Program-made: the position numbers and the translations under genes
From: Vibrio sinaloensis
GTDB taxonomy: Bacteria; Pseudomonadota; Gammaproteobacteria; Enterobacterales; Vibrionaceae
Assembly: GCF_023195835.1 (NCBI RefSeq)
Contig: NZ_CP096199.1
Location: 496,001 to 560,000, forward strand
Length of the DNA stretch: 64,000 bases
Direction of reading: 5' to 3'
Shown here: positions 1 through 64,000 of the stretch, one piece after another
Layout: each line of letters opens with the position of its first letter
How positions within the stretch are numbered: position 1 is the stretch's first letter
Notes under the pieces: model-generated
Seen by the model: only the letters and a program-made list of their open reading frames with translations
Told to the model about the DNA's origin: nothing
Database searches by the model: none

Positions 1-1
1 T

Positions 2-253
2 TTGGTGCTGCGCTTTAGTCAGCAAAAGCCGAAACTTACTCGCTGGAGCGACAATGTACGGATTATCGAAACCTTAACGGCTCAGGGTATTCTTGACCAA
101 GCAGACGCCATGGCGCTCACTCATGCTTATACTGAGATGCGTGATCAGATTCACCATCGAAACCTACTCAATCTCGATGCCGATGTTGCTGAAGATAAGT
201 TCGTCGCTGAGCGAGAACTTGTTACTCAACAATGGCATCAGTGGTTAGAATAA
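2..253 (+). CDS. glnE: Glutamine synthetase adenylyltransferase, C-terminal end (partial)
   Basis: The reading frame is open from the left edge and ends at TAA 251-253, so only the last 83 residues of a protein that is normally about 950 residues are present. GlnE adenylylates and deadenylylates glutamine synthetase according to nitrogen status. The visible part matches the helical C-terminal end of the second adenylyltransferase domain, with a segment running RWSDNVRIIETL and a hydrophilic tail ending QQWHQWLE. hldE follows after about 50 bases on the same strand, the usual glnE-hldE arrangement of gamma-proteobacteria, which supports the assignment. No catalytic motif is visible in the fragment. 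Confidence 0.85.
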   Translation: MVLRFSQQKPKLTRWSDNVRIIETLTAQGILDQADAMALTHAYTEMRDQIHHRNLLNLDADVAEDKFVAERELVTQQWHQWLE

Positions 254-305
254 CCGAGTCGCTTTATGCTAAACTTTGGCCCGAATTAGAATTTGGAGAC
301 CTACA

Positions 306-1736
306 ATGAAGCCAATCCTGCCGAACTACAGTGATTCTGGTGTGCTGATCATTGGTGATGTGATGCTAGATCGATACTGGTATGGCCCGACTGGGCGAAT
401 CTCGCCAGAAGCGCCAGTGCCTGTAGTCAAAGTAGAAAATAATGAAGAGCGTCCAGGTGGTGCTGCCAACGTGGCAATGAACATTGCTTCTCTTGGTGGT
501 CACGCTCATATTGTTGGTTTAACTGGGATTGATGAGCCGGCGAAAGTACTCAACGAAACGTTATCGGCGCTCAAGGTTAAGTGCGATTTCGTAGGCTTGC
601 CTAACTACCCAACCATTACCAAGCTACGTGTACTTAGCCGCGGCCAGCAGTTGATCCGTCTTGATTTTGAAGATCAGTTCGAAAACGTCGATGCAGAGTT
701 AATCCTCGACCGTATGGAACGCGCGCTACCTAAAGTGAAAGCTGTGGTGCTTTCGGATTACGCCAAAGGTGCACTTGAACACGTGCAGTTGTTTATCCAA
801 AAAGCGCGTGCGGCGAATGTTCCGGTCTTTATTGATCCTAAAGGGGCTGACTTCTCTCGCTATCGCGGCGCGACTCTACTGACGCCAAATTTGGCTGAGT
901 TTGAACTGGTCGCGGGTAAAGTGAAATCGGATCAAGATCTGGTTGAAAAAGGCCTAGCATTGATCGAAAAATTCGACTTTGATGCGCTACTAGTGACCCG
1001 CAGTGAACATGGCATGACGTTGCTGCGCCGAGGCCAAGAGCCTTTCCACCTGCCGACTCAAGCGAAAGAAGTCTACGATGTGACCGGTGCCGGTGATACG
1101 GTCATTTCAGTATTGGCCGCTTCTGTTGCCGCTGGCAAACCACTGGATGAAGCGTGTGCATTGGCGAACGCGGCGGCCGGAGTTGTGGTTGGCAAACTGG
1201 GAACGTCGACAGTATCGACAATTGAGCTGGCAGAGGCCGTGCATGGTAGCCAAGATACAGACTTTGGTGTGATTAGCGAAAAAGCGCTGATCCAAGCGGT
1301 GAAAAACGCGCAAGCCAAAGGAGAGAAGGTGGTGATGACCAACGGCTGCTTTGACATTTTGCACGCTGGTCATGTGTCATATCTAAACCATGCCGCTGAG
1401 CTGGGCGATCGATTAATTGTCGCGGTCAACACCGATGAATCGGTCAAGCGTCTTAAAGGACCAGGTCGCCCTGTCAACCCAACCGATCGTCGTATGGCTG
1501 TATTAGCGGGCTTAGGTGCGGTTGATTGGGTGGTGCCATTTAGCGAAGATACTCCGCAGCGCATAATTGGTGAAGTATTGCCTGACCTGTTGGTCAAAGG
1601 TGGCGATTACAAACCGGAAGAGATCGCCGGTGGCAAAGAGGTCATCGCCAATGGTGGCGAAGTGAAAGTACTTAACTTCGAAGATGGCTGTTCAACAACT
1701 GAAATCATTGATGCGATTAAAGGCGGTAAAGGGTAA
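306..1736 (+). CDS. hldE: Bifunctional heptose 7-phosphate kinase / heptose 1-phosphate adenylyltransferase
   Basis: HldE makes ADP-heptose for the lipopolysaccharide inner core: it phosphorylates D-glycero-beta-D-manno-heptose 7-phosphate and then adenylylates the 1-phosphate. The protein is 476 residues, the usual length. Residues 1 to about 315 are a PfkB/ribokinase domain with GGAANVAMN near the start and the DVTGAGDT anion-hole/catalytic motif near residue 260. The C-terminal part is a nucleotidyltransferase with [11 protein letters not shown], including the HxGH motif. ATG 306 is chosen over an in-frame TTG at 276 because GGAG lies 7 bases before it and the N-terminus [12 protein letters not shown] fits the family. 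It is probably cotranscribed with glnE, and a strong terminator follows. Confidence 0.95.
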
Positions 1737-1760
1737 CCTTACTCTTGCTTGAATTAAAAA

Positions 1761-1786
1761 TGCTCACCAAGTGGTGAGCATTTTTT
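1761..1786 (+). terminator. Rho-independent terminator after hldE
   Basis: An 8-bp perfect stem TGCTCACC / GGTGAGCA with loop AAGT is followed by six T residues. It ends hldE transcription and stands before the convergent arcA terminator. Confidence 0.9.
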
Positions 1787-1789
1787 ATG

Positions 1790-1824
1790 GTACCGATAAA
1801 AAATGGAGCCTAGTGGCTCCATTT
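1790..1824 (-). terminator. Rho-independent terminator after arcA
   Basis: The 10-bp stem AAATGGAGCC / GGCTCCATTT has a 4-base loop. Read on the minus strand it is followed by a T-rich run, and it starts 17 bases beyond the arcA stop codon. Confidence 0.85.
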
Positions 1825-1841
1825 GTCAATCTAATCTGCGA

Positions 1842-2558
1842 TCAGTCTTCAAGATCGCCACAGAAGCGGTAGCCTTCACCATGAATGGTTGCGATGATTT
1901 CTGGCGTACCAGACACGGATTCGAAGTGCTTACGGATGCGACGAATAGTCACGTCTACAGTACGGTCGTGTGGTTTGAGCTCACGGCCAGTCATCTTCTT
2001 AAGCAGGTCTGCACGAGTCTGAATTTTGCCCGGGTTTTCACAGAAATGAAGTAGCGCGCGGAACTCAGAGCGGGGTAGCTTGTAACCGTCACCGCTTGGG
2101 CTTACCAAAGAGCGGCTATTGATGTCGAGTACCCAACCGTTAAACACATACTTATCGACGCTGCGCTTCTCTTCGCTAACCGCACTTGAGTTCATTGAGC
2201 GATTGAGCAGGTTACGCGCACGGATAGTGAGCTCACGTGGGTTAAATGGTTTGGTGATGTAGTCATCAGCACCAATTTCGAGACCAAGGATTTTATCTAC
2301 TTCGTTGTCGCGGCCAGTCAAAAACATCAGCGCAACGTTAGCCTGTTCGCGAAGTTCACGCGCAAGCAGTAGACCGTTTTTGCCTGGAAGGTTGATGTCC
2401 ATGATAACTAGGTTAACTTGGTTATCAGACAGCACCTGGTGCATCTCTTCACCGTCACTGGCCTCAAAAACAGCGTATCCCTCTGCTTCAAAAATACTCT
2501 TAAGAGTGTTACGAGTTACTTGCTCATCTTCAACAATAAGAATGTGCGGGGTTTGCAT
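1842..2558 (-). CDS. arcA: Aerobic respiration control response regulator ArcA
   Basis: ArcA is the OmpR-type response regulator of the ArcAB system, which represses aerobic respiratory genes and activates some fermentative ones when the quinone pool is reduced. The 238 residues match the family length. The receiver domain (1-120) shows acidic pocket D11, phosphorylation site D54 in VIMDINLPG, the switch Thr in FLTGRD and the conserved Lys in KPFNP. The C-terminal half is a winged-helix DNA-binding domain with [15 protein letters not shown]. Its sensor partner ArcB is encoded in the same window at 47952. A perfect FNR-type palindrome lies about 255 bases upstream, in line with the FNR control of arcA known in E. 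coli. Confidence 0.97.
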
Positions 2559-2878
2559 TGGCGGTACCTAAATTTGTGAAAAATTTGTGCTAATAGATTA
2601 AATTCTAGGCAAAAACATAACATACAGGTAATGTGATGTTGATAATAAACCAAAGATTATAAAATTACACTCTCTTTGATTGCCCGCCATCCTTGGTGCA
2701 TTTTCGACCTTTAGAGGTCCATATTCCTCTGCCTTCTATTAGTCTTTGAGGCGGATTTTATAATGTTAACAGCATGCTAACAACGTAGAAATGTTAATTC
2801 CAGACACTTTGTTGATTTATATCAAGAGTTAGAATGTAACAAATATTAATAGTATTCAATCAATGTATAACAATAGAA
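2559..2878. promoter_or_regulatory. Divergent arcA / DUF3293 intergenic region
   Basis: This 320-base AT-rich gap separates two divergent genes and must hold both promoters. It contains an FNR-type site (annotated separately), an 11-base direct duplication AAATTTGTG-AA-AAATTTGTG near 2571-2589 close to the arcA start, and a -10-like TAGTAT at 2850-2855 for the rightward gene. I find no convincing open reading frame. The long arcA leader (over 200 bases if it starts near the FNR site) could hold a second promoter. Confidence 0.6.
2812..2825. promoter_or_regulatory. Perfect FNR-type binding palindrome
   Basis: TTGAT-TTAT-ATCAA matches the FNR consensus TTGATNNNNATCAA at every specified position. 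Its centre (2818.5) is about 43 bases before the start site implied by the -10-like TAGTAT at 2850-2855, which is the geometry of a class II activated promoter for the rightward gene. It could also serve the leftward arcA promoter. That FNR binds here is inferred. Confidence 0.75.
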
Positions 2879-3271
2879 ATGATGTCTATAGATGCTGATC
2901 TTTGGCGTGCGTATCGCCAGCCTTTTTTTCGTTTTACAACGTATCCAAAGGCGTCGCAGTTCGCCATAGTTACCGCTTGGAACCCATCGAGTGTGCGCTG
3001 TTCCCCAGCAGAGAATGATAGAAATAATCAATGCTTAGCTGCAGATTTGGTCCATACTGGTTATAGTTGCGTACTAGTGGGCAACCAAAACTTCACTTGG
3101 GTTGAAGAAAGTTTTGCCGCACCAATCAGTCTCGAACAGGCAGTGGAACTAGGGCTGAAATATGCTCAAAATGCCATCTACTATATCGACGGAGAACAGT
3201 TGCTGCTGCTCTCTTGTATTGATGAAACACCACCACATTTGATAGGAGAGTGGCGACATCGTTGTCGATAA
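2879..3271 (+). CDS. DUF3293 domain-containing protein
   Basis: A 130-residue cytoplasmic protein that I recognise as the DUF3293 type: an N-terminal segment with [11 protein letters not shown], an [12 protein letters not shown] stretch, and an aromatic [11 protein letters not shown] segment before a short helical end. The family is annotated only as a domain of unknown function and I do not assign an activity. There is no signal peptide or membrane segment. Two ATG codons occur in tandem at 2879 and 2882 and the ribosome binding site is weak, so the start is uncertain by one codon. It is divergent from arcA, has an FNR-type palindrome about 55 bases upstream, and is followed 34 bases later by the RraA-family gene, so the two may be cotranscribed and oxygen-responsive. 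Confidence 0.8.
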
Positions 3272-3305
3272 CGGAATTATTATTTGTAAGTTCAAGGAGG
3301 AAACA

Positions 3306-3791
3306 ATGAATGACATAACCCCAGATATCTGTGATAAGCATGAGGACAAGGTGACCTTACTCGAACTGCCTTTGCACAGCTTTGGCCGTAAATTTGCTTT
3401 TTATGGTGAAATTGTCACTGTGCGCTGCTACCACGACAACTCAAAGGTCAAAGAAGTACTCAGCCAAGATGGAACCGGTAAAGTGTTGGTGGTCGATGGG
3501 CATGGGTCTTGTCAAAAAGCGCTGTTGGGCGATCAACTAGCGATTCTTGCCATCGATAACCATTGGGAAGGCGTGATTGTTAACGGTGCGGTTCGAGATG
3601 TGGCGATGATGTCAGAAATGGATCTTGGGGTTAAAGCACTCGGTACTAGCCCTTTCAAGACAGAAAAGCGTGATGTCGGAGAGGTGAATGTGACATTAAC
3701 CATTCACAATCAAATGATTCAGCCAGGCGACTACATCTATGCCGATTGGAATGGTGTTTTGATGTCGACTGAGTTGCTTGACTGGAGCTAA
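3306..3791 (+). CDS. RraA-family protein, putative 4-hydroxy-4-methyl-2-oxoglutarate / oxaloacetate-type aldolase
   Basis: The 161 residues match the RraA fold throughout: [20 protein letters not shown], then [15 protein letters not shown], then [15 protein letters not shown]. RraA of E. coli binds RNase E and inhibits it. Other family members are class II pyruvate aldolases that need a D-X20-R-D motif. Here that motif is intact: Asp in LLGDQ, 20 residues, then Arg-Asp in AVRDV, whereas E. coli RraA has Arg-Gln. An enzymatic role is therefore at least as likely as RNase E control. The start is well supported by AAGGAGGAAACAATG. The gene ends overlapping the stop codon of the convergent downstream gene. 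Confidence 0.85.
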
Positions 3792-4252
3792 AAGCGAAAG
3801 CCTAGCCCCACTTCAACCCCTTTCTGCCACTCTTGATAGTCAAGAGTGGCATGAATGTCTAAGTTATCAGTGAGTTTGACGCGACTCGATACTTCCGCAG
3901 CGATTGATGATTCTTTACCATCATTCGAGCTTTCGTCGCTATAGGAGTGGAGGGTACTTTTCACCGAGAACCTGGGCGTGAATTGGTAACTTACCCCACT
4001 CAAAAAGCCCGTCTCATTGATCTTGTTGTCGCTATTGTTTACCCGAGCACCAATATAAAGGTCCAGTTTGTCGAAAACGTTATAGGAATAGCCGCCGTCG
4101 ATTTTCCAAGAGTCGAAGGCTTGTTGGTCGTTTTCACTCAACATAAATAGCTTATGCGGTGAACGCTCTTGTTGAGAGGGAAGTGGAGGAAGCTCGGTGG
4201 CAAATAGCGGGCAAGCGAACGCGAGCGCTGATAGGCATAGTGTTATTTTCAT
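3788..4252 (-). CDS. Small exported protein, candidate outer-membrane beta-barrel
   Basis: I do not recognise a named family. From the ATG at 4252, with AAGGAG 7 bases before it, the protein has 154 residues and begins with a signal peptide ([17 protein letters not shown], cleavage near residue 18). After a polar segment the chain is rich in alternating hydrophobic/polar strands with paired hairpins ([49 protein letters not shown]) and ends in an aromatic residue ([10 protein letters not shown]), all typical of outer-membrane barrels recognised by the BAM complex. Its length would allow about eight strands. Its stop codon TAG (3790-3788) overlaps the convergent RraA-family stop. An upstream in-frame start would mask the signal peptide and is rejected. 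Confidence 0.7.
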
Positions 4253-4451
4253 CGGCCACTCCTTTGCTCTGCTTTCCACTGCAAGATCAATTAAAGCATA
4301 TTTCCTGTTAGTGGGGAGCAACTTTTATATAGCGATTCGTTATTATGATATGTCTCTCTGATTTTGTTGTTACCTACTATGTAAGCGCATACTCATCATG
4401 TATCTTGGCCACCAGTTAACCAGTTCGAGTATAAAAAATTCAAACTTTTCG

Positions 4452-4480
4452 TTGACGTAGTCACGAGAAATAGGTTAAAC
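4452..4480 (+). promoter_or_regulatory. Promoter of the thr operon
   Basis: A -35 box TTGACG (4452-4457) and a -10 box TTAAAC (4475-4480) are separated by 17 bases. Transcription would start near 4487, about 35 bases before the leader peptide. Confidence 0.6.
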
Positions 4481-4521
4481 GTATGGGTAAGCAAACACAC
4501 AGCGTATAAACAATTATTCTT

Positions 4522-4596
4522 ATGCAGCATCAACGCCTAGTAATGACCACAACCATTATTATTACCGACATCGCAATTGTTGGGGCAGGCTGCTAA
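4522..4596 (+). CDS. thrL: thr operon leader peptide
   Basis: A 24-codon frame reads MQHQRLVMTTTIIITDIAIVGAGC. It contains three consecutive Thr codons and a Thr/Ile-rich core (TTTIIITDIAI), the codons sensed by ribosome-mediated attenuation in the E. coli thr leader, and its end GAGC resembles the NGAG end of E. coli ThrL. Translation may instead begin at the internal ATG 4543, giving 17 residues; neither start has a good ribosome binding site. The stop codon is 14 bases before the attenuator hairpin. Low threonine or isoleucine would stall the ribosome in the core and favour readthrough into thrA. Confidence 0.75.
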   Translation: MQHQRLVMTTTIIITDIAIVGAGC

Positions 4597-4610
4597 GCGA
4601 AAGAAATTCA

Positions 4611-4649
4611 AAAAAAGGCCTGTATCCAACCAGATACAGGCCTTTTTTT
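4611..4649 (+). terminator. thr attenuator terminator
   Basis: A perfect 10-bp stem GGCCTGTATC / GATACAGGCC (4617-4626, 4633-4642) has a 6-base loop, is preceded by seven A residues and is followed by seven T residues. It lies between the leader peptide and thrA, where a regulated terminator is expected. Confidence 0.9.
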
Positions 4650-4679
4650 ATGCCATTTTGAGACACTTTGGAGGAAGGG

Positions 4680-7139
4680 ATGCGAGTTTTAAAGTTTGGA
4701 GGATCATCATTAGCTGATGCTGATCGTTTTTTGCGAGCAGCAGATATCATTGCTAATAATGCTCAGCAAGAGGAAGTTGCCGTCGTTTTATCGGCACCAG
4801 GAAAAACCACCAACAAGCTGGTGGCGGTCATCGAGGGAGCGTTGAAAAATGGCCAAGCCGAGTTACAAATCGCTGAGCTAGAAGATTCATTTCGCGATCT
4901 TTTCCAAGAGATTAAACAAGTGCTGCCAAATATTGATGGCAGCGGTTACGATCACCAAGTTAAGACATCACTGTCGCAACTGAAACAGTTTGTTCACGGT
5001 ATCAATTTGTTAGGAATGTGCCCTGACAATGTGAATGCGCGCATTATCAGTAAAGGCGAGCGTGTATCGATTCAACTGATGAAAGCGGTGCTAGAAGCCA
5101 AAGGTCAGCCAGCGAGCCTAATCGACCCTGTTGAGTACCTTTTTGCGCGCGGTGAACATTTGGAAGCCATGGTGGATGTGGAGATTTCGACGCAAAATTT
5201 CCGTCAAAAGCCTTTACCACAAGGGCATGTCAACATCATGCCGGGTTTTACTGCAGGTAATGAAAAAGGCGAATTGGTCACTTTGGGCCGTAATGGTTCT
5301 GACTATTCAGCGGCGGTACTTGCCGCATGTTTACGTGCTGACTGCTGCGAAATTTGGACCGATGTCGATGGCGTATACAACTGTGACCCTCGCTTAGTTG
5401 ATGATGCCCGTCTATTAAAATCCTTGAGCTATCAAGAAGCGATGGAGCTCTCTTACTTCGGTGCCTCAGTACTTCATCCAAAAACTATTGCGCCGATTGC
5501 TCAATTCCATATCCCGTGTCTGATTAAAAACAGTTTCAACCCGCAAGGCGCCGGAACCTTGATTGGCCAAGATACCGGTGAAGATAACTTGGCGATCAAA
5601 GGTATCACTACGCTCAGTGATCTCACCATGGTGAACGTCTCTGGCCCGGGCATGAAAGGCATGGTCGGTATGGCGAGTCGCGTATTCGGTGCTATGTCTT
5701 CAGCGGGCGCATCGATTGTGCTTATCACCCAATCCTCATCTGAGTACAGCATCAGCTTCTGTATTGAAGCGCAAGACAAAGCACTCGCTGAGCAAGCCTT
5801 GAGCGAGACGTTTGAGCTAGAGTTAAAAGATGGCTTGTTGGAGCCGGTTGAGTTTATCGACGATGTCGCGATCGTGACCCTAGTGGGTGATGGTATGCGC
5901 ACTTCTCGCGGTGTTGCCTCTCAATTCTTCTCTTCGTTAGCTGAGGTGAATGTCAACATCGTCGCGATTGCTCAAGGTTCTTCTGAGCGTGCGATTTCGG
6001 CTGTGATCCCAGAAGACAAGATTTCTGAAGCGATCAAAGCGTGTCACGAAAACCTGTTTAACTCGAAGCACTTCTTAGATGTATTTGTCGTCGGTGTCGG
6101 TGGCGTTGGTGGTGAATTGGTGGACCAAATTGGTCGTCAGCAAGCCAAACTGGCGGAGAAAGGCATCGTGTTACGCGTTTGTGGTTTAGCCAACAGCAAG
6201 GGCTTGCTCCTTGACAGCGAAGGGTTGCCATTGGAGCACTGGCGTGACCGGATGAAGGACGCGTCAGAAGCCTTTAGTTTGGCAAGCTTGATTTCGCTGG
6301 TGCAGCGCAATCATATTATTAACCCGGTGCTGGTTGATTGTACGTCGAGTGAAGCGATCGCCAATCAATACACAGACTTCCTAGCTGCGGGTTTCCATGT
6401 AGTGACACCAAATAAGAAAGCCAATACCTCGAGCATGGCTTATTATCACCAGCTTCGAGACGTGGCGCGTAGCTCACGACGTAAGTTGATGTACGAAACC
6501 ACAGTCGGTGCGGGTCTGCCGGTTATCGAAAACCTGCAAAACCTGATCTCTGCAGGTGATGAACTTGAGCGCTTCAGTGGTATCTTGTCTGGCTCACTTT
6601 CTTATATCTTCGGCAAACTTGACGAGGGGATGACGCTCAGTCAAGCGACTAATATCGCTAAAGATAACGGATTTACCGAGCCTGATCCTCGCGATGATCT
6701 GTCAGGTATGGACGTCGCGCGTAAACTGCTCATTCTGGCGCGTGAGGCGGGAATGAGCCTAGAGCTCGAAGACGTGATTGTAGATCAAGCGCTTCCACCT
6801 GGTTTTGATGATTCAGGCAGCGTAGAAGAATTTATGCAGCGTCTACCGGAAGCGGATGCCTACTTCCAACAACTTTCTGCACAAGCAGCCGAAGAGGGCA
6901 AGGTACTGCGTTATGTTGGTGAAATCGCTGATGGCCAATGCCGAGTGAGCATTGCAGCAGTCAATGAAAATGACCCTATGTTTAAGATCAAAGATGGTGA
7001 GAACGCATTGGCATTCTACAGCCGTTACTACCAGCCGATCCCATTAGTACTTCGTGGCTATGGTGCAGGTACTGAAGTCACAGCCGCCGGTGTGTTTGCC
7101 GATGTTATGCGTACGTTAGGTTGGAAATTAGGAGTATAA
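4680..7139 (+). CDS. thrA: Bifunctional aspartokinase I / homoserine dehydrogenase I
   Basis: ThrA carries out the first and third steps from aspartate to threonine: phosphorylation of aspartate, and reduction of aspartate semialdehyde to homoserine. The protein has 819 residues (E. coli 820). Residues 1 to about 290 are the aspartokinase domain ([14 protein letters not shown] at the start, [11 protein letters not shown] near 205). Residues about 310-460 hold two ACT-type regulatory domains that normally bind threonine. The rest is homoserine dehydrogenase, with the nucleotide-binding segment [11 protein letters not shown] and the catalytic region [14 protein letters not shown] 4680 is chosen over the in-frame TTG 4668 because GAGGAAGGG precedes it and MRVLKFGG is the family start. 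It is first in thrABC behind an attenuator. Confidence 0.97.
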
Positions 7140-7143
7140 AGAG

Positions 7144-8112
7144 ATGAGTCGAGGTATGGATGTCGTTGTTTATGCTCCTGCGTCAATCGGTAATGTCAGT
7201 GTTGGTTTTGATGTGTTGGGGGCGGCAGTGTCCCCAATTGATGGCACACTGCTTGGGGATCGCGTTCAAGTTAAAGCTGGGGATGAGCCATTTAGTCTGA
7301 AAACGGCGGGTAGCTTTGTCTCTAAACTGCCAGACGACCCTAAAGAAAACATCGTTTATGACTGCTGGCGTGTATTTGCTCGCGAGCTGGATAAAAAGGG
7401 GCAAGCGCTTTTGCCCCTTGAAATGACGCTCGAAAAGAACATGCCGATTGGTTCGGGTTTAGGTTCGAGCGCGTGTTCAATCGTCGCTGCGCTGGATGCA
7501 CTAAACCGTTTCCACGGTGAACCTCTCAATCAAACCGAGCTGTTGGCTTTAATGGGCGAGATGGAAGGTCAAATCTCAGGTGGCGTTCACTATGACAATG
7601 TTGCCCCTTGTTATCTTGGCGGTGTGCAATTGATGCTGGAAGAGCTTGGCATCATTAGTCAGGAAGTCCCATGTTTTGATGATTGGTACTGGGTGATGGC
7701 TTATCCTGGCATCAAGGTTTCGACAGCGGAAGCGCGCGAGATCCTACCGTCACAATATCGCCGACAAGACATTATTGCCCACGGTCGTCATTTGGCGGGC
7801 TTTATTCATGCATGCCACTCTGGTCAGCCGGAACTGGCGGCAAAAATGATCAAAGACGTGATCGCAGAACCATATCGTGAGAAACTGCTGCCTGGCTTCG
7901 CTGATGCACGTAAATACGCAGCAACAGCGGGCGCTTTGGCTACCGGGATCTCAGGAAGTGGCCCGACGCTATTTAGCATTTGTAGAGAAAAAGATGTCGC
8001 TGAGCGAGTTGCTCGCTGGTTAGAACAGAACTACGTACAAAATGAACAAGGATTCGTCCATGTTTGTCGTTTAGACAAACAAGGTTCGATCGTGACAGGA
8101 AGTGAGCTATGA
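7144..8112 (+). CDS. thrB: Homoserine kinase
   Basis: ThrB phosphorylates homoserine with ATP, the fourth step to threonine. The GHMP-kinase motif [12 protein letters not shown] lies near residue 100, and the N-terminal [20 protein letters not shown] and C-terminal [10 protein letters not shown] motifs are intact. ATG 7144 gives 322 residues and has TAGGAG nine bases upstream. An ATG at 7156 would give 318 residues, a more usual length, but has GAGG only one base before it. The gene starts 4 bases after the thrA stop, and its own stop overlaps the thrC start (ATGA), which indicates translational coupling. Confidence 0.96.
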
Positions 8113-9392
8113 AGCTTTACAATATAAAAGAAAATGATGAACAAGTTTCCTTTGGCCAAGCCGTTCGCCAAGGGTTAGGTCGAAATCAAGGCCTTTTCTT
8201 TCCGTCTGAACTGCCTAAGTTTGACGATGTGGATGCCCTGCTAGCTGAGGACTTTGTCTCTCGTAGCACTAAGATTTTGTCGGCACTGATTGGTGACGAA
8301 CTGGCTGAAGAGCAAGTTAACGCTATGGTCGACGCGGCGTTTCAATTCCCCGCTCCAATCAACAAGGTGAAAGAGGGGGTTTATGCGCTTGAGTTGTTCC
8401 ATGGTCCCACTCTCGCATTTAAAGATTTCGGTGGCCGTTTTATGGCTCAATCGTTAGCAGCAGTGTCTGACGGCGGTAAGATTACTATTTTGACTGCGAC
8501 TTCAGGTGATACTGGTGCTGCGGTCGCGCATGCTTTCTATGGTATGGAAGATATCAACGTTGTGATTCTATACCCGAAGGGCAAAATCAGCCCACTTCAA
8601 GAGAAGCTATTCTGTACGCTTGGTAAAAACATCCATACGGTAGCGATTGACGGTGACTTTGACGCCTGTCAGGCACTAGTTAAGCAGGCCTTTGATGATG
8701 CGGCTTTGCGTGAAGAAATTGGCTTAAACTCTGCTAACTCAATCAATATCAGCCGCTTAATGGCTCAGATTTGCTACTACTTTGAAGCGGCTTCTCAGCT
8801 AACTAAAGAGCAGCGTGAAAACTTAGTGGTTTCTGTACCAAGTGGTAACTTCGGTAACTTAACCGCAGGCTTGCTTGCCAAAGCGCTAGGCTTGCCAATT
8901 AAGCGCTTTATCGCTGCGACCAATGAAAACGATACGGTGCCGCGTTATCTCGAAACCGGTCAATGGGATCCAAAGCCAACCGTAGCGACCACATCTAATG
9001 CGATGGACGTGAGCCAACCGAATAACTGGCCTCGCATTGAAGAGCTGTGTCAGCGCAAAGGTTGGGGCTTAGACACATTAGGTAAAGGTAAAGTGTCTGA
9101 CCAGCAAAGCGCTGAGTCTGTCCGCGAGTTAAACGCGCTAGGGTATCTTTGTGAGCCACATGGTGCGATTGCTTACCGCCTTCTTGATGAACAGTTACAA
9201 CCCGGTGAGACAGGACTTTTCCTCTGTACTGCACACCCAGCCAAGTTTAAAGAAGTTGTAGACGATATTTTAGGCACAGATATCGACTTGCCAGGTCCAC
9301 TGGCAAAACACGCGGCGATGGAGCTGTTATCTGAAGACCTCGCCAATGACTTTGATGCACTGAAAGCAGTCTTGCGTCGAGTTCAGCAATAA
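8109..9392 (+). CDS. thrC: Threonine synthase
   Basis: ThrC is the pyridoxal-phosphate enzyme that converts O-phosphohomoserine to threonine. The 427 residues fit the E. coli-type family. The PLP-binding lysine is K105 in [10 protein letters not shown], and the phosphate-cradle segment [15 protein letters not shown] and the SVPSGNFGN motif are present. Its ATG overlaps the thrB stop codon by four bases. It is the last gene of the operon and is followed immediately by a strong terminator. Confidence 0.97.
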
Positions 9393-9396
9393 GTTA

Positions 9397-9427
9397 ACAA
9401 AGGTCGCTTCGGCGGCCTTTGTTTTTT
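9397..9427 (+). terminator. Rho-independent terminator of thrABC
   Basis: The stem ACAAAGG (9397-9403) / CCTTTGT (9416-9422) continues inward with CGC / GCG around a TTC-type loop. Six T residues follow. Confidence 0.88.
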
Positions 9428-9435
9428 AGAGATCT

Positions 9436-9476
9436 TCGCTGCGAGAGCGGGTTACGCCCTTCGAGACGAGTTTGTG
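9436..9476. repeat. Single copy of a hairpin motif shared with 12.9-13.0 kb
   Basis: The segment CGAGAGCGGGTTACGCCC is followed by TTCGAGACG. It resembles the hairpin units at 12921-13033 (GGRC-TTYG-TCC or GGGC-...-GCC cores followed by TTCGAG). Like that cluster, it lies about 100 bases to the left of a 7-bp tandem repeat. Confidence 0.45.
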
Positions 9477-9534
9477 ATGAGTGAGTCGAAAATTGCCGAT
9501 AGTACTGGCTAATGTTTAAGTTTAAATGTTTGAA

Positions 9535-9570
9535 TTTAAAAGAAAAGGCTTGATGTATACAGTCAAGCCT
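9535..9570 (-). terminator. Terminator of the TRIC/YicG-type gene
   Basis: The 8-bp perfect stem AGGCTTGA (9546-9553) / TCAAGCCT (9563-9570) is followed on the minus strand by TTTTCTTTT. It lies about 90 bases beyond the stop codon of the leftward gene, with the tandem repeat in between. Confidence 0.8.
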
Positions 9571-9579
9571 TACAAGGTT

Positions 9580-9663
9580 TTCTCGCTTCTCGCTTCTCGC
9601 TTCTCGCTTCTCGCTTCTCGCTTCTCGCTTCTCGCTTCTCGCTTCTCGCTTCTCGCTTCTCGC
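9580..9663. repeat. 12 perfect tandem copies of the 7-mer TTCTCGC
   Basis: The 84-base array has no imperfect unit. Its last base is the complement of the final G of the TAG stop codon (9665-9663) of the leftward channel gene, so the repeat forms the start of that gene's 3' untranslated region, ahead of its terminator. Seven is not a multiple of three and no stop codon occurs in any of the six frames, so the array is open in every frame and reads as a repeated heptapeptide. The perfect identity indicates recent copy-number change by slippage. Confidence 0.97.
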
Positions 9664-10283
9664 TATCGATTCAAAGCAAATATCGGTAGTGATAAATGCC
9701 AACGAATGGCGCCGAGACGAATCAATAGCGTGGAGAGCACACCCGCTAAGAAGGCGCTGTCGCTGTCATAACCCATTGCCAAGGCCGTGGTGTGGAATAC
9801 TCCACCAATGATGCAGGCGGTGGCATAAACTTCACTTCTAAGTACCATGGGCACTTCACGGGCCAGCACGTCACGTATGATACCGCCGCCACAGCCGGTG
9901 ATCACCCCCATAATAATGGCAACCAGAGCTGAGTCTTGATAAGCCATGGTTTTTTCCACGCCTATGCCGACAAATACCGCTAAGCCTATAGCGTCACATA
10001 CAGGCAGAATCCACCACGCTAGACGTTTAGGGCGGCGAACAATCATCATTGTGAGCAAGCAGGTGACCAATATGGTCCACAGGTAGTTGGTATCGGTGAT
10101 CCAAAATACCGGTGTGGCACCGAGCGCCATATCGCGGATTGTGCCACCACCAATGGCCGTCACACTGCCCATTACGGCGACACCAAAGGGATCCATCTTA
10201 AGGCGTCCAGCTAAAAGCACACCTGAAATCGCAAACACAGCGGTACCGAACAAGTCGATAAAGTAGAGCAGCATGGAATCCAT
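9663..10283 (-). CDS. TRIC/YicG-type (UPF0126) inner-membrane channel protein
   Basis: The 206-residue membrane protein has two homologous halves, each with a glycine-rich signature: GGGTIRDMALG in the first and GGGIIRDVLARE in the second. This is the hallmark of the bacterial trimeric intracellular cation (TRIC) channel family, also known as UPF0126/YicG. About seven hydrophobic segments are visible. Some family members conduct K+ or Na+; the physiological role here is unknown. ATG 10283 is used, with an alternative ATG three codons downstream. The stop codon abuts the heptamer array. It is divergent in function from its neighbours and is separated from btuF by 72 bases, probably with its own promoter. 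Confidence 0.88.
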   Translation of the reverse strand: MDSMLLYFIDLFGTAVFAISGVLLAGRLKMDPFGVAVMGSVTAIGGGTIRDMALGATPVFWITDTNYLWTILVTCLLTMMIVRRPKRLAWWILPVCDAIGLAVFVGIGVEKTMAYQDSALVAIIMGVITGCGGGIIRDVLAREVPMVLRSEVYATACIIGGVFHTTALAMGYDSDSAFLAGVLSTLLIRLGAIRWHLSLPIFALNR

Positions 10284-10355
10284 GTTACTAATATCTCTTA
10301 CAAATTAACGGAACAGAAACAGAGGTAGGATTGTACGAGATCTCACCGATAACCG

Positions 10356-11174
10356 TTAGCCTTTTTGCCGTACCTGTTCAAAATACTCACACACCTGTTT
10401 AATGGCGTTCAGTGTTCTCGGCGTTGGTCGATTGATCCAATCAGAATTGAGTGACCATAAAGCGTTGTTTTGAATCGCATCCAGCTGAGTTTGCCATTGA
10501 GTCCACATGCTCCCATCGGCAATGGCATGTTGTGAGGTAAATATGACTTGTGGATTTTGTACGATCACCTGTTCCATTCCAACCTGTGGATAGGGGGCAT
10601 CGCTGTTAGCAAAAACATTCTCGCCACCACAAAACTGGAACACCTCACTGGGCCAACGATTTTGCGCCACAGTGATAATGGGTTGCTGGCTCAATTGGTA
10701 GAAATAGCGCACTTTTGCATCGGTTTGATACTGAGTTTGAAGCTGGTGGAGTTGCTGGCGAAACTCATCAGCCGCGCGTTGGCCGATGCTGGGGTCGTCG
10801 GCAAACTGGCTGAGCTGCTCAATATTGTTCGCGATGTCATGCAGAGATTGGGTGTGTGAGTAGTAAATATTGAGACCAAACTGCTCCAGTTTTTTTAGTT
10901 CGCCTATTGGGTTGCCCGCTGGCCAGGCAATGACTAAGTCGGGTTGCAGTGCGATGATGCGCTCTATCTTAATACCCTGATAGTTTGAGACTTTTTCTAG
11001 CTGCTTTGCTTCCGGTGGGTAGTCACTGTGCTCACTGACGGCGATCAGTTTATCACCGAGACCAGCAGCAAACGCGATTTCAGTCGCGTGCGGGGCTAAA
11101 CTCACCACCCGTTGCACGCCGGCGTTAGCCATCCCCAGCATAAATAGAGAGACAATGGCGATAACAGTGCGCAT
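10356..11174 (-). CDS. btuF: Vitamin B12-binding periplasmic protein
   Basis: BtuF delivers cobalamin to the BtuCD ABC importer in the inner membrane. The 272-residue protein has a signal peptide (cleavage after MANA, near residue 18). The mature N-terminus VQRVVSLAPHATEIAFAAGLGDKLIAV matches class III periplasmic binding proteins, and the long backbone helix follows near residues 125-150. The ATG lies immediately after the cbiB stop codon (TAA then ATG), so cbiB and btuF are one transcription unit and probably translationally coupled. BtuC and BtuD are not in the window. No cobalamin riboswitch is visible upstream. Confidence 0.9.
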   Translation of the reverse strand: MRTVIAIVSLFMLGMANAGVQRVVSLAPHATEIAFAAGLGDKLIAVSEHSDYPPEAKQLEKVSNYQGIKIERIIALQPDLVIAWPAGNPIGELKKLEQFGLNIYYSHTQSLHDIANNIEQLSQFADDPSIGQRAADEFRQQLHQLQTQYQTDAKVRYFYQLSQQPIITVAQNRWPSEVFQFCGGENVFANSDAPYPQVGMEQVIVQNPQVIFTSQHAIADGSMWTQWQTQLDAIQNNALWSLNSDWINRPTPRTLNAIKQVCEYFEQVRQKG

Positions 11175-12128
11175 TTATATTCCTTGATAAATCAGGCCCA
11201 TAGCTAGGCTTTGAATGACGATCCAGGCAAACATCCGCCAAGCGAGTAACTTTTGCACTTGCGCGACATGAATCGCGGATGGCGCAATGCGCCCACCCAA
11301 TTTGGCTCTCACCGCTTTGTGACCTGCATAGATAGCAGGGCCGCCAAGTGATAACTCAAGCTTGGCCCCAACGCTGACAATCAACCAAGCTGGCCCCGGC
11401 AAAGGCCAAGAACGGGCCTGCTGACGAATCAACTGCACGCACGCTGAAGCGCGCTGACCACAACTGATCATAATGGCAAACAGCCGCAGCGGAACGAAGT
11501 CGAGTACGGCGACTATTTTAATGGCGGGAATGCCAAAGGGAGAAAACTGTTGGCGCGACGGTGACCAAGCTCGAGCGAGCTCAACGCTCATTCGATAGAA
11601 GAAGGCGCCGATCCCTCCGGCTAGCGCGTACCAAAATAGTACCCCAATGACATTTCGCCCGTAGCTCATGATAAGGGTTTCGCTGCCTGCTTTCCCTAGA
11701 CCAAGTAACGAGAGAGGTTCGGTGTTGCGGTTGACCAAAGGTTTGAGCAGCATTTTTGCTTGTTGTTTATCTTCTCGGGCTAAAGCGGCAACAAATTGAG
11801 CGGTAAACTTGTCGGTGTTTCGCCAGTCGATAGCAAGAAGGAGAAAAGCCAGTTCAAAAAGCTGCGGTTGCCAAACTAAGGGTTTGAGCGCAACCAATAC
11901 CGCAAGCATGGGGAGCAGCATCAACAGCCAAGCGAGCGAGCCTGATAAGATACTTTGTGAGTAGCTGTTAGTGGTATTGACTTTATCTGCCAATTGCTCA
12001 GCAAATTTGTGCCAGAGCATCGCTGGGTGAGCTTCGCGAGGAAACGGCAGAATAAGGTGGAACAACAGCGCGCCCCACAGAACCAGGAGCGCGCCATTTG
12101 AGTAGAGTTGTTGAAACAGATCTTCCAT
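11175..12128 (-). CDS. cbiB: Adenosylcobinamide-phosphate synthase-type protein (CobD/CbiB)
   Basis: CbiB/CobD attaches the aminopropanol-type side chain to adenosylcobyric acid in cobalamin synthesis or salvage. The 317-residue integral membrane protein shows family features: LLLAIDWRNTDKF, the NRNTEPLSLLGLGKAGSETL region, an ending in tryptophan- and glycine-rich membrane segments, and a late GGPAIYAGHKAV motif. Divergence from the E. coli-type sequence is noticeable, so the exact substrate is uncertain. It precedes btuF without a gap. mtnN lies 26 bases upstream on the same strand, so the three genes mtnN-cbiB-btuF probably form one operon. Confidence 0.85.
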   Translation of the reverse strand: MEDLFQQLYSNGALLVLWGALLFHLILPFPREAHPAMLWHKFAEQLADKVNTTNSYSQSILSGSLAWLLMLLPMLAVLVALKPLVWQPQLFELAFLLLAIDWRNTDKFTAQFVAALAREDKQQAKMLLKPLVNRNTEPLSLLGLGKAGSETLIMSYGRNVIGVLFWYALAGGIGAFFYRMSVELARAWSPSRQQFSPFGIPAIKIVAVLDFVPLRLFAIMISCGQRASACVQLIRQQARSWPLPGPAWLIVSVGAKLELSLGGPAIYAGHKAVRAKLGGRIAPSAIHVAQVQKLLAWRMFAWIVIQSLAMGLIYQGI

Positions 12129-12154
12129 GATGCTGCTGTTTTCCTTAAACAGGT

Positions 12155-12850
12155 CTACTTGAGTAGATCAACCATCTTGATCACCATCTCCGATGAGCTC
12201 TTAGCGGCGAGCGGCAAAAACTCATCAAAGCTCATTCCTGCTTCTTTGTCTGCAACATCTGAGATAGCACGGACCACAACAAAAGGCACTTTAAACTGAT
12301 GACAGGTTTGGGCAATCGCTGCCGCTTCCATTTCTACCGCAACCACGGATGGAAAGTGCTGGCGAATAAACGTTTGTCGCTCTGCGCTGGCAATGAAAGC
12401 GTCGCCAGTACAAATCAGGCCACGTACTGCGTGAGTATCGTCCATCTGCTGTAGCGCTTTTTCAGCCACATCCATTAACTTCGCGTCAGCGATGAATGCC
12501 GCCGGTTGTTGGGCCATTTGTCCCATTTCATAACCAAACGCTGTGACGTCAGCATCGTGGTGGCGAACTTCGGTTGAAATGACGACATCACCCACATTGA
12601 GGCTAGAGTCAAACCCACCCGCAGAACCGGTATTGATCACCACGTCTGGCTGATATTCATCAAGAAGAATGGTTGTGCCTACTGCTGCCGCGACTTTACC
12701 GATCCCTGATTGAAGTAGTACCACATCAACGCCGTTGATTTGACCAGAGAAGTAGTTACAGCCAGCTTTAGTGACGGTTTGACAGTTTTCTAGCGCATTT
12801 TTGAGGATGGAAACTTCTTGCTCCATTGCACCTATGATGCCGATTTTCAT
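12155..12850 (-). CDS. mtnN: 5'-methylthioadenosine / S-adenosylhomocysteine nucleosidase
   Basis: MtnN (Pfs) hydrolyses methylthioadenosine, S-adenosylhomocysteine and 5'-deoxyadenosine. In Vibrio this clears by-products of methylation and radical-SAM chemistry and feeds the LuxS/AI-2 pathway. The protein is 231 residues. Catalytic residues are recognisable: E12 in GAMEQE, E175 in [10 protein letters not shown], and the general acid D198 in RAISDVAD. The substrate loop NTGSAGGF is present. It heads the minus-strand mtnN-cbiB-btuF group, and the ATG at 12850 is followed by the standard MKIGIIGAM start. Confidence 0.97.
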
Positions 12851-12918
12851 GAGGAATCCTGTTAATTTCAGATAGGAAAGTTTGGGTAGGCTAAGTGTAA
12901 CAGAAAAGGGAAATATAG

Positions 12919-13036
12919 GAACGGGCAGCGCCGTTCGAGAGTTTAGATAGGGCGAGAACGCTTCGCTCAGAGCATCGAGACCGGACTTCGTCCTTCGAGT
13001 ATTTAGAACGGGCTTTGTCCTGCTGGAGGTGGGCGG
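12919..13036. repeat. Cluster of four related short hairpin units
   Basis: Four units follow one another: GAACGG-GCAGCG-CCGTTC then GAGAG; GAGAACGCTTCGCTC; CGGAC-TTC-GTCC then TTCGAG; and ACGGGC-TTT-GTCC. Three are separated by TTTAGA-like spacers (GTTTAGATAG, ATTTAGAACG). Each folds into a small GC-rich hairpin around a C-TTYG-type loop. I know no named family for them. One similar unit lies beside the other heptamer array at 9.44 kb. Confidence 0.5.
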
Positions 13037-13104
13037 GTATTAAGTTGACAAGACCAATAGTGTTAAAGGTGTTGACAGAACGACGCCTTAATAAAAAATT
13101 GTTT

Positions 13105-13209
13105 TCTCGAATCTCGAATCTCGAATCTCGAATCTCGAATCTCGAATCTCGAATCTCGAATCTCGAATCTCGAATCTCGAATCTCGAATCTCGAATCTCG
13201 AATCTCGAA
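13105..13209. repeat. 15 perfect tandem copies of the 7-mer TCTCGAA
   Basis: The 105-base array has no mismatches. It ends 10 bases before the -35 box of the rpsO promoter, so it fills the position where an UP element would sit. The unit differs from that of the array at 9580 by one base after rotation (TTCTCGC versus ATCTCGA). It contains no stop codon in any of six frames and reads as the heptapeptide SRISNLE on the plus strand. Confidence 0.97.
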
Positions 13210-13219
13210 CAATTACCTA

Positions 13220-13248
13220 TTGCTTAGGCGATGTACATCCCCTATAAT
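13220..13248 (+). promoter_or_regulatory. rpsO promoter
   Basis: A -35 box TTGCTT (13220-13225), a 17-base spacer and a consensus -10 box TATAAT (13243-13248) predict a start near 13255, leaving a leader of about 67 bases. In E. coli, S15 represses its own translation through this leader. Confidence 0.8.
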
Positions 13249-13321
13249 TCGCGCTCCTCGTGTCGGCTGAATCAGAGATTGGCTGGCACAGTTATTAACC
13301 TACTCTTATTAGGAGAGAATT

Positions 13322-13591
13322 ATGTCTCTGAATGCAGAAACTAAAGCAGCAATCGTTGCAGAATACGCTCAAGGTGAAGGCGATACTGGTTCACCAGAAG
13401 TACAAGTAGCTCTACTGACTGCTTCTATCAACCACCTACAAGGTCACTTTAAAGCACACAAAGGCGATCACCACAGCCGTCGTGGTCTGCTACGTATGGT
13501 TTCTCGCCGTCGTAAGCTTCTAGATTACCTAAAAGGTAAAAATCTAGCTCGCTACCAAGACCTAATCAAGCGTCTAGGCCTACGTCGCTAA
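13322..13591 (+). CDS. rpsO: 30S ribosomal protein S15
   Basis: S15 binds the central domain of 16S rRNA early in 30S assembly. The 89-residue protein has the standard [16 protein letters not shown] start, the conserved [14 protein letters not shown] segment and the [20 protein letters not shown] core. The ribosome binding site AGGAGAG lies just before the ATG. pnp follows about 340 bases later with a terminator and a structured leader in between. In the usual gamma-proteobacterial order rpsO directly follows truB, but here truB lies 18 kb downstream and rpsO is preceded by a tandem repeat. Confidence 0.98.
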
Positions 13592-13616
13592 TCAGCGACT
13601 GCATAGCAGTTTGTCG

Positions 13617-13642
13617 AAAAAGGGGCTTTCAGCCCCTTTTTT
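13617..13642 (+). terminator. Rho-independent terminator after rpsO
   Basis: The stem AAAAAGGGGCT / AGCCCCTTTTT with loop TTC is followed by T residues. Some readthrough into pnp is expected from the E. coli precedent. Confidence 0.9.
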
Positions 13643-13710
13643 GTTGCCTGTTATTTATTTTGGCTGCTATGGCTTAGCCAAATCGAATTAATCCCGCTAT
13701 ACTACGCCCG

Positions 13711-13854
13711 CATGCTTTTGAACCTCGTCGGTTATAAAGCATGAGTGACAAGCTCATCGCATTACAGTCAACCACGTCGACCAAAAGGTCGCGACTATTC
13801 AAAGTGAATTTTGCCTTCTTTTATCTACGCTCAGTTCATTTTTACTAGTCGCGA
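13711..13854 (+). promoter_or_regulatory. pnp leader with two long-stem hairpins
   Basis: The first hairpin pairs CATGCTTT (13711-13718) with AAAGCATG (13736-13743), and AACC with GGTT inside it. The second pairs TCGCGACTA (13789-13797) with TAGTCGCGA (13846-13854) across a 48-base interior. In E. coli, RNase III cuts the pnp leader and PNPase then represses its own synthesis. The position and double-stranded character here fit the same mechanism, which is inferred. It accounts for most of the 337-base rpsO-pnp gap. A possible -10 box TATACT lies at 13699-13704. Confidence 0.65.
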
Positions 13855-13928
13855 TTTGTAATGCCTTGAGTATCAATCAATACACTCTGAGCTCTGTGTT
13901 TACAGAGGCCCAGAAACAAGGAATAACA

Positions 13929-16061
13929 ATGTTCGAAAAACCAGTTGTTAAAACGTTCCAGTACGGTAACCACACAGTTACTCTAGAAACTGGCGTTATT
14001 GCACGTCAAGCGACCGCAGCCGTAATGGTAACTATGGACGATACGTCAGTATTCGTTTCTGTTGTTGGTAAAAAAGAAGCGGTGGAAGGTCAAGACTTCT
14101 TTCCACTAACGGTTAACTACCAAGAGCGTACTTACGCTGCAGGTAAAATCCCTGGTGGTTTCTTCAAGCGTGAAGGTCGTCCATCTGAAGGCGAAACGCT
14201 AACGGCTCGTCTTATCGACCGTCCAATTCGTCCTCTGTTCCCAGACGCGTTCAAAAACGAAGTTCAAGTTATTGCCACCGTTATGTCGGTAAACCCAGAC
14301 GTTCAACCTGACATCGTTACTATGATCGGTACATCAGCAGCGCTTGCTATCTCTGGTATCCCGTTCAACGGTCCTATCGGTGCTGCGCGCGTTGGTCACA
14401 TCGATGGTCAGCTAGTACTGAACCCAAGCAACACTGAGCTAGAAACGTCTAAGCTTGACCTGGTGGTTGCAGGTACCGAGGGCGCTGTTCTGATGGTTGA
14501 GTCAGAAGCTGACAACCTAACAGAAGAAGAGATGCTTTCAGCGGTTGTGTTTGGTCACGATCAACAGCAAGCTGTTATCTCTGCAATCAACGAGTTCGCT
14601 GCTGAAGTCGCGACTCCAGCTTGGGATTGGGTTGCTCCTGAAGAGAACACTGCACTTAAGAACCGTATCGCTGAACTCGCTGAAGCGAAATTGGTTGAAG
14701 CTTACCAAATCACTGAGAAGATGGCTCGTTACGACCGCATCCACGAGATCGCTGGTGAAGTGAACGAAGTGCTGCTTGCTGAAGATCCAGAAGCAAACAC
14801 CAAAGAAATCCACACTATCTTCCACGATCTAGAGAAAACAGTAGTACGTCGCAGTATCATCGCGGGTAACCCACGTATCGACGGCCGTGAAAAAGACATG
14901 GTTCGTGCGCTAGACGTACGCACTGGTGTTCTTCCACGTACTCACGGTTCTTCACTATTCACTCGTGGTGAGACGCAGGCACTGGTAACGGCGACTCTAG
15001 GTACGCAGCGTGACGCTCAAATCATCGACGAGCTAACCGGTGAGCGTAAAGATCACTTCCTACTGCACTACAACTTCCCTCCATACTGTGTAGGTGAAAC
15101 AGGTTTTGTCGGTTCTCCTAAGCGTCGTGAAATCGGCCACGGTAAACTGGCTAAGCGTGGTATCGCGGCAGTAATGCCATCGGTAGATGAGTTCCCATAC
15201 ACAGTTCGTGTCGTATCAGAAATCACAGAATCTAACGGTTCTTCTTCAATGGCTTCTGTATGTGGTACTTCTCTGGCGCTGATGGATGCGGGTGTTCCTA
15301 TTAAAGCGTCTGTTGCGGGTATCGCAATGGGTCTAGTGAAAGAAGGCGACGATTTCGTTGTTCTTTCAGACATCCTTGGTGATGAAGACCACCTAGGTGA
15401 CATGGACTTTAAAGTAGCGGGTACTAGCGAAGGTATCACTGCGCTACAGATGGATATCAAGATCGAAGGTATCACTAAAGAGATCATGCAGATTGCTCTT
15501 AACCAAGCGCAAGGTGCACGTAAGCACATCCTATCGGTAATGGATGAAGCGATTTCTGGTGCTCGTGAAGATATCTCTGAATTCGCTCCGCGCATTCACA
15601 CCATGAAGATCAGCGCAGAGAAGATCAAAGACGTTATCGGTAAAGGTGGTGCAGTTATCCGTGCTCTAACTGAAGAGACGGGTACAACGATCGAAATCGA
15701 AGACGACGGTACTATCAAGATTGCAGCAACTGAAGGTACTGCAGCGAAAGAAGCGATCCGTCGTATCGAAGAAATCACTGCTGAAGTTGAAGTAGGTCGC
15801 ATCTACACAGGTAAAGTTGCGCGTTTGGCTGATTTCGGTGCATTCGTAACTATTCTTCCAGGTAAAGATGGTCTAGTACACATCTCTCAAATCGCTGACA
15901 AGCGTGTAGAGAAAGTGTCTGACTACCTAGCTGAAGGTCAAGAAGTACAAGTTAAAGTACTTGAAATTGACCGTCAGGGCCGTGTTCGTCTGAGCATGAA
16001 AGAAGCAGTAGAGAAAACTGAAGAAGCAGCAGCGGAAGAAAAGCCAGCAGCTGACGCTTAA
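13929..16061 (+). CDS. pnp: Polyribonucleotide nucleotidyltransferase (PNPase)
   Basis: PNPase degrades RNA phosphorolytically from the 3' end and is part of the RNase E degradosome. The 710 residues (E. coli 711) comprise a first RNase PH domain ([24 protein letters not shown] region), a helical linker, a second RNase PH domain ([15 protein letters not shown], and [15 protein letters not shown] near 460), then a KH domain ([18 protein letters not shown], near 560) and a C-terminal S1 domain ([20 protein letters not shown], near 620). The ATG at 13929 is chosen because AAGGA precedes it and [10 protein letters not shown] is the family start; an in-frame upstream extension lies in the structured leader. 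Confidence 0.98.
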
Positions 16062-16117
16062 TCTAAGAGCATCTGGGGCAATCAGGCGATTAGCCTAATT
16101 CGCCCAAAGCATGTTAT

Positions 16118-16144
16118 AAAGGGAGCATTACGCTCCCTTTTTTT
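16118..16144 (+). terminator. Rho-independent terminator after pnp
   Basis: The stem AAAGGGAGC / GCTCCCTTT with loop ATTAC is followed by four more T residues. Confidence 0.9.
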
Positions 16145-16192
16145 ATGTGCGGATGACACTGAGCGAGTGCTCAGTTACAGGAGTATTTATTT

Positions 16193-17110
16193 GTGAAATG
16201 GTTTCAAACCGCAACACTTAGCTTAGCAATGCTGATTACAGCGGGCTGTGCTTCGACATCAAATAACGCGACGCAGTGGATTTACCCTCCGATGGCGGTA
16301 CCACTGCAAGCCAGTGCTCAGCAAGAAGTGCAAATCGCGCGTCTGTCTCATCTACTGCAGCGCCCAGACTTGTCCGATGAAATCAGAGCTAAAATGCTCT
16401 ACGAGCGTGGCAATTATTACGATAGTGTCGGCTTACGAGAGCTGGCTCGATTGGATTACAACCTGTCTCTGTCACTCAACCCAGCTCAACCTGACTTGTT
16501 TAACTTGTTGGGTGTCTTTTTTACTCAAGTGGGCGAATTTGATGCGGCTTATGATGCCTTTGATTCCACATTAGAACTCGATCCGGAAAACTCTTATGCC
16601 GCGCGCAATCGCGCGATAGCGCTCTATTACGGGGATCGGATTGATCTGGCGCTTGAAGACATGCAAAAGCATTACGAGCAGGATCCAAGTGATCCGTTTC
16701 GTGCTCTGTGGCGCTACCTTATTCAAATGGAGCAGCAGCCAGAGTTGGCTCGTGAGCAACTGTTAGCTCAATATCAACAGCGAGATGAACAGTGGGGGTG
16801 GGTGCTGGTAGCAATAAGTTTAGGTGACGTTAGCGAAGAGCAGGCCTTTAAAGCGATTTTAGCCGGCACTAGAGACAACACCTTACTGGCACAGCGTTTA
16901 ACGGAAGCCTATTTTTACTTAGGTAAGCGTTACCAAGCTCAAGGTGATTTTGCCAATGCCATCTCCCTATACAAGCTCGCGATCTCATTTAACGTGTATG
17001 AGTACGTAGAGCACCGTTACGCCTTCCTTGAACTGAATCGAATCTACAATCAGGTCAAAGCTGAGCAGCTAGCCAAAGCAAAAATGGCACAGGAGCAGAG
17101 CAGCCAGTAG
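16193..17110 (+). CDS. nlpI: Lipoprotein NlpI
   Basis: NlpI is an outer-membrane lipoprotein built of tetratricopeptide repeats. In E. coli it scaffolds peptidoglycan hydrolases and the Prc protease that degrades MepS. The 305-residue protein has a lipoprotein signal peptide with lipobox LITAGC, making C19 the lipidated residue. TPR-like segments follow: AKMLYERGNYYDSVGLRELA, PDLFNLLGVFFTQVGEFDAA, and SYAARNRAIALYYGDRIDLA. The start is GTG 16193 with CAGGAG nine bases upstream; the nearby ATG is out of frame. It follows pnp as in E. coli, but with its own transcription unit between two terminators. Confidence 0.94.
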   Translation: MKWFQTATLSLAMLITAGCASTSNNATQWIYPPMAVPLQASAQQEVQIARLSHLLQRPDLSDEIRAKMLYERGNYYDSVGLRELARLDYNLSLSLNPAQPDLFNLLGVFFTQVGEFDAAYDAFDSTLELDPENSYAARNRAIALYYGDRIDLALEDMQKHYEQDPSDPFRALWRYLIQMEQQPELAREQLLAQYQQRDEQWGWVLVAISLGDVSEEQAFKAILAGTRDNTLLAQRLTEAYFYLGKRYQAQGDFANAISLYKLAISFNVYEYVEHRYAFLELNRIYNQVKAEQLAKAKMAQEQSSQ

Positions 17111-17124
17111 TCGCCTTTAAACAT

Positions 17125-17152
17125 AAAAAACCGCCTTTGATGGCGGTTTTTT
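17125..17152 (+). terminator. Rho-independent terminator after nlpI
   Basis: AAAAAACCGCC / GGCGGTTTTTT with loop TTTGAT. Confidence 0.9.
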
Positions 17153-17153
17153 A

Positions 17154-17201
17154 TTGCCAGTACCCGATGATTAGCGCTAAAATAGTTAGCATGGCTAACT
17201 A
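17154..17201 (+). promoter_or_regulatory. Promoter and operator 1 of the marR-type gene
   Basis: A -35 box TTGCCA (17154-17159) and a -10 box TAAAAT (17178-17183, spacing 18) precede a perfect palindrome TAGTTAGC-ATG-GCTAACTA at 17183-17201. The palindrome covers the expected transcription start, so a bound regulator would block initiation. An identical pair of arms recurs before the pump gene. Confidence 0.8.
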
Positions 17202-17213
17202 AATGGACTTGTG

Positions 17214-17627
17214 ATGAGTTTAGAAAAGAGTTTGATCGAGCTTGAGCGATTTTGTGCTAAAGCGTGGCGGATTCACGCAAAAGAGGATCCTTTGGCGCGT
17301 TTGAGTTTCAACGAGTATGACTATTTGCGCGTAATTGAAGCTTACCCACAAGGCGTGCGTATTACTGATCTGGCTGAGGAAATGAAGGTGACCAAACCTT
17401 CAGCATCAGCGATGGTCGTACGGCTGCAAAACAAAGGGCTTGTTAAGCGGGTCCACTGTTATCAAGATGCCAGAGCGAAACGGGTTGCACTGACAGACAA
17501 AGTGATTGAAGAAATCTCGATGGAACAGAAGGTCTACCAGCAGATCGCGTCTACGATGACCGCAAAACTCTCTGATGATGAAGCCATACAATTGGTACAA
17601 CTTTTAACGAAGTCACTGAAATCTTAA
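17214..17627 (+). CDS. MarR-family transcriptional regulator
   Basis: A 137-residue winged-helix protein of the MarR family. The recognition region reads GVRITDLAEEMKVTKPSASAMVVRLQNKGLVKR, followed by a wing with DARAKRVALTDK, and long helices at both ends for dimerisation. MarR proteins bind short palindromes as dimers and are usually released by small ligands. It is preceded by operator 1, and operator 2 lies between its stop and the MATE pump gene, so it probably represses itself and the pump. The ATG at 17214 is preferred; a GTG one codon upstream is possible. The inducing ligand cannot be told from the sequence. Confidence 0.92.
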   Translation: MSLEKSLIELERFCAKAWRIHAKEDPLARLSFNEYDYLRVIEAYPQGVRITDLAEEMKVTKPSASAMVVRLQNKGLVKRVHCYQDARAKRVALTDKVIEEISMEQKVYQQIASTMTAKLSDDEAIQLVQLLTKSLKS

Positions 17628-17637
17628 TTTATTATTT

Positions 17638-17656
17638 TAGTTAGCCTTGCTAACTA
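17638..17656 (+). promoter_or_regulatory. Operator 2, before the MATE pump gene
   Basis: TAGTTAGC-CTT-GCTAACTA has the same two 8-base arms and 3-base spacing as the site at 17183, and is preceded by a -10-like TATTAT (17630-17635). It lies 11 bases before the pump start codon. Confidence 0.82.
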
Positions 17657-17667
17657 TTGGTGTGAAA

Positions 17668-19005
17668 ATGCAAAAGTCAATTTATTCACAGTTTTGGCGC
17701 TATGCGATTCCGACCATTGCCGCGATGTTGGTCAACGGCTTGTATCAGGTCGTCGATGGCATTTTTATTGGCCACTATATTGGTGCTGATGGTTTGGCGG
17801 GAATCAATGTGGCTTGGCCGGTGATTGGTACTATTTTGGGTATTGGTATGCTGGTTGGTGTCGGTACCGGTGCGCTTGTCTCTATTCGCCAAGGTGAAGG
17901 GGACCATGTGGGGGCAAAGCAGGTCTTAACCACAGGGCTTTTTCTGCTGTTGGCTCTGATGCCAATTGTTGCTGGTGGCCTGTACTTGTTTGCCGATGAC
18001 TTTTTACGCTGGCAAGGTGCAGAAGGGCGTGTGTATGAGCTGGGTCTGCAATATCTGCATATCTTAATTGGATCCAGTGTCTTTATTTTAGGCTCAATTA
18101 CAATGCCCTTTTTGCTACGCAATGATGATAGCCCAAATTTAGCCACGCTATTGATGATAGCGGGTGCTGTGGTGAATATAGTTATGGACTATGTCATGAT
18201 AGCGTTGTGGGGCTGGGAGCTTACTGGTGCGGCCATCGCCACTACGATCGCGCAAGCGGTCGTGACAGCTTTAGGGTTGGCTTATTTCTTTTCGTCTAAA
18301 GCGAATCTACGCCTAAAATTTACCGATTTCAAATTCAAGCTTAAGACGGTTCCGCAGATCTTTGCGATAGGTACCTCAAGCTTCTTTATGTATGCCTATG
18401 GTTCGATGATGATCGCACTGCACAACGGTCTATTTGCTCAATATGGCGATGTGTTGGTGATAGGTGCGTATGCGATCTTAGGTTATATCGTAACGGTCTA
18501 CTACCTGACGGTTGAAGGGGTAGCAAATGGTATGCAGCCATTGGTTAGCTACAATCATGGTGCTCGCAATCAAGAGAATATACGCAAGCTTATAAAAGTA
18601 GCGATGACCACCTCGATTGGGATTGGCTTAGGTTTTGTGGTCTTGCTCAACCTTTTTCCAACTGCATTCGTCTCAGTATTCAATTCAACAGACCAGCAAC
18701 TGATTGAAAATACGGTACTAGGTATTCGCCTGCACATGTTTGCGTTGTTTTTAGATGGCTTTTTATTGGTTGCCTCTGCTTATTATCAAGCGATCAACAA
18801 AGGTAGCAAAGCGATGTTTGTGACGGTGGGTAATATGCTAATTCAATTGCCCTTCCTGTACATTATGCCCAAGTTATTTGGCCTAACGGGAATCTGGCTT
18901 GCTTATCCTTTGTCAAATATCGCTCTGAGTGCGGTGGTCATGGTGTTGCTGTGGAAAGACGTGCAGCGCTGCCAAATGACATCTGCGCAGCAGGTGACAG
19001 CATAA
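17668..19005 (+). CDS. MATE-family multidrug efflux transporter
   Basis: A 445-residue inner-membrane protein with twelve hydrophobic segments in two halves, of the MATE superfamily, which exports cationic drugs and dyes in exchange for Na+ or H+. Family marks include the first-helix segment VNGLYQVVDGIFIGHYIG and, in the second half, GVANGMQPLVSYNHGA, which resembles the MepA/VmrA branch rather than NorM. ATG 17668 is chosen because upstream in-frame starts overlap the operator. The MarR-type gene immediately upstream and the twin operators show how it is controlled. Substrates cannot be predicted; the cotranscribed regulator suggests induction by a toxic compound. Confidence 0.93.
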   Translation: MQKSIYSQFWRYAIPTIAAMLVNGLYQVVDGIFIGHYIGADGLAGINVAWPVIGTILGIGMLVGVGTGALVSIRQGEGDHVGAKQVLTTGLFLLLALMPIVAGGLYLFADDFLRWQGAEGRVYELGLQYLHILIGSSVFILGSITMPFLLRNDDSPNLATLLMIAGAVVNIVMDYVMIALWGWELTGAAIATTIAQAVVTALGLAYFFSSKANLRLKFTDFKFKLKTVPQIFAIGTSSFFMYAYGSMMIALHNGLFAQYGDVLVIGAYAILGYIVTVYYLTVEGVANGMQPLVSYNHGARNQENIRKLIKVAMTTSIGIGLGFVVLLNLFPTAFVSVFNSTDQQLIENTVLGIRLHMFALFLDGFLLVASAYYQAINKGSKAMFVTVGNMLIQLPFLYIMPKLFGLTGIWLAYPLSNIALSAVVMVLLWKDVQRCQMTSAQQVTA

Positions 19006-19033
19006 AAGAAAAGGGCTCTGTTGAGCCCTTTTT
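19003..19033. terminator. Bidirectional terminator between the MATE gene and ubiV
   Basis: The stem AAAGGGCTC / GAGCCCTTT with loop TGTT has T runs on both strands and serves two convergent genes. Confidence 0.88.
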
Positions 19034-19043
19034 ACGTTTGCAG

Positions 19044-19934
19044 CTAGAGGTTTTTCACCTCAAGGCCTGCGAGTTGATGCCAGTAGCCGTTGCATTGACG
19101 ACTTTCGATCTCAACAGGGCTTTGGCCGTTTTCGTTTGCTCTGAACCTATCGACTTGCGAGAAGGCATCAACCCCTAGTGGACTTAAACGCACTACATCA
19201 ACCAGACCTTTCATGCTTGGCAAATCGTTAATCAGATTATAACAGTAGCCCGATTGGGTTTGGATGCCGTTTAGGTTGAACACCTCCTGCCCCTCTTGGC
19301 TGCTGACTTGGATCCCTGTTGGGTACTTAATACAGCAGGTTTCGCAGTCGTCTTTGGCTCGGTTCTCTGCTCGGGCGGTAAAGCAGCGCGCGGAATACGC
19401 CAAAGGAAGGTAGCCATGGCTAAACACTTCCACTTCAAACTGTCCTTTTATGCCTATTTCATCGCACTGAGTCAGCACGTTAGACAGCCATTCACGCGAC
19501 AGCTCGACCGGCATACACCAGCGTGTCATGCCCTGTTTTAGGAATAGCTTTAGCGTATGAGCGTTATAAGCATTGATCGCAGGGCCTACCACAAAAGGAA
19601 CCTTGGCTTCACTAGCGAGTTGAATCGCAGATACGTCATTCGCTTCGATAGCAAAATCACCATTGTCGATGTACTTCTTCATCACATTGACTTCACTGGG
19701 CGCTTCGAGAAGTGCCATGGTAGAGAGCACCACCTGTTTACCTGCAGCGCTTAACTCTTTAGCGATCTCGAACCAGTGGTTGGGTTTCATTTCACGTCGT
19801 TTTGAGCAGACGCTTTCACCCAAGTAGATGATGTCAGCCGAACTGTTTTTCGCCTGCTGATAGAAATCTTCCACATCTTGTTTTGGCCAGAAATAGAGTA
19901 GTGGGCCAAGTGCGTATTTCATATTGTTTTCCAT
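19044..19934 (-). CDS. ubiV: Oxygen-independent ubiquinone hydroxylation protein UbiV
   Basis: UbiV (formerly YhbV), a U32-family iron-sulfur protein, works with UbiU to hydroxylate ubiquinone precursors without O2. The 296 residues begin MENNMKYALGPLLYFWPK, with GGAG six bases before this ATG; a further upstream in-frame start gives an implausible tail. The four cluster cysteines are recognisable: one in GESVCSKRR and three in SARCFTARAEN...DDCETCCIKYP. It lies 22 bases downstream of ubiU on the same strand, forming an operon. UbiT, the partner accessory factor, is encoded 3 kb away on the other strand. Confidence 0.94.
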   Translation of the reverse strand: MENNMKYALGPLLYFWPKQDVEDFYQQAKNSSADIIYLGESVCSKRREMKPNHWFEIAKELSAAGKQVVLSTMALLEAPSEVNVMKKYIDNGDFAIEANDVSAIQLASEAKVPFVVGPAINAYNAHTLKLFLKQGMTRWCMPVELSREWLSNVLTQCDEIGIKGQFEVEVFSHGYLPLAYSARCFTARAENRAKDDCETCCIKYPTGIQVSSQEGQEVFNLNGIQTQSGYCYNLINDLPSMKGLVDVVRLSPLGVDAFSQVDRFRANENGQSPVEIESRQCNGYWHQLAGLEVKNL

Positions 19935-19956
19935 GCTGTTCTCCACAACGAAAGCT

Positions 19957-20970
19957 CTATTGCCATTTGCGGTGATAAGCACCGAGAGTGGTTTGACTTC
20001 CTTCGGATACATTGGCCAGAGTTGCATCCCACTTGGACTCTACTTGATAGTTTTCCGGGCTCGCTTGGTAGCGGTCAATGGCTTCACGCCAAGTGCGGGT
20101 AACTTGTTCAACATAGGCGGGACTGCGTTGACGGCCTTCAATTTTGACTGATGCGACGTTGGCGGCGAACAGCTCAGGGAGCATTGACAATGTGTTCAAG
20201 CTTGTCGGCTCTTCTAGCGCGTGGTAAGCCGTGGTTTGCTGTTCAAGGTCGGCAGTGAATCGGCCTTTACATAGGGTAGGATAGCCGGCGTTCTCACCCT
20301 CGCTGTAACGGTCAATTAGAATGTTGTTGAGGCGAGATTCAAGCCCCTGCTCGGTCTCTTGCCAGCGAACAAATTTGGCTGGAGAGCAAGCACCAACAGT
20401 ATTTGGTGACTCGCCAGTCATATAAGAAGAGAGATAGCAGCGCCCTTCAGACATAATGCATAGGCTGCCAAAAGCGAACACCTCGAGCTCCACATCGCTT
20501 GTCATGTTGCGTGAGAGCTGTTTGACCTGATGTATCGACAGCACCCGAGGGAGTACCACACGTTTGACGTTGAAGTGACGATGATAGAAATCAATCGCCG
20601 CGACGTTGGTCGCAGAGGCTTGTACAGATAAATGCAGTTCAAGATGAGGGTATTTGTTGGCCGCGTATTCCAATACTGCGATATCGGCGACGATCAGCGC
20701 GTCCACCCCACTGTTTGCGGCGCGATCAACCGCCTCGGTCCAACGCTCAAATCCACTAGGGTGAGCAAAGGTATTGAGTGCAACATGGATCTTCTTGTGG
20801 TGATCATGAACATATTGCACCGCTTTCTCAAGCTTCTTGCCGGTAAAGTTTAAACCAGCAAAGTGACGCGCATTGGTGTCATCTTTAAAGCCGATATATA
20901 CCGCATCCGCGCCACAATCGATGGCAGTTTTCAATGCTGGCAAGTTGCCGGCTGGGCATAGGAGTTCCAT
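19957..20970 (-). CDS. ubiU: Oxygen-independent ubiquinone hydroxylation protein UbiU
   Basis: UbiU (formerly YhbU) is the U32-family partner of UbiV and forms a heterodimer with it; each carries a 4Fe-4S cluster. The 337 residues start MELLCPAGNLPALK, the family start, so ATG 20970 is used rather than an in-frame upstream GTG. Cluster cysteines appear in FGSLCIMSEGRCYLSS, TVGACSPAKF and YPTLCKGRF. The U32 signature region with EAFAFGSLC-like sequence and the segment VKIEGRQRSPAYV are conserved. It is the first gene of ubiU-ubiV. In E. coli these genes answer to FNR; only a half-site (TTGAT, 21036-21040) is visible upstream here. Confidence 0.94.
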   Translation of the reverse strand: MELLCPAGNLPALKTAIDCGADAVYIGFKDDTNARHFAGLNFTGKKLEKAVQYVHDHHKKIHVALNTFAHPSGFERWTEAVDRAANSGVDALIVADIAVLEYAANKYPHLELHLSVQASATNVAAIDFYHRHFNVKRVVLPRVLSIHQVKQLSRNMTSDVELEVFAFGSLCIMSEGRCYLSSYMTGESPNTVGACSPAKFVRWQETEQGLESRLNNILIDRYSEGENAGYPTLCKGRFTADLEQQTTAYHALEEPTSLNTLSMLPELFAANVASVKIEGRQRSPAYVEQVTRTWREAIDRYQASPENYQVESKWDATLANVSEGSQTTLGAYHRKWQ

Positions 20971-21051
20971 TGCAGTTACCAATACAGTCTTTCATAAAGT
21001 GCAGAGCATTTTATGAAGAAATGTGAACGGCAAATTTGATGTAAGGCAGGT

Positions 21052-21072
21052 TTGAGTGAGTTTATCACTCAA
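21052..21072. terminator. Inverted repeat between rocS-like gene and ubiU
   Basis: The 8-bp perfect stem TTGAGTGA / TCACTCAA has a 5-base loop and lies 15 bases past the stop of the leftward rocS-like gene. It lacks a T run, so termination is possible but weak; it could equally be a protein site in the ubiU promoter region. Confidence 0.45.
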
Positions 21073-21086
21073 TTACTTAAATAGGG

Positions 21087-23126
21087 TTAGTTCTTGTGGC
21101 GGCGGTTTTGCGCAAACAGTTCCTCAACCTCCTGGCGAGGCTGGGGGCGATAAAAGTGGAACCCTTGAATAGAGTTACAATTTAGGTTGGAAAGCAGGGT
21201 CGCTTGTTGCTGTGTTTCGACCCCCTCTGCGACCACGGTAAGATTGAGTGACTTACCTAAGTTGATGATGTTTTCGATGACAGTCACTTGCTTGGGCAAG
21301 CTATCAATATCAGAAATAAAGGCACGGTCAATTTTGAGTTCATCCAGAGGGAAGCGAGCCAAATACGATAACGATGAGTAACCAGTACCGAAATCATCAA
21401 TAGAGAGTGCAAAGCCAAGCTTTTTGATCGCGTTAAGCATTTGCAAAGTATGTTCACTGTCACTCATTACGGCACTTTCGGTTAATTCAAAAGTGATGCA
21501 GCTAGGGTCTAGCTCGGTGGTGCGGAGCAGCTTCTCCATATAATCAATCAGTTTAGGATTACCAAACTGCTCTGGAGAGAGGTTGATGGCGACGCGGCCG
21601 GGCAAGATGCCTTGCAGTTTCCAGCGCTTGACCGTAGTGAATACGTCGCGCATCACCACACGGCCAAGATGCTCAATTAACCCAGCGCGTTCAGCGACAG
21701 GGATAAAGGCGCCAGGACTGATATAGCCCTCAACAGGATGTTTCCAGCGGATCAGAGCTTCTGCGCCGTTAATACTAAAATCACGCGCATTGACCTTAGG
21801 TTGATACCAGACCTCAAGGCCATTTTGCTGCAGGGCTTTTTGCAGTTCAATCTCTAGCCATAAACGCATCCGCGCTTCTTTGTTCATCTGATCGTTGAAC
21901 TTGATCAGTCGATTGCGGCCGCGGTCTTTGGCTTCATACATCGCGGTATCGGCATTTTGCAGTAGGATACGCGCGTCGTTTCCATCGCCCGGGTAGGCGA
22001 CACTGCCGACCGAGCAAGCAAGACGCTTACTGAAGTGGTGTAGATCGAACGGCTGGTTAATCAAAGAGATGATTCGCTCGGACAGAATCTCCGCCATCCG
22101 GTTGTTCTCCGGCTCAGGGAGAATAATACCAAACTCATCGCCGCCTAAATGCCCGAGTACCGCTTGTTGTGGTAGCAGTCGCTTAAGACGAGACGAGACC
22201 TCTTTAATCACCTTATCACCAATATGGTGGCCGAGTGAGTCATTGATGTTTTTGAAATTATCAATGTCGAGGTAGAGCATGATCAACGGCGTTTCGTTGT
22301 GGATCAGCTGCTCCAAACGTTTAGTAAAACCGAAGCGGTTATAGAGGCCGGTGAGCGAGTCTATATGTGCATCTTCAGCGGTATTGACACTCAGCGCCTT
22401 GGGCGCTGACTCTGCATCTTGAATCAGAACCAACTGAGAGTCACTGCCTAAAATCATCGTCGCATCGGCCAGTAGCTGTACTTTGCGCTCGAAACCACAG
22501 CGCGGGCTGGTTAAACAAACCAGCGGCGCTTCACACAAACTGTTGGTGAGCGACTCTGAGAACACGGTTTTGGTTTTTTCATCGACGAACAGTCTAGACA
22601 GGCTTTCGCCAAGGACATCTTGTGCTGAATCAAAACCGAGCAATCTCAGTGCGGCTGGGTTGACTGAGATAATACAGTCGTCCTCAACCAGTAAAATACC
22701 TTCAGGTAATAAAGAGGTGAGGGTCGAGAACTTCCCTTCCGATTCATCTAGTGAGCGAATGAGGATCTGTTTTTCAGAAGTATCAATCGCATGAAAGATG
22801 ATATGTTCGATTTTACCGTCATTATCTATCGGAGAGAGGTTGAAGTGCAGGCTGGTTTCGAGATTTACATCGCCAAGCGTCATTTCTGCTTCAATGGATT
22901 CGCCCTTAAACGCTCTTTGGTAGTAGGGCTTCAAATGTTCGTAGAACTGCTGGCCTAAGATTTGGCTGTCGTTCATCCCGACTAATTCAGTTGAGGTGAG
23001 TCCGGCAATGTCGCAATAGCGTCCGTTGACCACAGCATAGTTATGCTGCTGATCCAGAATGGCAAAAAAGAACGGACTATTGGCCGTTATTTTAGTAAAC
23101 CAGTGCTGTAATTGTTGCGATAGCAT
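21087..23126 (-). CDS. rocS: PAS-GGDEF-EAL protein, RocS-like cyclic-di-GMP enzyme
   Basis: The 679-residue protein has an N-terminal PAS domain (about 10-115), a second PAS-like segment (about 135-235), a GGDEF domain with an intact GGDEF motif (328-332) and an EAL domain with EAL (456-458), DDFGTGYS (577 on) and VVAEGVET. Both catalytic sites look intact, so it may synthesise or degrade cyclic-di-GMP; there is no RxxD inhibitory site before GGDEF. The neighbourhood (ubiV, ubiU, this gene, ubiT, GNAT) matches my memory of the V. cholerae rocS locus, a gene affecting motility and rugosity. No membrane segment is visible, so the sensor is cytoplasmic. The start is ATG 23126; a TTG seven codons upstream is possible. 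Confidence 0.85.
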   Translation of the reverse strand: MLSQQLQHWFTKITANSPFFFAILDQQHNYAVVNGRYCDIAGLTSTELVGMNDSQILGQQFYEHLKPYYQRAFKGESIEAEMTLGDVNLETSLHFNLSPIDNDGKIEHIIFHAIDTSEKQILIRSLDESEGKFSTLTSLLPEGILLVEDDCIISVNPAALRLLGFDSAQDVLGESLSRLFVDEKTKTVFSESLTNSLCEAPLVCLTSPRCGFERKVQLLADATMILGSDSQLVLIQDAESAPKALSVNTAEDAHIDSLTGLYNRFGFTKRLEQLIHNETPLIMLYLDIDNFKNINDSLGHHIGDKVIKEVSSRLKRLLPQQAVLGHLGGDEFGIILPEPENNRMAEILSERIISLINQPFDLHHFSKRLACSVGSVAYPGDGNDARILLQNADTAMYEAKDRGRNRLIKFNDQMNKEARMRLWLEIELQKALQQNGLEVWYQPKVNARDFSINGAEALIRWKHPVEGYISPGAFIPVAERAGLIEHLGRVVMRDVFTTVKRWKLQGILPGRVAINLSPEQFGNPKLIDYMEKLLRTTELDPSCITFELTESAVMSDSEHTLQMLNAIKKLGFALSIDDFGTGYSSLSYLARFPLDELKIDRAFISDIDSLPKQVTVIENIINLGKSLNLTVVAEGVETQQQATLLSNLNCNSIQGFHFYRPQPRQEVEELFAQNRRHKN

Positions 23127-23322
23127 CAAGGTGGTCCGACTCTCCAAAGAGCAAATAATTCACCGAGTGAAAGTTTGCGTGCGATTGAGTAACTATAACT
23201 GTCCTTGCCCCGAGATTAAAGCGCTAAGGGCAGATGTCTTTTTTTTGATAAATGACAGGAATCGCTGATGAAACATGCTCTATGATGAGCAAATATAAAC
23301 AACAAAGTAACGGAAAATTCGC

Positions 23323-23850
23323 GTGATTAACAAGATTCGCACTCAACTAGTTCAAAATGCCGCATCAATTTTGCGATCTCCAGTCCACTTATTGCCGCAA
23401 TCTGTACAAAAAAAAGCCTTGTTAGAAGCGCTGAAAATGGTTTTTCAAGAAGCACTTGAAGACGGAGACTTTGAATTCCTTGAAGACAAATGGCTCAAAG
23501 TGGAAGTAAAGGACTTAGAGTTGAGTTGGCTTATCAGTTACCAAAACGAGCAACTCTTGGTTGCTGATCATCCCGTTAAAGAAGATGTTTCATTTAGTGG
23601 GCACTTAAATGACTTAGTGTTGATCGCGGGCAGAAAAGAAGACCCTGATACTTTGTTTTTTCAGAGGCGACTCACCATTGAGGGCGACACTGAACTTGGC
23701 CTAGAAGTGAAGAACTTAATGGATAGTGTTGACTTAGAGTTACTGCCGAAACCACTTCAAGCTTTGTTAAATCAGCTAGCCGACTTTGTGCAAAAAGGCT
23801 TACAATCGCCGCAACCACAAAAAGAGGTGATTAATGCTTATTCGAACTGA
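23323..23850 (+). CDS. ubiT: Ubiquinone biosynthesis accessory factor UbiT
   Basis: UbiT (formerly YhbT) is an SCP2-domain lipid-binding protein needed for O2-independent ubiquinone synthesis with UbiU and UbiV. The 175 residues match the E. coli length (174). The SCP2 signature ARKEDPDTLFFQRRLTIEGDTELGLEVKNLMD is almost unchanged in pattern and lies at about residues 105-135. The start is GTG 23323, preceded by CGGAAAATTC. It is divergent from the rocS-like gene. Its last 17 bases overlap the start of the GNAT gene, so the two are coupled, as in E. coli yhbT-yhbS. Confidence 0.93.
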   Translation: MINKIRTQLVQNAASILRSPVHLLPQSVQKKALLEALKMVFQEALEDGDFEFLEDKWLKVEVKDLELSWLISYQNEQLLVADHPVKEDVSFSGHLNDLVLIAGRKEDPDTLFFQRRLTIEGDTELGLEVKNLMDSVDLELLPKPLQALLNQLADFVQKGLQSPQPQKEVINAYSN

Positions 23851-24337
23851 AGCTCCGGCCGATATTTTGGCGATTGACCGTTTACTAAAACTTGCCTTTG
23901 ATACCTCGGCTGAAGCCGATTTGGTGATGCGATTGAGAGAGAATGGTCGCCGAACGTTATCTTTAGTTGCTTGCAATGATGACGGTGAAGTTATCGGCCA
24001 TATCCTGTTCACTCCGGTGACATTGGCTGGCCAAGACTTTAACTGGCAAGGGTTGGCTCCACTCGCGGTTCACCCTGATTACCGCCAGCAAGGAATTGGG
24101 GCTCAACTAGTAAAAGAAGGGCTCACCTCATTACTTGAGTTCGATTACCCCGCTTGTGTTGTTTTGGGTGACCCCAACTACTATTCACGTTTTGGCTTTG
24201 TTGCCAGCGAAGAGTATCAATTAAGCTGTCAATGGGAAGTTCCACCGGGCGTGTTTCAAGTGTTGCCTTTAGTAGAGGGCGAGTTCTCCGAGCGTTCAGG
24301 TTGTATTGAGTACAGCCAAGAGTTCAATCAACTTTGA
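23834..24337 (+). CDS. yhbS: GNAT-family N-acetyltransferase (YhbS-like)
   Basis: A 167-residue protein of the GNAT fold. The acetyl-CoA-binding motif A reads LAVHPDYRQQGIGAQLVKEGL near residue 75, and a later VVLGDPNYYSRFGF segment is characteristic of the YhbS subgroup. The substrate is unknown. The ATG at 23834 has AAAGAGGTG before it and overlaps the end of ubiT. The pairing with an SCP2 protein is conserved in E. coli, but no function in quinone synthesis has been established that I know of. Confidence 0.88.
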   Translation: MLIRTEAPADILAIDRLLKLAFDTSAEADLVMRLRENGRRTLSLVACNDDGEVIGHILFTPVTLAGQDFNWQGLAPLAVHPDYRQQGIGAQLVKEGLTSLLEFDYPACVVLGDPNYYSRFGFVASEEYQLSCQWEVPPGVFQVLPLVEGEFSERSGCIEYSQEFNQL

Positions 24338-24344
24338 CTCTAAT

Positions 24345-24386
24345 AAAGGATAAACAGCAATAACCTTCTGTTTTTGTCCTTTTTTT
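24345..24386 (+). terminator. Rho-independent terminator after yhbS
   Basis: AAAGGA and AAACAG pair with TCCTTT and CTGTTT around a 10-base loop with a 3-base bulge, followed by a run of seven T residues. Confidence 0.75.
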
Positions 24387-24428
24387 GACCGTTCGATGCT
24401 TAAGTCGAACTTTTTTGCAAAAATCCCC

Positions 24429-24457
24429 TTGTCAGTACATTCGTGTTTGGTTAGTAT
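24429..24457 (+). promoter_or_regulatory. secG promoter
   Basis: TTGTCA (24429-24434), a 17-base spacer and TAGTAT (24452-24457). The start would fall near 24464, leaving a leader of about 95 bases. No glmM gene lies upstream, so secG needs this promoter. Confidence 0.65.
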
Positions 24458-24560
24458 TGCTCGGCCTTCGGAGAGGAGGTCGCTAGCCTTGTTCTGAAAG
24501 CTTACTAAACTGAGTTCTCGAGCGGCGCTGGCTCAACAATTTGGAACATAGGTGGAAATC

Positions 24561-24893
24561 ATGTTTACAGTTCTACTTGTGATTTACCTGTTGGCAGCGG
24601 TTGGTGTAATCGGCCTAGTGCTGATTCAACAAGGTAAAGGCGCAGATATGGGAGCCTCATTCGGTGCTGGCGCATCAAACACAGTGTTTGGCGCAAGCGG
24701 CTCAGGTAACTTCCTAACCCGAATGACTGCAATTTTTGCAACAGTATTTTTCATCATTAGCTTAGTGCTAGGCAACATGTCTACACACAAAACTGAATCT
24801 CAGTGGATTGACCCGACTCAAGGTCAAGTTATCCAGAAAGTTGATGATGCGAGTGAAATTCCAGCCCCTCAAGGCGACGAAATTCCTCAATAA
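24561..24893 (+). CDS. secG: Preprotein translocase subunit SecG
   Basis: SecG is the small third subunit of the SecYEG channel. The 110-residue protein has a first membrane helix ([20 protein letters not shown]), the hallmark loop [32 protein letters not shown] (given here only by its ends: QQGKGADMG and [10 protein letters not shown]), a second helix ([12 protein letters not shown]) and a polar tail. ATG 24561 with AGGTGGA before it is used; an in-frame GTG three codons upstream is less likely. tRNA-Leu(GAG) follows 28 bases later, as in E. coli. The gene before it is yhbS rather than the expected glmM. Confidence 0.96.
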
Positions 24894-24921
24894 GCTAGAT
24901 TCTAGCTAAATAGATTTAGCT

Positions 24922-25005
24922 GCCGAGATGGTGAAATTGGTAGACACGCTAGCATGAGGTGCTAGTGCCTTTGGTGTGAGGGTTCGAGTCCCTCTCTCGG
25001 CACCA
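24922..25005 (+). tRNA. tRNA-Leu (anticodon GAG)
   Basis: The acceptor stem GCCGAGA / TCTCGGC, a D-loop with GGTAGACAC, an anticodon stem CTAGC / GCTAG around ATGAGGT (anticodon GAG), a long class II variable arm, the T-loop TTCGAGT and an encoded CCA are all present. The position after secG matches E. coli leuU. Confidence 0.95.
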
Positions 25006-25017
25006 TTATTTACAAAC

Positions 25018-25045
25018 TTGTAAAACACCTTGGAGAGCGTATAAT
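25018..25045 (+). promoter_or_regulatory. Promoter of the initiator-tRNA operon
   Basis: TTGTAA (25018-25023), a 16-base spacer and consensus TATAAT (25040-25045), followed by a GC-rich stretch typical of stable-RNA promoters. The start would be near 25052. Confidence 0.75.
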
Positions 25046-25060
25046 GCTCGACAAGTCGGA

Positions 25061-25137
<77 letters not shown>

Positions 25138-25140
25138 ATC

Positions 25141-25258
25141 CCCTGAGGATTAGTACAAGTTTGCGCAGTAACGCTACTGCGAGTTAAGTGGCAACACTAT
25201 CACTTAACACATCAGGGTCCAGCAACAAAAAACCCCGACTTATTCGGGGTTTTTTGTT
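25141..25258 (+). promoter_or_regulatory. Structured leader and first terminator between tRNA-fMet and rimP
   Basis: A closing stem CCCTGA (25141-25146) / TCAGGG (25212-25217) encloses two perfect 7-bp hairpins: CGCAGTA-ACGC-TACTGCG (25164-25181) and TTAAGTG / CACTTAA (25184-25207). Immediately after comes a terminator, AACAAAAAACCCCG / CGGGGTTTTTTGTT (to 25258). The arrangement looks like an attenuator or a processed leader. A rimP leader with a premature terminator is known in enterobacteria; whether this one is homologous is inferred. Confidence 0.7.
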
Positions 25259-25260
25259 AT

Positions 25261-25327
25261 CTAAATTTCTTCAACAGAGATTTAGAGCTTTGCTTGGAAT
25301 TTAAATTGGGCTCTGAGCCCTTTTTTT
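25261..25327 (+). terminator. Second terminator before rimP with competing hairpin
   Basis: A hairpin CTAAATTTCT-TCAAC-AGAGATTTAG (25261-25285) is followed by GGGCTC-T-GAGCCC (25308-25320) and seven T residues. AGAGC at 25284-25288, whose first two bases lie in the first hairpin, can instead pair with GCTCT in the terminator stem, giving mutually exclusive folds. The T run ends 18 bases before the rimP start codon. Confidence 0.65.
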
Positions 25328-25345
25328 GTTTCTGGAGTGGTTTAA

Positions 25346-25801
25346 ATGACTGGTTTAGAAAGACAACTTACTGAAATGCTTGAAGCTCCTGTAGCGGCAT
25401 CAGGTTATGAGTTAGTTGGATTAGAATTTATTCGCGCAGGCGAGCATTCAACGTTACGTATTTTTATCGATCATGAAAACGGTATTAACGTCGAAGATTG
25501 TGCTGAAGTTAGCCGCCAAGTGAGCGCGGTTATGGACGTTGAAGATCCAATCACGGTGGCTTACAACCTTGAAATCTCTTCTCCAGGTCTAGAACGACCA
25601 CTTTTCAAAGCTGCACATTACGAACAATTTATTGGTCACGAGGTAAGTCTCGTTTTGAAAATGGCCGTGGGCAACCGTCGCAAGTGGAAAGGTGTTATCC
25701 ACTCTGTCGATGGTGAAACCATCTCCGTTACCGTTGATGGTAACCAAGAAGAGTTTGCCCTAAGCAATATTTCAAAAGCTAACCTGATCCCTAAATTTTA
25801 A
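25346..25801 (+). CDS. rimP: Ribosome maturation factor RimP
   Basis: RimP helps assemble the 30S subunit. The 151-residue protein has the family N-terminal domain ([25 protein letters not shown]..., abbreviated) with [23 protein letters not shown] near residue 45 and [10 protein letters not shown] near residue 80, then an SH3-like C-terminal domain ending [11 protein letters not shown]. The ATG has TGGAG eight bases upstream. It is the first protein gene of rimP-nusA-infB-rbfA-truB, behind two terminators that may be regulated. Confidence 0.97.
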
Positions 25802-25825
25802 TTAAAGTCTTAGAGGCTATTTAAA

Positions 25826-27313
25826 ATGAGTAAAGAAATTTTAGCGGTAGTAGAAGCGGTATCGAACGAGAAAGCGGTACCTCGTGAGCGAATCTTTGAA
25901 GCCCTTGAAATTGCTCTTGCAACTTCTACTAAAAAGAAACACGAAATGGAAATTGATGTTCGTGTTCAGATTGACCGTAAAACGGGTGAGTTCGAAACCT
26001 TCCGTCGTTGGTTGATTGTTGAAGAAGTAGAGCATCCAACAAAAGAAATTTCATTAGAGGCTGCTAAGTTTGAAAACGAAGAGTTCGAGCTTGGCGACTA
26101 CGTTGAAGATGATATTGAGTCAGTGACGTTTGACCGTATTACGACTCAAACCGCTAAGCAAGTGATTGTACAAAAAGTACGTGAAGCTGAGCGCGCACAG
26201 ATCGTTGAACAGTTTATCGATAACGAAGGTGAACTGGTTACTGGTGTGGTTAAGAAAGTTAACCGTGAAACCGTGGTACTTGACCTAGGTAACAACGCTG
26301 AAGCGGTTATCCTTCGTGATGACCAACTTCCACGTGAAAACTTCCGTCCAGGTGACCGTGTACGTGGTCTTCTGTACAAAGTGGCTCCAGAAGCACGTGG
26401 CTTCCAGCTATTCATCACTCGCTCTAAGCCTGAAATGCTAGCTGAACTGTTCCGTGTTGAAGTTCCTGAAATCGCGGAAGAGATCATTGAACTTAAAGGC
26501 GCGGCGCGCGATCCAGGTTCACGTGCGAAAATTGCAGTGAAAACCAACGACAAACGTATCGACCCTGTGGGTGCGTGTGTGGGTATGCGTGGTGCACGCG
26601 TACAAGCGGTTTCTGGTGAGCTTGGTGGCGAGCGTATTGATATCGTGCTTTGGGACGATAACCCAGCGCAATTCGTTATCAATGCAATGGCGCCAGCAGA
26701 CGTGGCTTCTATCATTGTTGATGAAGACGCGAACTCGATGGACATCGCAGTAGAAGCTGACAACCTTGCCCAAGCGATTGGTCGCAACGGTCAAAACGTA
26801 CGTCTTGCCTCTCAACTAACAGGTTGGGAACTCAATGTGATGACAGTTGAAGACCTACAGAAGAAACACGCTGAAGAGTCTCAAGCTGCGATTGAAAACT
26901 TCATGAAGCACTTAGATATTGAAGAAGACTTTGCTCAACTACTGGTTGAAGAAGGCTTCTCAACGCTAGAAGAAGTGGCTTACGTTCCTGTAAACGAGCT
27001 TCTTGAAGTTGATGGTCTGGATGAAGACCTAGTAGAAGAACTACGTAGTCGTGCGAAGAACGCACTGACCACTCTTGCGCTAGCACAAGAAGAATCTTTC
27101 GAAGGTTTAGAGCCTGCTGAAGACCTATTGGGCCTAGAAGGCTTAGAGCGCGAGATGGCATTTAAACTGGCAGCTAAAGGTGTTGCAACACTAGAAGATC
27201 TGGCTGACCAGGGTATTGATGATTTAGAAGGTATTGAAGGTCTAACCGAAGAACGCGCGGGTGAGCTAATTATGGCTGCTCGTAACATCTGTTGGTTCGG
27301 TGAAGACGCATAA
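25826..27313 (+). CDS. nusA: Transcription elongation / termination factor NusA
   Basis: NusA binds RNA polymerase and RNA, enhances pausing and termination, and takes part in antitermination of rRNA operons. The protein has 495 residues, the same as E. coli. The N-terminal polymerase-binding domain (1-135) precedes an S1 domain ([23 protein letters not shown] near 140), two KH domains ([22 protein letters not shown] near 250, and [20 protein letters not shown] near 315), and two C-terminal acidic repeats (each ending in a helix-hairpin-helix, [17 protein letters not shown] and [17 protein letters not shown]). It starts 24 bases after rimP. Confidence 0.98.
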
Positions 27314-27334
27314 TTCAGCAAGGGAGGAAGCGGC

Positions 27335-30028
27335 ATGACACAAATTACTGTTAAGGCACTGAGTGAAGAAATTGGCACGCCAGTGGACCGCTTAATTGAA
27401 CAACTTGCTGACGCTGGCATGAAAAAAGCGAGTGGTGACCAAGTTTCTGACGAAGAGAAGCAGAAGCTATTGACGCACCTTAAAAAAGAGCACGGCGACA
27501 CCTCAGGTGATGCTGAGCCAACTCGTTTGACTTTGCAGCGTAAAACTCGCAGCACACTGAGCGTTAACGCTGGTGGCGGCAAGAGTAAGGATGTTCAAGT
27601 AGAAGTGCGCAAAAAGCGCACTTATGTGAAGCGCAGCATTATCGAAGACGACGCAAAACGTGAGGCTGAGGAAGCAGCAAAGCGTGAAGCCGAAGAGCTT
27701 GCGAAGCGTGAAGCTGAAGAGCAAGCGAAACGCGAAGCTGCAGAGAAAGCACAACGCGAGGCCGAAGAGAAAGCGAAGCGAGAAGCGGATGCAAAACGTG
27801 AAGCTGAAGAGAAGGCCAAACGCGTACAAGCTGATAAGGCTAAGAAAGAGATGAATGCACAAAACGCAGATGTGAATACTCAAGCGAAGAAAGAAGCGGA
27901 TGAGTTGAAACGTCGCCAGGAAGAAGAAGCACAACGCAAAGCTGAACAAGAAGCTGCTAAGCTTGTTGAAGAAGCGCGTAAGCTTGCTGAAGAGAACGAA
28001 GCTCGTTGGTCTGAAGAAGAGAAGAAGAAGAAAGAGTTAGAGAACTCTGACTACCACGTCACTACTTCGACTTATGCGCGTGAAGCTGAAGATGCTGAAG
28101 ATCGTAAAGAAGAAGGCGCCCGTCGTCGTAAGAAGAAAAAACCTTCGAGCAACAACGAAGAGCAAAATAGCCGTGGTGGACGTAACCAACGTGGTGGCAA
28201 AGGTGGTCGTAAAGGTCGTTTAGCTAAGCCTGCGTCAATGCAGCAAGGTTTCGATAAAACCGCAACTGTGGCTAAAGCAGACGTAGTGATCGGTGAAACT
28301 ATCGTCGTCTCTGAACTGGCAAGTAAGATGTCAGTGAAAGCGACCGAAGTTATCAAAGTGATGATGAAGATGGGCGCGATGGCGACCATCAACCAAGTGA
28401 TCGACCAAGAAACCGCTCAGCTTGTTGCTGAAGAGATGGGCCACAAAGTTATCATCCGTAAAGAGAACGAGCTGGAAGAAGCGGTAATGCAAGACCGTGA
28501 TAGCAACGCCGAAGCCGCACCTCGCGCTCCGGTTGTGACTATCATGGGTCACGTTGACCACGGTAAAACATCGACTCTTGACTACATTCGTCGTACACAC
28601 GTAGCGTCGGGAGAAGCGGGTGGTATTACCCAGCACATCGGTGCTTACCACGTAGAAACTGACAACGGTATGATCACTTTCCTTGATACTCCAGGACACG
28701 CGGCGTTTACCGCAATGCGTGCTCGTGGTGCTCAAGCAACGGATATCGTTGTTCTTGTTGTTGCAGCAGACGATGGCGTAATGCCACAAACGATCGAGGC
28801 TATCCAACACGCTAAAGCGGCGGGTGTTCCTCTGATTGTAGCTGTGAACAAGATCGATAAAGAAGACGCAAACCCAGACAACGTGAAGAACGAGCTGGCT
28901 CAGTACGACGTTATTCCTGAAGAGTGGGGCGGTGAGAACATGTTCGTTCACATCTCTGCGAAACAGGGTACAAACATCGATGGTCTTCTAGAAGCAATCC
29001 TTCTTCAGTCTGAAGTTCTTGAACTAACAGCGGTTAAAGAAGGCATGGCATCTGGCGTTGTTGTTGAGTCTCGTCTCGATAAAGGTCGTGGTCCTGTGGC
29101 TACCGTACTGGTTCAGTCAGGTACTCTGCGCAAAGGTGATATCGTACTTTGTGGTCAAGAGTACGGCCGTGTTCGTGCAATGCGTGATGAGCTTGGTAAA
29201 GAAATCACGGAAGCGGGTCCTTCTATCCCTGTAGAAATCCTAGGTCTATCTGGCGTACCTTCTTCAGGTGACGAAGCAACAGTCGTACGTGATGAGCGTA
29301 AAGCGCGTGAAGTGGCAAACTACCGTGCTGGTAAGTTCCGTGAAGTGAAACTTGCACGTCAGCAGAAATCGAAGCTAGAGAACATGTTCTCTAACATGAC
29401 GGCGGGTGAAGTCGCTGAGCTTAACGTGGTTCTTAAAGCGGACGTTCAAGGTTCTGTTGAAGCTATCTCTGACTCACTATTGAAACTGTCTACTGACGAA
29501 GTGAAAGTAAACATCGTTGGTTCAGGTGTGGGTGGTATTACCGAAACTGACGTAGTACTAGCAGAAGCTTCTAACGCTATCATCCTTGGCTTTAACGTTC
29601 GTGCTGATGCCTCTGCGCGTCGTGCGGTTGAAGCAGCAAGTGTTGACCTACGTTACTACTCAATCATTTACCAATTGATTGACGAAGTTAAACAAGCAAT
29701 GGGCGGTATGCTTGCTCCAGAATTCAAGCAAGAGATCATTGGTCTTGCTGAAGTTCGTGACGTATTTAAGTCACCGAAACTGGGCGCCATCGCAGGTTGT
29801 ATGGTTACTGAAGGTCTTATTAAGCGCAGCAACCCTATCCGTGTTCTACGTGATAACGTTGTTATTTACGAAGGTGAGCTAGAATCACTACGTCGCTTTA
29901 AAGATGACGTTCAGGAAGTTAAGAGTGGCTACGAATGTGGTATCGGCGTTAAGAACTACAACGATGTTCGCGTTGGTGACCAGATCGAAGTATTCGAAAT
30001 CGTTGAAATTAAACGTACTCTTGACTAA
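27335..30028 (+). CDS. infB: Translation initiation factor IF-2
   Basis: IF-2 is the GTPase that brings initiator tRNA to the 30S subunit and promotes subunit joining. The 897-residue protein has a short N-terminal domain, a highly charged helical region (about residues 105-225) with many KREAEE-type repeats, a basic patch rich in Gly-Gly-Arg (about 270-305), then the G domain with G1 GHVDHGKTS near 405, DTPGHAAF and NKIDK, followed by domains II-IV including the tRNA-binding end. The AGGGAGGAAGCGGC before the ATG is a strong ribosome binding site. In E. coli, shorter forms start internally; in-frame candidates were not resolved here. Co-location with the initiator tRNA gene is functionally consistent. 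Confidence 0.98.
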
Positions 30029-30089
30029 TTGACGAAAATTACTAGCGACATCTTGTCAAGATACGCTGTAATTGGTTGTTGAATACGCC

Positions 30090-30119
30090 ATGGGGGGCTG
30101 GTTACGACCATCCCCCCAT
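30090..30119 (+). promoter_or_regulatory. GC-rich intercistronic hairpin between infB and rbfA
   Basis: ATGGGGGG and TGGT pair with ACCA and CCCCCCAT around a TACG tetraloop, with one mismatched pair (C/T). A pyrimidine-rich tail TTCTTTCT follows. It could act as a leaky terminator or an RNA-stability element lowering rbfA-truB expression relative to infB. Confidence 0.7.
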
Positions 30120-30141
30120 TCTTTCTAATAAGAGAAAAGAT

Positions 30142-30552
30142 ATGTCAAAAGAATTTAGCCGCACGCAGCGAGTGTCACAACAGCTGCAAAAAGAACTCGC
30201 TCTGATCCTTCAGCGCGAAGTTCGCGATTCTCGTCTGGGCATGGTGACCATTTCTGATGTAGAAGTGTCGCGTGACCTGGCATACGCCAAAGTATTTGTT
30301 ACCTTCCTTTGTGTTGGTGAGCAAACCCCTGAATCTTGCCTGGAAGCACTACGTGAGCATGAAGTTCATATCCGTATGATGCTCGGCAAGCGCATTCGTC
30401 TGCGTCTAACTCCAGAAGTTCGTTTCTACTACGACAACACTCTAGTGGAAGGTATGCGCATGTCTAACCTTGTGTCTGAAGTGGTAAACGAAGACAAGCG
30501 TAAGCAGCAAGATGCTGGCCGTGATGAAGACCAGGTGGGAGAAGACAGCTAA
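30142..30552 (+). CDS. rbfA: 30S ribosome-binding factor RbfA
   Basis: RbfA binds the free 30S subunit, helps process the 5' end of 16S rRNA and is a cold-shock factor in E. coli. The 136 residues have the KH-like fold: [28 protein letters not shown] at the start and [19 protein letters not shown] in the middle. The ATG at 30142 with AAGAGAAAAG upstream is used; an earlier in-frame start lies in the hairpin. Its TAA overlaps the truB start by one base. Confidence 0.96.
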
Positions 30553-31499
30553 TGGCTCGTCGTCGTAAAGGTCGTCCAATTAATGGTGTGGTTCTGCTGG
30601 ATAAGCCAACAGGTATCTCATCGAATGATGCGCTACAAAAAGTAAAACGTATCTACTTTGCCGAAAAAGCAGGTCATACAGGTGCACTGGATCCTCTCGC
30701 GACGGGTATGCTGCCGATCTGTCTTGGTGAAGCGACTAAGTTTTCTCAGTTTTTGCTCGATTCAGATAAGCGTTACCGAGTGATTGCTAAACTGGGTGAG
30801 CGCACTGATACCTCTGACTCAGATGGTGAGGTGGTTGAGACGCGTCCAGTGGACGTAAGCTTAGAGAAACTGGAAGCGTGTATTGATAAGTTCCGCGGAG
30901 AGTCTGACCAGGTTCCCTCGATGTTCTCAGCGTTGAAGTATCAAGGCAAACCGCTGTACGAGTATGCGCGCAAAGGCATCGAGGTCCCGCGTGAGTCACG
31001 CAAGATCACTGTATATGAAATCGTTCTTCACCGCTTTGAAGGGGATGAAGTTGAGATGGAAGTACACTGCTCCAAAGGGACTTATATTCGTACTATCGTC
31101 GATGATCTTGGTGAAATGCTTGGCTGTGGCGCTCACGTCACTATGTTGCGCCGTACAGGTGTCGCCAACTACCCATACGAGAAGATGGTGACCTTAGAGC
31201 AACTGAATGAGCTGCTTGAGCAAGCTCACCGTGATGAGGTCGCCCCTAAAGAGTTACTCGACCCTCTGCTGTTACCTATGGATACTGCGGTCGAAGACCT
31301 CCCAGAAGTCAACCTTAATGCTGAGCTGACTCACTTGGTGCAGCATGGTATGCCAGTGCAGGTATTTGACGCACCTGAAGGTACACCGCTGCGCATGACA
31401 TCAGGTGAAGAGAAGCTTTTCATTGGTGTTGCTGAAGTCAACGACGATGGCAAGGTGGCCCCTAAGCGGCTGGTGGTATTCCGTGACGAAGCCGAATAG
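30552..31499 (+). CDS. truB: tRNA pseudouridine-55 synthase
   Basis: TruB makes pseudouridine 55 in the T-loop of elongator tRNAs and also acts as a tRNA chaperone. The 315-residue protein has the catalytic aspartate D47 in [11 protein letters not shown], the KPxG motif [10 protein letters not shown], and [15 protein letters not shown] near residue 175, with a C-terminal PUA-like domain. It overlaps rbfA by one base and ends the operon. In E. coli and V. cholerae rpsO follows directly; here a MITE-like element and a convergent lipoprotein gene follow instead. Confidence 0.97.
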
Positions 31500-31502
31500 T
31501 TA

Positions 31503-31665
31503 ATACCTATTACACCAATTATCTGTTCATTCTTGCTTGTTAAAACCGATTATAACTGCGTTAAAGATTTTGTAGGTAGAACCACTAGCTCGCTGCAATC
31601 TTTGCCTTGTTCTAAGCGGTTTTTCCTACGCAATTCTCTGAACATCTAATTAGTGCGCTTGGTAT
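31503..31665. mobile_element. MITE-like element with imperfect terminal inverted repeats
   Basis: The 163-base element has no coding capacity. Its ends are ATACCTATTACACCAATTA (31503-31521) and the reverse complement of TAATTAGTGCGCTTGGTAT (31647-31665); they match at 14 of 19 positions. Inside, GTAGGTAGAACC pairs with GGTTTTTCCTAC, and AAAGATT pairs with AATCTTT, giving a long hairpin. It starts 3 bases after the truB stop and separates truB from its terminator. I believe similar sequences are dispersed in Vibrio genomes, but this is not verified. A target duplication is not clear. Confidence 0.6.
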
Positions 31666-31668
31666 AGT

Positions 31669-31698
31669 AAAAAACCGAAGCATAAGTTTCGGTTTTTT
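31669..31698. terminator. Bidirectional terminator, truB / DUF1499 gene
   Basis: AAAAAACCGAA / TTCGGTTTTTT with a GCATAAGT-type loop has T runs on both strands. Confidence 0.85.
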
Positions 31699-31719
31699 AT
31701 TTTTGCTCTGTGAGTACAG

Positions 31720-32148
31720 TTACTCTATCAAACCATTATCACTTAATAACACTCGTAGCTGATCGGCCCGTTTTCGGTTGACGCCAAAGTCTGAGTATCC
31801 GACCCGAGATTCAGATCGAACCAGCAATGTATCGCCTTCGATTCTTAACTCCAAATCATCGACAAAGCGCATGATCTTAGAAGTGCACTCGATTCTGAGA
31901 TAATCGTCTTGTTTGACGGCCGTTTTTGCGCCTGGTAACTGCAAGGCGACTTGCTCAATAGACTCGATATTGGCTTGCGGTGTCAAAGAGAAAGGCGCAA
32001 GAGCAAACTTTTCACGTTGGTCTTGAGTCGATACGCAATTGGGCTTATCACCACACGGTGCGGCGGTTCTGTCTGTCATGGTCGTCACTCCTCGGCTACA
32101 AGCGGTCAAAGTGATGAGGGAAAAGGCGAGTAGTAGCGCTTTGTTCAT
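31720..32148 (-). CDS. DUF1499 lipoprotein
   Basis: A 142-residue lipoprotein: signal peptide with lipobox LTAC, lipidated C17, then the DUF1499 pattern PCGDKPNCVSTQDQR (two cysteines), an AxIESIEQVALQLPG helix and the strand-rich DYLRIECTSKIMRFVDDLELRI followed by VRSESRVGYSDFGVNRKRADQLR. The pattern is conserved in the family but the function is unknown. AAGGAG lies seven bases before ATG 32148, so the longer in-frame start is rejected. It is followed on the minus strand by a terminator shared with truB, and preceded by a terminator that ends the gltB-gltD operon, so it is transcribed alone. Confidence 0.85.
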   Translation of the reverse strand: MNKALLLAFSLITLTACSRGVTTMTDRTAAPCGDKPNCVSTQDQREKFALAPFSLTPQANIESIEQVALQLPGAKTAVKQDDYLRIECTSKIMRFVDDLELRIEGDTLLVRSESRVGYSDFGVNRKRADQLRVLLSDNGLIE

Positions 32149-32194
32149 GTGATGACTCCTTGAAAACAATGACTCAATTATATGGTTTAAAAAG

Positions 32195-32224
32195 AAAAAG
32201 GATCCAAATGACGGATCCTTTTTT
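32195..32224. terminator. Terminator of the gltB-gltD (E. coli-type) operon
   Basis: GGATCC / GGATCC within AAAAAGGATCC...GGATCCTTTTTT, with a 7-base loop and T-rich sequence on both sides. Confidence 0.85.
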
Positions 32225-32241
32225 CAATTTTGCTGAACTGG

Positions 32242-33657
<1,416 letters not shown>

Positions 33658-33675
33658 TTATACATCCTCCATGAC

Positions 33676-36600
33676 TTACTGGGCTTGAACGCGCAGTTCA
33701 GCCGCGCTACGACTTTGATGACCAAGTAAAGTGTTTAGGTCAGCCGCTTGTGGCTTCACTAAATAGAACTTTGGAATCCATTCATCAAAGTTGGCCAGAA
33801 TATTTTCGGCGTGAGCGGAGCCTGTCTCTTCAAGATGCTCAGCGATTAAGCCACGTAAGTGCTCTTGATGGATATAGAGATCCGACAGCGCGACTGCCTC
33901 GACCGATTCATTATTGACGCGACCTTGGAAATCATCATTTTGGTCGAGCACATAGGCGAAACCGCCCGTCATCCCCGCGCCAAAGTTCACCCCAGTAGCG
34001 CCTAGAATGGCAACAATACCGCCAGTCATGTACTCACAGGCGTTGTCACCTGCACCTTCGATAACGGCAATGGTGCCAGAGTTACGCACGCCAAAACGTT
34101 CCCCTGCGGTGCCCGCAGCAAATAGTTTGCCGCCAGTGGCGCCGTACAGACAGGTGTTACCGATAATGGTTGCCTCATTGCACTTGAAGGCCGTGCCTTG
34201 ATGCGGCTTGATCACTATCTTACCGCCCGCCATGCCTTTGCCGACGTAGTCGTTGGCATCGCCAGTGAGATGGAGTTCAACGCCGCCTGCGTTCCAGACA
34301 CCAAATGACTGCCCCGCGGTACCATCAAGGTGAAGTTTGATCGGCGAAGCCGCCATCCCTTGGTTACCGTAGCGCTTGGCAATCTCACCCGATAGGCGTG
34401 CGCCCACAGAGCGGTCGGTATTGATGATCTTGTAAAACAAGTCAATTGACTGTTTAGCTTCAATGGCGTGCATGGCTTCATCGACAATCTTGCTGTTGAG
34501 CTCGGCTTTATCGAATGGCGCGTTTGGCTCACTCCAAAACAGTGGATGTCCCTGTGGCGAGACTGGAGCTTCGAGAATATTCGACAAGTCGAGCTTGCTC
34601 TGCTTGGCAGTTATGCCTTCGACCGTTTCCAGTAGGTCGGTACGTCCAATCAAGTCAGTTAACTTCTCGACACCCAGTTCAGCCAACAGGCTACGAACTT
34701 CATCAGCGAGACCAATGAAATAGTTCATGACCATCTCTGGTAAGCCTTTAAAGTACTCTCGGCGTAAGGTGTCATCCTGAGTGGCGACACCCGTTGCACA
34801 GTTGTTGAGATGACAGATACGCAAGAACTTACATCCCATCGCCACCATAGGTGCGGTACCGAAACCGAAGCTCTCTGCACCTAATATAGCGGCTTTGACT
34901 ACGTCGAGACCGGTTTTTAGGCCGCCATCGACTTGTAGGCGGATTTTGTGGCGCAGACCGTTGGCCACTAGGGCTTGTTGGGTTTCTGCTAGCCCTAGCT
35001 CCCAAGGGCTGCCCGCATACTTGACCGAGGTGAGTGGGCTTGCCGCCGTACCACCGTCGTAGCCTGAGATAGTAATTAAGTCAGCGTAGGCTTTAGCCAC
35101 GCCGGTGGCGATGGTGCCGACCCCGGGCTCTGATACCAACTTCACCGAAACTAGGGCTTTAGGATTGACCTGTTTTAAGTCGAAAATAAGCTGTGCCAAG
35201 TCTTCGATAGAGTAAATATCGTGGTGCGGAGGTGGCGAGATAAGTGTCACACCTTGCACTGAGTAACGGAGCTTGGCGATTTCAGCGGTGACCTTATGGC
35301 CCGGCAATTGGCCGCCTTCACCTGGCTTAGCACCCTGAGCCACCTTAATCTGCAACACGTCTGCGTTGGTTAAGTAGTGAGGTGTCACACCAAAACGCCC
35401 AGAGGCTATCTGTTTAATTCGTGAGTTGCGCTCGGTGCCAAAGCGTCTTGGATCTTCACCGCCTTCACCAGAATTCGAATAGCCACCTAAACGGTTCATC
35501 GCGGTTGCTAGCGCTTCGTGAGCTTCAGGGCTCAAGGCGCCAATCGACATGGCTGCCGAGTCAAACCGTTTGAAAAGCTCGGTGCTGGGTTCAATTTTCT
35601 CAAGTGGCAGCGGTGTCTCAGACTTCTTCAATTTCATCAGGTCGCGTAGCATAGCAACCGGACGTTGGTTCACTTGTTTGGCAAAGCTTTGATAATCCGA
35701 GCTTTCACCAGATTTCACGGCTTGCTGCAGTGTGCCGACCACATCAGGGTTATACGCATGGTATTCGCCGCCATGGACATACTTAAGCAGGCCACCATGC
35801 TCAATCGGTTTACGCTTAGCCCAAGCTTTGCGTGATAGGTTAAACAAGTCTTGTTGGAAGTCCTCGAAGCTTGCCCCTTGGATACGGGTGGTTACTCCAC
35901 TAAAGCATAGGTCAACCAGCTCTTGGCTAAGACCCACCGCTTCAAACAGTTGTGAGCAGCGATAAGAAGCGACAGTCGAGATGCCCATCTTAGACATGAT
36001 CTTGTACAGGCCTTTATTGATCCCGTATTGATAGTTTTGCATGACTTCTCGGTAGCTCTTATTGAGGCCACCATCGTCAATCATCTTGCTCAATGCTTCG
36101 TATGCGAGGTATGGGTAGACTGCAGTTGCGCCAAAGCCGAGCAGAACCGCGAATTGATGAGGGTCGCGCACCGAACCCGTTTCGGCGATGATGTTGGCAT
36201 CACAGCGCAGGTTGGCTTCAACTAGGCGAGTTTGCACGGCTCCAACCGCCATCGCAGCAGGAATAGGCAGCGTTGACTTGCTCAGGTTGCGATCGGATAA
36301 CACCACCAAAACGGTGCCGTCACGTACCAGACTCTCTGCGTGATCACATAGGTCTAGGATCGCTTGTTTGAGATCTTTTTCACTCGGGTCATAGTTGATA
36401 TCGATCACGCTGCTGCGATAGTGATCATCGCTCAGCTCTAATAGCTGTTTCATGTCGGAGTACAGCAGCACTGGCGAGTCAAATGTCACTCGATGAGCGT
36501 GACCGTCAGTTTCGCAGAACACATTCATCTCTTGCCCGACACTGGTTGCTAGTGACATGACGTGCTTTTCACGTAATGGATCGATAGGTGGGTTGGTTAC

Positions 36601-38139
36601 CTGAGCAAACTTCTGACGGAAGTAATCGGTAATCAATCTCTCTTTAGAAGAGAGCACTGCCATTGGGGTGTCATCACCCATCGAGCCGACGGCTTCTTGC
36701 CCCATCTCACCGAGTACGCGAAGAACTTGGTCGACCTCTTCGTTGCTCATGGCAAACTGCTTTTGGAAGGTCTTGAGCTGGTCATCATCAAAGCTTCGCT
36801 CTCCGACTTGATCCTCGGGCAGTTCGACGAATGGTGTCAGCTTGTAGACGTTATTGTCCATCCATTCTCGATAAGGATGACGTCCTTTGAGATCGTTATC
36901 GATCTCGCTCGATTGCCACAGTTTGCCGCGGCGAGTATCCACCACTAATAGCTCGCCCGGGCCAACACGACCTTTCTCGGCCACTTCATCAGGAGCGTAG
37001 TCCCAGATGCCGACTTCAGAAGCGAGAGTGATCAGTTTGTCTTTGGTGATCACATAGCGAGCAGGGCGCAAGCCGTTTCTGTCTAGGTTACATGCGGCAT
37101 AACGTCCGTCGGATAGAACGATACCCGCTGGACCATCCCACGGTTCCATATGCTTGGAGTTGAAATCATAGAAGGCGCGTAAATCAGGATCCATGTCTGG
37201 GTGGTTTTGCCAAGCTGGCGGAACCAGCATCCGCATCGCACGGAAAATATCCATGCCACCGGAGAGAAACAGATCCAGCATATTATCTAAGCTAGAGGAG
37301 TCCGAGCCTGTTTCGTTGACAAAGGGAGCTGCGGTTTGCAGATCTGGTAGCAGCGGAGAGGCAAACTTATAAGCTCGCGCACGTGCCCATTGGCGATTAC
37401 CCTGAATGGTATTGATTTCACCGTTATGCGCTAAGTAGCGGAACGGTTGTGCTAACGGCCAGCGCGGCTGAGTATTGGTTGAAAAACGCTGGTGGAACAA
37501 ACAGATAGCTGATTCCATGCGCAGATCGGCTAGGTCAAGATAGAATCTTGGCAGGTCGGCTGGCATGCACAAGCCTTTGTAGACCATCACTTGAGTGGAC
37601 AGGCTACAGATATAGAAATCATTATCATCAACAATCTGTTTTTCAATACGGCGGCGAGCAATATACAGGCGTCGTTCAATGTCGCGCTCGCGCCATCCTG
37701 CTGGTGCGGAAATAAAGACTTGCTGAATATTCGGTAACGAGTCTACTGCGATCGGGCCAAGTACGCTTGGGTTGATCGGAACCTCTCGCCACCCGGCAAC
37801 AGTTAAAGTCTCTTTGGCCAGTTCTTGATTCACAACCTGCTGAGCTTGGGCTGCTTTATCGGCGTCTTGGCTAAAGAAAATCATTCCTACGGCATACTGT
37901 TTGCCGAGATTAAAGCCGTTTTCTTCGGCAATTAGGCGTAAGTAGGAATCGGGCTTTTGTAGTAATAGACCGCAACCATCACCGGTTTTTCCGTCGGCGG
38001 CGATACCACCACGGTGTGTCATGCGATCAAGTGCTGAAATAGCGGTGCGGACTAGTTTGTGGCTAGGCTCACCTTCCATGTGTGCAATCAAGCCAAATCC
38101 ACAGTTGTCCTTCTCAAGACGAGGATCATATAGAGCCAT
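33676..38139 (-). CDS. gltB: Glutamate synthase large subunit, E. coli type
   Basis: GltB holds the glutaminase and the synthase sites. The protein is 1487 residues. An N-terminal propeptide of 12 residues precedes the catalytic cysteine C13 ([12 protein letters not shown]), to be exposed by cleavage. The Ntn-type amidotransferase domain runs to about residue 420; the FMN-binding synthase domain lies at about 800-1200 with the 3Fe-4S motif [12 protein letters not shown]; the C-terminal beta-helix (GXXG repeats such as [12 protein letters not shown]) closes the protein. GGGAGA precedes the ATG. It is the partner of the gltD just downstream. Confidence 0.96.
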
Positions 38140-38566
38140 TGCAATTCTCCCTTTGCTTCTCTGTCATCCCGACAGAACTACCAACATCAAAAGGGTTGGT
38201 ATGTATGACTAACTATGCGTTTTAATTGTTATTTATCGAATAGATATGCATTAAATGTTATTAAAAAGCTTAACAAAAATGGACAAATTCATTTTCATCG
38301 ACTTCACAACGTATAGCTTATTATAAAAAAGGTCAAGTTCTTGGTAGAAAATCGCGCTGATATGCGATTTACCACGGAATACGCTGCAATAATCTTTATA
38401 ATTCAGAGGGTTAGTTTTTTAATTGTTACATTTTTGCAACAAGAATACTGTCGAGAAAATAAAAAAGACCAGCACATTGTGCTGGTCAAATGGAAAAGTT
38501 TGGAAGGAATGATTATTAATGTTTTACCACCTAGTATCTAGTAAATAACAGACTAGGTGGCTAAGG
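38140..38566. promoter_or_regulatory. Region between the two glutamate synthase operons
   Basis: The 427 bases contain the gltB promoter (leftward) in an AT-rich stretch, an inverted repeat AAATCGC / GCGATTT (38349-38370, 8-base interior) possibly bound by a regulator, a terminator for the upstream operon (annotated), and a second inverted repeat CCACCTAGT / ACTAGGTGG (38527-38560) just after the gltD2 stop. I see no reading frame of interest. Confidence 0.55.
38459..38487 (-). terminator. Terminator of the second gltB-gltD operon
   Basis: The stem GACCAGCACA / TGTGCTGGTC (38467-38487) is nearly continuous. On the minus strand it is followed by TTTTTTATTTT. Confidence 0.88.
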
Positions 38567-40036
38567 TTAAGCAGAGAGCATGAGTGAATCTGCTTTCGCC
38601 TCTAGATGAGAATTTCCCATCAGATATTGGTCTATCGCAATGGCACATTCACGGCCTTCGTTGATACAACGTACCACCAAAGATTGACCAGTGCGCATAT
38701 CACCTGCGGCAAACACGCCTTTTTGGTTGGTCGCGAAGCCTTCAGTTGCTACGTTACCGCGCTCATCGAGTTTAATATCGAGCTGAGCGAGCACACCGGT
38801 TGGCTCTGGGTGCAAGAAGCCCATTGCTAGGAATGCCATATCACAAGGAATGACACGCTCGCTGCCTTCCACTTCTTTGAAAGTCGGGCGTTCACCCGGT
38901 TTCGCATCTTGCCAAACGATGTCAGCAAGGCGTAGACCCGTCACTTCACCTTTATCGTTGCCGACAAACTCCTTAGTCAAGATGTTCCAATGACGATCAA
39001 CCCCTTCTTCGTGAGAAGTAGAGGTACGCAGAATCATTGGATATTGAGGCCAAGGCATGTTCGCTGGGCGCTTTTCTGGTGGCATCGGCATGATTTCTAC
39101 TTGAGTCACGCTCGCTGCTTTGTGGCGGTTTGATGTGCCCACACAGTCAGAGCCCGTATCACCACCACCGATAACCACAACATGCTTACCTTTAGCATGA
39201 ATCTCTTCCGTTTTTAGGTCCATGTTATTAGCACGGCGGTTGTTTTGCGCTAGGAACTCCATGGCAAAGTGAACGCCTTTTAGCTCACGGCCTGGTACTG
39301 GTAGATCACGAGGAACCGTTGAACCGCCTGTGAGTAGAACCACATCGAACTCTTGACGCAGCTGTTGTGCGTTTACATCGACACCAATATGTTGGTTGAC
39401 TTTGAACTCAACACCCGCTTCAGCCATCAGATTGATCTTACGATCGATGATATCCATGCCTAGTTTGAAATCAGGGATACCGAAGCGCAGTAGACCACCG
39501 ACCTTTTCATCACGTTCAAACACAGTTACAGAGTGACCGGCACTGTTAAGCTGCTCAGCGGCGGCAAGACCTGCCGGGCCAGAGCCGATGATCGCTACGG
39601 TTTTACCTGTGCGTGAACGAGGCGTTTTAGGTTTTGCGTACCCTTCACGGTACGCAGTTTCGACAATGGTTTTCTCGATGTTACAGATAGTGATTGGGTC
39701 TTGGTTGATACCAAGTACACAAGCACTTTCACAAGGAGCAGGACATACTCGGCCAGTAAACTCAGGGAAGTTGTTGGTTGAACTCAGAATGTTCCACGCT
39801 TCTTCCCAACTGTCACGGTATACCGCATCGTTGAACTCAGGGATGATGTTACCAATCGGACAACCGTTGTGACAGAAAGGCACCCCACAATCCATACAAC
39901 GAGAAGCCTGAGTATTGATCTTGGCACCAAACTCTTCGTTCAGAACGAATTCTTTGTTGTTTTCAATACGAACCGATGGGTCGATCTTCTGCGGAAGCTC
40001 GCGACCATGTTCTAAAAATCCAGTAGGCTTACCCAT
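38567..40036 (-). CDS. gltD: Second glutamate synthase small subunit, Gram-positive / actinobacterial type
   Basis: A 489-residue GltD paralogue that begins [15 protein letters not shown], the start typical of the non-enterobacterial GltD lineage, and differs clearly from the E. coli-type copy at 32242. Cluster cysteines lie in CMDCGVPFCHNGCPIGN and CPAPCESAC. FAD- and NADPH-binding folds read [17 protein letters not shown] and VVVIGGGDTGSD. The ATG shares one base with the stop codon of the large-subunit gene (TAATG), so the pair is coupled. A strong terminator lies about 80 bases downstream. Confidence 0.95.
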   Translation of the reverse strand: MGKPTGFLEHGRELPQKIDPSVRIENNKEFVLNEEFGAKINTQASRCMDCGVPFCHNGCPIGNIIPEFNDAVYRDSWEEAWNILSSTNNFPEFTGRVCPAPCESACVLGINQDPITICNIEKTIVETAYREGYAKPKTPRSRTGKTVAIIGSGPAGLAAAEQLNSAGHSVTVFERDEKVGGLLRFGIPDFKLGMDIIDRKINLMAEAGVEFKVNQHIGVDVNAQQLRQEFDVVLLTGGSTVPRDLPVPGRELKGVHFAMEFLAQNNRRANNMDLKTEEIHAKGKHVVVIGGGDTGSDCVGTSNRHKAASVTQVEIMPMPPEKRPANMPWPQYPMILRTSTSHEEGVDRHWNILTKEFVGNDKGEVTGLRLADIVWQDAKPGERPTFKEVEGSERVIPCDMAFLAMGFLHPEPTGVLAQLDIKLDERGNVATEGFATNQKGVFAAGDMRTGQSLVVRCINEGRECAIAIDQYLMGNSHLEAKADSLMLSA

Positions 40037-43000
40037 TATACTGCCTCCACTTGTTCCGTTTGTGCTTGCTCTGCTTCTGCCTTACGCTTTTGAAGTACCG
40101 CTTTGTAGTCACGCGGCATAACCTTAACCATAGAGGCCAGGCTAGCTTCAAAGTTATCAAGGAAAGACTTAGCGACTTCACTTCCTGTGAACTCAACTTG
40201 CTTGGTTAGCATCTCTTTCAGAAGTTCACGATCTTCTGCTTCGATAGGATCTAGGTCGACCAGTTCTGGGTTGAGCTTGGTTGCAAAATCACCAGACTTA
40301 TCCCAAACGTAAGCCACACCACCACTCATACCTGCCGCGAAGTTGCGACCTGTTGAACCTAGGATGACAGCGACACCGCCAGTCATGTACTCACAGCCGT
40401 GGTCACCGACACCTTCGACAACGACTTTCGCGCCCGAGTTACGTACACAGAAACGTTCACCCGCCATGCCGCGAATGTAAGACTCGCCCGAGGTGGCACC
40501 GTAGAAACAGACGTTACCGACGACGATGTTGTCTTCTGCGACTATGGTTGATTTCGCATCTGGGTAGAGTACCAGTGTACCGCCAGACAGACCTTTACCC
40601 CAGTAGTCGTTAGCGTCGCCTTCCACTTCGAACTTCACACCCTTAGCGAGGAATGCACCAAATGACTGACCGGCAGAGCCTGTAAACTTGACGTTCATTG
40701 GCTGCGGTAGGCCTTGGTCTTTGTACACTTTTGAGATTTCGTTCGACAGCATAGTGCCCGCTGAGCGGTCGGTGTTGATGATAGGGAACTGCGCGTTGAC
40801 AGCTTCCCCTTTCTCAAGCGCAGGAATTGCAGCTTGAATCAACTTGCGGTCGAGAACGTCTTCTAGGTTGTGGTTTTGTTCTGTCTGGTTGTACACGCCA
40901 TCGTCTTCACGAGCTTGTTCAATATGAAGAACAGGAGACAGATCTAGGTTCTTATATTTCCAGTGACTGATATCGTCACGAACTTTCAGTTTGTGAGACT
41001 GACCCACCATCTCATCGATAGTGCGGAAACCAAGCTCAGCCATCACTTCACGCAGGCCTTCCGCCATGTACTGGAAGAATGTCACGACGTCTTCTACGCG
41101 GCCATCAAAGCGTTCACGTAGCGTCTTGTTCTGAGTCGCGATACCAACAGGACAGGTGTTCTTATGACACTTACGCATCATGATACAGCCTTCAACAACC
41201 AGAGCTGCCGTTGCCACGCCCCATTCTTCAGCGCCAAGTAGCGTTGCGACTGCGAGGTCACGAGGCGTTTTCATCTGACCATCAGACTGAACCACAATAC
41301 GGTTACGTAGGCCGTTCTTCAGCAGTGTTTGGTGGGTTTCTGCGAGACCGAGTTCCCAAGGTAGACCGGTATGACGAATAGAGGACATCGGTGATGCGCC
41401 TGTACCGCCATCAAAACCAGCAATTAACACAACGTCAGCTTTTGCTTTCGCAACACCAGAGGCGATGGTACCAACACCCGCTTCCGATACCAGCTTAACG
41501 TTGACACGGCCAGCGCGGTTAGCGTTCTTCAAGTCGTAGATCAACTGAGCCAAATCTTCGATTGAGTAGATATCGTGGTGCGGTGGTGGCGAGATTAGAC
41601 CTACACCCGGCGTCGAGTGACGTGTTGCACCGATCCAGTCATCAACCTTATCACCTGGTAGCTGACCACCTTCACCTGGTTTCGCACCTTGAGCCATCTT
41701 GATCTGTAGCTCATCAGCGTTAGTTAGGTAGTAGGAAGTTACACCGAAGCGGCCTGAAGCCACCTGTTTGATGGCAGAGCGTTCCCAATCACCGTTTTCT
41801 TTGCGTTCGAAACGTGTTGGGTCTTCACCACCTTCACCTGAGTTCGATTTCGCGCCAATGCGGTTCATCGCAACGGCCAGTGTTGAGTGTGCTTCGTAAG
41901 AGATAGAACCGAATGACATCGCCCCCGTCGCAAAGCGCTTGAGGATGTTTTCGATTGGCTCCACTTCTTCTAGCGGGATTGAACCTGCTGGGTTCTTAAC
42001 AAAGTCTAGCTGGCTGCGTAGCGTTGCCGCGTTATCACCTTGGTCATCCACCGCTTTCGCGTACTGTTTGAACTGAGCGTAGTCCTTGTTGCGCGTTGAT
42101 TGTTGCAACAGTGAAATAGTTTCAGGGTTAAACAGGTGTTTCTCACCACGCTGTTTCCACTGATAGACACCACCCACATCCAGTACTTGAACTGGGATTT
42201 CACGCGTTGGGAAGCCAATGCGGTGACGCACCAGTACTTCTTTCGCGATATCATCGATAGTCAAACCCTGGATACGAGAAACGGTACCAGTGAAGTATTT
42301 GTCGACCACAGATTTACTGATCCCCAATGCTTCAAAGATCTGCGCACCGTGGTAAGACTGCAGGGTTGAGATACCCATTTTCGAGAAGATCTTCAGTAGA
42401 CCACCATTGATGGCTTTGCGATAGTTCTCAAACAGATCACGAATGTTCGCTTCAGGATCAAGCTTCTTAGTGCGCTGCAGCTCAACCATAGTTTCAATTA
42501 CTAGGTATGGGTTGACTGCGTTGGCACCGTAACCGATTAGGGTTGCAAAGTGGTGCGTTTCACGAGCATCACCCGTCTCTACCACGATGTCACACTTCGC
42601 ACGTAGACCTTTACGGATGAGGTGGTGGTGAACAGCGCCGACTGCCAGCATTGCTGGGATAGCGGCGTGGTTAGAGTTCACCGCGCGGTCAGTGAGTAGG
42701 ATGATTGAGTAACCATCGATAACCGCATCTTCTGCATACTGGCAGATACGCTTCAGCGCACGCTCGAGTTTGCCTTGGTCTTCGTTTGCTTGGAATACGA
42801 TATCTAGCGTCTTCGCTTGCAGGTGCTCGTTATCGATAGCACGCAGTTTCTCAAGTTCAGAGTTAGAGAGTACTGGCGACTCAAGTTCGACTTTTTGACA
42901 ATGCTCTGGTGACTCAGCCAGTAGGTTCTGATCCTTACCAAGGTAAGTATTCAGCGACATCACCATGCGCTCACGAATCGGGTCGATTGGCGGGTTAGTG

Positions 43001-44583
43001 ACCTGAGCAAATAGCTGTTTAAAGTAGTTTGATAAATGTTGCGACTGGTGCGAAAGAATCGCCAGCGGCCAGTCAGCACCCATAGCAGACAGAGGCTCTT
43101 TGCCATCTTTTGCCATAGGGACAATGATTTCGTTCACTTCCTCCGAGCTGACACCAAAGGCTTGCTGCTTGTGGAGTAGCTTCTCTGGAGAAGGTTGGTT
43201 GAATTCGTTGCTTGCGTCCGGCAGTTTCTTCAGACTCAGCAGGTTCTCTTCAACCCATTTCTGGTATGGCTGAGCCGATGCAATCCCATCTTTCACTTCC
43301 TCATCAGAAATGATGCGACCTTGTTCTAGATCGGCAACGAAGATACGACCTGGTTGCAGGCGACCACGGAACTCCACATTCTCTGGTGCAATATCAACAA
43401 CGCCAGACTCAGAAGCCATCACTAGGAAATCATCTTTAGTCACTGTGTAGCGAGAAGGGCGCAGACCGTTACGGTCTAGAGTTGCACCGACTTGAACACC
43501 GTCGGTGAAACAGACGGATGCTGGACCATCCCATGGTTCCATGACGTTAGCGTGGTACTGGTAGAACGCACGACGTGTTGGATCCATGTTTTTATTTTCT
43601 TGCCACGCTTCAGGAATCATCATCATTAGCGCATGTGGCAAACTGCGGCCAGAAAGAACTAATAGCTCTAGCGCCATATCGAAGTTAGATGAATCCGAGC
43701 TACCTTCCTGACATATAGGCAGTAGCATGTCGATCTCGGCTTGGGTAAACAAGTCAGATTCGATGATGGCTTCACGGGCTTTCATCCAGTTCAGGTTACC
43801 GCGAACGGTGTTGATTTCACCATTGTGGGCAATATAACGGAAAGGTTGAGCCAGACGCCATTTCGGGAATGTATTGGTAGAAAAGCGAGAGTGAACCAAG
43901 GCAAGCGCGGTCACCATGGTTGGGTTCTGCAGATCAAGGAAGTACTGAGGCACTTGCTCTGTCGTTAGCTGACCTTTGTAAACCAGTGTCTTGTATGACA
44001 TTGAGTTGATGTAGAAATCGTCGCCAATGTTAGACACGCTTTCCAAACACACACGAACGGTGTAGTTACGCAGAACATACAGTTTGCGCTCCAGCTCTTC
44101 AGGGGTAATCCCTGGACCGCCAGAGATAAATACATGCTCAAACTGAGGCTCAGTGCTCAGTGGATCGGCACCGATCATTGAGTTATCGGTTGGGAGTACG
44201 CGATAGCCGATAACATCGAGTTCGAGTCGTTTGGCATTGCGTTCTAGAATGTCACGACACTGAGCGCGTTTGTGTTCGTCTTTAGGGAAAAGCACCACAC
44301 CCACACCGTACTTCTCGAAAGACGGTAGCTTGATGCCAAGTTTAACCGCTTCTTCTAACAGAAATTCATGGGGTTTTTGTAGCAAGATACCCGCACCGTC
44401 ACCTGAGCAAGGATCACATCCTTGACCACCACGGTGCTCCATTCTTGCAAGCATATCGAGGGCTTGCGTCACTACGTCGTGCGATTTGCGGTTTTTAAGG
44501 TGAGCAACAAAACCGATACCACAAGCGTCATGCTCCAACTCTGGAGTGTATAGACCTTGTGAACTTTGCTCTCTATCTACCAT
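40036..44583 (-). CDS. gltB: Second glutamate synthase large subunit
   Basis: A 1515-residue large subunit. Catalytic C21 follows the propeptide in [14 protein letters not shown]. The glutaminase domain, the central domain, the FMN synthase domain with 3Fe-4S motif [12 protein letters not shown], and the C-terminal beta-helix are all present. Its sequence follows a different lineage from the E. coli-type GltB at 33676, for example in [15 protein letters not shown] and in the spacing of segments. ATG 44583 with GGAAGGATG about eight bases before is used; an in-frame start seven codons upstream is possible. The lysine- and glutamine-rich C-terminus ([14 protein letters not shown]) is typical of vibrio copies. 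Confidence 0.95.
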
Positions 44584-45112
44584 GGATACATCCTTCCAGT
44601 TCAAATAGGCGCAATTGTGCTAGTCGAAACTAGTTCTACGTCCTGTCCATTATTTTTATGATTCGAAGTCGGCCTGGGTTGGCGACTTTGATTCCTTTCC
44701 GTCTCTCGCTGAAATATATGGCGAGAAAAACAATCCTTGGTGGAAACCCTGTTTTTATGCTCACAATTTAGTGATTTATATAGGTGGGAGTAGGGTTTCA
44801 CCGACATTTCGCCGAATAAATGTGTAATAAAAACCACAAAACTTAGCGAAATCTGTAAGTATCCTACAATTTACTGGGCCTGAAATGCAATCAAAACTGG
44901 TGCTTGTTGCCCATGTTTTTCGCGTTTTAAACGTTAATATGTTTAACTTTTGCGTAACAATTTAGTTATCCGCAAGGTTTTTTGCATGTTTATTGACTTT
45001 GCGTAACACTCAACCTGTTTGAAATCGCTACATTTTGCCCTCAATTTTTTTCAGTAGTGTAATTTAATTACACCGATCTTAATGAGATTTATTTCGCTTT
45101 AAATGGTGCACA
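44584..45112. promoter_or_regulatory. Divergent gltB2 / yhcC control region
   Basis: The 529-base AT-rich gap holds the leftward glt promoter and the rightward yhcC promoter. Two near-identical direct repeats, ACTTTTGCGTAACA (44947-44960) and ACTTTGCGTAACA (44997-45009), lie about 49 bases apart, and a 17-base palindrome (annotated separately) lies 40 bases before yhcC. No reading frame is supported. Confidence 0.55.
45057..45073. promoter_or_regulatory. HexR-type palindrome GTGTAATTTAATTACAC
   Basis: The two 8-base arms GTGTAATT / AATTACAC are perfect around one central base. On the minus strand the core reads TGTAATTAAATTACA, which is the published consensus of HexR, the phosphosugar-responsive regulator of central carbon metabolism in gamma-proteobacteria. 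HexR binding here is inferred from this match. Confidence 0.65.
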
Positions 45113-46072
45113 ATGCAGCTTCATCAATTGGTCAATACCATAGGACAAGATCTACAACGCCGTTATGGAGAGAAGGTACATAAACTGACGTTACATGGTG
45201 GATTCAGCTGCCCAAATAGGGACGGCACCATTGGCCGTGGTGGGTGCACTTTTTGTAATGTGGCCTCATTTGCCGACGAGCAGGCACAGATCCAAAGCAT
45301 TGAACAGCAGTTAACTGACCGAGCGGGAGAGATCGCTCGAGCGAAAAAGTACCTCGCCTACTTTCAAGCCTACACCAGCACTTATGCCGAAGTGCAGGTG
45401 CTTAAGAACATGTACGAACAGGCGCTCAAAGTCGCAGACATTGTCGGATTGTGCGTCGGTACTCGCCCTGATTGCGTGCCTGATGAAGTGTTAGAGCTAC
45501 TATCTGGTTATGTTGAGCAGGGATACGAAATTTGGTTGGAGTTAGGGCTGCAGACAGCCAATAATCAGACCCTTAAACGCATTAATCGTGGTCATGATTT
45601 TGAGTGCTACGCCGAGATTACCAAGCGCGCTAGAGCATTAGGCATTAAGGTGTGTACTCACTTAATTGTCGGTTTGCCGAAAGAGACGCGTGAAGACAAT
45701 ATTGCCACTTTGCAGCAGGTGCTGGCGGTCGGCACCGATGGCATCAAGCTACATGGTCTACATATTGTCGAAGGCAGTACCATGGCCAAAGCGTGGAAAG
45801 CAGGACGCCTTGAAGCCCCAGAGCTAGACGAGTATGTCTCCATTGCTAGTGAAATGATCCGTATGACGCCTCCGGAGGTGATTTATCACCGAGTCTCCTC
45901 TGCGGCAAGAAGGCCGACGCTACTCGCGCCGTTATGGTGTGAGAATCGCTGGTTAGCGATGACGGAGATTGGCCGAGCATTGCATCGAGAAGGGGCTCAG
46001 GGCTCGCTGATAAATCAACCATTTATATATACAAAACCAATAATAAAGGCTGATGATTGCGCAATAACCTGA
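45113..46072 (+). CDS. yhcC: Radical SAM protein, YhcC family
   Basis: A 319-residue radical-SAM protein. The cluster cysteines lie in FSCPNRDGTIGRGGCTFCN: the first Cys, then a 10-residue insert, then the CxxC pair. The glycine-rich LELGLQTANNQTLKRINRGHDF segment is typical of the YhcC/TIGR01212 branch. Its substrate is unknown; the family has been proposed to act on tRNA or other large targets but I know of no settled assignment. The gene is next to gltB in E. coli too, so the linkage is old. The ATG is at 45113 with a weak GGTG upstream. A HexR-type site lies 40 bases upstream. Confidence 0.9.
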   Translation: MQLHQLVNTIGQDLQRRYGEKVHKLTLHGGFSCPNRDGTIGRGGCTFCNVASFADEQAQIQSIEQQLTDRAGEIARAKKYLAYFQAYTSTYAEVQVLKNMYEQALKVADIVGLCVGTRPDCVPDEVLELLSGYVEQGYEIWLELGLQTANNQTLKRINRGHDFECYAEITKRARALGIKVCTHLIVGLPKETREDNIATLQQVLAVGTDGIKLHGLHIVEGSTMAKAWKAGRLEAPELDEYVSIASEMIRMTPPEVIYHRVSSAARRPTLLAPLWCENRWLAMTEIGRALHREGAQGSLINQPFIYTKPIIKADDCAIT

Positions 46073-46121
46073 TATCTTTTGTACCATTATCAAATGGGTG
46101 GCAATGATTTAGAGTAATTGA

Positions 46122-47870
46122 ATGGAGCAACTCCTAGTATGGTTGTGGGATACCTCGCAAGGACATGGCATTGACTTTGTCATTTTCGTCCTATTTGTTT
46201 GTGTGTCTCTGGGGCTCTATGTTCGAACTCAAGCGCATATCGCTCAACTGATATTATCTTCTCCTCATGCGGTGCTAGTGATTGACCATAAAAATGGCGA
46301 GCTGCTGCTTGCTAATGCCGCTGCCAGTCAGTTATTGGCAGTGAGAGTCGTGGGTAAGCAGTTTGTGTTACCCGATCTGGTCACTAAGCAGTTTCTGCTG
46401 TCGATCATTCCTCCGTTACAGCAGCAGCCTCGTGATTCTCACTTATTGTCATGGCCGCTCTCAGAAAATAAAAGTGTTAAGCTGGACGTCACTGGGCGAC
46501 CAACTTGGTACCGACGTCGCACCGTTTGGACGCTGCACTTCTCTATTCACCACAGCACCACCCAAGAGCTCCAGGCGCAGGTTGAATCCTTGTCTGTGAT
46601 TAAGAGTGCCTTTGATAATCTATCTGAGCTGATCTTTATTAAAAATCAAGCAGGGCAAGTGGTCTCAAGCAATCGAGCCTTCCAGCAGTTTTGGAAAGGA
46701 CGCGAGCAAGAGGGCAGCGCAGACATACAGGGCGTGATAAAAGGGCGAGCGAGCAATCGACGCTGGACCATCACCCCAGATGGGCGTAGTTGTCTGCTCG
46801 AAAGCTATCAAAGTGTGTTGATTTCTCCCGAAGGGGAGACGATAGGTACCCTTGGCATCAGTCATGATGTGACGGACTGGCACAACATGCAAAAGAACTT
46901 ACGTGATGAGATGGAGAAGCGCCGAGATACCGAGGTAGCCCTTGCCCAACGCGACACCATACTGCAGAACATCCTCGAGTCGAGTCCAGACTCAATCGGC
47001 ATTTTCAACGAGAATATGGTCTATCAAGCGTGCAACCAACCTTTTGTCGAAGCGCTAGGAATCGAACATATCGATGACCTGATAGGTAAGCGCCTGCAAG
47101 ATGTGATTGCCAATGAGGATTATCAACGTCTGTCTGATACCGATAACAAAGTTCTGTACGAAGGTAAGTCGCTGCGTTATATCGACCAAGTGATGGGCCA
47201 AGATGGTGAGTACGTTTGGTACGATGTGGTGAAATCGCCATTTCGTGACCCAGCCTCGGGAACCAACGGCGTGTTGATCATGGCGCGTGATGTCTCAGAG
47301 CGCTATTTGGTCGAGAAGAAACTTGAGCAAGCGAACCAAGAGTTAGAGCGTTTGAGTTTTATTGATGGTCTCACCCAAATTGCCAATCGCCGCCGATTCA
47401 ATGAGCAGCTAGACACACTTTGGTATTTGCATATCCGCGAAAAACAGCCGATGACGGTAATGCTGTGCGATATTGACTACTTCAAACATTATAATGACTT
47501 CTATGGACATCAACGGGGCGATGAAGCGCTAATAAAGGTGGCTAATGTGTTCAAGCAAGTGCTGACTCGCTCAAGTGACTGCGTTGCGCGCTATGGCGGT
47601 GAAGAGTTTGCTTTCATTTTACCCAATACCACCACCCAAGGGGCATTGAGTGTGGCTGAACGTATTCATCAAGGCATCGCTGAACTGTCGATAGAGCATC
47701 AAGCGTCCGAGGTGGCGACACAAGTGACCATTAGCATTGGCTTAGTCTCCTTGACCCCTCAACCGCTCGACAGCAGCGAGACCATTGTTGCTCTGGCAGA
47801 CAGCGCCCTGTATCAGGCCAAAGCAAACGGGCGTAACCAAACCTGTGTGCATCACACATCAGAAAATTAA
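46122..47870 (+). CDS. PAS-containing diguanylate cyclase
   Basis: A 582-residue protein with one membrane helix near residues 17-33, three PAS-like domains (about 40-145, 160-255 and 280-395) and a C-terminal GGDEF domain from about 412. The active site is GGEEF at 492-496 (an accepted variant). The product-inhibition site RxxD is present as RSSD (483-486), exactly five residues before it. It should make cyclic-di-GMP in answer to a signal sensed by PAS domains; the signal is unknown. It lies between yhcC and arcB on the same strand, 50 bases after yhcC and 81 before arcB, so it may share the ArcB transcript. Confidence 0.9.
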   Translation: MEQLLVWLWDTSQGHGIDFVIFVLFVCVSLGLYVRTQAHIAQLILSSPHAVLVIDHKNGELLLANAAASQLLAVRVVGKQFVLPDLVTKQFLLSIIPPLQQQPRDSHLLSWPLSENKSVKLDVTGRPTWYRRRTVWTLHFSIHHSTTQELQAQVESLSVIKSAFDNLSELIFIKNQAGQVVSSNRAFQQFWKGREQEGSADIQGVIKGRASNRRWTITPDGRSCLLESYQSVLISPEGETIGTLGISHDVTDWHNMQKNLRDEMEKRRDTEVALAQRDTILQNILESSPDSIGIFNENMVYQACNQPFVEALGIEHIDDLIGKRLQDVIANEDYQRLSDTDNKVLYEGKSLRYIDQVMGQDGEYVWYDVVKSPFRDPASGTNGVLIMARDVSERYLVEKKLEQANQELERLSFIDGLTQIANRRRFNEQLDTLWYLHIREKQPMTVMLCDIDYFKHYNDFYGHQRGDEALIKVANVFKQVLTRSSDCVARYGGEEFAFILPNTTTQGALSVAERIHQGIAELSIEHQASEVATQVTISIGLVSLTPQPLDSSETIVALADSALYQAKANGRNQTCVHHTSEN

Positions 47871-47951
47871 CCTCTGCTTCGCCCCGGTTTTTTTAGCTGT
47901 CCCTTGGGAAATTAGGTACTATTTTAGCTCTGTTTTCAGGCGGAGCTATAA

Positions 47952-50306
47952 ATGAAGCCGATAAAAAACCTTGCCCAGTATTATGTTGATCTGCTTGTTA
48001 AATTAGGCATTTTACGTTTCTCGATCCTGCTTGCCTTAGCGCTGGTGGCACTTGCCGTTGTGGTTCAGGTGGGGATCACGCTCGTGCTTAGCGGGCATGT
48101 GGATGATATTGATATCGTCCGTTCGGTCTTCTTTGGTTTGTTGATTACCCCTTGGGCTGTCTATTTTTTATCTGTAGTCGTTGATCAGTTAGAAGAGTCG
48201 CGTCAACGTTTGTCCAAGCTAGTGTCGAAACTCAAAGATATGCGTTCGCGAGATCAAGAGCTTAACCATAAGCTGCAACAAAATATCGCAAAGCTCAATC
48301 AAGAGATCGAAGAACGGATCAAAGCAGAAGAGGCGCGTGAAGAGGCGATGAAAGATCTCGAAAACGAGGTGTTTCAACGTGAAAAAACTCAGGTTGAACT
48401 GGCCGAGCGTACCGCGCTACTGCGCTCTTTTATCGATGCCTCTCCCGACCTTATCTACTACCGTAATGCCGATGGCGTATTCTCTGGCTGTAACCGCGCT
48501 ATGGAAGAGTTGACCGGCAAGAAAGAGAGCCAGTTAGTTGGCCTTACTCCTTGGGATGTCTACAGCAAAGAGGTGGCTCAACAGATCGTGGATACCGATC
48601 AGAGAGTATTTGCCGACAACCAAGCACTGACCTATGAGCAGTGGCTAGAGTACCCAGATGGTAGACGCAACTACTTTGAACTGCGCAAAGTGCCCTTTTA
48701 TAGCAAAGATGGTCGCCATTTAGGGCTAGTCGGGTTCGGCCGTGACATCACCGAGCGCAAACGTCATGAAGAGTCGCTAGAGAAGGCGAGTCGAGACAAA
48801 ACGACTTTTATTTCGACCATCAGTCATGAGCTGAGAACGCCGTTAAACGGCATTGTCGGGTTGAGCCGAATGTTACTCGATACTCCATTGACCGCCGAGC
48901 AGCGTAACCACATGCAAACCATTAACGTGAGTGCGATTACGCTCGGCAATATCTTTAACGATATTATCGACATGGATAAGTTTGACCGCCGTAAGCTTGA
49001 GCTCTATCCTGCCCCGCTGAACTTCGAAGAGTTTGTTGCTGAAATGGAGAGTATCTCGGCGCTGATGGCCTCCCAGAAAGGACTGCGCTTTGATTTAGAG
49101 CGTTTAAGTGAGCTTCCGCCAGCCATCGAAGTTGATGCGACGCGCCTGCGCCAAGTGCTTTGGAACTTAATCAGTAATGCGATGAAGTTTACCAAAGAGG
49201 GGGGCGTGGTGATGACGGTCAGCGCTGAAGTCGAGCAACACCATGCACATATTGTGATGGAAGTGGAAGACAGCGGTATAGGGATTCCAGAGTCGGAACT
49301 CGAAAAGATCTTTGCCATGTACTATCAGGTGAAATCGGACAAAGACAACTTACATGCGGTAGGGACGGGGATTGGATTGGCTGTCTCTAAGCAACTGATC
49401 AATATGATGGATGGCGATATTACCGTCTCAAGTGAAGAGGGTTTTGGCAGTACCTTTACCGTGACCATTCGTGTGCCTTTGGCTGATATGCCCGCGACTC
49501 AAGTGGCTAACATGCAGGCCAGCCAAGAGTTGAACATTTTCATGGTCGAAGATATTGAACTCAATATCACCGTCGCACGCTCTCTGCTTGAAAGCATGGG
49601 TCATGAGGTGTCGGTGGCGATGACCGGCAGTGAAGCGATGGAGATGTTCGATCCCGAGATATACGATTTGGTGTTCTTAGATATTCAGTTGCCAGATATG
49701 ACCGGATTTGATGTCGCCGAATACTTCCGACGCACATACTCGAATTTGCCGCCTTTGGTCGCATTGACCGCCAATGTGCTCAAGAACAAACAGGAGTATT
49801 TGGCCAAAGGAATGGATGATGCGATTAGCAAGCCGCTCTCTGTCACTGCGGTTCAAGACGTGCTGGCTAAGTTCACTCAAGGCGAGTTAGAGCCGGCTGC
49901 ACCGATAAGCGAGACCTGTGAGAGTGAGTCTAGTGATGGCGACGAGATATACACTCGACTGCTCGATTTAGACATGCTGGAGTCGTATGTTGGTATTGTT
50001 GGGCCACAACCTGTGATCGACAGCATCACTATGTTTGAAGAGATGATGCCAGAGTATTTGCAAGTGCTCGATTCTAATATGGTCGCCAAGCACCAAGAGG
50101 GCATAGTCTCAGAAGCGCATAAAATAAAAGGGGCTGCTGGGTCTATCGGTCTTAAGCACATTCAGAGTGTTGCACAAAAAGCGCAGTCGCCGGACCTACC
50201 TGCATGGTGGGAAAATATCGATGATTGGGTTGAAGAGATCAAAAATGAATATAACAATGATATTCAAATTCTTAAACAATGGCTCAAGCAAAGAGCCAAC
50301 GGCTAA
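47952..50306 (+). CDS. arcB: Aerobic respiration control sensor kinase ArcB
   Basis: ArcB is the tripartite hybrid sensor that phosphorylates ArcA when the quinone pool is reduced. The 784 residues show two membrane helices (about 22-46 and 57-77), a leucine-zipper-like linker (80-155), a PAS domain (about 155-265), the histidine kinase with H292 in ISHELRTPLNG, ATP-binding motifs (VEDSGIGIP, GTGIGLAV), a receiver domain with D577 in FLDIQLPDM, and a C-terminal HPt domain with H723 in AHKIKGAAGS. Of the two redox-active cysteines of E. coli ArcB, C180 is present (VFSGCNRAM) but position 241 is Tyr (RRNYFELRK). The response regulator ArcA is encoded at 1842. Confidence 0.97.
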   Translation: MKPIKNLAQYYVDLLVKLGILRFSILLALALVALAVVVQVGITLVLSGHVDDIDIVRSVFFGLLITPWAVYFLSVVVDQLEESRQRLSKLVSKLKDMRSRDQELNHKLQQNIAKLNQEIEERIKAEEAREEAMKDLENEVFQREKTQVELAERTALLRSFIDASPDLIYYRNADGVFSGCNRAMEELTGKKESQLVGLTPWDVYSKEVAQQIVDTDQRVFADNQALTYEQWLEYPDGRRNYFELRKVPFYSKDGRHLGLVGFGRDITERKRHEESLEKASRDKTTFISTISHELRTPLNGIVGLSRMLLDTPLTAEQRNHMQTINVSAITLGNIFNDIIDMDKFDRRKLELYPAPLNFEEFVAEMESISALMASQKGLRFDLERLSELPPAIEVDATRLRQVLWNLISNAMKFTKEGGVVMTVSAEVEQHHAHIVMEVEDSGIGIPESELEKIFAMYYQVKSDKDNLHAVGTGIGLAVSKQLINMMDGDITVSSEEGFGSTFTVTIRVPLADMPATQVANMQASQELNIFMVEDIELNITVARSLLESMGHEVSVAMTGSEAMEMFDPEIYDLVFLDIQLPDMTGFDVAEYFRRTYSNLPPLVALTANVLKNKQEYLAKGMDDAISKPLSVTAVQDVLAKFTQGELEPAAPISETCESESSDGDEIYTRLLDLDMLESYVGIVGPQPVIDSITMFEEMMPEYLQVLDSNMVAKHQEGIVSEAHKIKGAAGSIGLKHIQSVAQKAQSPDLPAWWENIDDWVEEIKNEYNNDIQILKQWLKQRANG

Positions 50307-50315
50307 GGTGAAACA

Positions 50316-50762
50316 ATGAAAAAGTTAGCATGTATCGGCTTGGCGAGCAGCCTATTGATTGGGTGCAGCGCTCCAGCGATTGATTGGCAACAAGGCGATC
50401 AAGTGCCGTTCGCGCAAACTGTGGTGACGATGAAGAGCACTGTATGGATTGATATGATGCCATCTGTTGGGGAAGAACAAGAAATGACGCTGCGAGGCTC
50501 TATCTTGCTTGAGTCGGATCAAGCCTTAGACCCGAGTACTCGGGTTGATCTGCTGTCGTTGCAACAAGGTGAACAAGTGTGGTTGGTGGAAGGCGATGCG
50601 CTAGAGCTCAGAACTTACAGCCCCACTCAGTGGGAGGTGGCTTTTGAGTGGCAGGTGCCGATTGATGCCGAGCGTGCGGTCGACATTGCTGTTCAGCTCA
50701 GTGACCAAGAGCACTCTACTTGGCTGGTGAATCAGCAGGTGTCGGTCGATAAGGTGTATTAG
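50316..50762 (+). CDS. Putative lipoprotein of unknown function
   Basis: A 148-residue protein with a lipoprotein signal peptide, lipobox LIGCS and lipidated C17. The rest is a compact strand-rich domain with several Trp (IDWQQ, WIDMMP, WEVAFEWQVP, WLVNQQVSV), which I do not recognise as a named family. Residue +2 is Ser and +3 Ala, which favours outer-membrane sorting. AAGGTGAAACA precedes the ATG, which lies 10 bases after the arcB stop, so it is likely cotranscribed with arcB. Downstream is a strong bidirectional terminator shared with tolC. Confidence 0.7.
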   Translation: MKKLACIGLASSLLIGCSAPAIDWQQGDQVPFAQTVVTMKSTVWIDMMPSVGEEQEMTLRGSILLESDQALDPSTRVDLLSLQQGEQVWLVEGDALELRTYSPTQWEVAFEWQVPIDAERAVDIAVQLSDQEHSTWLVNQQVSVDKVY

Positions 50763-50786
50763 TCACTGCTGAACTTTAGCGGACAC

Positions 50787-50820
50787 AAAAAAGGCTTGCT
50801 TCGAGGAGCAAGCCTTTTGC
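50787..50820. terminator. Bidirectional terminator, lipoprotein gene / tolC
   Basis: AAAAGGCTTGCT / AGCAAGCCTTTT with loop TCGAGG has T runs on both strands. Confidence 0.9.
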
Positions 50821-50835
50821 TTTTTAGCTCACAAA

Positions 50836-52158
50836 TTAACTAGCCTTTTTAAGCCCCGCGTGGATTTCTAGAATCTCATCTTCACTTAGAGTGCCGACCG
50901 CTTGACGCAGCTGCAGTACGCTAAGGATGTAGTTGTAGCGAGCATTTGATAGGTCCTTGTTGGCATCGTAGAGACGACGGGTCGAGTCGAGAACGTCAAC
51001 AATAGTACGCGTACCGACATCGAAGCCCGCTTCGGTCGCTTCTAGCGCTGATTTTGCTGATATCACCGCTTGCTCGAAGGCACGTAGCGCGCCAATAGAT
51101 GCGTTGATGTTGTTGTTAAACGCACGAACATCTTTCACGACACTGCGATAAGTCGCTTCAAGCTCTTGGCTTGCTGACACATAGTTGAACTCGGCCTGCT
51201 TGGTTTGTGAGGTGATATTACCGCCCGTGTAGAGTGGCACATTAAGATTTAGACCCAGATTAAAGTTATCTGTGTTGCCGTTTTGGGTGCTCTGAGAAAT
51301 GTCACGGTAGTTGTAACCGCCGTCAAGGGTGAGTGATGGTAGGTGACCAGAGCTGGCTAGGGAAATATTATCTTTTGCCACATCTTGGGCAATGCGCGCT
51401 GACAGCAAACTCAAGTTTTTCTGTTGCGCGTCTTCGAGCAGCTGATTAATGTCGGCTTGGCTTTTGCTCGCTGAGAAGCGTTGCGTATCTAACACATCGA
51501 GGTCATCGTGTTGCTGACCAGTGATTTCACGCAGCTCCTCATATGTATTAATCAGGTCATTCTCGGCCAACACCTCATCAGCGAGAACGCCATCGTATTG
51601 AGCTTGAGCGTCATGAACGTCAGTAATCGCAGATAGACCCACTTCAAAACGCTGTTTGGTCTGCTCTAGTTGACGCCCAACCGCGGCTTTTTCCGCTAGG
51701 ACGAACTCTAAATTATCTTGAGCGCGCAGCACTTCAAAGTAAGCGCTGGCAACGCGCAGAATCAGCGCTTGCTGCGCTGCGGCGTATGCTGCATCCGCTT
51801 GACGTGCGGATTTCTCAGAGATATCTAGGGTCAGCCAGCTTGAACGTTGGTAGAGCTCTTGAGAAAAATTGATGCCGGCTGATAAGGTGTTTTTATCGTT
51901 ATCAATGGTTGAACTTGAATCAAGTTTGGTTTCACCACGATCGAGGCCATAACCCGCGGTCAGGTTGATTTGTGGTAGTAACGTTGAGCGGCTAGAGTTC
52001 ACTGCTTCAAAGGCGGCATCACGCTTTGCAGCGGCGCTCAATAGGGTTGGGTCGTTTTCTTTTGCCAGATTGTAGATATCCGTTATCGAGTCAGCAAGCA
52101 CGTTAGTGCTCATGCTGCCAATAGCGGCACTAATCACGAGTGGAAGCAGTTTCTTCAT
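50836..52158 (-). CDS. tolC: Outer-membrane efflux channel TolC
   Basis: TolC is the outer-membrane channel shared by multidrug efflux pumps and type I secretion systems. The 440-residue protein has a signal peptide (LLPLVISAAIGSMSTNVLA, cleavage near residue 23) and two repeats, each with long alpha-barrel helices and short beta strands; YGLDRGET and YNYRDISQ are strand segments, and the second repeat begins about residue 225. ATG 52158 with AGGA before it is used; an in-frame start 14 codons upstream would destroy the signal peptide. nudF is divergent. The upstream region contains an 18-base perfect palindrome. Confidence 0.95.
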   Translation of the reverse strand: MKKLLPLVISAAIGSMSTNVLADSITDIYNLAKENDPTLLSAAAKRDAAFEAVNSSRSTLLPQINLTAGYGLDRGETKLDSSSTIDNDKNTLSAGINFSQELYQRSSWLTLDISEKSARQADAAYAAAQQALILRVASAYFEVLRAQDNLEFVLAEKAAVGRQLEQTKQRFEVGLSAITDVHDAQAQYDGVLADEVLAENDLINTYEELREITGQQHDDLDVLDTQRFSASKSQADINQLLEDAQQKNLSLLSARIAQDVAKDNISLASSGHLPSLTLDGGYNYRDISQSTQNGNTDNFNLGLNLNVPLYTGGNITSQTKQAEFNYVSASQELEATYRSVVKDVRAFNNNINASIGALRAFEQAVISAKSALEATEAGFDVGTRTIVDVLDSTRRLYDANKDLSNARYNYILSVLQLRQAVGTLSEDEILEIHAGLKKAS

Positions 52159-52231
52159 AGGTCCTATTCCTACCAAATTACGAAAAAGTTGAGTCTTCAA
52201 GAGTTTAACTTAATTGATGGCAACTCGTTTA

Positions 52232-52249
52232 AAAACTTTGCAAAGTTTT
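52232..52249. promoter_or_regulatory. Perfect 18-base palindrome upstream of tolC
   Basis: AAAACTTTG joins CAAAGTTTT without a spacer, 74 bases upstream of the tolC start. The core CTTTGCAAAG also occurs upstream of degQ (61962-61971). A regulator is plausible but unidentified. Confidence 0.5.
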
Positions 52250-52391
52250 ACACTTAACTATCCACTTGTGCAATAAATTAAATTCATCAACTTAAAATAA
52301 TCTACAAAAATTGTATAAAAAGTTGAGCCATGTCCTTGGAAGTTAAGTATCTGTCTGAGTAAACTATAAGATTCACTCAGTGAGGTGCCAA

Positions 52392-53015
52392 ATGCAACAG
52401 TCTGACAATCAACATCCGCAGTTTACTGCTGAAGATGTGGAAATAATCTCAAAAGAAACACTCTTTCAAGGTTTTTTCTCTATGGTCAAGTACCGCTTCA
52501 AACATAAGCTGTTTGCGGGTGGTTGGAGTGCCGAGATTGAGCGCGAGATGTTCGAGCGGGGTCATGCAGCAGCACTGCTGCCATACGATCCGGTCACCGA
52601 TCAAGTGGTGATTATCGAGCAGATTCGGGTTGGCGCTTTGGAGCACTCAAGCCCTTGGCAACTGGAAATAGTCGCCGGCATGATTGAGCCGGACGAAGAG
52701 GCTGAGCAGGTCGTTCGCCGTGAAGCCGTTGAGGAAGCTGGGATTGAAATTGGCCAGATAGAGAAAGTGACTTCTTATTACCCCTCATCGGGAGGCTGCT
52801 CAGAGCTGCTTGATGTTTACGTCGGACAGGTCGATGCAAGTACAGCACATGGCGTTCATGGTTTAGACTATGAAGGAGAGGATATTCGCGTACACGTGAT
52901 TTCCCGCCAGCAAGCGTACCAATGGGTGGTGGATGGCCGTTTTGAAAATGGTGCGTCAATCATCGCTTTGCAATGGTTGGAGCTAAACCAGCAACGATTG
53001 AAGAAACAATGGTAA
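52392..53015 (+). CDS. nudF: ADP-ribose diphosphatase NudF
   Basis: NudF hydrolyses ADP-ribose to AMP and ribose 5-phosphate. The protein is 207 residues. The Nudix box GX5EX7REUXEEXGU is complete at residues 96-118 (starting GMIEPDEE and ending REAVEEAGI). ATG 52392 with GAGGTG five bases upstream is used; a GTG four codons earlier is possible. It begins nudF-yqiB-cpdA-yqiA-parE-parC, the order also found in E. coli. The tail overlaps the yqiB start by seven bases. Confidence 0.96.
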   Translation: MQQSDNQHPQFTAEDVEIISKETLFQGFFSMVKYRFKHKLFAGGWSAEIEREMFERGHAAALLPYDPVTDQVVIIEQIRVGALEHSSPWQLEIVAGMIEPDEEAEQVVRREAVEEAGIEIGQIEKVTSYYPSSGGCSELLDVYVGQVDASTAHGVHGLDYEGEDIRVHVISRQQAYQWVVDGRFENGASIIALQWLELNQQRLKKQW

Positions 53016-53449
53016 AAGTAGCAGAAAAAAGACCGTATCATGTTGATTTGTCAGATTTGATGCGTACATACGAGACCAATTACGCCAAGCTTAACGCTCT
53101 GTTGCCTAGTCAGCCGAGTGTCGGAGACGTGCGCTGCTACCAAGCCGCCGCAATGACCTACCAAATTCAAGTGGTAGAAGTCACAAAGTACACAACTTTG
53201 GTCGACATTTGTCAAAGTGATGACGTTCCTGTATTTCCATTGCCTACGATGTCTGTCAGGCTTTATCACGATGCTCGTGTCGCTGAGGTCAGTGGCTGTG
53301 AGCATCTGAAACGTATCCATGCTCGGTATAATTATCCTAACGAAAAAATGCTGCAGCAAGATGAGAAAGTACAACTGAATCGCTTCTTAGGTGATTGGCT
53401 TTCGTTTTGTTTGCGACAGGGTATCAGTCGCAATCCATTGAATATTTAG
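53009..53449 (+). CDS. yqiB: DUF1249 protein (YqiB)
   Basis: A 146-residue protein of the DUF1249 family, with no known enzymatic motif. Conserved features are YETNYAKLNALLP near residue 20, an Arg/Lys-rich VRLYHDARVAEVSGC segment, and NYPNEKMLQQDEKVQLNRFLGDWL near the end. The start overlaps nudF (ATG 53009, within nudF codons), so translation is coupled; longer in-frame starts overlap nudF more and are rejected. The gene stands between nudF and cpdA in vibrios and enterobacteria. Confidence 0.88.
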   Translation: MVKVAEKRPYHVDLSDLMRTYETNYAKLNALLPSQPSVGDVRCYQAAAMTYQIQVVEVTKYTTLVDICQSDDVPVFPLPTMSVRLYHDARVAEVSGCEHLKRIHARYNYPNEKMLQQDEKVQLNRFLGDWLSFCLRQGISRNPLNI

Positions 53450-53458
53450 GTTTATGTT

Positions 53459-54280
53459 TTGAAAGTAGTGTCAAGTTCAACAGACAGCAGCACAATTAAG
53501 TTGATCCAGATTACGGACACTCACCTGTTTGAGCCTGCCGACGGCAGTCTACTCAGTGTGAAAACCCTGGATAGCTTTAATGCGGTGGTGTCAGCCATTA
53601 TCGAACAGGGAAGTTGCTTTGATGCAATCCTGTCGACGGGAGACATTTCACAAGATCACACTGCGGGGTCATACCAACGCTTTGTGAGTGGCATCGCGCC
53701 GTTAAAGAAACACTGTTATTGGCTGCCTGGCAATCACGACTTTAAGCCGAGCATGGCCTCCGTGCTTCCTTCTCAGCAAATTGAGCAAGTTTCACACGTG
53801 TTACTCGGCGAACATTGGCAAATGGTGCTGCTCGATTCGCAGGTGGTTGGTGTACCTCATGGCCGTCTGAGTGATCAACAGTTGCAGTTGCTTGACGAAA
53901 AGCTTTCTCAACATCCACAGCGCCATACTTTAGTGTTACTGCATCATCATCCGATTTTGGTGGGCAGTCGCTGGCTCGATCAGCACACCCTCAAAGATGC
54001 TGAGTATTTCTGGCAGTTGGTGGAAAAGCATAGCAATGTCAAAGCGGTGCTATGTGGGCATGTCCATCAAGATATGAACGTACTTCATCAAGGCGTGCGA
54101 GTGATGGCTACCCCATCAACTTGTGTGCAGTTTAAGCCAAACAGCGATGATTTTGCCCTCGATACGCTCTCTCCCGGCTGGCGTGAGTTAGCGCTGTTTG
54201 CTGACGGAAGTCTAACTACAGAAGTGAAGCGCCTCGCGCCAGGAAGCTTTCAACCTGATTTTACCTCTGCGGGCTATTAA
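53459..54280 (+). CDS. cpdA: 3',5'-cyclic AMP phosphodiesterase CpdA
   Basis: CpdA degrades cyclic AMP and so modulates CRP. The 273-residue protein has the metallophosphoesterase motifs: DTHLF in ITDTHLF, GDISQD, GNHD, LLHHHP, and GHVHQD. Start: no ATG is available in the right position; TTG 53459 is preceded by TAGG seven bases upstream, and GTG 53468 is an alternative. It lies 9 bases after yqiB. Substrate assignment follows the E. coli family; some relatives are tuned to other cyclic nucleotides. Confidence 0.93.
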   Translation: MKVVSSSTDSSTIKLIQITDTHLFEPADGSLLSVKTLDSFNAVVSAIIEQGSCFDAILSTGDISQDHTAGSYQRFVSGIAPLKKHCYWLPGNHDFKPSMASVLPSQQIEQVSHVLLGEHWQMVLLDSQVVGVPHGRLSDQQLQLLDEKLSQHPQRHTLVLLHHHPILVGSRWLDQHTLKDAEYFWQLVEKHSNVKAVLCGHVHQDMNVLHQGVRVMATPSTCVQFKPNSDDFALDTLSPGWRELALFADGSLTTEVKRLAPGSFQPDFTSAGY

Positions 54281-54310
54281 ACAAGTAAGCTACAACCTAA
54301 AGGACTTCGT

Positions 54311-54892
54311 ATGCGACCACCTCTGTTGCTCTATATCCACGGTTTTAACAGCTCACCTCTCTCGCTGAAAGCAAACCTCATGCAAGAGTACTGTGCGACA
54401 CACCGCCCAGACATCAAAGTGGTGGTGCCTCAACTGCCTTGCTTTCCCCAGCAAGCCGCTCAGCACCTACTGGATATCGTCAACCAGTATAAAGAAGAGT
54501 ACCGGATTGGTTTAGTTGGCAGCTCACTGGGTGGTTATCTATCGATGTGGCTCAATGCTCAGTTCGGTTTTAAGGCCGTGGTTGTCAATCCTGCGGTGAG
54601 ACCGTATGAGCTGTTGGTGGATTTTTTGGGCGAGCAGCAAAATCCTTATACGCATGAACGCTATTTTCTAGAAAGTCAGCATATTGATGAGTTGAAAGCC
54701 CTCGATACACCCCAGTTACAGCGTCCACAAGATTTTTGGTTACTGCAACAAACGGGCGATGAAGTGCTCGACTATCGACAAGCCGTCAGCCATTTTTCTG
54801 GCTCACAGCAAACCGTCGAACAAGGGGGCGATCATAGTTTTGTCGACTTCGAACGCTATCCGGAGCAAATCATTCGCTTCCTAGAGCTTTGA
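54311..54892 (+). CDS. yqiA: Esterase YqiA
   Basis: A 193-residue alpha/beta-hydrolase. The nucleophile elbow GSSLGGYLS is at about residue 78, an oxyanion-type YIHGFNSSP motif at 8-16, and the catalytic His is in QGGDHSFVDF near 175. E. coli YqiA hydrolyses short-chain and longer acyl thioesters or esters; the natural substrate is unclear. AAAGGACTTCGT precedes the ATG. It lies just upstream of parE, but a separate promoter for parE is visible. Confidence 0.9.
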   Translation: MRPPLLLYIHGFNSSPLSLKANLMQEYCATHRPDIKVVVPQLPCFPQQAAQHLLDIVNQYKEEYRIGLVGSSLGGYLSMWLNAQFGFKAVVVNPAVRPYELLVDFLGEQQNPYTHERYFLESQHIDELKALDTPQLQRPQDFWLLQQTGDEVLDYRQAVSHFSGSQQTVEQGGDHSFVDFERYPEQIIRFLEL

Positions 54893-54942
54893 CCCTCATT
54901 GAGGGAAGAGTCATAAATTTGCTTGTTACTTGACGCTCTCTC

Positions 54943-54971
54943 TTGACATAATTGGGTCTGTTCCAGACTAT
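54943..54971 (+). promoter_or_regulatory. parE promoter
   Basis: TTGACA (54943-54948), a 17-base spacer and GACTAT (54966-54971). The predicted start near 54978 leaves a leader of about 125 bases. Confidence 0.6.
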
Positions 54972-55103
54972 GTCTCACCAGTACTTGTGTGGATCTGATG
55001 TGATTGTTTCGCGATCGGATGTTGTAGCACAGCCGATGCGATAACGCCTTAGAAATCGCCCACCAAGTTATCCTTTTTATTCTCTATAACGATATTCCGT
55101 ATT

Positions 55104-56984
55104 ATGACTGAACAATATAATGCAGGGGCCATTGAGGTTCTTAATGGTTTGGAGCCAGTACGTCGCCGCCCTGGGATGTATACGGATACAGCGCGTCCGA
55201 ACCATTTGGGCCAAGAGGTCATCGACAACAGTGTGGATGAAGCGCTGGCCGGTCACGCTTCCAAAGTTCAAGTGATTCTACATGCCGACCAGTCACTTGA
55301 AGTGATCGATGATGGTCGCGGTATGCCTGTTGATATTCACCCAGAAGAGAAAATCTCGGGTGTGGAACTGATTTTCTGTAAGCTTCACGCAGGTGGCAAG
55401 TTCTCCAACAAAAACTATCAATTTTCCGGTGGTCTCCACGGGGTGGGGATCTCGGTAGTAAACGCTCTATCAAAGCGTGTTGAAGTGACGGTGCGCCGTG
55501 ATGGCCAAGTATATGAAATGGCCTTTGAAAACGGTAATAAAGTCGAAGAGCTTACGGTAACCGGGACTTGTGGTCGTCGCAACAAGGGTACCAGCGTTCA
55601 CTTCTGGCCTGATGCGAGTTACTTCGATTCAGCTAATTTCTCTGTCACCCGTTTGGTAAACAACTTACGTGCTAAAGCCGTGCTTTGTCCGGGCCTTGAG
55701 ATTACCTTCAGCGATAAAGTTAATGGCAAAGAGTACCAGTGGCGCTATGAAGATGGATTGAAAGACTATCTGGCTGAGGGCGTTAAAGGCTATACGGTAT
55801 TGCCAGAAGAACCCTTCACTGGTGAGTTCTCTGCTGAAACCGAAGCGGCTACCTGGGCCGTGATTTGGCAACCTGAAGGCGGTGATATGATCACCGAAAG
55901 CTACGTGAACCTGATCCCAACGGCGCAAGGTGGTACCCACGTAAACGGCTTACGCCAAGGCTTGTTGGATGCCATGCGTGAGTTCTGTGAATTCCGTAAC
56001 TTGCTACCGCGTGGCGTTAAATTGACCGGTGATGACGTCTTTGAACGCTGTTCTTATGTGCTCTCGGTAAAGATGCAAGATCCGCAATTTGCTGGTCAGA
56101 CTAAAGAGCGTCTCTCTTCTCGCCAAACTGCGGCGTTTGTCTCGGGTGTGGTTAAAGATGCGTTCAGTTTATGGCTCAATGAGAAGCCGCAATTGGCTGA
56201 ACAATTGGCGGAAGTGTGTATCGCTAACGCTCATCGTCGTATGCGTGCAAGTAAAAAAGTGGTGCGTAAGAAGGTTGCGTCAGGCCCAGCATTGCCAGGC
56301 AAGTTAACCGATTGTTCGCAGCAAGACTTAAGCCGAACTGAAATTTTCTTTGTCGAGGGTGACTCGGCAGGGGGCAGTGCCAAGCAAGCTCGCGACCGTG
56401 AGTTCCAGGCGGTCATGCCATTGCGAGGTAAAATTCTTAACACCTGGGAAGTGTCACCGGATCAGGTGCTCGCTTCACAAGAAGTCCACGACATCTCGGT
56501 TGCGTTAGGGATTGACCCAGACAACGACAACCTCGACGGCCTGCGTTATGGCAAAATTTGTATTCTCGCCGATGCGGACTCGGATGGTCTTCACATCGCG
56601 ACGCTTTTGTGTGCGCTATTTACTCGCCATTTCCGTGCGTTGGTTGAAGCTGGGCATATCTATGTTGCGATGCCACCTTTGTATCGTATCGACTGTGGCA
56701 AAGAAGTGTTCTATGCCCTGGATGACGACGAAAAAGAGGGCATTTTAGAGCGCTTATCTAAGAAAAAAGCCAAGATCAATGTCCAGCGATTCAAAGGTCT
56801 CGGTGAGATGAACCCACTACAACTGCGCGAAACCACCATGGATCCCAATACACGCCGCTTAGTCCAACTTACCATTGATGACAATGACGCCACGATGGAA
56901 ATGATGGATATGTTGCTAGGCAAGAAACGTGCAGATGACCGCCGCTCTTGGCTGCAGAATAACGGCGATATGGCAGAGGTTTAA
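55104..56984 (+). CDS. parE: DNA topoisomerase IV subunit B
   Basis: ParE is the ATPase subunit of topoisomerase IV, which unlinks daughter chromosomes. The 626 residues contain the GHKL ATP-binding region (NSVDEALAG, DDGRGMPV, GGLHGVGISVVNALS), the transducer domain, and the TOPRIM-type region with FFVEGDSAGGSAKQARDREFQAVMPLRGKILN and the metal-binding DADSDG, ending KKRADDRRSWLQNNGDMAEV. parC follows 3 bases after the stop codon, so the two subunits are made from one transcript. Confidence 0.98.
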   Translation: MTEQYNAGAIEVLNGLEPVRRRPGMYTDTARPNHLGQEVIDNSVDEALAGHASKVQVILHADQSLEVIDDGRGMPVDIHPEEKISGVELIFCKLHAGGKFSNKNYQFSGGLHGVGISVVNALSKRVEVTVRRDGQVYEMAFENGNKVEELTVTGTCGRRNKGTSVHFWPDASYFDSANFSVTRLVNNLRAKAVLCPGLEITFSDKVNGKEYQWRYEDGLKDYLAEGVKGYTVLPEEPFTGEFSAETEAATWAVIWQPEGGDMITESYVNLIPTAQGGTHVNGLRQGLLDAMREFCEFRNLLPRGVKLTGDDVFERCSYVLSVKMQDPQFAGQTKERLSSRQTAAFVSGVVKDAFSLWLNEKPQLAEQLAEVCIANAHRRMRASKKVVRKKVASGPALPGKLTDCSQQDLSRTEIFFVEGDSAGGSAKQARDREFQAVMPLRGKILNTWEVSPDQVLASQEVHDISVALGIDPDNDNLDGLRYGKICILADADSDGLHIATLLCALFTRHFRALVEAGHIYVAMPPLYRIDCGKEVFYALDDDEKEGILERLSKKKAKINVQRFKGLGEMNPLQLRETTMDPNTRRLVQLTIDDNDATMEMMDMLLGKKRADDRRSWLQNNGDMAEV

Positions 56985-56987
56985 CGA

Positions 56988-59261
56988 ATGTCGACAGAAA
57001 TTACTTATGATGGCGTTGAACAGTTGCCGATGCGCAAGTTCACCGAAGACGCCTATCTCAATTACTCCATGTACGTCATCATGGATCGTGCGCTGCCTTA
57101 TATTGGCGATGGCCTTAAGCCGGTTCAACGACGTATTATCTATGCGATGTCTGAACTTGGTCTCTCGGCTAGCGCAAAATACAAAAAATCCGCACGTACA
57201 GTTGGTGACGTGTTAGGTAAATACCATCCTCATGGCGATTCAGCCTGTTACGAAGCCATGGTATTGATGGCACAACCTTTCTCTTACCGTTACCCATTGG
57301 TTGATGGTCAAGGTAACTGGGGTGCACCAGACGATCCGAAATCCTTCGCCGCGATGCGTTATACCGAAGCCAAGCTGTCTAAGTTTGCTGAGGTGCTGCT
57401 GGGTGAGCTGGGTCAAGGCACCGTGGAGTGGCAGCCAAACTTTGATGGCACGATGAAAGAGCCACAAATGCTACCTGCGCGGCTGCCACACATCCTGCTT
57501 AACGGGGTGACAGGTATCGCAGTCGGTATGGCGACCGACATTCCACCACACAACGTACGTGAAGTGGCGGATGCGACCATTCATTTGATAGATAATCCGA
57601 AAGCAGAATTGGCTGAGGTGATGAACTTTGTTCAAGGCCCAGACTACCCAACTGAAGCGGAAATTATCTCGCCTAAGAGTGACCTTGAGAAAATTTATCG
57701 CACCGGCCGTGGCAGTATCAAAATGCGCGCGGTATGGCATAAAGAGGGCAGTGATATCGTAATCACAGCGCTGCCACATCAAGTGTCAGGCGCGAAATTG
57801 CTTGAACAAATCGCAAGTCAAATGCGGGCGAAGAAGCTGCCTATGGTTGATGATCTTCGCGATGAATCTGATCACGAGAACCCAACTCGAATTGTGGTGG
57901 TGCCACGTTCGAATCGCGTCGATTGTGAGCAGTTGATGAACCATCTATTTGCATCCACGGATCTTGAAAAGAACTACCGAGTTAACCTCAACATGATTGG
58001 CCTAGACAACCGTCCTCAGGTTAAAGGGTTGGTCCAGGTTCTAGCGGAGTGGATTGAGTTCCGCCGTGCAACCGTTCGTCGACGCTTACAACACCGTCTA
58101 GACAAAGTCTTGGCCCGTCTGCATATCTTGGAAGGTTTGCTAGTTGCTTACCTTAACCTAGATGAAGTGATTGAAATCATTCGTACCGAGGACGATCCCA
58201 AAGCGGTATTAATGGCACGATTTGGTATCACCGATATTCAAGCCGATGCGATTCTCGATACCAAACTTCGTCATCTAGCCAAACTAGAAGAGATGAAAAT
58301 TCGCGGTGAGCAGCAAGAGCTGGAGAAAGAGCGTGAAAAACTTGAACAGCTGCTTGGTTCTGAACGCCGTTTGAATACGCTGTTGAAGAAAGAGATCAAA
58401 GCCGATGCTGAGAAGTACGGTGACGATCGCCGCTCGCCGTTAGTCGAACGTGCCGAAGCCAAAGCGCTCACTGAGCGTGACTTGGTACCAAGTGAGCCAA
58501 TCACTGTGGTGTTATCCGAGAAAGGCTGGATTCGTCATGCCAAAGGGCATGACGTTGATGCTGAAGGGTTGAACTACAAGTCTGGTGATAAGTTCCTTGC
58601 CGCTGCGCGAGGTAAAAGTAACCAGCAAGCCGTCTTTTTGGGCAGCGATGGACGCAGCTACTCGCTTGAGTCTCATTCATTGCCGTCTGCTCGAAGTCAA
58701 GGCGAGCCTATCACTGGTCGATTGAATATCAATGCTGGCACCAGTATTCGCCACGTCGTTATGGGCGAGGAGCAGCAAGCTTGGTTAGTAGGCTCTGATG
58801 CTGGCTATGGTTTTGTTTGTAAAGGCAGTGATTTATTGTCGAAAAACCGCAGCGGTAAAGCGCTGGTCTCCTTGCCACAAAACTCTGAAGTGCTCACCCC
58901 GCAATCTGTGGGTGACCTAGATAGCGATGAAATTTTGGCTATCACCAATCAAGGTCGCATGCTGTTGTTCCCAATTAAAGATCTCCCTCAGTTAGGTAAA
59001 GGTAAAGGGAACAAGATCATCAATATCCCTGCGGCGAAAGCGAAAGATCGCGAAGAGTTTGTTTCGCATCTGATTGCCTTACCACAAGGTAGTGCCGTTA
59101 CCCTCTACGCTGGTAAACGTAAATTGGGGCTCAAAGCCTCCGATTTAGATAACTTCCGAGGGGAGCGAGGTCGACGAGGTAGCTTGCTTCCTCGAGGATT
59201 GCAACGCGTCACTCGCGTGGATGTTGAGTTGCCGAGCAACGAAACAACAATTGAAGAGTAA
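56988..59261 (+). CDS. parC: DNA topoisomerase IV subunit A
   Basis: ParC carries the DNA-cleaving tyrosine. The 757 residues start [15 protein letters not shown]. The quinolone-resistance region reads [15 protein letters not shown], with Ser in the position where mutation confers resistance in other species, so this looks like the susceptible form. The catalytic Tyr lies in [11 protein letters not shown] (around residue 125). The C-terminal beta-propeller begins about residue 500. AGAGG lies ahead of the ATG, and a perfect terminator follows the stop. Confidence 0.98.
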
Positions 59262-59263
59262 CA

Positions 59264-59297
59264 AACAACCCCATGCTTAGGCATGGGGTTGTTTTTA
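59264..59297. terminator. Bidirectional terminator, parC / degS
   Basis: The 13-bp stem AACAACCCCATGC / GCATGGGGTTGTT with loop TTAG is followed by T residues on the plus strand. Confidence 0.9.
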
Positions 59298-59302
59298 GGT
59301 GG

Positions 59303-60367
59303 CTATTCTCGAGTATCTTCTTGGATAGTGACCTGTAATGTCTTCTCTTGGCCTTTGTGTAAAACCAGAACATCGACGGTTGTTCCCGGTCTGAGTTCTG
59401 TGACCAAATCCATTACACTTTGGCGGCCGTTGATCTTTTGACCATCGATCTTGAGGATAATGTCTTGAGGTTCGAATCCCGCTTCTGCCGCAGGTCCGTT
59501 AGGGTCAACACCAAGTACAACAATACCGCCTAAATGCTCATTGCCCAGTAGTCTTGATGTCACCGAGTTGATGTCTTGCCCATCGATCCCAATGTAACCG
59601 CGAATGACGCGTCCATCAGCAATGATTTTCTGCATGATCTTATTGGCGAGTGAGTAAGGAATCGCAAACGAAATTCCGTAAGTTTCAAGCTCAGTTGCTT
59701 GTTGGAAAGAAGCTGTGTTGATGCCCACCAGTTCTCCGCGGGTATTAACCAGCGCGCCACCAGAGTTACCCTCGTTGATAGCAGCGTCAGTCTGTATGAA
59801 CGCCTGGTGACCGTCGGCACTTATCGACGAACGTCCTGTTGCCGAAATAATGCCAAAAGTGGTCGTTTGGCCAAGATTGTAGGGATTACCTATCGCAAGA
59901 ACCACATCGCCTACTTTGGGTTTGTAGTCTGGATTAAGGGGGATCACCGGCAGGTTTTCACCCTCAATGCGCAGAATAGCGATGTCTGTGCGGCGATCTT
60001 TACCGACCAATTGTGCCGCCGCCAAGCGACCATCTTGGAGTGCGACGATCACTTGATCAGCTTGGGCAACCACATGATAGTTGGTAATGATGTAGCCTTT
60101 TTCACTGGCGATAACACCCGAGCCCAAACCTTGAATGGAGAGTTCCGAGCGATCACTCTCGGTGTACTTGCGACTATAAATGTTGACTACTGCTGGTGCG
60201 GCTTTACGTACCGCGTGATTAAAAGAAATCGGTACGGGAGAGTTTGCATCACTGCTTTGTTCTACCTCTGCGGGAAGAATGCTAGAGCGCAAAGAGGGGA
60301 CTGTGACTAATAGTAAGGCTGCCGTTGCTAAGCCTAAGCCAACAGAACGCAATAGGAATTGCAGCAT
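59303..60367 (-). CDS. degS: Membrane-anchored serine protease DegS
   Basis: DegS senses misfolded outer-membrane proteins through its PDZ domain and begins the cleavage of RseA that frees sigma-E. The 354 residues have an N-terminal membrane anchor (LRSVGLGLATAALLLVTV), a trypsin-like domain with H98 (TNYHVV), D128 (RTDIAI) and S202 (INEGNSGGALV), and a single PDZ domain from about 255 (YIGIDGQDIN). It follows degQ with a 131-base gap that holds a terminator, so it may have its own promoter. Confidence 0.95.
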   Translation of the reverse strand: MLQFLLRSVGLGLATAALLLVTVPSLRSSILPAEVEQSSDANSPVPISFNHAVRKAAPAVVNIYSRKYTESDRSELSIQGLGSGVIASEKGYIITNYHVVAQADQVIVALQDGRLAAAQLVGKDRRTDIAILRIEGENLPVIPLNPDYKPKVGDVVLAIGNPYNLGQTTTFGIISATGRSSISADGHQAFIQTDAAINEGNSGGALVNTRGELVGINTASFQQATELETYGISFAIPYSLANKIMQKIIADGRVIRGYIGIDGQDINSVTSRLLGNEHLGGIVVLGVDPNGPAAEAGFEPQDIILKIDGQKINGRQSVMDLVTELRPGTTVDVLVLHKGQEKTLQVTIQEDTRE

Positions 60368-60428
60368 ACTTCCCTCATAGATGGTAATAAAGTGAATAAG
60401 TTGGGGAAGAATAGCACTAGATAACTAG

Positions 60429-60461
60429 AGAAGAAAAGGACAGCCGGGTGATGGGCTGTCC
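60429..60461 (-). terminator. Terminator after degQ
   Basis: The stem GGACAGCC / GGCTGTCC (60438-60461) with an 8-base loop is followed on the minus strand by TTTTCTTCT. Confidence 0.8.
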
Positions 60462-60498
60462 GTTTACAAGCGATATCGCGTTTTATTGATTGAAACCG

Positions 60499-61866
60499 TT
60501 AGCGTATAACAAGGTAAATGCTGCGGTCACCACGTTGAATGTTGAGGGCGAGTACACCAGGCTGTTTGTCGAGAACTTTCCTAAACTCGGCCAAGTTTTT
60601 CACGCGTTTACGATTCACACCGATTATGATGTCGCCTTCTTGTAGCTGATACGCTTCCGCTTTTGACCCGGCTTCAATGGCACTAACCTTGACACCTTGA
60701 ACTTTATCGCTGGCGTTGGTGTTGGTTAATTCTGCACCTGACAGACCGTCGTGCAGTTTGTCCGCAGTCGTCTTGACATTGTTCTGTTCGCCGAGCACCA
60801 CATCGTAGGTGCGCTCCTTACCATCACGCACAATCCCTAGAGTGATCTCTTTACCGGCTCCCAGAGTCGCGACTTTTGCACGTAACTCACTAAAGGAATT
60901 GATCGATTTACCGTTGACCGAGACAATCACGTCGCCAGCTTCAAGCCCTGCTTTATCTGCGGCGCTATCTGGGACGACTTGGCTAACAAACGCCCCTTTG
61001 CTCGATTCATAGCCAAGCGCCTCAGCCAACTCGGAAGTGATCTCCCCGCCTTGCACGCCCAGCATGCCACGTTTGACTTCGCCAAATTCTAAGATTTGCG
61101 CGGCCAGGTTATTCATCATGTTAGACGGAATCGCAAAACCGATACCGACGTTGCCACCGTTCGGTCCAAGAATAGCCGTATTGATACCGATCAGTTCGCC
61201 ATTAAGGTTAACCAAGGCGCCCCCTGAGTTACCACTGTTGATCGCCGCGTCAGTTTGGATAAAGTTTTCAAAGTTTTCGATATTAAGCCCGCTGCGGCCC
61301 AGTGCAGAGACAATACCCGAGGTGACCGTTTGACCAAGACCAAACGGGTTACCGATGGCGACCGCAAAATCACCGACTCGCAGTTTGTCTGAGTCTGCAA
61401 TTTTTACTTCGGTGAGGTTTTTGGCTTTTTCCAGTTTGAGCAGAGCCACATCCGACATTTGGTCTCCACCGATAAGCTCGGCGTCGTACTCGCGACCATC
61501 ATGCAGTTTGACGCGAATCTTTTCTGCGCCATTGATGACGTGATAGTTGGTTACAATGTGGCCTTTGTCGGCATCAATGATAACGCCCGAGCCTAATCCT
61601 CGAAATGGGCGCTCTTGAAGCTGCTCAGTCGGGAAATCAGGACCAAAGAAAAAACGAAATTGTTCGGGGATATGCTGTTTAGAGACCTGTGTGCCTTCAA
61701 CGGAAATGCTGACCACAGCAGGTGTGACTCTTTCCAGCATGGGGGCTAGGCTCGGCATCTGTTCGCCGTTCATCGCAACAGGCAGCGCCGCGGTTGCTTG
61801 AATCGGGGTGATGATTGAACTTAAGCTGAGAGATAGAACTGTTAATGCGAGCAAAGGTTTTTTCAT
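60499..61866 (-). CDS. degQ: Periplasmic serine protease/chaperone of the DegQ/DegP family
   Basis: A 455-residue periplasmic HtrA protein: signal peptide (cleavage near residue 26), catalytic triad H109 (TNYHVI), D139 (MSDVALL) and S214 (INSGNSGGALV), and two PDZ domains (about 260-350 and 370-455), the layout of DegQ and DegP. The Q-linker between protease start and LA loop is short, which suggests DegQ rather than DegP, but vibrios often have a single such protein that may serve as both. A sigma-E-like promoter lies upstream. Confidence 0.9.
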   Translation of the reverse strand: MKKPLLALTVLSLSLSSIITPIQATAALPVAMNGEQMPSLAPMLERVTPAVVSISVEGTQVSKQHIPEQFRFFFGPDFPTEQLQERPFRGLGSGVIIDADKGHIVTNYHVINGAEKIRVKLHDGREYDAELIGGDQMSDVALLKLEKAKNLTEVKIADSDKLRVGDFAVAIGNPFGLGQTVTSGIVSALGRSGLNIENFENFIQTDAAINSGNSGGALVNLNGELIGINTAILGPNGGNVGIGFAIPSNMMNNLAAQILEFGEVKRGMLGVQGGEITSELAEALGYESSKGAFVSQVVPDSAADKAGLEAGDVIVSVNGKSINSFSELRAKVATLGAGKEITLGIVRDGKERTYDVVLGEQNNVKTTADKLHDGLSGAELTNTNASDKVQGVKVSAIEAGSKAEAYQLQEGDIIIGVNRKRVKNLAEFRKVLDKQPGVLALNIQRGDRSIYLVIR

Positions 61867-61945
61867 CGGATACTCCTAATAAATTAACATCCCATATGAC
61901 GAATATTTGTACGAAATATCAGAATTCAAGGGACAGTTATCAGGA

Positions 61946-61975
61946 GTTATGACTCAAAAACCTTTGCAAAGTTCA
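61946..61975 (-). promoter_or_regulatory. Possible sigma-E promoter of degQ
   Basis: On the minus strand TGAACTT is followed after a 16-base spacer by TCATAAC. This resembles the sigma-E pattern GGAACTT-N16-TCAAA, with the -10 imperfect. E. coli degP is controlled by sigma-E, so the match is functionally sensible. Confidence 0.45.
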
Positions 61976-61992
61976 GCAGACTAAGATTGCAA

Positions 61993-62454
61993 TTATGACG
62001 CTTTTGCTGAGACGACGTCTTGAGAGTCTAGGATCTCTTTCTGTTGCTCTTTAAGTAAACCTGTCGATCCAGACGCGTAATCTTTGGGTGCTTCACTTAA
62101 TGGTTGGATGTCGGCGGTTTGGCGCACTTCATCATGTTCCTCACCTTGATGATGAGCAATTTTCTTCACAAATGGATTGTCTTGATCAGGGATATTCGGC
62201 AGAAGTTCGCTTGAGGTCTTCGCCATGTGTTGGTAGAGCTTAGTGTACTCTTTACCTAAGGAGTCCAACATGTCTGCAGTTTGGGCAAAGTGATCGGTTA
62301 GGTCTTGTTTTTGCTGCTCCAACTCAAACTTCGCACTATCTAAATCTTTCTGTACGCTTTTCTGTTTCTTGTAGCTCGGTGTGGTGAGACGAGAGAGGGC
62401 GACACCAAGTACCAGACCAACAAGCAAGCCTACTAGGGCATAAATCCAAGGCAT
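61993..62454 (-). CDS. zapG: Cell-division/envelope protein ZapG (YhcB, DUF1043)
   Basis: A 153-residue inner-membrane protein with a single N-terminal membrane helix (IYALVGLLVGLVLGVAL), a coiled-coil of about 60 residues (SVQKDLDSAKFELEQQKQDLTDHF), and a Pro-rich, disordered tail (PNIPDQDNPFVKK and on). This matches DUF1043/YhcB, now called ZapG, linked to division-site and cell-envelope processes. It is transcribed toward degQ and lies divergent from zapE, the same neighbourhood as in E. coli (yhcB-degQ, yhcM). Confidence 0.88.
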   Translation of the reverse strand: MPWIYALVGLLVGLVLGVALSRLTTPSYKKQKSVQKDLDSAKFELEQQKQDLTDHFAQTADMLDSLGKEYTKLYQHMAKTSSELLPNIPDQDNPFVKKIAHHQGEEHDEVRQTADIQPLSEAPKDYASGSTGLLKEQQKEILDSQDVVSAKAS

Positions 62455-62606
62455 ATTTGCTCCTTATCATTGTTATTTAACATGTTTTTTACTGGTTAGT
62501 TACACATGTTCAAACGACATGGTACTATGAGTGCTTAAGCCAATAAAGCAAAATGCATGTGCTCTACATAGCAGTTTAACAGTCTTCTTCACTAGGTAAC
62601 GAAGCG

Positions 62607-63710
62607 ATGACGCCATTAGAAATCTACCAAAAAGATATAAAAGAACACGGTTTTCAAAAAGATGCGGCTCAACTTCAGGCGGTTTCGGCACTAGATAAAC
62701 TCTTTCATGAGTTTGTTGATTACATGGCGACGCCGGTAGAGAAACCATCAGGGTGGCGCAAATGGTTCAGTAAAGAGACTCCACCGCCTCAAGTGCCAAA
62801 AGGCATTTATTTCTGGGGAGGTGTAGGGCGTGGAAAAACCTATCTGGTCGATACCTTTTTCTCAGCCTTACCCAGCGACAAAAAAATGCGTGTCCACTTT
62901 CACCGTTTTATGTACCGCGTACATGATGAATTAAATGCGTTGGGTGAGGTGAACGATCCGCTGGAAATTGTCGCCGATAAATTTAAAGCGGAAGCTGACA
63001 TTATCTGCTTTGACGAGTTTTTTGTCTCTGATATCACTGATGCCATGATCTTGGGCACCTTGTTCCAAGCCCTGTTCAAGCGTGGTGTGATTCTTGTCGC
63101 TACGTCCAATATTCCACCTCAAGAGCTTTATCGTAATGGGTTGCAACGAGCACGTTTTCTGCCCGCGATAGAGTTGATCGAAGCCAATTGTCACGTACTT
63201 AATGTCGATAGTGGAATTGATTATCGATTGCGCACGCTTGAGCAGGCGGAGATCTACCACTTTCCATTAGATGCGCAAGCGGACAAAAACTTGCGCCACT
63301 ATTATGAGCAGTTGGTCGGAGAGAATAAGCAGATCCAAACTACGATTGATATCAACCATCGCAAAATTGCTGTCATACAAGCCTCAGATGGCGTATTGCA
63401 TGCGAGTTTCGAGCAGTTGTGTCAGTCTGCTCGTAGCCAAAATGATTACATTGAAATGTCGCGAATTTACCACACTGTATTGTTGGCCGATGTGAAGCAA
63501 ATGGACCGAACCATCGATGATGCAGCAAGGCGCTTTATTGCTTTGGTCGATGAGTTTTACGAGCGCCATGTAAAGTTGATTATTTCTGCGGAAGTTGCTT
63601 TAGAGGCGTTGTATAGCGGTGGGCAGTTGGAGTTTGAGTTTAAGCGTTGTCAGTCACGACTGATTGAAATGCAAAGCCATGAATACCTTGCCAAGGAGCA
63701 CTTGGCTTAA
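62607..63710 (+). CDS. zapE: Cell-division protein ZapE (AFG1-like ATPase)
   Basis: ZapE is an ATPase that associates with the division ring and destabilises FtsZ polymers during constriction in E. coli. The 367-residue protein has the Walker A motif GGVGRGKT (71-78), a Walker B region IICFDEFFV near 135, sensor 1 LVATSNIPP near 165, and the AFG1 arginine region QRARFLPAI near 190. The ATG at 62607 lies after a short 5' region with a weak ribosome binding site (GGTAACGAAGCG). Confidence 0.95.
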   Translation: MTPLEIYQKDIKEHGFQKDAAQLQAVSALDKLFHEFVDYMATPVEKPSGWRKWFSKETPPPQVPKGIYFWGGVGRGKTYLVDTFFSALPSDKKMRVHFHRFMYRVHDELNALGEVNDPLEIVADKFKAEADIICFDEFFVSDITDAMILGTLFQALFKRGVILVATSNIPPQELYRNGLQRARFLPAIELIEANCHVLNVDSGIDYRLRTLEQAEIYHFPLDAQADKNLRHYYEQLVGENKQIQTTIDINHRKIAVIQASDGVLHASFEQLCQSARSQNDYIEMSRIYHTVLLADVKQMDRTIDDAARRFIALVDEFYERHVKLIISAEVALEALYSGGQLEFEFKRCQSRLIEMQSHEYLAKEHLA

Positions 63711-63737
63711 GCTAGGCAGTTCCTCGCTTGATGCTTG

Positions 63738-63796
63738 AAAAAAAATGGATTTTTTTGCCAAAAAAAGGTGATTTTTTCAACTGACTTCTCTATAAT
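63738..63796 (+). promoter_or_regulatory. rplM promoter with phased A/T tracts
   Basis: Four homopolymer tracts, A8 (63738-63745), T7 (63750-63756), A7 (63760-63766) and T6 (63772-63777), lie at about one helical turn from each other and end just upstream of a consensus -10 box TATAAT (63791-63796). The -35 region is weak. Such phasing bends DNA and can act as an UP element. Confidence 0.6.
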
Positions 63797-63803
63797 CCTG
63801 CGA

Positions 63804-63956
63804 CCCACCGTTACTGCAGACCTTGATTATCGAAGGTATTTCGACATAACGGGTCGAGAGTGCCAACCACTCGAAGGGGTGTTGACTGGACTCTTAGTCA
63901 GTGGGAGCGAAAGCTCCTTAAGTGTAAATTTAAATAATTAACGGGTTATTATTAGC
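63804..63956 (+). promoter_or_regulatory. Structured 5' leader of rplM
   Basis: The leader folds into hairpins: GAGTG / CACTC (near 63859-63872), TGACT / AGTCA (63883-63900) and GGAGC-GAAA-GCTCC (63904-63917, a GNRA tetraloop). In E. coli, L13 represses its own operon; a comparable role here is inferred. Confidence 0.6.
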
Positions 63957-64000
63957 ATGAAAACTTTCGTTGCTAAACCAGAAACTGTAAAACGCGACTG
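63957..64000 (+). CDS. rplM: 50S ribosomal protein L13, N-terminal end (partial)
   Basis: The frame starts at ATG 63957 and reads MKTFVAKPETVKRD before the window ends, matching the start of L13, one of the first proteins of 50S assembly. The rest, normally about 142 residues and followed by rpsI, lies outside. It follows zapE, as in other vibrios. Confidence 0.9.
   Translation, partial: MKTFVAKPETVKRD

Follow-up and report, generated by a model that had tools for sequence, protein, structure and literature searches.

The window, that is, the whole stretch of 64,000 nucleotides analysed here (C1:496001-560000 of genome G000, which comprises two contigs and 4.17 Mb), holds a permuted set of housekeeping genes. 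Its ORF list and translations place rpsO..yhbS before secG..truB, with mtnN and DUF1499 as the bounding genes. This order and its strands were given in a preliminary description and are confirmed at the positions below, with family matches for rpsO, truB, secG, mtnN, pnp, DUF1499 and yhbS (a GNAT protein); names of genes without a family match are our own assignments, made by reading translations. The 18-kb block delimited previously is present as described and forms the middle of a larger disturbed region (1737-50835) bounded by hldE and tolC, which are adjacent in a canonical genome. The region reads hldE/arcA'..thrC/yicG'..mtnN'/rpsO..yhbS/secG..truB/DUF1499'..lipo/tolC' (a slash marks a joint between two genes) and contains six new joints. 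The features are as follows, with inversion numbers referring to the series proposed further below.

1737-1841: joint hldE/arcA', assigned to inversion 3; common to V. sinensis, V. renipiscarius and V. fluminensis
1842-9392: segment A, arcA'-rraB-thrABC (family matches for arcA and thrC); canonical site downstream of DUF1499..arcB-lipo
9393-9662: joint thrC/yicG', assigned to inversion 2
9580-9664: array of 12 x TTCTCGC at joint thrC/yicG', absent from the preliminary description
9663-12850, minus strand: segment M, yicG (glycine transporter family), btuF-like, cbiB, mtnN
12155-12850, minus strand: mtnN (family match)
12851-13321: joint mtnN'/rpsO, assigned to inversion 1
13105-13209: 15-copy TCTCGAA heptamer array at joint mtnN'/rpsO
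13322-24337: segment R, rpsO-pnp-nlpI-marR-MATE-yhbV'-yhbU'-rocS-like' (GGDEF/EAL)-yhbT-yhbS (family match for pnp)
13322-13591: rpsO (family match)
23834-24337: yhbS (GNAT protein by family match)
24338-24551: joint yhbS/secG, assigned to inversion 4; reciprocal joint glmM/holD
24552-31499, plus strand: segment ST, secG-tRNA-Leu(GAG)-tRNA-Met-rimP-nusA-infB-rbfA-truB
24552-24893: secG (family match)
30552-31499: truB (family match)
31500-31719: joint truB/DUF1499', assigned to inversion 1
about 31517-31665: MITE-like element at joint truB/DUF1499'
31720-50762: segment G, DUF1499'-gltD'-gltB'-gltD'-gltB'-yhcC-582-aa ORF-arcB-small ORF (called lipo here; no Pfam match)
31720-32169, minus strand: DUF1499 (family match), with gltD and gltB next
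50763-50835: joint lipo/tolC', assigned to inversion 3

In the canonical genome G024, these genes are distributed over both chromosome arms: one arm reads glmM-secG..truB-rpsO..yhbS-holD-rimI-prfC, and the other reads glnE-hldE-tolC'..secA-dapB-carAB-lysR'-yicG'..mtnN'-DUF1499'..glt..arcB-lipo-arcA'..thrABC-grcA'-nfo-ung. We surveyed the best 80 of 564 truB loci, some of which are not from Vibrio. The downstream side of truB was truB/rpsO in 54 of these 80 loci, truB/DUF1499 in 24, truB/tolC' in one and truB/arcA' in one. On the upstream side of secG, glmM/secG was found in 54 and yhbS/secG in 15; six loci start inside the block, and in five neither glmM nor yhbS was found. Moreover, truB/rpsO is present in 18 of 24 same-genus genomes. 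In both samples, truB/rpsO is the majority arrangement. The earlier view that secG..truB-rpsO..yhbS is the ancestral order and that of the window is derived holds. The assumption that mtnN and DUF1499 were once neighbours was likewise borne out, directly in one canonical genome (G024) and by a fitting mtnN-thr spacing in other canonical genomes.

Six new joints in the window require that two ancestral neighbourhoods closed elsewhere in the genome. One of the corresponding joints, glmM/holD, was located at about 2465.6-2465.9 kb of C1 in G000; the other, carA-carB-TauE-lysR'/grcA'-nfo-ung..deoCAB, was predicted first and then fetched at 592-611 kb. Across the genomes compared, the joints form four reciprocal pairs, namely truB/DUF1499 with mtnN/rpsO, thrC/yicG with lysR/grcA, hldE/arcA with lipo/tolC, and yhbS/secG with glmM/holD. 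Spacers measure 69-198 bp at hldE/arcA' (9 genomes), 75-108 bp at lipo/tolC' (5 genomes) and 203-285 bp at yhbS/secG among the genomes compared. Repeats at three of the six window joints in G000 might raise suspicion of a misassembled window, but we give this explanation next to no weight, since yhbS/secG recurs in 15 and truB/DUF1499 in 24 of the 80 named loci (the best 80 of 564), and yhbS/secG also occurs in G002, G012 and G020.

The gene orders of other Vibrio species, which were read directly, include arrangements that carry only part of these changes. In the state that we call S1 (Vibrio sp. SCSIO 43135 and V. amylolyticus), truB/DUF1499 lies on one arm and mtnN/rpsO on the other, with the remaining joints of the series intact. 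The closed chromosome of SCSIO 43135 carries secG..truB/DUF1499..thrABC at 2.57-2.61 Mb and carAB-lysR-yicG..mtnN/rpsO..prfC at 0.55-0.58 Mb. V. sp. 10N.261.55.A7 fits S1 as far as its contigs reach; lysR was not detected in the stretches read from this strain or from V. amylolyticus. State S2 (G007, G008) has the joint deoB/yicG. S3 (V. mexicanus, V. xiamenensis and V. proteolyticus) has thrC/yicG, with hldE/tolC undisturbed in V. proteolyticus; altogether, four S1 or S3 genomes have an undisturbed hldE/tolC. In S4, represented by V. sinensis, hldE/arcA and lipo/tolC are present and glmM/secG is still intact: one contig reads glmM-secG..truB-DUF1499..lipo/tolC and another hldE/arcA..thrC/yicG..mtnN/rpsO..yhbS-holD, and lysR/grcA has a 2.0-kb spacer.

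The arrangement of the window, termed P (G000, G002, G012), has yhbS/secG and glmM/holD, with rpsO..yhbS whole. P5b (G020, V. tetraodonis and V. ostreicida) equals P plus an exchange of mate/yhbV with lysS and its next gene; its three genomes have mate/444-aa gene-mutH together with lysS/yhbV or lysS/rocS. Both yhbS/secG and glmM/holD were found in G000, G002, G012 and G020. Thirteen further named loci among the best 80 of 564 have yhbS/secG and are each P or P5b, including those of V. nereis and V. hepatarius, in which hldE..thrC-mtnN-rpsO stand together. Furthermore, three species form side branches: S6 is V. renipiscarius (lysS/tolC, lipo/mutH), S8 is V. intestinalis (truB/arcA, hldE/gltB1-DUF1499, lysS/tolC, lipo/mutH), and S7 is the partly read V. 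fluminensis (truB/tolC, hldE/arcA, lipo/mutH), whose last joint falls at contig ends.

These states bear on how the rotated order came about. Transposition through circular intermediates has been reported in cattle and yeast and leaves a permuted order at the new site. The window shows the same kind of circularly permuted order, but half-step arrangements as in Vibrio are not expected from such transposition. The preliminary description had favoured a single excision as a circle followed by reinsertion. This is not supported, since arrangements with only one of two joint pairs exist in S1 and S4. Nor does the 18-kb block appear to have been inserted between mtnN and DUF1499, as had been suggested, since in S1 these genes have already been parted by exchange with truB/rpsO and secG is still beside glmM. 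A more elaborate version has two rounds, in which yicG..thrC, opened at mtnN/DUF1499, enters truB/rpsO as a circle and the composite then enters hldE/tolC. In terms of arithmetic this does equally well, since excision plus integration amounts to two double-cut-and-join steps, and the canonical order, S3 and P all fit. It was our initial model and was dropped once the S1 and S4 half-steps appeared: these lie off the circle route, and in living species their two halves sit on separate arms or contigs. Moreover, both rounds preserved direction relative to the origin, an outcome expected from a circle in only one of two cases per round, and we now assign two circles a small probability. Tandem duplication with reciprocal loss, the other possibility raised previously, would also yield a yhbS/secG joint and a rotated order, but it would not move the flanking genes. 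In fact glmM and holD, the ancestral neighbours on either side, now adjoin each other on the opposite arm, and the block has come to stand between hldE and tolC, which leaves the duplication model a negligible chance.

We are therefore highly confident that at least four inter-replichore inversions in succession together produced the permuted order, and that most of their intermediates are alive in other Vibrio species. Each inversion would have broken chromosome 1 once per arm, at similar distances of about 0.5-0.7 Mb from the origin, with the breakpoints shifting slightly between steps. In the most plausible order, inversion 1 would have exchanged truB/rpsO with mtnN/DUF1499, yielding truB/DUF1499 and mtnN/rpsO; inversion 2, thrC/grcA with lysR/yicG, yielding thrC/yicG and lysR/grcA; inversion 3, lipo/arcA with hldE/tolC, yielding hldE/arcA and lipo/tolC; and inversion 4, glmM/secG with yhbS/holD, yielding yhbS/secG and glmM/holD. 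A pair of such exchanges, if offset, transfers a segment to the opposite arm and turns it inside out, so that the result resembles a circular permutation.

In a hand-coded block model, the eight transitions C-S1 (C being canonical), S1-S2, S1-S3, S3-S4, S4-P, P-P5b, S4-S6 and S6-S8 are each a single terminus-spanning (equivalently, origin-spanning) inversion, and S6 to S7 is also one inversion if the unread V. fluminensis joint is as assumed. The canonical order and P are four steps apart, and 2000 random orders were all 9 or more steps away; the model assumes the distal blocks, the reciprocal joint of S2, and lysR/grcA in the S3 genomes (read in S4 and P only). No block in the coded orders changes direction relative to the origin, which is a requirement of inter-replichore inversions. 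The positions of the joints could be compared directly for two events. We took gidA as the origin mark; in 12 of 14 genomes, though not in G008, a contig end is no more than about 10 kb away from it. The joints of inversion 1 in SCSIO 43135 are 588 and 570 kb from gidA on opposite arms, and the products of inversion 4 in G000, glmM/holD and yhbS/secG, are 497 and 529 kb from it, again on opposite arms; these near-equal distances concern only two events, and the positions may have shifted by later changes. For inversions 2 and 3, ends on opposite arms follow from the block model.

Repeats had been noted at both ends of the block, and they are indeed present in G000, but a role in the rearrangement is not supported. 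Two heptamer arrays and two copies of the MITE, of which the genome holds 19 near-full-length copies including the one in the window, sit at four of the eight joints in G000, as would be expected if these repeats had served as recombination sites. We nevertheless regard such repeat-driven rearrangement as very improbable, since among the genomes compared (exact arrays of 4 or more units; blastn E up to 1e-4; duplicate genomes removed by hand) the TCTCGAA array was found at mtnN/rpsO in 1 of 17, the TTCTCGC array at thrC/yicG in 1 of 12, and the MITE at truB/DUF1499 in 1 of 30 and at glmM/holD in 1 of 4, each time in G000. Being private to G000 in this comparison, the arrays and the MITE look like later arrivals at open sites. 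Spacers elsewhere are mostly shorter than those of G000, and a few long ones (333, 339, 462, 611, 2471 and about 2630 bp) lack these repeats.

In the inversion series, the ends would instead have been joined illegitimately from one arm to the other, with at most short strings in common. Strings shared in outward reading on both arms are the ones able to seed an inversion, and in 28 of 30 tests of partner spacers the longest such string did not exceed shuffled controls. The exceptions are 13 bases between glmM/secG and yhbS/holD, TGCCCCTTTTTTG in V. intestinalis and TCGCCCCTTTTTT in V. renipiscarius. When spacers were paired across genomes, 11 of 2109 pairs shared at least 13 bases, compared with none of 61 control pairs of glmM/secG with truB/rpsO. 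In the window, likeness to the glmM/secG spacers of other states extends from about 24375 on. Among 12 yhbS/secG spacers, this likeness usually begins at a related string (TTTTGTCCTTTTTTTG in the window) and extends to secG, which would put the crossover of inversion 4 either at this string or upstream of it. That the string itself was the crossover site is no more than suggestive: the string looks like the end of a terminator, conservation upstream of secG may simply start at that point, and just 8 bases are shared in V. sinensis (S4). Furthermore, in G024 and G045 the strings common to the lysR/yicG and thrC/grcA spacers are 7-8 bases long, which is not above shuffles, and inspection of the ORF lists by eye revealed no recombinase.

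The states can be put in a clear order, but they are not a proven single lineage, because all five marker sets, which overlap, reject a single clade for all genomes without truB/rpsO (AU p values of 0.000125 for rpoB, 1.5e-65 for nusA-infB-truB-rimP, 1.7e-47 for pnp, 0.0068 for glmM-folP-ftsH and 0.00097 for 16 proteins). The trees also conflict with one another, and we therefore claim no dated history. The nusA-infB-truB-rimP tree had 103 rows and 4386 columns and left out G010 and L114 (short or missing genes) as well as 12 G genomes that duplicate named loci; the others had 70 and 24 rows (glmM-folP-ftsH), 30 (rpoB), 27 (pnp) and 30 (16 proteins together). As the named loci stop short of the mate/yhbV joint, the label P in the trees means P or P5b except for G000, G002 and G012. 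For the later states, rpoB gave clades at 100/99 for P plus P5b (8 genomes) and for S4 and later (12), and the 16-protein set rejects neither (p 0.31). Both are rejected by nusA-infB-truB-rimP DNA and by pnp DNA; glmM-folP-ftsH rejects P plus P5b (3 genomes in that set) and leaves the S4-and-later group unsupported (38/12). The moved-block DNA tree sets V. nereis and V. hepatarius, which are P or P5b, next to the harveyi group of canonical species, contrary to rpoB. In the tree of block genes, Vibrio sp. JPW-9-11-11 stands closest to G000.

A bias common to these markers could explain the rejections; otherwise, the same exchanges took place, or were reversed, at least twice. V. xiamenensis and V. 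proteolyticus (S3) group with the canonical V. aestuarianus, V. metoecus and Y2-5 at 100/99 in the 16-protein tree and with canonical species, there without V. aestuarianus, at 99/97 in rpoB. This strongly supported position amid canonical species is the best sign of joint reuse. V. mexicanus (S3) stands apart from them, its nearest relative in the trees being SCSIO 43135 (S1), and S2 also used lysR/yicG. We see an even chance that the exchanges of truB/rpsO with mtnN/DUF1499 and of thrC/grcA with lysR/yicG occurred repeatedly in Vibrio, in parallel or by reversion, without long repeats. If so, the joints would be preferred points of arm-to-arm exchange, perhaps where sister forks or aligned arms meet, and most of them, limited to spacers of roughly 50-300 bp, would be open to direct study.

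Origin-symmetric inversions, breakpoint reuse and parallel inversions are already known (PMC2483231, PMC5850607, PMC6307245; our statements refer to excerpts of these papers). In the symmetric inter-replichore inversions of Yersinia, the two ends lie one per arm at roughly equal distances from the origin, and breakpoint reuse was discussed (Darling et al. 2008, PMC2483231); that work dealt with the arrangements of one group and inferred ancestors, whereas in Vibrio successive arrangements are found in living species and their net product resembles a circular permutation. A prokaryote-wide bias to origin-symmetric inversions, with sister-fork and arm-proximity explanations, was described at survey level (Mol Biol Evol 2017, PMC5850607), and the Vibrio locus gives a step-by-step series that the survey does not provide for one locus in the excerpt. 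In Burkholderia, inter-replichore inversions are overrepresented and the same inversion occurred on separate tree branches (PMC6307245); breakpoints there were repeats (transposases, rRNA loci) or a gene pair, in contrast to the Vibrio joints, where no long repeat was found. What is added here is a locus with most single steps alive in species and a net result that imitates circular permutation; within the terms searched, no paper on this Vibrio locus was found by title or abstract start. A rotated order, easily mistaken for the trace of a mobile circle or a duplication, can thus come from ordinary arm-to-arm inversions, which leave operons whole and direction relative to replication unchanged. 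Moreover, the series can serve as a natural test of why origin-symmetric breakpoints are hot, by mutation or only because other products are lost. Canonical genomes also differ further among themselves: prfC is beside srmB in 3 of 17 (V. aestuarianus, V. fujianensis and Y2-5), apart from it in 13 and ambiguous in one, which means one additional exchange that may have gone in either direction.

The position of rpoB differs between the source genome of the window and Vibrio sp. SCSIO 43135 (genome G045), in which the gene lies on the opposite chromosome arm:

V. sinaloensis (G000), contig C1, 253246-257238: rpoB
SCSIO 43135 (G045), contig C1, 2893736-2897728: rpoB

This suggests that at least one additional arm exchange, closer to the origin, separates the two arrangements. 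Trees of nusA-infB-truB-rimP, pnp, rpoB and glmM-folP-ftsH, built from 24-30 genomes, strongly contradict one another, which suggests recombination or codon-usage bias within these housekeeping markers.

Two features of the window are perfect heptamer arrays in intergenic spacers, and a third is a MITE-like copy:

9580-9664: array of TTCTCGC
13105-13209: array of TCTCGAA
31517-31665: MITE-like copy, one of 19 near-full-length copies in the genome (18 elsewhere)

The MITE-like family is about 150 bp long and occurs on both contigs; two of its near-full copies sit on joints of the inversion series.

At the mtnN-rpsO exchange joint, both genomes of arrangement state S2 (G007 and G008) carry a spacer of 2.6 kb. 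The conserved pair rpsO-pnp is broken in two genomes (G020, contig C23; G042, contig C24) by roughly 9 kb of unrelated sequence lying between the genes. Between rimI and prfC, a 683-aa gene was detected in G001, G002, G003, G012, G020, G045, G046, G047, G048 and V. sinaloensis itself, and none was detected at that place in the remaining genomes compared:

Locus L170 (G000), 7735-9786: 683-aa gene between rimI and prfC

Two further perfect heptamer arrays were found, in the thrC-grcA spacer of G008 and in the truB-rpsO spacer of locus L127. The arrays, two of them in the window, are all intergenic and come from different Vibrio, and the period of 7 is unchanging across unlike units (TTCTCGC, TCTCGAA, GAATACA and CCCGTAA).
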